From: a virus | Strand: one strand, 5' to 3' | DNA: 20,450 nt | Virus record (IMG/VR): IMGVR_UViG_3300026257_000035 | Coordinates: 1-20,450 of that record | In this document: piece by piece, positions 1-20,450 of the stretch | Numbering within the stretch: the first letter of the stretch is position 1 | Layout: each line of letters begins with the position of its first letter | The notes under the pieces: generated by a model | What the model was told of the DNA's origin: nothing | The model's database searches: none | What the model saw: the letters and a program-made list of their open reading frames with translations, nothing else | Made by a program: the position numbers and the translations under genes

Positions 1-3000
1 TGTGATAATCTTCTTGTGCCCATGCTGGGATGCCAAAGTCTGCAGCAACTTCTCCAGGAGAAAGGAGTAAGTTGTTACCTGCTTTCTGTGTGAGATACTT
101 AGCGTGCTCAAATGCATCAAGCATTGGATTCAACTCATGCTCAACATGGAGGATGTTGTCTTGATTATCCAAATACTGATCAATAAGTAATTCCACGTTG
201 TATGTGCCACCAGTGCAAAGGTCAGCAATTACAGCAGGGAGAATGAATTGCTTAATATCTCTCTCACAGGTTGGACGACCACCACCAGGAATGATGTGGA
301 ATTGTGTGAGAGTGCCGTTAAAATCAATCTCATACTTATCGAGAATATATCCAGCAACTTCTTCTGCGATATAGTCGCGGTTTTTCCAGATCAAGACACC
401 AGTGTCTCTGAAGATATCAGGATTAGGTGCCAAGACTTCTAGTACTTCACGACCCAAAGTATCAAACTCATCCTGGATGGATTGGGATGCAGGAGAAGAG
501 AAGTTATTAGGAATTCTCAATCTCTGAGTATATACACCCTTCAGATCTATGTCAGTTGTAGTAATTGCATACTTACAAAGGACAAATGCCTGATCCCATG
601 CATACAGAGTTTGCAGAATCTCGTTACTAACATGCTTCAGTTTGCCTGATGCCTCAAGGTAAGTACGAGCGGTATAAAGAGAGTTGTAGTTACCACCGTC
701 TCTCAAGTCCTTGACCAGAGCGCCGATGATGTAGTCTTTAGTATCCCTGACACAGTTGTTGGTACCTTGGTATGTGCCTTCGGCCACGTTGTTGCCAGGG
801 ACGACAAAATCAGGGAATGCTGCTTCCATTCTTCCGACTGCCTCTTCAGCAATCCATGCAGCGTTGAGGTCGATAATATCAGCACAGTTTCTGTGATCTG
901 ATCTACCTAGGTCAACGTTTTCAATGATCGCAAAGTTTTGATCGTAGTTAAGTTCCTTGACAGCAGCAGAAGAAATACGCTGACCAGTGTAGATAGCATA
1001 TGTTTCCTGATTATCTATGACGAATGGTTGCTCACCATCAAGACCAAACTTAACATACTGGTTAGAGTAGTCGATCTGAGTAGGAGGCACAAATCCAGTA
1101 TTGAAGTCGGACTGTCCATTCTTAACAACCACGTTGTCCATGTAACCAGTAAACTGACTAGCACCGTTGAAGTCAGCACCGATGTAGATGGCAGCATAAC
1201 CATAATCATTAGTGTCGGCATAGTTACCACCAACCTGCACGCCATCAACATAGAGTTGCAAGACGCTAGCAGTCCTGACAACTGCAACGTGATGCCAGTT
1301 GTTAGCAACCAGCGTGCCACCAGTCAGCAGTTGAGATGTGCCATTGTAAACTGTGATTGCACCGTTAGTCTGAAGAGTAATTCTCAAACCAGAGGAAACA
1401 GACAGACGACGGAAGTCAAACAGATGTTGTGTGGTGCTTAGATTATCTGCTCTAACCCAACCTTGGACGGTAAAGTCTGCAGTGTTGCCGAAGGAGAAGT
1501 CGTAACTATCTCTAGTAACCAGATATCCAGTAGCTGGGAATTTGATAGATTTTTCACCACTGAGTCTCTTGTATTTCTGAATAACACTTAGAGAAACACC
1601 GTTTTGGTTAGCAGTGGTGGAGTTGGTAACATACTCACCATCTTGGAAGGATCCTGTGATAGCATCGGCAAAGATCCACTTCAGACCAGAGTTAGATCCG
1701 ATTGCTTCAAATGTTGCACCGCTGGTAACACCAGTAATGGTGTCGCCAACAATAAACAAACCACCAGAGCGATCCTTATATGCAATCTTCGTTGTGCGGA
1801 TATTTTCGCCAGCAACGAATGTGCCGTCAGTGATGCTCGCGAGAGCGTTAATATTATTAAGATTTTGTGCTGTAATCGCAGTCGTAGAGATGTCTACGAG
1901 CGTAGCGATATATGCCTGGACATTAGCACAATTCTGGATTGTTTCATTTCGGCCTGAATCGTAATTGGGGTCGAAATACTTGGCAGTTGTGCCACCGCCA
2001 GTGAAGACTGCATTATCCAGTGCCTTGACAAATGTGTGTACATATCCACCACCACTACTGACTGCACCAGCAGCAGCAACAACGAAATCGTGGACATACT
2101 GATGATCATCAGGAGATGCACCAACATTAATAGTAATGGTAGTTGCAGTAGTACCATGGATAAACAGACGCTTGCCAGATGCAGGGTCAGTAGATCTAGG
2201 ATATAAGTGAGTACTGCCATTAGCATCCATATCACATGTTAATGTCAAGGAATCGTTGGCAATGGTCACATAGTCATTCAACTGAAGAGAGTGTGCTCCG
2301 ATAGTCAATTCCATGTCACCCGTTGCTGGATCGTATAAAGCATCAGTTGGGGTGTATTGGACTAGAGGAGTTGATCCAATGTCAACTGTGATTGTAGTAG
2401 CAGTCTTAGCACTAATAGCAAGAGCCGTGTTGAATGCAGGATCTCCAGCACGAGGATAGGCGTGGAGAGTTTCATCGTTATCGGCAGCACAAGTAAACGT
2501 CAGAGAGTGTGGACGGATCGTAACAGTATCCGAAGTTGTCAGTGTGTGATTGCCAATGGTAATAACCATTAGACCATTTGCAGGTGTGTAGACTGCATCA
2601 GACACATCAAATTCTTCCAGATCTGCCTCACCACCGCTGTAAGATCCTTGATATGTGGTAGGATCCTTCAGCATCAAACCTGGTGATAAGGTTCTGGTAT
2701 TGACTTGATAATATAGAAGGTTGTTGATTGCTTGGAATGACAAGTGCATTGCCTTATCGATAGCAGTCAAAGATTCTGCATACTCACCGATTAGACCGTT
2801 AGTAATAGGTGCTCCAACAGCATCGAAATACTTCTTAGTGAATTCGATGATGTTATAGTTACCACCCTGAGAAATGTCTTCTGCCAAAGCATCGATCATT
2901 AGACCGATGTCACGACGACACTTGATTTGACCAGGAGAATAAGATCCAAAGGACTCACTGGGGAGGTCAACCAGCGTGCCATTCAGCAGAGTTTCATCAA

Positions 3001-6000
3001 CCACATCATAGAGAGTGGTAATTGATGCTTGGACATCGCTGCAGTTGTCAGTGCCATTGTTGGACTGGTTAGCACCGTTAGTGCCGTACGGATCGTTAGG
3101 TGATGGGTCAGCAGTAATACCGTTACCATCGTAACCACTATGATCAATCTCACTATAAGGGGTATAGGTAATACCTGCATTAGGTCTACCAACAGACTGA
3201 CCAACATGGACTGTAATTGTGGTTGCAGTTACTCCATCAATATTAAGAGCAGTATTATATGCTGGGTCAGTAGATCTAGGATATGTGTGAGTAGTGCCAT
3301 TAGAATCCATCAAACAAGTGAATGTCAATGAATTAGGAGCAATTCTAATTGCAGTTCCTTCTGATAAGGAGTGACTACCAATCGTTAGTTCAATTGCACC
3401 AGTACCTGTATTATAAATTGCATTCGTAACATTATGATTTACGATAGGTGCTGCACCAACATCTAAAGTGATTGTTGTTGCTGTTACAGCAGTAATGTTA
3501 ACAGCTGTTTGATATGCAGGATCAGTTACTCTAGGATAAGTCTTATCAGAAGAATTACCATCCATCAAACAAGAGAATGTCAATGAATTATCAGCAATCC
3601 TAACACTTGTGTTAGCAGTCAAACTATGACTACCGATAGTCACTTCCATCAATCCTGATACTGCATCATAAGTTGCATTCGTAACATTATGATTTACGAT
3701 AGGTGCTGGACCTACGTTTATAGTAATGGTATCTGTGGTTGTACCTATAATAGCAATATTTGATCCAGATACAGGGTCAGTTGCTCTAGGATATGTCTTC
3801 CATCCAGTTACTGCACCAACGTTAACTGTAATTGTTGTACCAGTTGCAGATATAACTGGAAGAGACGTATTATATACAGGGTCAGTAGATCTAGGATATG
3901 TGTGAGTAGTTTGATCTTGATCCTTAGTGCAAGTAAATGATAGAGAATTTGCTGCGATAATAATTGTATCAGCAGATGTATAGCTATGAGATCCAATCGT
4001 TAATTCTAAGATACCAGTTGTAGGTGTGTATGTTGCATCAGTTACATCCTTCTGCACACTACCATTAACTGTTACTGCATTAGATGCTGTGCCACCTACC
4101 CATGTATGTGGAGAACCAGTACCCATACCACAAGTAAAGGTTAGTGCATTGTTAGCAATAGAAATTGTATTTGATGTTGTTAACCCATGCCCAGCAGAGG
4201 TGATGATCATATCACCAGATGAAGCAGTATATACTACATCTGTAACTATGTTTGGTAAGTTACCTGTATTTGATGTAACTCCATTTACTACAGCAGGTGC
4301 AACAAATGTATGTGTATAGTCACCACCAGATTGCACTGCGTTAGATGCTGTGCCACCTGTCCATGTGTGTGTATAGTCACCACCAGACTGTACTGCGTTA
4401 GATGCTGTGCCACCTGCCCATGTGTGTAGACTGTCACCACCAGCATTAGCTGGCACCTGGAAAACAGCAGTCAGATTGTTGGTGATTGCCAACTTCATCA
4501 TATCTTTTGCTTTTTCAAATCCATAACGAGTCTCAGCAGACTCATTATTCACATACACAAAATTGCCAAGAGAATCAAAGAACTTCTCACAAAGTTTACG
4601 AGTATAGACGTTACCACCACGGAAAATGTCAATGGAGATAGCATCGATATACAACTCAAGGTCACGGATACACTTATTAGGATCAGGCACAGCGAGTGAC
4701 GTATATTGCGTCATCATCTCATCGTATGCCTTATTAGCAATGTATGACTTATTCTTTTGAATCAGACGATATGCGTCAGAATACCTACTCCAAGAGTTAG
4801 TAATAACATCACCAGGGAAGTAGTATCTGGGGTGCTTAACAGCGATTTCTGCTTCAGCAAAATCAACGATTTGATCTTTGTTGCCAAGGATCATTGCCGA
4901 AGCATCTTTGAATCTATTGGTAGCAGCACCATGGAATACGGAAACGGGGTTGCCGTAGTTTGCTCTGTTGTTAATAACAATATCGCCTTCTTGGAAGTTG
5001 CCACCTGCCAATTGAGTGTATTCAACTTCAGTATTTCTAACTTCTTCAAAGTCAAGGAAGTCATTATTAATTCTGCTAGCAGAATCGTAAAGTTCAGTAG
5101 GTGTAATGGAAGATTGAGAAATGTTATCGATAATAACATTAGGATTAGTAATACTAACCAGACGCTCAAACAGCAGACCATAGAATGTAGATCCTGGGTT
5201 GATAATCAACTCATCAACAGGGTCGCTAGTAGCGGGGTCAATATAAGGAGAGATGAATGTAATCTGACCAGCAATCTTGGAACCTGCTGAGTAGACAAAC
5301 TCATTCAGTCTCAGATCAAAGATACCAGTTTCAAACTGTGCAGTACCTGAGGTCTTACTGACTACGATGGCATCGGTAACATTACCCTGATCATCGATAT
5401 TAGTTTCTTCAATGATGGCAGTATCACCATCAAGATTGCTGATGGATTCACCAAACTGGAAGATAGTCTCGCTATTGATAGCAGTAACACTCAGGATAAG
5501 TCCAGAGAAGAGGGTGGTGCGCTTAATTTCTTCATTCAGGTTGAATGTGCCACCAACTAAGTTGATAACGTCGATATGAGTCGTGCCAGAGTCGATAACA
5601 GTCGCAATAACGTCGCTATCTGCACCTTGGACTTGCTGACCCAATGTTGGGAAGATACCAAAGTTTGGTGGACCTGCCTGACCAGAATACAATTCAATTC
5701 TGTAAATTGTGGTAGGAGTAATTTCTAGAGACCTATAGTTAACTCTAGATGCTGGTTTTGGTGCCTCATCAAATACAAGGTTACCACCAACAACGCTATA
5801 TGAAACTCCAGGTGCCTGAATCACACCGTTGATAGTAACCAACAACTGATTCTCTTGGACGATAATCTGCTCACCTTCTACAGTAAGTGGGAATTGCTTA
5901 TCAATACCATTAAACTGCTCTTGGATATTATCAAGTTTCTTCACGATAGAGGTCAAGATTTCCTCAGAGGAAGTCAGACGCTTTTTACGGAAGAGGACTT

Positions 6001-9000
6001 CAGTATTGTTGTAATCGGTGTAAATTGGTTGTGCTGCACCGAAAGATGTGATCTGGTTGACGTTGGAGTAGTTATTGATGTTAACTTCCTTCGTAAACTC
6101 AGTACCGACCTTTCTACCTGAAACATCCTTACCACCAACGATTTGCAACTGTCCAAACATGTTGAAACCAGCAGGGTGGTTGTTTTCAAGGATTTGAGTC
6201 TTCCATTTGGTAATGGGGATCTCAGACTTGACAACGTAGGAGAAGTTTTGATAGAAGAAGGAATCTTGGATTTTTTGGACGATTTCGGATGGTTTACCGA
6301 CATTATCGATAAACTTACCAGGAGTCTTCGTCAAAGATCCAATATTAAGCACACCACGAGCAATGCTTAGGTTATCGATGATACCAGACGCTTTAGAGAT
6401 AGATCCAATGACTTTTTCGCCAATTTTCCAATCTCCATCATAATCAACGATCTTGAGGATCTTAGGACCAATTTGCCAACCAGTATTAGTAGAAACCTTA
6501 CCAGTTGCACTTGAAAGCTCAACTGCACTACCTTGGAAGACTTCTTCGCCTTCAAGGAAGCGAGATGTCTCAACAACTGCTTCTGCTTTACCACCAAAGA
6601 CTTCGGTAAGCAATACTTGACGACCACTACCTTGAGTTAGGAATGTGATGTAATCACCTGCCTGTGCTGCCTGTAAAGTCAGTGCAAAGCGAATTTGGTC
6701 GGATTCCAGCGAATTTACCTGACCAGCGATTGCATAGTAAAGTTGACCAGCAACCAAAGAGGTCAAACCTGCGCTAGAGGGCTTAGGAAGGACACCTTCA
6801 GTACTACCGACATCTTCAGCACGGAACTGGATTTCTGCACCAGTTGTGATGCCATGAGGGAAGTTAAACTGTAGATAGTTGAGGTCAAGGTTAACAACGT
6901 AGTTAAACTCAGACTTCAGCGTAATTGTAGGCTCAGATGAGTATCCAGCACCAGGATTCTTGATGATAATCTCATTGAGTCGGTTATTCTTAATAATGGC
7001 AACTGCATCAGCACCTGATCCACCACCACCGTCAATAACAACTGCAGGTGTCGATGTATAACCCGCACCAGGATCTGTGATCTTGATCTCGGAAAGAATC
7101 GACGTATTGAAGAGTTGGAGGTTAACGGGGAAGGTAATTTCAGGTTTTAGAGTGTAGTCATGTGAATATCCGAAACCAAACTCATTATTTTTGAGTCTCT
7201 TAATCTTACCAATGTTTTTACCTGTCAAGAAGACAGATGCGCCACTACCTTCGCTAGGAATGATAACGCTGACAGCACCACCAGATCCAGACAGTGTAGG
7301 ACCAAGAATACCAGTGATAGCGTCAATATCTACGCTAGCAATGGTGTAACCTTTACCAGGGTCTGCAACATCGACACTAGCGATTGTACCAGACCCAGTT
7401 TCATCATCTAGAAGGACTGTGACGGTAACTTTACCACCTTCACCGTCTCCATCAACAGGAACGTCGTAGTAAACTCCAGGTGCATATTCTGTGCCACCAT
7501 CATCAATCACAACCTTCTCAATTTGACGGAAGGATGCAATATCGGAGATAATAGGCAGTTTCTTATAGAATCCACCAGGAGAAACAAGTTTGATCGTATT
7601 AATAGGACCAACTGCTCTAGTAGATGTCGTAGAGTAGTATGAATACTCATTTCCTTGATCATCAGATCCAATCTCAGCGTTACTACGCTCAGGTTCTTTA
7701 TGAAGTGGGAATTTGAATTCAGTATCGCTTACAATCTCACTAATGTTGAATCTACCCTGATATGGAGTCGTAATAACGTCAATGTATGAGTTTACTCCAA
7801 CTGGGGAGTTATCACCAGTCCTTGATGGGTCGAAGTAGTAAGAGATGTTAGTAACATCACCAAGCGCCAAGAATTTAACGAATGGAGTGCTTGAACCTGC
7901 ACCTGCGATACCAGGAGTGCCTTCTCTAACAGTATTATTGAAGGAATACTCCAGTTTATACTGGTTGTCCTGAGAGAATGACAGATAGTAACCGAAGTTG
8001 GAAACATCGCTAAGCTCGAAGTTATACTGATGATTTCTAGTGAAAATCAGAGTAGGATGCTTAGCATAGATGTTAACGTTAGCAATTCCATTGTTAACAA
8101 ACGTTGGATCAGACACTGCTGTCGCTCTAATACCAAATGTAAATTCTCTAGATCCAATAACATCATCGATGAAGAATGATCCGTTATATTGATCACCAGA
8201 GAATCCTTCAGTGAAGATAATTTCATCTTCCTTGTAGAAGTGTGGAGAATTAGATGTGCAATAGACCTTAGAAGTCCTAAGACTGCTGGAAAGAATGACA
8301 TCTTTCTCAAGACGTGCAGTAATACGAATCTTCTTGACAGATGCAAATCCAGAGATCTCAACAGACTTCTCATCTTCTGTTAGAGTGATATTCCCAATAT
8401 TGACGCTAACAACGTCATTAGGAATATAGTTAGATCCAGGATGGATTTCTAAGATCTCAATACGGTAGTTGTTGCCTAGATCATAAGGCATCAAACGAGT
8501 ATAAAGACTGATTGCCTCGCTAGTTTCAACAAATGACCAAGTAACAGTGCCATCAGAAACGTCACCAGTGGTATGAGTAGGAGGAGTCGTTGTAGTAACA
8601 CCACCGCCACCAACAGCAACCTGATAAACGTTGAGTTTATACCATACACGCTGCCCAGTAGCATATAGACGATGTGGCAACCACTCAGGCATATCCAGAC
8701 CAGTATATTGGGGTCTAGGATAAGGATGCTCAGTCAGATCAATATTAAACTTACCTGCATCGTCAATGAATGCCCAGTTAATGACACCATCAGAAACAAC
8801 ACCAGTGTTGTGCTGAGGTGCAATGGTGCCAGATGTGCCAGCACTCTGTGCCTCATAAATTCTCTTTTGGTTGTAGACACGATCACCTTGTGCATATGCA
8901 GTTAGTTGCTGCCAAGGAGACTCTTCTTCTTCAGCATCGAAGTAGGTGCCTTCAATCTGGTTGATATCTCCACCAACAGTTGTAGTGCGGAATCTATCAG

Positions 9001-12000
9001 AAGTATTAAAGGATCCGTAGATTTTCCCCACAGAATACTCGGTGCCAAGACCAGGATTCTGCACAGTGCCTGTTGGGACCTCTGTAATAGTACCAAAAGC
9101 AGTAGTAGTGCCAACATCGTTAAACTGCTGCAGAATAGAATACTTAGTAAGTTTAATTGGTTGGGTAAATGTAAACTGTTGGACGTTATCAATCTTCTGA
9201 TATAGAGCATCCCTCATGTAGAATTTGGGGATAACATCAGCAGAGATAATTAACCTCTTACCACGAGGTGAAGGAATGGTAGAAGTCTTAGATGCATACT
9301 GGTCATACACTGAAGATAGTGTATATGTACCAGGGATCAACGTGGAGAAAGTCTGGGACATGTCCAGAATTTGCAGACCACCAGGACCCTCATTCCACAC
9401 AGAAATTGCTCCTGGAGAAATACTTGTCCAGGTCATTCCAGCAACATGATCAGTGAATGCAACAGTGCTATGATTATTAAGACCAGTCAGGGTGTATGAT
9501 GCACGCTGAGTATGTGCTCTATCAAACTTGATCAGTGCAACATCGGAGTTGGATGTGGTGATTGCAATTTCAGCAGTTGGCACAGTGTATGAAGTGCCAG
9601 GATATTGAGCAGCATCATCGAGCACAAAGTCGTCGATGTTACCACGGAAAGAATTGCTTGTGTTTGGAGGACTGGAAGGACCACAGATAACAACATCATC
9701 AAGAGCAACATCAGTAGTGCTCTGATAAGTGATCTGTTGATTACCACCAATGAATACCTCATAACGATACAGACCCAGAGATTCTTGACGCTTCTGGACA
9801 GTAACATGGACCCATGCACCAGCAGCAAAGGCATCCCAGTTAGTTGCAGCAACAGAAGAAGCAACCTGAGTGCCATTCAAGTAAAGGATAACCTTTTGAT
9901 AGTCAGGATCGGTATTATCACCTTGAATAGTTGCAGTAATTGAGTTGGTATTAGTTGCATCGTTAACATGCAACAGTGTGGGCTCATGAGCAGTATTCCA
10001 TACTGTAGTATTCATGGACATCCACATTCTGCCACTCCACTCAACAGGGGTCAGACCCAAGTCAGAGATAGTGATAGGTGCAACGGCGTTAAACTTCAGA
10101 GATCCGCCATCAAACTTATAAACAGCAGCATCATGAGTGATATCAGACTGACTAAAGTAGCTGTAGGTACCGAGATTTTGCTTAGTGGTATCCTCAACAG
10201 GATTTACACTGTTGCCCATTCTCCAGGAGACGAGCTGATCAGACTGCTGACGGTTGACAGCAAGAATGGTGTCACCAGAGTTATCCAAAGCATGAGTATA
10301 CGCTTGGAAACCAATACTTGCGGTGTCATCAACTTTTGTCTGATGAAGCAGAGTACCGTCATACTTCATGTAAGAGATAACTGAATATCTCTGATTCTGA
10401 TCCCCAATTACATCAGAAACGAGAGTGTAGTTACCCCACTGATCATATGAGATACCTGCATGGTGCATTTCAAGGAAATTACCAGTAGTAGTAACGGTCT
10501 TACTCCAATCCCAAGTAGTTTGTGCAGTAGAAAGGAGGAATTTGTTGATCTGGATCTTATCGTACTTAGATGCTGCAGAATTAAAGACATCCCAAGCAAC
10601 AATAATTGAACCATAGTCATCCATGACCATTGTTGGGTTGACAACACGTCCACCCACCGTAGGAATCTGCTTGCTCCAATCAATCTCAAGGTTTGCACCA
10701 TCGTAGAAGAATTCACCGAAGATCAAGTCATCATTTTGGTCGTTAACACCAATAAAGAAGAATCTATCATCGGAGATCATCATGATCTGATGCATTTTCT
10801 CAGAATCATCCTGAGATGCAACTTTACGCTTCTCAACCAGATCGCCTTCAATACCACACTGGATGATCCACATATCATCGGGATCAACAGAGTTGGTATC
10901 GGTATAACCACAAAGGTAGATACGTTGCTCTTGATCAAGAGCGATAGAAGTTACATAGTCTCTTCTAGTACTGCCAGAGATACCAGCGATTGCTCTCTGC
11001 CACTGCAGGATACCGTCAGGATCGTTTGCATTGTTGAATCCAGACTCATAAAGTCCTAACCATATGTCTGGGTTGTACAGATCGTTGTCAGGATTCTTTG
11101 TTTGGCCTGTAACATATATGAGGTCGTTTTCTGGAGTGTCATTGACCACCATCTTGAGGAATTCAGCCCTCTTCTGAAGGGCATTAGTAGGAATGAGAGT
11201 CCTCTCCCAGATTCTCTGACCCAAGTCATCAAACTTGGCAAGGAAACCAGCTTCATCACCATCTGTCTCAGTAATCTTACCGCAGATATAGGTATAGCGT
11301 TGTGAGGTAACCTTAATATCGTTGACTTCAACGATACCATCTGCTTCCATGTATTCGGTCAACCAATAGCGAGTTTTCTTAAACTGCTGTGGATGGGAGA
11401 CACGAATTTGAGGAGGCTCCTCAGGATCATAACCATTACCAGAGTTGATAATGTTGACTGTGTTGATCTGACCAGTATTTTGTAAGACAATCTCTAGTTG
11501 ACCATCTTGACCAGCAGATGTGATCAATTCAAACGTAGGAGGAATATCTTCGTTGTAACCAACACCAATCTGATTTACATTGATACGCTCAACACCAGAT
11601 ACAACTTTAACTTTGAAGTTCTTGTTGGTGTTATCAATAACGGGAGAAGAGTTAAGAATCAACTCATCTTGCTGACGCAAGTCGTGATTAGCTGCTGTAT
11701 TAATCACACCATATGGACGATCTCCGATGATCTCCTTACTGTATGATTGGATGACTTGACCCTTAACCGATTCGATAAGTGCAGAAGCACCGAAACCACC
11801 AGTGTCTTGATCATCAAAGAAGATGGTATCATTAACCTGATAGGACTGGCCTGGGTTTTCAATAACGAAACCGTCAATCTGAGCATCTTCAAACTGAGTA
11901 GTTGTCTCAACTTCGATGTCAACTCTAGACTCTTCAGAAACCTGAGGGAAGTAATCATAGATTTGTAGGGTTGCCTCTTCAGACATCTCAAGGACTTCTT

Positions 12001-15000
12001 GTTGCTCATTAGCATCAATGATTCCGTCACTATTACTATCCTGGACCTCAAAGATAAGAGGATAACCTTCAATCTCAGTCGTTAGGACATCTGCTTCCTG
12101 GTTAGGTTGACGATCAACATCGATGTCAACGTTGACATAAGGATCTCTATACCTTACAACGTTTTGTGGAATATTTTCCTGAGTTGCACCTTGGGTAAAG
12201 TTCCATGGATCAGGCAGTGAGTTAAACTGAGGACCGAGGATATATGGGAATTCTGCAACACCTGCTTCAGATGCATCAATAGTAATAAAGTATGCATAGG
12301 TGCCATCAGGATATTGAGGTGTCTTACAGAAGCGACCATTATAGTTGTCAAGATCCCCAGACTGGAAGTCGTACTCATAGTCAGCAACAAACGATCCAGC
12401 AGGATATGAATCCAGTGCAGGTCCATCAATACGGGCAGGATTTGGATTAGTTGCTAGATCATAGACAACGTTATCTTTTAGTTTATATGAAGTGCGAAGT
12501 CTTCTGATTCCGCTGTTTTGGTCAGTTGGGTCAATGTAACCATAGGGACCGTAGATTGGGTTACCATCGTAAGCCCAACCCAGAATAGGAGAGTGCTCAT
12601 AATTAGATGATACCTCTTGAAATTGTTGTGTTACAGCATTAAGGAAGACGTTATCGCCAACCACATAACGAAGCTCTTTAGGATCACTGAGGTGAGCATA
12701 CTCACCACCAAACTGGTTATTCAAACCAGTAAAGACGTATCCTCGTGCTCCATCATACTTAGCAGTAAGATCATACTGAAGGTTTTTATTCCACTCAAAA
12801 ACTTGTGGAGTAAACTCAGCAAAGTCACCGACAGACTCAAGTCTGACAGTAGTAAGACCTTGGGTATATCCAATACCTTTGTTGCTGATCTCAACACTAA
12901 GGACTCTACCTTTGTCTTCACCAACAGTGCCGATAATTGCTCTTGCAATAGCACCAAAACCATCACCATTGATTACAATGGTGGGAGCAGTAGTATATCC
13001 ACTACCTGAGTTAATGATAGCGATAGAAACAATACGACCATTGATAACAATGGGTTGTGCCAAAGCACCTTCACCAGAGTTAACTCTAATGCTAGGCAAC
13101 TCAGTGTAACCACTACCATTGGCAGTGATACTGACACTCTGTACAGGACCACGGACATTTGCAGTTGCCTCAGCACCTGTACCGCCGCCACCAGTAACTG
13201 AAACGCTAGGTTGTGAGGTATATCCAGTACCTGGTTGCTCAACCAGGATTTTAGTGACACGACCACCCGTTACGATAGCTTGTGCAGTTGCTCCGATACC
13301 ACCACCACCAACGATGGAGACTAGAGGAGATTCTGTATATCCGCTACCTTCTACAGTAACAACAAAGGAAGTCAGACTACCATTAACAACAACTTCACCA
13401 GTAGCACCTGTACCACCGCCACCAGTAATTTCCAGAGCAGGTTTGGATCCTGCATCATAGTCTTGACCAATGTTAGTAACAGTGATGTCAGTCAGAGGAC
13501 CGAATCTAACAAAGTCGCCAGACTTGTATGCCCAGATAGACACACCATTCACCCAAGCACCAATCGAGGTGTTTGCTGAGATATCTTGACGCTCAGAAAT
13601 GGTTTGGACAAGTCTGGGGAATCTAAGCAGTTTACGCTGGTTACCAGGAATCAGTGCCGAACCTGTGAAAGGACCCACCCTATAATTGGGTAGACCAGAG
13701 GAAGCAACATAAACATGATCATCATTAAAGAAGGAGTTTTGGATATTTGTTGTAAACTCACTAACAACACTGTTGATTGAATTGACATCAGACTTACCTC
13801 TGTTTAGGTCCACAGAGAGAAGAATGTTACCTTCAGGAATGATCTCTGTGGGAGTATTGATCTGGTATGTGAATTGAAATGCATCAATACGAGAAGTAAC
13901 GGTAAAGGTGCCGTTGAATACAACAGGGTTAGCACCATAAATCGTCACCTGATCGGATACCAGTAGACCGTGTGGGTTACCACAAACAACAGTAGCAGTC
14001 TGGTTATTAACACCACCAGGGGTGATACTGGTAACCTGAATTAGTTTCTTAACGTTATACAGCCAGGAAGACAGTCTTTCATCTTCATCTGAAGATCCAA
14101 GTTTAGCAACCTTTAGTTTGTCGCCTTGCAGATAGTAAGATCCAGTATCCTCCAGGATAGTTGTACCTGCTTCTGCAATACCAAGCACTCTGAGTTTACA
14201 CTCAGCAGATGTGCCCTTATTGACATATACAAAGATTTCAGAGAATATAATCGTGCCAGGATCCCAGTCTTCTACAACACCATTCTGTGATCTGGTGCAT
14301 TCGATAAACTGGTTAAGTGATTTCTCTTTATACTGTACGATTTCCTGATCGTTAATACGAATGGTGCCGTTTCTTTCTGGCCATCCAATCGTGGAGTCAA
14401 CGGTAATAATCTGACCAGTTGTAGTCAACGGCTCAACTAGAGTCGTCTTATAAGGAATGATGAAACTACCAGTTAGCGTCTCTTCAGAGATTGCCAATTC
14501 GTAGATAGTGTCCTTACCTTCAATAATGGTAATAACGTTTTCAATCAGAGCATTTGCTGCCTTGACACTAAGGTCAACAGAATCAGCATACTGGATAAGT
14601 TGTGAGTCAATCAGATTAGCAGGGTCACCTGAGATCAACTCAGCACGCAGCACCGTGTCAACAACCCATGCTGCAGCAGATGGTGAGATGATTTCTTCAC
14701 GGGGATAGTAGATATCCACCTGCTCGCCAAACATGATCTTAAACAGATACTGTGTAGCAAGCTCAGTGCCTTTACTAATGTAAAAGTCACTAATACTCTT
14801 AATTACTTGGACTGGATTGATTACAGAATAATCAATCTTAATATTGGGAAGATATTGTCTTCTAAATTTGTCAAAGACTTCTTTGATAAACAAAGAATCT
14901 AGGTTAATAACTGTAGATGCTGCAGGGTGAGTAGACTGACGCAGTGCTGCTTCACCTGCATAGATCTCATTATGGAGGATGTCATATCCAACAGCACCAG

Positions 15001-16885
15001 ATACACCACGACTACATCCTAAGAATGCAGAAGGGGAATATCCACTACCCTTTTCAATGATCTCGTAACCAGTCAGCTCGTTGAAACCAACAGCAACAGA
15101 TGCTCTTGCTGCTTGAGGCTCAGCAATGTAAATCTTAGGAGGCTCTGTCTCAGAATATCCAGTACCGAAGTTGGTAATGTTGATATCAGTGATTTCGCCG
15201 TTAAAGATAGTTGCAGCAGCAGTTGCACCTGTGCCACCAATAGGATCGCCGTAAGAATCTTTTCTATCATCGACGATATACACAGAAGGAGCATCGGTAT
15301 AACCGTTGCCACCTGTTAGCATTTCGATATTGGTAACGTTACCAGATGCGACAGTAACGTCAAGCACCTGAGCACCAATAGGTTGAATAATTCTTGCTCT
15401 AGGTGGGGTTACATACTCTCTACCTCTGTTTGTAATAACGATCTCATAGACTTGACCGTCTTGGTTGATTCTGGAAATTGCCTGAGCATTAATACCACCC
15501 TCAGGTGCTGGATCCAGATAAACAATAGGAGGATTACTATAGTTCAGTCCAAATTCTTCGACAGCAATACTGTCAATGTTTACACGACCTTCACTATCAA
15601 TTGTAGGTTGACCAATTTTGCAACCACCAGGATTAAGAAACGAAATAGCAGGGATAAAGTCATATCCACTACCAGAATTCATAATAGTCAGACTATCGAC
15701 CTGACCTGTTGTATCATTTACAGTCAGAGTGACTTTTGCCAGTGTACCACCTGTAGGAGCGCCTACAAGGGCGATAGGAGGGTTATATGACGTGTAACCC
15801 TGTCCACCATCAATTAGGTTGATATCCTTGATACCACTAACCAAAGTTTTGGCAGTCGCACCCACACCTGTGTTGTGCTGGACTACAACTTTAGGTTCAA
15901 AATCTAGTCTGTAACCACTACCACCAGTTTTAGGAATTAGGCGGTCAACTTGACCAAGACTATCGACAGAGACAACTGCAGATGCTCCAGATCCAAAAGA
16001 AGGGGCAATATACTCAATAGAGCGAATATGAATATCATCAGCAGCACCCAGTGGGAATCTAAAGATAATCTCACTTCCATATACTGTATAGTCGGTATAT
16101 GGCTCAAGTTGGCGAGTGTTTTTCTTAACAATCAGACCAATTGCTGAAGTTGGGGTATATGGTTGTGTATTTACTCTGAGAGGATATTCTTTCTTACCTT
16201 GATACTCTTCAAAGGGAATGGCATCAGTTGTGACGATCGCTTGATCGGCATACCCAACCAAATATACAATTTCAGTGAATGCAGAGTCATCAGCACCAGA
16301 TCTCTCACGAGGAGCAACAGCAAAACGAATCTCATTGCCTTCAAGGAAATAATCAGTCCCAGGGACCAACATTTCATTATATGTGATAACAATTAGGTGA
16401 TCTACTGAAGGGGGATTTACAGGAGTGCCTAAAAAACTAAGAGGGAATTTATTTCTAGTCCCATCAAACAACTGGAAGGGATTTTCTAGTTGTTGTTTCT
16501 TTTTATCAAACTGATCAGGAGAAACACCTGGAGTAACAATAGCATCAGGTCCACGAGTAACAGTCTCGTAGTAAATTACCTCATTATCGATCTTAATAGA
16601 TCCATCGGTTTCCTTGAAACCATTAATCGACTCAATTGTGATAGTTTCATCGTACAGACCAATATCACTCAATAAGAGTGTGTCATTTGACAATTCGTCT
16701 GAGGTATAACCGTCGAGATCCAGATAACCCAGAAGATTATTCAGAATATCGTAAGGACGACCTGTTTTTTCTTGAGACTTGTAATACTGGAAGAGAAAAT
16801 CAACAAATTGTCGATCTTCCTCCCTAATAAATTCTGGGAGTTGATTTTCAACTCTATCCGAAATGGCGATATTCTTGTGTGGCAT
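1..16885 (-). CDS. Giant mosaic virion structural protein, 3' end beyond window (at least 5628 aa)
   Basis: The frame starts at ATG 16885-16883 (MPHKNIAISDRVENQLPEF), 5 bases after the gp6 stop, and I read it without a stop to base 1, so the C-terminus is missing. Domains by residue: N-terminal head 1-75; GxGY beta repeats about 312-624, 1129-1351, 1667-1829 and 3119-3319; helical DFYISKGTE segment 655-760; YHYH domain 1427-1550; SBBP-like propeller 1862-2219; LamG-like 2249-2440 and 5108-5269; two Y-x(2)-G-x-x-V modules 2658-2781; conserved IQDSFFYQNFSYVV segment 3523-3584; YPR-TDP beta repeats 4214-4561 and 4760-4925; CxRD helical repeats at 4070, 4656, 5378 and 5540. No signal peptide or membrane segment was seen. 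It sits where T4 has gp7/gp8, but I see no clear gp7 resemblance. From memory, marine T4-like phages carry large structural genes with these motifs near gp6. Role as a tail or baseplate fibre is inference. There is no good Shine-Dalgarno, so translation is probably coupled to gp6. Confidence 0.93.
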   Translation of the reverse strand, partial: MPHKNIAISDRVENQLPEFIREEDRQFVDFLFQYYKSQEKTGRPYDILNNLLGYLDLDGYTSDELSNDTLLLSDIGLYDETITIESINGFKETDGSIKIDNEVIYYETVTRGPDAIVTPGVSPDQFDKKKQQLENPFQLFDGTRNKFPLSFLGTPVNPPSVDHLIVITYNEMLVPGTDYFLEGNEIRFAVAPRERSGADDSAFTEIVYLVGYADQAIVTTDAIPFEEYQGKKEYPLRVNTQPYTPTSAIGLIVKKNTRQLEPYTDYTVYGSEIIFRFPLGAADDIHIRSIEYIAPSFGSGASAVVSVDSLGQVDRLIPKTGGSGYRLDFEPKVVVQHNTGVGATAKTLVSGIKDINLIDGGQGYTSYNPPIALVGAPTGGTLAKVTLTVNDTTGQVDSLTIMNSGSGYDFIPAISFLNPGGCKIGQPTIDSEGRVNIDSIAVEEFGLNYSNPPIVYLDPAPEGGINAQAISRINQDGQVYEIVITNRGREYVTPPRARIIQPIGAQVLDVTVASGNVTNIEMLTGGNGYTDAPSVYIVDDRKDSYGDPIGGTGATAAATIFNGEITDINITNFGTGYSETEPPKIYIAEPQAARASVAVGFNELTGYEIIEKGSGYSPSAFLGCSRGVSGAVGYDILHNEIYAGEAALRQSTHPAASTVINLDSLFIKEVFDKFRRQYLPNIKIDYSVINPVQVIKSISDFYISKGTELATQYLFKIMFGEQVDIYYPREEIISPSAAAWVVDTVLRAELISGDPANLIDSQLIQYADSVDLSVKAANALIENVITIIEGKDTIYELAISEETLTGSFIIPYKTTLVEPLTTTGQIITVDSTIGWPERNGTIRINDQEIVQYKEKSLNQFIECTRSQNGVVEDWDPGTIIFSEIFVYVNKGTSAECKLRVLGIAEAGTTILEDTGSYYLQGDKLKVAKLGSSDEDERLSSWLYNVKKLIQVTSITPGGVNNQTATVVCGNPHGLLVSDQVTIYGANPVVFNGTFTVTSRIDAFQFTYQINTPTEIIPEGNILLSVDLNRGKSDVNSINSVVSEFTTNIQNSFFNDDHVYVASSGLPNYRVGPFTGSALIPGNQRKLLRFPRLVQTISERQDISANTSIGAWVNGVSIWAYKSGDFVRFGPLTDITVTNIGQDYDAGSKPALEITGGGGTGATGEVVVNGSLTSFVVTVEGSGYTESPLVSIVGGGGIGATAQAIVTGGRVTKILVEQPGTGYTSQPSVSVTGGGGTGAEATANVRGPVQSVSITANGSGYTELPSIRVNSGEGALAQPIVINGRIVSIAIINSGSGYTTAPTIVINGDGFGAIARAIIGTVGEDKGRVLSVEISNKGIGYTQGLTTVRLESVGDFAEFTPQVFEWNKNLQYDLTAKYDGARGYVFTGLNNQFGGEYAHLSDPKELRYVVGDNVFLNAVTQQFQEVSSNYEHSPILGWAYDGNPIYGPYGYIDPTDQNSGIRRLRTSYKLKDNVVYDLATNPNPARIDGPALDSYPAGSFVADYEYDFQSGDLDNYNGRFCKTPQYPDGTYAYFITIDASEAGVAEFPYILGPQFNSLPDPWNFTQGATQENIPQNVVRYRDPYVNVDIDVDRQPNQEADVLTTEIEGYPLIFEVQDSNSDGIIDANEQQEVLEMSEEATLQIYDYFPQVSEESRVDIEVETTTQFEDAQIDGFVIENPGQSYQVNDTIFFDDQDTGGFGASALIESVKGQVIQSYSKEIIGDRPYGVINTAANHDLRQQDELILNSSPVIDNTNKNFKVKVVSGVERINVNQIGVGYNEDIPPTFELITSAGQDGQLEIVLQNTGQINTVNIINSGNGYDPEEPPQIRVSHPQQFKKTRYWLTEYMEADGIVEVNDIKVTSQRYTYICGKITETDGDEAGFLAKFDDLGQRIWERTLIPTNALQKRAEFLKMVVNDTPENDLIYVTGQTKNPDNDLYNPDIWLGLYESGFNNANDPDGILQWQRAIAGISGSTRRDYVTSIALDQEQRIYLCGYTDTNSVDPDDMWIIQCGIEGDLVEKRKVASQDDSEKMHQIMMISDDRFFFIGVNDQNDDLIFGEFFYDGANLEIDWSKQIPTVGGRVVNPTMVMDDYGSIIVAWDVFNSAASKYDKIQINKFLLSTAQTTWDWSKTVTTTGNFLEMHHAGISYDQWGNYTLVSDVIGDQNQRYSVISYMKYDGTLLHQTKVDDTASIGFQAYTHALDNSGDTILAVNRQQSDQLVSWRMGNSVNPVEDTTKQNLGTYSYFSQSDITHDAAVYKFDGGSLKFNAVAPITISDLGLTPVEWSGRMWMSMNTTVWNTAHEPTLLHVNDATNTNSITATIQGDNTDPDYQKVILYLNGTQVASSVAATNWDAFAAGAWVHVTVQKRQESLGLYRYEVFIGGNQQITYQSTTDVALDDVVICGPSSPPNTSNSFRGNIDDFVLDDAAQYPGTSYTVPTAEIAITTSNSDVALIKFDRAHTQRASYTLTGLNNHSTVAFTDHVAGMTWTSISPGAISVWNEGPGGLQILDMSQTFSTLIPGTYTLSSVYDQYASKTSTIPSPRGKRLIISADVIPKFYMRDALYQKIDNVQQFTFTQPIKLTKYSILQQFNDVGTTTAFGTITEVPTGTVQNPGLGTEYSVGKIYGSFNTSDRFRTTTVGGDINQIEGTYFDAEEEESPWQQLTAYAQGDRVYNQKRIYEAQSAGTSGTIAPQHNTGVVSDGVINWAFIDDAGKFNIDLTEHPYPRPQYTGLDMPEWLPHRLYATGQRVWYKLNVYQVAVGGGGVTTTTPPTHTTGDVSDGTVTWSFVETSEAISLYTRLMPYDLGNNYRIEILEIHPGSNYIPNDVVSVNIGNITLTEDEKSVEISGFASVKKIRITARLEKDVILSSSLRTSKVYCTSNSPHFYKEDEIIFTEGFSGDQYNGSFFIDDVIGSREFTFGIRATAVSDPTFVNNGIANVNIYAKHPTLIFTRNHQYNFELSDVSNFGYYLSFSQDNQYKLEYSFNNTVREGTPGIAGAGSSTPFVKFLALGDVTNISYYFDPSRTGDNSPVGVNSYIDVITTPYQGRFNISEIVSDTEFKFPLHKEPERSNAEIGSDDQGNEYSYYSTTSTRAVGPINTIKLVSPGGFYKKLPIISDIASFRQIEKVVIDDGGTEYAPGVYYDVPVDGDGEGGKVTVTVLLDDETGSGTIASVDVADPGKGYTIASVDIDAITGILGPTLSGSGGAVSVIIPSEGSGASVFLTGKNIGKIKRLKNNEFGFGYSHDYTLKPEITFPVNLQLFNTSILSEIKITDPGAGYTSTPAVVIDGGGGSGADAVAIIKNNRLNEIIIKNPGAGYSSEPTITLKSEFNYVVNLDLNYLQFNFPHGITTGAEIQFRAEDVGSTEGVLPKPSSAGLTSLVAGQLYYAIAGQVNSLESDQIRFALTLQAAQAGDYITFLTQGSGRQVLLTEVFGGKAEAVVETSRFLEGEEVFQGSAVELSSATGKVSTNTGWQIGPKILKIVDYDGDWKIGEKVIGSISKASGIIDNLSIARGVLNIGSLTKTPGKFIDNVGKPSEIVQKIQDSFFYQNFSYVVKSEIPITKWKTQILENNHPAGFNMFGQLQIVGGKDVSGRKVGTEFTKEVNINNYSNVNQITSFGAAQPIYTDYNNTEVLFRKKRLTSSEEILTSIVKKLDNIQEQFNGIDKQFPLTVEGEQIIVQENQLLVTINGVIQAPGVSYSVVGGNLVFDEAPKPASRVNYRSLEITPTTIYRIELYSGQAGPPNFGIFPTLGQQVQGADSDVIATVIDSGTTHIDVINLVGGTFNLNEEIKRTTLFSGLILSVTAINSETIFQFGESISNLDGDTAIIEETNIDDQGNVTDAIVVSKTSGTAQFETGIFDLRLNEFVYSAGSKIAGQITFISPYIDPATSDPVDELIINPGSTFYGLLFERLVSITNPNVIIDNISQSSITPTELYDSASRINNDFLDFEEVRNTEVEYTQLAGGNFQEGDIVINNRANYGNPVSVFHGAATNRFKDASAMILGNKDQIVDFAEAEIAVKHPRYYFPGDVITNSWSRYSDAYRLIQKNKSYIANKAYDEMMTQYTSLAVPDPNKCIRDLELYIDAISIDIFRGGNVYTRKLCEKFFDSLGNFVYVNNESAETRYGFEKAKDMMKLAITNNLTAVFQVPANAGGDSLHTWAGGTASNAVQSGGDYTHTWTGGTASNAVQSGGDYTHTFVAPAVVNGVTSNTGNLPNIVTDVVYTASSGDMIITSAGHGLTTSNTISIANNALTFTCGMGTGSPHTWVGGTASNAVTVNGSVQKDVTDATYTPTTGILELTIGSHSYTSADTIIIAANSLSFTCTKDQDQTTHTYPRSTDPVYNTSLPVISATGTTITVNVGAVTGWKTYPRATDPVSGSNIAIIGTTTDTITINVGPAPIVNHNVTNATYDAVSGLMEVTIGSHSLTANTSVRIADNSLTFSCLMDGNSSDKTYPRVTDPAYQTAVNITAVTATTITLDVGAAPIVNHNVTNAIYNTGTGAIELTIGSHSLSEGTAIRIAPNSLTFTCLMDSNGTTHTYPRSTDPAYNTALNIDGVTATTITVHVGQSVGRPNAGITYTPYSEIDHSGYDGNGITADPSPNDPYGTNGANQSNNGTDNCSDVQASITTLYDVVDETLLNGTLVDLPSESFGSYSPGQIKCRRDIGLMIDALAEDISQGGNYNIIEFTKKYFDAVGAPITNGLIGEYAESLTAIDKAMHLSFQAINNLLYYQVNTRTLSPGLMLKDPTTYQGSYSGGEADLEEFDVSDAVYTPANGLMVITIGNHTLTTSDTVTIRPHSLTFTCAADNDETLHAYPRAGDPAFNTALAISAKTATTITVDIGSTPLVQYTPTDALYDPATGDMELTIGAHSLQLNDYVTIANDSLTLTCDMDANGSTHLYPRSTDPASGKRLFIHGTTATTITINVGASPDDHQYVHDFVVAAAGAVSSGGGYVHTFVKALDNAVFTGGGTTAKYFDPNYDSGRNETIQNCANVQAYIATLVDISTTAITAQNLNNINALASITDGTFVAGENIRTTKIAYKDRSGGLFIVGDTITGVTSGATFEAIGSNSGLKWIFADAITGSFQDGEYVTNSTTANQNGVSLSVIQKYKRLSGEKSIKFPATGYLVTRDSYDFSFGNTADFTVQGWVRADNLSTTQHLFDFRRLSVSSGLRITLQTNGAITVYNGTSQLLTGGTLVANNWHHVAVVRTASVLQLYVDGVQVGGNYADTNDYGYAAIYIGADFNGASQFTGYMDNVVVKNGQSDFNTGFVPPTQIDYSNQYVKFGLDGEQPFVIDNQETYAIYTGQRISSAAVKELNYDQNFAIIENVDLGRSDHRNCADIIDLNAAWIAEEAVGRMEAAFPDFVVPGNNVAEGTYQGTNNCVRDTKDYIIGALVKDLRDGGNYNSLYTARTYLEASGKLKHVSNEILQTLYAWDQAFVLCKYAITTTDIDLKGVYTQRLRIPNNFSSPASQSIQDEFDTLGREVLEVLAPNPDIFRDTGVLIWKNRDYIAEEVAGYILDKYEIDFNGTLTQFHIIPGGGRPTCERDIKQFILPAVIADLCTGGTYNVELLIDQYLDNQDNILHVEHELNPMLDAFEHAKYLTQKAGNNLLLSPGEVAADFGIPAWAQEDYH
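74..268 (-). repeat. CxRD...GGTYN helical repeat, copy 4
   Basis: Residues about 5540-5604 read CERDIKQFILPAVIADLCTG, GTYNVELLIDQYLDNQDNI, then DAFEHAKYLTQKAGNNLL. The lead-in helix is KNRDYIAEEVAGYILDKYEI. Spacing from copy 3 is 162 residues, which is probably the natural period where nothing is inserted. More copies may lie beyond the left edge. Confidence 0.75.
563..754 (-). repeat. CxRD...GGNYN helical repeat, copy 3
   Basis: Residues about 5378-5441 read CVRDTKDYIIGALVKDLRDG, GNYNSLYTARTYLEASGKL, then LYAWDQAFVLCKYAIT. The lead-in helix is NAAWIAEEAVGRMEAAFPDF. The copy follows the second LamG domain. Confidence 0.75.
1079..1564 (-). other. LamG/concanavalin-like domain 2 of the giant protein
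   Basis: Residues about 5108-5269 begin KSIKFPATGYLVTRDSYDFS and continue with NTADFTVQGWVRADNLS, HLFDFR, LRITLQTNGAITVYNGTSQL, NNWHHVAVVRTASVLQLYVD, a DG-V-G hairpin, YIGADFNG and FTGYMDNVVV. This is a textbook LamG-type jelly roll: F-T-[VI]-x-x-W-V, the N-W-H-H-V-A strand, L-x-L-Y-V-D-G and F-x-G-x-[ML]-D-x. Such domains commonly bind glycans. Confidence 0.88.
2111..2608 (-). repeat. YPR-TDP beta-repeat block B (2 units)
   Basis: Residues about 4760-4925 carry two further units of the same family as the block at 3203-4246: one with TIGNHTLTTSDTVTIRPHSL and HAYPRAGDPAFNTAL, the next with TIGAHSLQLNDYVTIANDSL and HLYPRSTDPASGKRL. They are separated from the first four units by a helical CxRD module, so the two repeat families are interleaved. 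Confidence 0.8.
2714..2920 (-). repeat. CxRD...GGNYN helical repeat, copy 2
   Basis: Residues about 4656-4724 read CRRDIGLMIDALAEDISQGG, NYNIIEFTKKYFDAVGAP, then AIDKAMHLSFQAINNLLYY. The copy lies between the two YPR-TDP beta blocks, with an NCSDVQASITTLYDVV lead-in helix upstream. Confidence 0.7.
3203..4246 (-). repeat. YPR-TDP beta-repeat block A (4 units)
   Basis: Residues about 4214-4561 hold units of about 85 residues. Each reads V-T/S-[DN]-A-x-Y-x(3)-[ST]-G-x-[ML]-x-[IV]-T-I-G-x-H-[ST]-L, then I-A-x-[ND]-[SA]-L-[ST]-F-[ST]-C, then T-YPR-[AV/S]-TDP-x-Y-x-T, then a T-T-I-T-[VL]-[DN]-V-G strand. Unit 2 (about 4050-3690) carries an extra YPRATDP hairpin. The first unit is the most degenerate and has the GGTASNAV sequence in place of YPR-TDP. 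Confidence 0.8.
4315..4431 (-). repeat. 57-base tandem repeat, two units plus a distant partial copy
   Basis: Two adjacent 57-base units are almost identical in DNA. They encode HTWAGGTASNAVQSGGDYT and HTWTGGTASNAVQSGGDYT, followed by a third start (HTF). A partial relative encoding HTWVGGTASNAV lies at about 4070-4112. The unit is exactly 19 codons, so copy-number change keeps the frame. Unlike the diverged protein repeats elsewhere in this gene, this is a recent or homogenised duplication. Confidence 0.85.
4466..4678 (-). repeat. CxRD...GGNxY helical repeat, copy 1
   Basis: Residues about 4070-4140 read CIRDLELYIDAISIDIFRGG, then NVYTRKLCEKFFDSLGNFV, then a helix YGFEKAKDMMKLAITNNL. A lead-in helix with NKSYIANKAYDEMM precedes it. 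The unit is C-x-R-D-x(3)-[FYM]-I-x(3)-[VAL]-x-x-D-x(3)-GG-[NT]-x-Y. I recall similar C-RD...GGN blocks from marine phage structural proteins; their function is unknown to me. Confidence 0.7.
6133..6320 (-). other. Conserved IQDSFFYQNFSYVV...HPAGF segment of the giant protein
   Basis: Residues about 3523-3584 read FIDNVGKPSEIVQKIQDSFF, then YQNFSYVVKSEIPITKW, then NNHPAGFNMFGQLQIVG. I recall closely similar blocks (IQDS-YYQDFSYVV...HPAGF--FGE) from structural proteins of cyanophages and pelagiphages. This supports a marine myovirus origin. The function of the segment is unknown to me. Confidence 0.6.
6929..7531 (-). repeat. GxGY beta-repeat cluster 4 (4 clear units)
   Basis: Residues about 3119-3319 include EKVVIDDGGTEYAPGVYYDV, SVDVADPGKGYTIASVDI, KITDPGAGYTSTPAVVIDGG and IIIKNPGAGYSSEPTITL. 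They have the same unit and the same GGGGSGA turn as cluster 2, about 1800 residues further along. An isolated relative (EIHPGSNYIPNDVV) lies near residue 2806. Reuse of one module at distant places suggests that the protein grew by internal duplication. Confidence 0.7.
8543..8914 (-). repeat. Two Y-x(2)-G-x-x-V carbohydrate-binding-like modules
   Basis: Residues about 2658-2707 (WQQLTAYAQGDRVYNQKRIY, then TSGTIAPQHNTGVVSDGVIN-W) and 2733-2781 (WLPHRLYATGQRVWYKLNVY, then PPTHTTGDVSDGTVTWSF) are two copies of one module. The pattern W-x(4-5)-Y-x(2)-G-x-x-V-x(5)-Y resembles small chitin-binding (CBM5/12-like) modules. The DG-x-[IV]-x-W ending is common in phage tail proteins. Glycan binding is inferred. 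Confidence 0.6.
9566..10141 (-). other. LamG/concanavalin-like domain 1 of the giant protein
   Basis: Residues about 2249-2440 begin with YKFDGGSLKF and continue with WSGRMWMSMN, a VILYLNGTQVASS strand, AGAWVHVTVQK and FRGNIDDFVLDD. This order (small folded start, W-H-V strand, N/D-G hairpin, G-x-I/M-D-D/N end) is the jelly-roll signature of LamG-type domains. Such domains often bind glycans. The match is somewhat weaker than for the second LamG copy at 1079-1564. Confidence 0.65.
10229..11302 (-). other. SBBP-like beta-propeller domain of the giant protein
   Basis: Residues about 1862-2219 show repeated blades of the SBBP type: a strand with G-F-L-A-K-F-D-D-L-G-x-R-I-W-x-R, then D-x-I-Y-V-T-G-Q-T. 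Further blades are IALDQEQRIYLCGYTDT plus MWIIQCGIEGDL, MMISDDRFFFIGVNDQND, TMVMDDYGSIIVAWDVFN, ISYDQWGNYTLVSDVIGD and HALDNSGDTILAVNRQ. Six or seven blades of 45-60 residues would make a closed propeller. This fold is typical of bacterial extracellular proteins, and I infer it from the blade pattern only. Confidence 0.65.
11399..11887 (-). repeat. GxGY beta-repeat cluster 3 (3 units)
   Basis: Residues about 1667-1829 contain DGFVIENPGQSYQVNDTIFF, INVNQIGVGYNEDIPPTFEL and NIINSGNGYDPEEPPQIRV. They match the unit seen in clusters 1 and 2 but are spaced more widely. The block links the YHYH region to the propeller-like domain. Confidence 0.65.
12236..12607 (-). other. YHYH domain of the giant protein
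   Basis: Residues about 1427-1550 contain HSPILGWAYDGNPIYGPYGY, the hallmark block of the YHYH family. It is followed by a DYEYDFQSGDLDNYNGRFC segment and the second hallmark CKTPQYPDGTYAYFITID, ending at FPYILGPQ. YHYH proteins are widespread in bacteria and marine phages; their biochemical role is not established. Here the domain is embedded between GxGY clusters 2 and 3 and is not a separate gene. Confidence 0.85.
12833..13501 (-). repeat. GxGY beta-repeat cluster 2 (6 units, glycine-rich)
   Basis: Residues about 1129-1351 are the most regular block. Units such as VTVEGSGYTESPLVSIVGGG, LVEQPGTGYTSQPSVSVTGG and SITANGSGYTELPSIRV repeat every 35-40 residues and are linked by GGGGTGA-type turns followed by a short A-x-A/V strand. 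The period, the glycine turns and the strand pattern would fit a beta-helix or beta-solenoid shaft. That fold is inference from pattern only. Confidence 0.8.
14606..14923 (-). other. Helical DFY-SKGTE segment of the giant protein
   Basis: Residues about 655-760 switch from beta repeats to amphipathic helical sequence: KEVFDKFRRQYLP, then IKSISDFYISKGTELATQYL, FKIMFGE and VDIYYPREEI. The block [ILV]-x-DFY-x-SKGTE...FLFK.LFGE...YYP is one I recall from structural proteins of T4-like cyanophages and other marine myoviruses. Its function is unknown to me. It lies between GxGY clusters 1 and 2. Confidence 0.55.
15014..15952 (-). repeat. GxGY beta-repeat cluster 1 (about 8 units)
   Basis: Within the giant protein, residues about 312-624 hold successive units of 30-45 residues. 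Each has the pattern hydrophobic-x-hydrophobic-x(3)-G-x-G-Y-x(3-5)-P-x-hydrophobic. Examples are PKTGGSGYRLDFEPKVVV, TIMNSGSGYDFIPAISF and MLTGGNGYTDAPSVYI. The units are diverged at the DNA level, so this is a protein repeat rather than a recent tandem duplication. Alternating polar and hydrophobic residues suggest beta strands. Similar repeats are common in marine phage structural proteins, as I recall. Confidence 0.75.
16660..16885 (-). other. N-terminal head of the giant protein
   Basis: Residues 1-75 of the giant protein contain a predicted helical stretch (FVDFLFQYYKSQEKTGRPYD) followed by an NNLLGYLDLDGY turn. They are followed by a strand-rich module with the pattern ES-NGF-ETDGSI-IDNE-I-YY. 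A second copy of that module occurs near residues 822-876 (DSTIGWPERNGTIRINDQEI-V-Y). A helical head directly after gp6 is a plausible baseplate-docking end, but that is inference. Confidence 0.55.
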
Positions 16886-16890
16886 CTATC

Positions 16891-19053
16891 TCAGAAACAG
16901 GAGGTATCTACTGGATATGTAAAACTATCCGTGGGATAATCAATGATATTTATCCCAGTTGGGTCACCGTAATTGTAACCACTAAAGTTGTTAGGATCGA
17001 AGTTGGGGATTGAAATGTCATTAGTCTTCCAATCGATTGGATTGACGCTAATATCAAACAATGTGGGATCGACGCCTGGTGGAATTGTGATAGCTCCTCC
17101 ATATGGCAATACTTGGATCGGCAGACGCTCTGAATCGTCTGGCGTGCCTCCAATTGCAATGGGTCCTACACAAACTTGACCGTTTTCATAATCAACGCTA
17201 CCAACAGCATTATTTAACACAACTTCAACTTCGTCCCTTTTAGTAACAAGGAGAAGATTGCCTTTTCCGTCATCTCTAATGTTGACGGGGACCAAAACTT
17301 GATTTTCGTCAGTAATGGAGCTGGATGATATAACAGGGGCAGTTGAATTAGTGCCAACACCTTGCATGGTCAGGTTAACAAGGTCTTCAGTGAAACCTGT
17401 TGCATAGAATGTGCCAGATTTGACCACAGAGAAGGAAGGATCACAACCTCCACCGATGCTTTGGCAAGTGCCATCTATACAAACTTGACCTTCTGGACAA
17501 TCTGAATCTGTAGAGCAAGGAGTGCCGTCACCGCCATCAGGAGTGCCTGAAAAGTTAGATGGGTTGTAAAGTGAGTTACCAAAGTCAAGACATTGAGTAA
17601 ATACGTTACCAAACGTAAATTGGTCAAGATTTTGACCAATAGTCAGCTGAGTGACACTACCAGAAATTGCAGGATCACTATTATCGAGCATTGAGTTATA
17701 TTTCGACGCCTCAATGCGACCACCGAAGCGATTGTTTTGACCATTCTTGTTAAATTGGTCAACATTACGCAAAACATCACTTGCTAGTTGAGCGCCACTC
17801 TTATCGGTGTTGTTTCCGTCGTAATAAACGTAAGATTTAGGAATAATGTAGTAAGTAGTAGGATCAATGATCACAGGATCGACTGATGCAACTGTATAAG
17901 GTTTCAGATCATTTTTGATTCTTGCTTTTGTCGTCTCATTCAGTTTATTACCCGTTTTTGGACGGATAGCAACGTAAACTTTACCGTAAATGGGTGGAGT
18001 GAGTCTCTCACCACCATATGCGGTCACAGATGCTGCCTGCGGATAGATCTCTGAGACAATATGCTCATAATCCGTTTCAGTCACTGCTCGGTTTTGAGTA
18101 GAAAAGGATCTGGGTGCTCTAAACTTGATGGATAGCGCACTTTCGCGTGCTTCACCATCTGCTGCAGACTCTCTAGTGACAACTGCGATGTTTGCAGGTG
18201 AAATTGCACGTTGATCACTGTCTCTAATGGTGCCAATAAAGGCAAAGTCCTTACAACCGTTTGCTTCTTCACCAAAAGTGGTCACATAAGACAGTCTGAT
18301 GAATTCACCATCGATCAATTTACGTCCTAAGACACCATCACCGAAGATTAGACGGTATCTAAGGTCATCAGACTCCTCAAGGTAGTAAACACGAGAAGTG
18401 TCGTTGAGCGCAGTTACGTTTGTAGCGAGGTTATAGGTGTCAATCTCTTGCGACTGTGCGTTAGGTGAGATATCGACGTAAACCAAGGCTGTGTCTACGT
18501 TTTCAGTGGGGATAACATAGTCCTGTCTCTTCGTATAGTCAACTGTGTAGTTAAACTTAAGCAAATTGCCCTGATAAACGAGCACAGGGTCAAACACCGC
18601 GATGCCAGTTGCGCTATCTACGGTGGTTTGGAGGTCACGAGTCACACAGAAGGTGTAAGTGTCGTTAAAGTTACGAGCAACAAACACATCTCCTGCAGCC
18701 AGTGTGCAGAATTCTGGAAATGTGGTGCCATTTAGAGAAGCTTGTGTCTGCACCCGGATAGTTACACACGCTCTGGGTGCTTTAATTGACCTAGGGGTGT
18801 AATTTAACTGCTTTGCAATGCGGACTACGTTGTCTCTCACCGTAGCAGACTCTAGAAATGCTTCATTCAACGCCATGTTAGCGTTGAATGCCGTATAATA
18901 CGTGTTATAAGCAAGGGTATCGATAAGATACGCCGAAGCACTACCTTCAAAATCGTAATCTGTAAACTCGTTACGCGTTCTAAGGTAGGATTTGATAGAC
19001 TCTTTAATCTCAAAGAAGTCTAGCGATGTTAATTGTGATGGGATAGCAGACAT
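16891..19053 (-). CDS. 6: Baseplate wedge protein gp6 (T4-like)
   Basis: This 720-residue protein is T4-type gp6, a core baseplate-wedge subunit that forms the inner ring of wedges around the hub and links neighbouring wedges. The N-terminal signature is clear: NEFTDYDFEGS at residues 28-38 and DTLAYNTYY at 45-53, as in T4 gp6 (NEFLDYDFEGS, LLAYNT). The middle has the strand-rich baseplate J-like pattern (YVDISPNAQSQEIDTYN; SDDLRYRLIFGDGVLGRKL; APRSFSTQNRAVTETDYEHI). T4 gp6 is about 660 residues; part of the extra length is a five-cysteine module at residues 513-537 (C-x5-C-x5-C-x4-C-x6-C). ATG 19053 is one base past the gp25 stop, with a weak GAGAAG upstream, so translation is probably coupled. 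The stop is 5 bases before the giant protein. Confidence 0.95.
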   Translation of the reverse strand: MSAIPSQLTSLDFFEIKESIKSYLRTRNEFTDYDFEGSASAYLIDTLAYNTYYTAFNANMALNEAFLESATVRDNVVRIAKQLNYTPRSIKAPRACVTIRVQTQASLNGTTFPEFCTLAAGDVFVARNFNDTYTFCVTRDLQTTVDSATGIAVFDPVLVYQGNLLKFNYTVDYTKRQDYVIPTENVDTALVYVDISPNAQSQEIDTYNLATNVTALNDTSRVYYLEESDDLRYRLIFGDGVLGRKLIDGEFIRLSYVTTFGEEANGCKDFAFIGTIRDSDQRAISPANIAVVTRESAADGEARESALSIKFRAPRSFSTQNRAVTETDYEHIVSEIYPQAASVTAYGGERLTPPIYGKVYVAIRPKTGNKLNETTKARIKNDLKPYTVASVDPVIIDPTTYYIIPKSYVYYDGNNTDKSGAQLASDVLRNVDQFNKNGQNNRFGGRIEASKYNSMLDNSDPAISGSVTQLTIGQNLDQFTFGNVFTQCLDFGNSLYNPSNFSGTPDGGDGTPCSTDSDCPEGQVCIDGTCQSIGGGCDPSFSVVKSGTFYATGFTEDLVNLTMQGVGTNSTAPVISSSSITDENQVLVPVNIRDDGKGNLLLVTKRDEVEVVLNNAVGSVDYENGQVCVGPIAIGGTPDDSERLPIQVLPYGGAITIPPGVDPTLFDISVNPIDWKTNDISIPNFDPNNFSGYNYGDPTGINIIDYPTDSFTYPVDTSCF

Positions 19054-19054
19054 T

Positions 19055-19468
19055 TCAGGTCTTCTCTAAGAGGAATGTTACTTCTTGGGTTATATTTTCT
19101 CCAGTAATCAAATATTCAAGCTCAACTTGAATTCCATTCAGATCACTGTCATCACGGACACTAACATCCTGTACAGTAATCCGTGGCTCAAGACGCTTAA
19201 GGCAATCACGAATTTCACCCTTGATAGCATCCGCCGCGAATGGATCCCATTGCTCAAAAAGAAGACCCTTCACCCGACTTCCAATGTTCGGCTGAAAAGG
19301 TCTTTCACCTAATATAGTCAATAACAAATTTCTTACAGATTGATTGATTGCTCTCTCATTCTTGACAGCGCCAAAGTCATCAGTAGAAGGATTTGAATTA
19401 AAGGAAATTGCTAAGTCCTTAAACCCTCTACTGACGTACTGGTCTGATCTGAATCTGTAAGCAGGCAT
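19055..19468 (-). CDS. 25: Baseplate wedge protein gp25 (GPW/gp25 family)
   Basis: This 137-residue protein belongs to the gp25 family, a lysozyme-fold-named but structural wedge protein. In T4-like phages and contractile injection systems it joins gp6 in the inner baseplate and helps start sheath assembly. Visible signatures are the N-terminal DLAISF and NERAINQSVRNLLLTILGER, the F-QPNIGSRVKGLLFEQWDP loop, and the conserved EPRI core (LEPRITVQDVSV, residues about 93-104) followed by VELEYLI. Length is normal for the family. The ATG directly abuts the stop of the 48-aa gene upstream (TAA-ATG), and a GAGGG Shine-Dalgarno lies 5 bases before it. The next gene downstream is gp6, the partner it binds in T4. 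Confidence 0.96.
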   Translation of the reverse strand: MPAYRFRSDQYVSRGFKDLAISFNSNPSTDDFGAVKNERAINQSVRNLLLTILGERPFQPNIGSRVKGLLFEQWDPFAADAIKGEIRDCLKRLEPRITVQDVSVRDDSDLNGIQVELEYLITGENITQEVTFLLEKT

Positions 19469-19615
19469 TTAACCCTCTATTTTCTTTGGTCTCACAGGTG
19501 GTTGGATGTTTCTACTCACCTTATGAAGATATTTATCACTTCGTGGGTCGGTTATTAACACCATCCCCGATTTAATAAATTCATCACTTTGATCAGGCAC
19601 AGGACTGTTAGCCAC
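19469..19615 (-). CDS. Small hypothetical protein (48 aa) ahead of gp25
   Basis: A GTG-started frame encodes MANSPVPDQSDEFIKSGMVL, then ITDPRSDKYLHKVSRNIQPP and VRPKKIEG. It is not recognised. I accept it as a gene because a GGAAGAGG Shine-Dalgarno precedes the GTG, a late promoter core sits 25 bases upstream, and its TAA abuts the gp25 ATG with no spacer. An in-frame TAA lies ten codons before the GTG, and no ATG lies between, so GTG is the likely start. The peptide is hydrophilic with a basic, proline-rich tail and no membrane segment. As the first gene after the promoter it may be a small virion or assembly protein, but nothing in it shows this directly. Confidence 0.72.
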   Translation of the reverse strand: MANSPVPDQSDEFIKSGMVLITDPRSDKYLHKVSRNIQPPVRPKKIEG

Positions 19616-19639
19616 GAGACCTCTTCCACACGGTATTTT

Positions 19640-19647
19640 TATTTATA
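19640..19647 (-). promoter_or_regulatory. T4-type late promoter core TATAAATA
   Basis: The minus strand reads CTATAAATAAAAATA just after the TGA of the 54-aa gene. TATAAATA is the exact T4 late promoter -10 consensus recognised by the phage sigma factor gp55 with the gp33/gp45 co-activation system. T4 late promoters have no -35 element, so its absence is expected. It lies 25 bases upstream of the GTG of the 48-aa gene and is well placed to drive that gene, gp25, gp6 and the giant gene. Confidence 0.85.
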
Positions 19648-19648
19648 G

Positions 19649-19813
19649 TCATTGTTGAGATTCCCCCTCATAAGTGGGGGGATGGAAATTACAATACTCG
19701 TTGAATGTAATCTTCATTTCTTTCAATGACAGACCACAATGCTCTGCTGCTTTAGGAAGATTCCATTTAGCAGACCAAAGCATCTCCATAGACTCTCGGG
19801 TCTCAACTCTCAT
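19649..19813 (-). CDS. Small protein with FIS-like helix-turn-helix pattern (54 aa)
   Basis: The frame reads MRVETRESMEMLWSAKWNLP, KAAEHCGLSLKEMKITFNEY, CNFHPPTYEGESQQ. Residues about 17-41 (WNLPKAAEHCGLSLKEM-x(4)-NEY) match the shape of a FIS-type helix-turn-helix: a helix with A-A-E, a G-[LI]-S turn, then a second helix ending in a Tyr. I recall small proteins of this shape in T4-like cyanophages, without known function. Its ATG overlaps the TGA of the upstream 49-aa gene in an ATGA junction, typical of translational coupling. The TGA stop is one base before the late promoter core. DNA binding is inferred from the pattern only. Confidence 0.78.
   Translation of the reverse strand: MRVETRESMEMLWSAKWNLPKAAEHCGLSLKEMKITFNEYCNFHPPTYEGESQQ
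19663..19681. other. Short GC-rich inverted repeat ahead of the late promoter
   Basis: CCCCC and GGGGG are separated by 8 bases, inside the last codons of the 54-aa gene. In RNA this could form a short stem. There is no U-run directly after it on the minus strand, so I do not call it an intrinsic terminator. It sits about 16 bases before the late promoter core and could weaken read-through from the PAAR gene, which is speculative. Confidence 0.3.
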
Positions 19814-19959
19814 CGACCTTGACCACGATAACGCTTACCTTTACTGTTACGAGATGTTGCGGAATATTTAGTATTCCCAGACGACCCCTGCCGAGTTATT
19901 TTCGGTTTGCCAGGTACCCAACCATCTTTAACCAGTCCAGTCGTTGCTCTCTTAGGCAT
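19810..19959 (-). CDS. Small basic hypothetical protein (49 aa)
   Basis: The frame reads MPKRATTGLVKDGWVPGKPK, ITRQGSSGNTKYSATSRNSK, GKRYRGQGR. It has 13 Lys/Arg and one acidic residue, is rich in Gly and Ser, and shows no predicted fold. The ATG is preceded by AAAAGGGACTA, a plausible Shine-Dalgarno, 19 bases after the PAAR gene stop. Its TGA overlaps the next ATG by four bases (ATGA). The charge suggests nucleic-acid binding or an extended peptide that packs against other virion proteins; both are guesses. The overlap, ribosome site and position within the operon are the reasons to call it. Confidence 0.72.
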   Translation of the reverse strand: MPKRATTGLVKDGWVPGKPKITRQGSSGNTKYSATSRNSKGKRYRGQGR

Positions 19960-19978
19960 TAGTCCCTTTTAAACTACC

Positions 19979-20422
19979 TCAGGATGATAGCACAGTTGGG
20001 TGTCCAAAGGCAACCACTGAGGAGCATGGATATGAGAATCCAGGAAATCCTACACCCAGTGGGTCTAGGATCCTCGCAATGGGGATCTTGAATGCAAAGA
20101 CTGTCAGAGTAGTTGGGAAGAGAACTCTAGGATGTCCCACGCCACCAGCATCCTCAATAGTCAGTACGCTGCAGATGATGGGTGTAGGGATAGGACACAC
20201 ACCCTTACCGCATGGGCAGATGTATATAATGATATTTGTACACGGCGAGATATGGGGCATGAATGTATCTCCACCAATCATGATAGGGATAAACTGCACC
20301 ATCACCGTCGCTCGTATTGGGTTGACCCCTGTAATGGGGATTAGAGGTTGGGGTGGCCACCAGCATGTAAAATTCTTAATGATAATGCTGTAGGGCACTG
20401 GAGGGGTCTTACACCACTGCAC
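19979..20422 (-). CDS. PAAR-repeat spike-tip protein (gp5.4-like), start uncertain
   Basis: The frame encodes a PAAR protein, the sharp cap that sits on the central spike (gp5 trimer in T4) and is stabilised by a metal ion. The PAAR features are CWWPPQP (residues 20-26), IGGDTFMPHISP (49-60), then LTVFAFKIPIARILDPLG (106-123) and the closing CSSVVAFGHPTVLSS (133-147). At 147 residues it is longer than T4 gp5.4 (about 97). A cysteine-rich stretch (ICPCGKGVCPIPTPIIC, 68-84) lies between the two halves. The start used is GTG, but the frame stays open to the right edge (LCLPATIHS before it), and a further GTG follows at residue 9. The true start may lie outside the window. The plus-strand frame at 20079-20393 is its shadow. 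Confidence 0.85.
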   Translation of the reverse strand: MQWCKTPPVPYSIIIKNFTCWWPPQPLIPITGVNPIRATVMVQFIPIMIGGDTFMPHISPCTNIIIYICPCGKGVCPIPTPIICSVLTIEDAGGVGHPRVLFPTTLTVFAFKIPIARILDPLGVGFPGFSYPCSSVVAFGHPTVLSS

Positions 20423-20450
20423 TGAGTGGATAGTGGCTGGTAAGCAAAGA

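Follow-up and report, generated by a model that had tools for sequence, protein, structure and literature searches.

A giant gene next to gp6 in a T4-like marine cyanophage, read as a probable enlarged baseplate wedge initiator

INTRODUCTION

In phage T4, gp7 binds its wedge partners and starts the assembly of the baseplate wedge, and its gene follows that of gp6. T4-like myoviruses have been described as ubiquitous, and few genes of ocean systems are reported to be more abundant than theirs (PMC3037559). Cyanomyoviruses have been reported without wac, g10, g11, g12, g34, g35, and g37, and their counterparts of the tail fibers were described as missing or unassigned (PMC2984593). Long tail fibers were likewise reported as absent from phage S-SZBM1, as seen by TEM, and from its near relatives (PMC9146016). 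In contractile injection systems, the gp7-like part has been described as laterally exposed, fiber-binding, and an evolutionary hotspot (PMC8894135).

Very large proteins encoded next to gp6 are already known from cyanophages. Five cyanophage records hold genes of 6,619–8,573 aa in this slot, and the P-SSM4 homolog (7,312 aa) was the largest bacterial-virus protein of the data set in which it was reported (PMC8553790). The S-SZBM1 homolog, S-SZBM1_208, was detected in virions with 71 peptides, 13.5% coverage, and an emPAI of 0.41, compared with 0.23 for gp6 (PMC9146016, Table 1); within Table 1 and section 3.4 of that paper, it appears only in the table, the section being silent on it (PMC9146016). 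Furthermore, cluster T4-GC969, the number carried by the Syn19 homolog, was found in the virions of S-SM1 (PMC3037559).

Here, we analyzed a stretch of 20,450 bases, the whole of an IMG/VR virus record (hereafter, the window), that contains such a gene. The giant gene is a further example of these known cyanophage baseplate-slot proteins and not a new kind of object; what we add is the evidence of gp7 homology, the split backbone, and the site of module insertion. In a search of titles and the starts of abstracts, which had most subscription papers outside its range, we found no description of a split-gp7 architecture or of module gain in a gp7-slot gene. Should the largest structural gene of cyanomyoviruses prove to be an enlarged gp7, there would be a concrete target in looking for host-contact parts, with mapped cores and a mapped variable site. 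The size series in one slot, from 607 to 8,573 aa in the records compared, is likewise a natural experiment in wedge-protein growth.

RESULTS AND DISCUSSION

The giant frame and its completion

The features of the window are listed in Table 1. On the minus strand, gp25 and gp6 are followed by the giant gene, whose ATG (16885) is separated by 5 bases from the end of gp6 (16891). From this ATG, the frame runs without a stop for 5,628 codons to the window edge, and its translation begins with MPHKNIAISD and ends with GIPAWAQEDYH. The initial annotation had described a single uninterrupted gene of at least 5628 codons, starting 5 bases after gp6 and bearing these two landmarks; the ORF map, the identification of gp6 by PF21379, and the translation agree with all of this. 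Its third landmark, a YHYH block in the middle, stands in part: the domain is present, but at about one quarter of the protein's length from the N-terminus, and the four letters YHYH do not occur as such in the protein. A chance open frame was rejected, as the probability of such a stop-free run is approximately 10^-150 under the base composition of the window and the same frame is kept in diverged homologs. A 104-aa frame on the plus strand (20079–20393), without a Pfam match, is probably not a gene.

Table 1. Positions of genes, domains, repeats, and core segments in the window
Feature	Position	Strand	Basis or remark
gp25-like baseplate wedge subunit (137 aa)	19055..19468	-	PF04965 E 1.4e-15, phrog_261 E 4.2e-50
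gp6-like baseplate wedge subunit (720 aa)	16891..19053	-	PF21379 E 5.7e-17, phrog_219 E 1.1e-195
Giant gp7-slot baseplate gene, residues 1-5628 of about 8136	2..16885	-	3' end outside window
GxGY glycine-rich repeat block 1, residues 292-591	15113..16012	-	iterated HMM
gp7 core segment 1, residues ~662-914	14144..14902	-	helices, then domain-V-like beta domain
Small beta-barrel nested in domain-V-like region, residues 811-883	14237..14455	-	predicted model
GxGY glycine-rich repeat block 2, residues 1140-1350	12836..13468	-	iterated HMM
YHYH domain, residues ~1392-1538	12272..12712	-	PF14240 E 2.7e-29
Single beta-propeller (SBBP) repeat match, residues ~1970-1997	10895..10978	-	PF06739 E 3.5e-5
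gp7 core segment 2, residues ~3538-3585 (SYVVKSEIPITKWK...HPAGFNMFG)	6131..6274	-	colinear with T4 gp7 ~862-897
Helical GGN repeat, residues 4072-4133	4487..4672	-	
57-bp tandem repeat, 2.4 copies, N-terminal edge of 419-aa block	4306..4443	.	
419-aa block of ~80-aa HTYPRxTDP modules, residues 4147-4565	3191..4447	-	
Helical GGN repeat, residues 4656-4719	2729..2920	-	
Two HTYPRxTDP modules common to relatives, residues 4761-4840 and 4846-4925	2111..2605	-	
Laminin-G/concanavalin-like lectin domain, residues ~5130-5254	1124..1498	-	PF13385 E 7.7e-20
Helical GGN repeat, residues 5378-5440	566..754	-	
Helical GGN repeat, residues 5540-5602	80..268	-	

The gene had been described as still incomplete in the window, with extension to the stop as the proposed check. 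A near-identical contig, IMGVR_UViG_3300026269_000002, which differs from the window in 6 of 5,628 codons, supplies 2,508 more codons and then a TAA. The completed product has 8,136 aa, a mass of 879.6 kDa, and a pI of 4.5; at about 880 kDa, it is among the largest phage structural proteins, as had been suggested. A second contig, 3300026263_000010, differs in 3 of 5,628 codons. For eight contigs, overlapping loci were joined; the gene is complete in six of them (7,070, 7,072, 7,072, 7,291, 7,295, and 8,136 aa) and cut by the contig end in two.

For three of the six diverged contigs, dN/dS was 0.159, 0.137, and 0.169 overall and 0.064–0.297 in blocks of at most 400 codons; the 419-aa block of modules is absent from these relatives and so lies outside the calculation. 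The near-identical contig was uninformative in this respect, with 6 changed codons, 5 of them amino-acid-replacing. Because the overall ratios lie at 0.137–0.169, the length of the giant gene that can be read in relatives is, on this substitution evidence, protein-coding, and by the same measure the frame is maintained under purifying selection.

A family of genes in one slot

When the first 1,000 residues were used as a tblastn query, 475 of 50,697 phage records matched, with at least 80% of the query covered in 290 of them, and 457 of the 475 were named Synechococcus, Prochlorococcus, or Cyanophage. The nearest named relatives of the source phage belong to the Kyanoviridae (T4-like marine cyanophages). 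In all 16 phage records compared, the homolog lies directly after gp6, or after a wedge-annotated CDS in its place. According to the annotated coordinates, the homologs measure 8,573 aa in P-RSM6, 7,351 in P-TIM40, 7,312 in P-SSM4, 6,737 in S-WAM1, 6,619 in S-SZBM1, 6,483 in Syn19, 5,422 in S-CREM1, 4,225 in ACG-2014f, 4,120 in S-SCSM1, 4,067 in Bellamy, 3,884 in S-CAM9, 3,032 in S-CAM1, 1,937 in S-CREM2, 1,454 in S-CRM01 (complete), 896 in Melnitz-3, and 607 in BUCT-ZZ01. The expectation that annotation would miss such a gene was not borne out, as the homolog is annotated as one CDS in each of the 16 records.

The PHROGs family phrog_701 (6,136 positions), a “virion structural protein,” matched all six slices of the ORF (E-values of 0 to 5e-149), with the best stretches in model order, and its similarity extends along the length of the window ORF. 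PHROGs assigns this family to “head and packaging,” whereas position and homology here point to the baseplate. Slice-wise profile searches and a comparison with the cyanophage genes after gp6 had both been proposed as checks, and they gave phrog_701 in 6 of 6 slices and the same slot in 16 of 16 records.

S-SZBM1_208 (6,619 aa), annotated as “baseplate wedge initiator,” occupies the same slot, shares 61.7% identity over 933 query residues, and has both gp7 segments and seven helical GGN repeats; it differs in having neither a match to the HTYPRxTDP module nor the 419-aa block. P-TIM40_99 (7,351 aa), a putative structural protein in the same slot with 64.3% identity at the N-terminus, has five HTYPRxTDP module matches and eight helical repeat matches and lacks the 419-aa block. 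The same slot is occupied in P-RSM6 by CPXG_00128 (8,573 aa) and in P-SSM4 by gp7 (7,312 aa), both of comparable size and with a homologous N-terminus; the former is longer than the present gene, and the latter has 46.0% identity at the N-terminus. T4 gp7 (1,032 aa) is approximately eight times shorter. It shares the slot and two colinear similar segments, and its domain V is overlapped by the predicted core-1 model in a structural alignment, whereas no counterpart of its N-terminal domains or of domain VI was found in the giant protein.

Two colinear segments similar to gp7

The similarity to T4 gp7 is concentrated in two core segments, which are approximately 2,800 residues apart and in the same order as in T4 gp7. 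A core-1 profile, built from window residues 601–960 and 43 IMG/VR relatives with no T4 gp7 record included, matched the T4 gp7 family in hhalign over residues 696–799 (probability 95.5, E-value 1.5e-8). The matched part corresponds to T4 gp7 ~730–814, the end of the helical part and the start of domain V, and the same profile gave probabilities of at most 0.5 against T4 gp6, gp8, gp9, gp10, and gp11. Core 2 matched T4 gp7 with a probability of 79 (E-value 1.6e-5) when two short homologs were included; with close relatives only, the probability dropped to 30 (E-value 5.4e-4). In pairwise blastp, 12 of the 16 homologs matched T4 gp7 ~645–762 with E-values of 1e-3 or lower, and the remaining four gave 0.005–0.15. 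Seven homologs extend far enough to be compared with T4 gp7 ~862–922 (nine loci end earlier); six of them matched it with E-values of 1e-4 to 0.013, the order being the same in each. The complete S-CRM01 homolog (1,454 aa) gave only 0.69 for the second segment and 0.15 for the first.

Furthermore, phrog_26741, 2885, and 17744 were matched both by T4 gp7 (residues 646–759) and by the window. In the reverse direction, a T4 gp7 profile found both segments in S-SZBM1_208 (whole-protein E-value 1.1e-5; domains 8.6e-4 and 0.005); it also touched S-SZBM1 gp6 (E-value 4.4e-4, T4 322–435), outside both segments. Seven other structural proteins of S-SZBM1 were compared, and none matched either core 2 or the helical motif of core 1. 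The Pfam gp7 models PF21427, PF21428, and PF21456, all of which T4 gp7 itself matches, gave no match in the window (six slices at E ≤ 0.01; residues 601–1000 at E ≤ 10), and a match to PF23786 (Baseplate_wedge) was below its cut-off (20.7 vs 27 bits).

The AlphaFold2 model of core 1 (mean pLDDT 61.2) has a confident beta domain at residues ~741–900, with block means of 69–92, and poor helices with values below 60; the core-2 model was unusable (mean pLDDT 33.6). VIA-align placed the core-1 model on residues 765–853 of 5iv5_BJ (Z 9.0, 88 residues, rmsd 5.5). The entry 5iv5 contains T4 gp7, chain BJ is gp7 by its length and numbering, and residues 765–853 are read as domain V (PF21427 at 766–861). 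Four chains of other proteins scored above 5iv5_BJ (Z 9.2–10.7), three of which cover the nested barrel, and two slightly below (8.3–8.5); five of these six match the small nested barrel alone, and 8jov_1 covers a wider range. A Foldseek search of the core-1 model against the PDB returned nothing at E ≤ 0.001; 5iv5_BJ was ranked 14th (E-value 0.18), and a T4 baseplate chain, 5hx2_E, was first (0.014). The best named matches in BFVD were cyanophage and other phage proteins, and in phmmer the sole PDB match of the N-terminal 1,000 residues was unrelated (E-value 0.8). The overlap of the predicted model with domain V is support for gp7 identity, not proof of it. VIA-align also found barrels like that at residues 811–883 in F1-ATPase chains and in several phage chains from tails, baseplates, and tailspikes.

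Because of the blastp and hhalign matches, together with the support from the fold, the gp7-slot reading has become stronger, moving from position to homology. The initial annotation had placed the gene where T4 has gp7, and both the gene order in the 16 records and the hhalign match to T4 gp7 are in line with this. From these sequence comparisons, the best reading of the giant protein is a counterpart of T4 gp7, the wedge initiator, with enormous insertions. We consider it highly probable that the product of this gene is the wedge initiator of the baseplate in a T4-like marine cyanophage, enlarged to approximately 8,100 residues.

It seems unlikely, by comparison, that this is mainly a long fiber or adhesin gene lying in the gp7 slot, with the gp7 similarity marking an attachment segment and wedge initiation passed to another protein. 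Although much of the recognized content is fiber- or adhesin-like (LamG, YHYH, phrog_5342, and phrog_4527), both gp7 segments are matched by two same-slot homologs as short as 607 and 896 aa. Its annotators gave the label of baseplate wedge initiator to S-SZBM1_205 (615 aa) as well, but this protein matches neither core 2 nor the helical motif of gp7. Its match to the core profile covers only the small beta-barrel (E-value 7e-8), and it was rejected as the true gp7.

T4-like phages cleave their head proteins, and this precedent, with the extreme length of the chain, would suit a second alternative, in which one translated chain is cut into several virion proteins in the manner of a polyprotein. 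We regard this as quite improbable, as no Pfam protease domain was found at E ≤ 0.01 in the window ORF slices or the completing part, and cutting would part the gp7-like segments near residues 700 and 3,560. The published coverage of S-SZBM1_208 (13.5%) fits one chain or several (PMC9146016). The initial annotation had called the giant gene a virion gene, and this is supported through S-SZBM1_208, shown by others to be present in virions (PMC9146016).

Architecture around the cores

The number of helical repeat matches is nearly fixed: among the 10 genes long enough to count, nine have seven and one has eight, and the cut genes have four (the window) and five (3300026263_000010). The HTYPRxTDP matches, with partial ones counted, number 16 in the completed gene and 3–5 in six diverged IMG/VR contigs (one cut) and P-TIM40; S-SZBM1 and S-WAM1 have none. 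The HTYPRxTDP modules are not covered by any Pfam model at its cut-off. In tblastn, one HTYPRxTDP module was found in 324 of 50,697 phage records, named Synechococcus, Cyanophage, Prochlorococcus, or Marine. The window ORF also matched the PHROG fiber families phrog_5342 and phrog_4527. Two matches below the Pfam cut-off, Phycobilisome at residues ~4037–4095 (E-value 0.0047) and E1_FCCH in the completing part (0.001), were treated as chance.

If the giant protein is an enlarged gp7, its two gp7 segments would lie together with gp6 in the inner part of the wedge, as they do in T4, and the N-terminal part of ~600 residues, the insertion of ~2,600 residues, and the C-terminal extension of ~4,500 residues would form peripheral arms. 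Such arms, composed of lectin-like, YHYH, and repeat domains, may do the work of T4 gp10, gp11, gp12, and the fibers. We infer the attachment to gp6, the arms, and their surface contacts from the reported lack of wac, g10, g11, g12, g34, g35, and g37 in cyanomyoviruses (PMC2984593), which a gp9/gp10 N-terminal match in S-SZBM1_206 qualifies, and from the description of the gp7-like part of injection systems (PMC8894135). On this view, recombination would bring in module blocks, and the phage could vary its surface contacts with the core of the wedge left intact. The giant protein carries domains of types common among adhesins, and its adhesion or receptor contact is putative, being drawn from the names of these domains only.

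Gain of a module block

The 419-aa block is absent from all six diverged joined contigs and from the three aligned phages. When both flanks of the block were searched, 58 loci, representing 46 distinct contigs, held both. Among these 46, the block is present in the two near-identical contigs, and the site is empty in 43 (−12 to 0 residues relative to the window flanks). The other contig (L103) has 208 residues at the site (ORF residues 1048–1256), containing two HTYPRxTDP modules. Because L103 holds a separate insertion and 43 of the 46 sites are empty, the site appears to have taken module blocks at least twice, or blocks have been lost many times.

The GC content at four-fold sites was 21/250 (8.4%) in the block and 858/3,407 (25.2%) in the remainder of the gene (Fisher p 6e-11), the latter omitting residues 5840–6528, a second module-rich stretch with 11.3% four-fold GC. 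Low four-fold GC is not a property of all modules, because the shared modules at residues 4761–4925 have 24/97 (24.7%); the shared module at 5840–5919, with 5/41 (12.2%), goes against a clean rule. Judged by these sites, the codon composition of the 419-aa block is foreign. Possible donors exist, because similar module arrays occur in other contigs: two (L389 and L390) have ~50% identity over the whole block, and a third (L391) has one stretch of 77%. The block is best read as a recent gain, presumably from a phage of lower GC content.

An assembly artefact, whether in the long frame or in the block, is scarcely credible and was rejected: the window is a 20.5-kb metagenome fragment, but the two other contigs, differing over 5,628 codons by 6 and 3, also carry the block, isolate genomes have intact frames of 6,619–8,573 aa, and diverged relatives keep the frame.

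On the reading of the gene as gp7, a more far-reaching proposal is that gp7 serves as an evolvable chassis, in which the inner wedge segments are kept and entire blocks of host-facing beta modules, from phages of other base composition, are imported at fixed sites flanked by helical repeats. A single gene would then stand in for much of T4 gp10, gp11, gp12, and the fibers as the receptor-contacting periphery. We offer this tentatively and would not ourselves favor it at present; the stronger evidence for module gain leaves its standing unchanged because the receptor role is putative.

Neighboring genes

The next gene after the giant one, seen at L087:21691-23277, encodes a 528-aa YHYH protein (PF14240, E-value 4.1e-34) like S-SZBM1_207, and the YHYH domain is thus common to adjoining genes. 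S-SZBM1_206 matched the gp9/gp10 N-terminal model (PF07880, E-value 4.6e-8), and because of this match, to say that gp10 is absent may be an oversimplification. S-SZBM1_203 (L158:7348-14688), from the same wedge cluster, is a further large protein of the baseplate region, a 2,446-aa structural protein with DUF4815, for which 53 peptides were reported from virions (PMC9146016).
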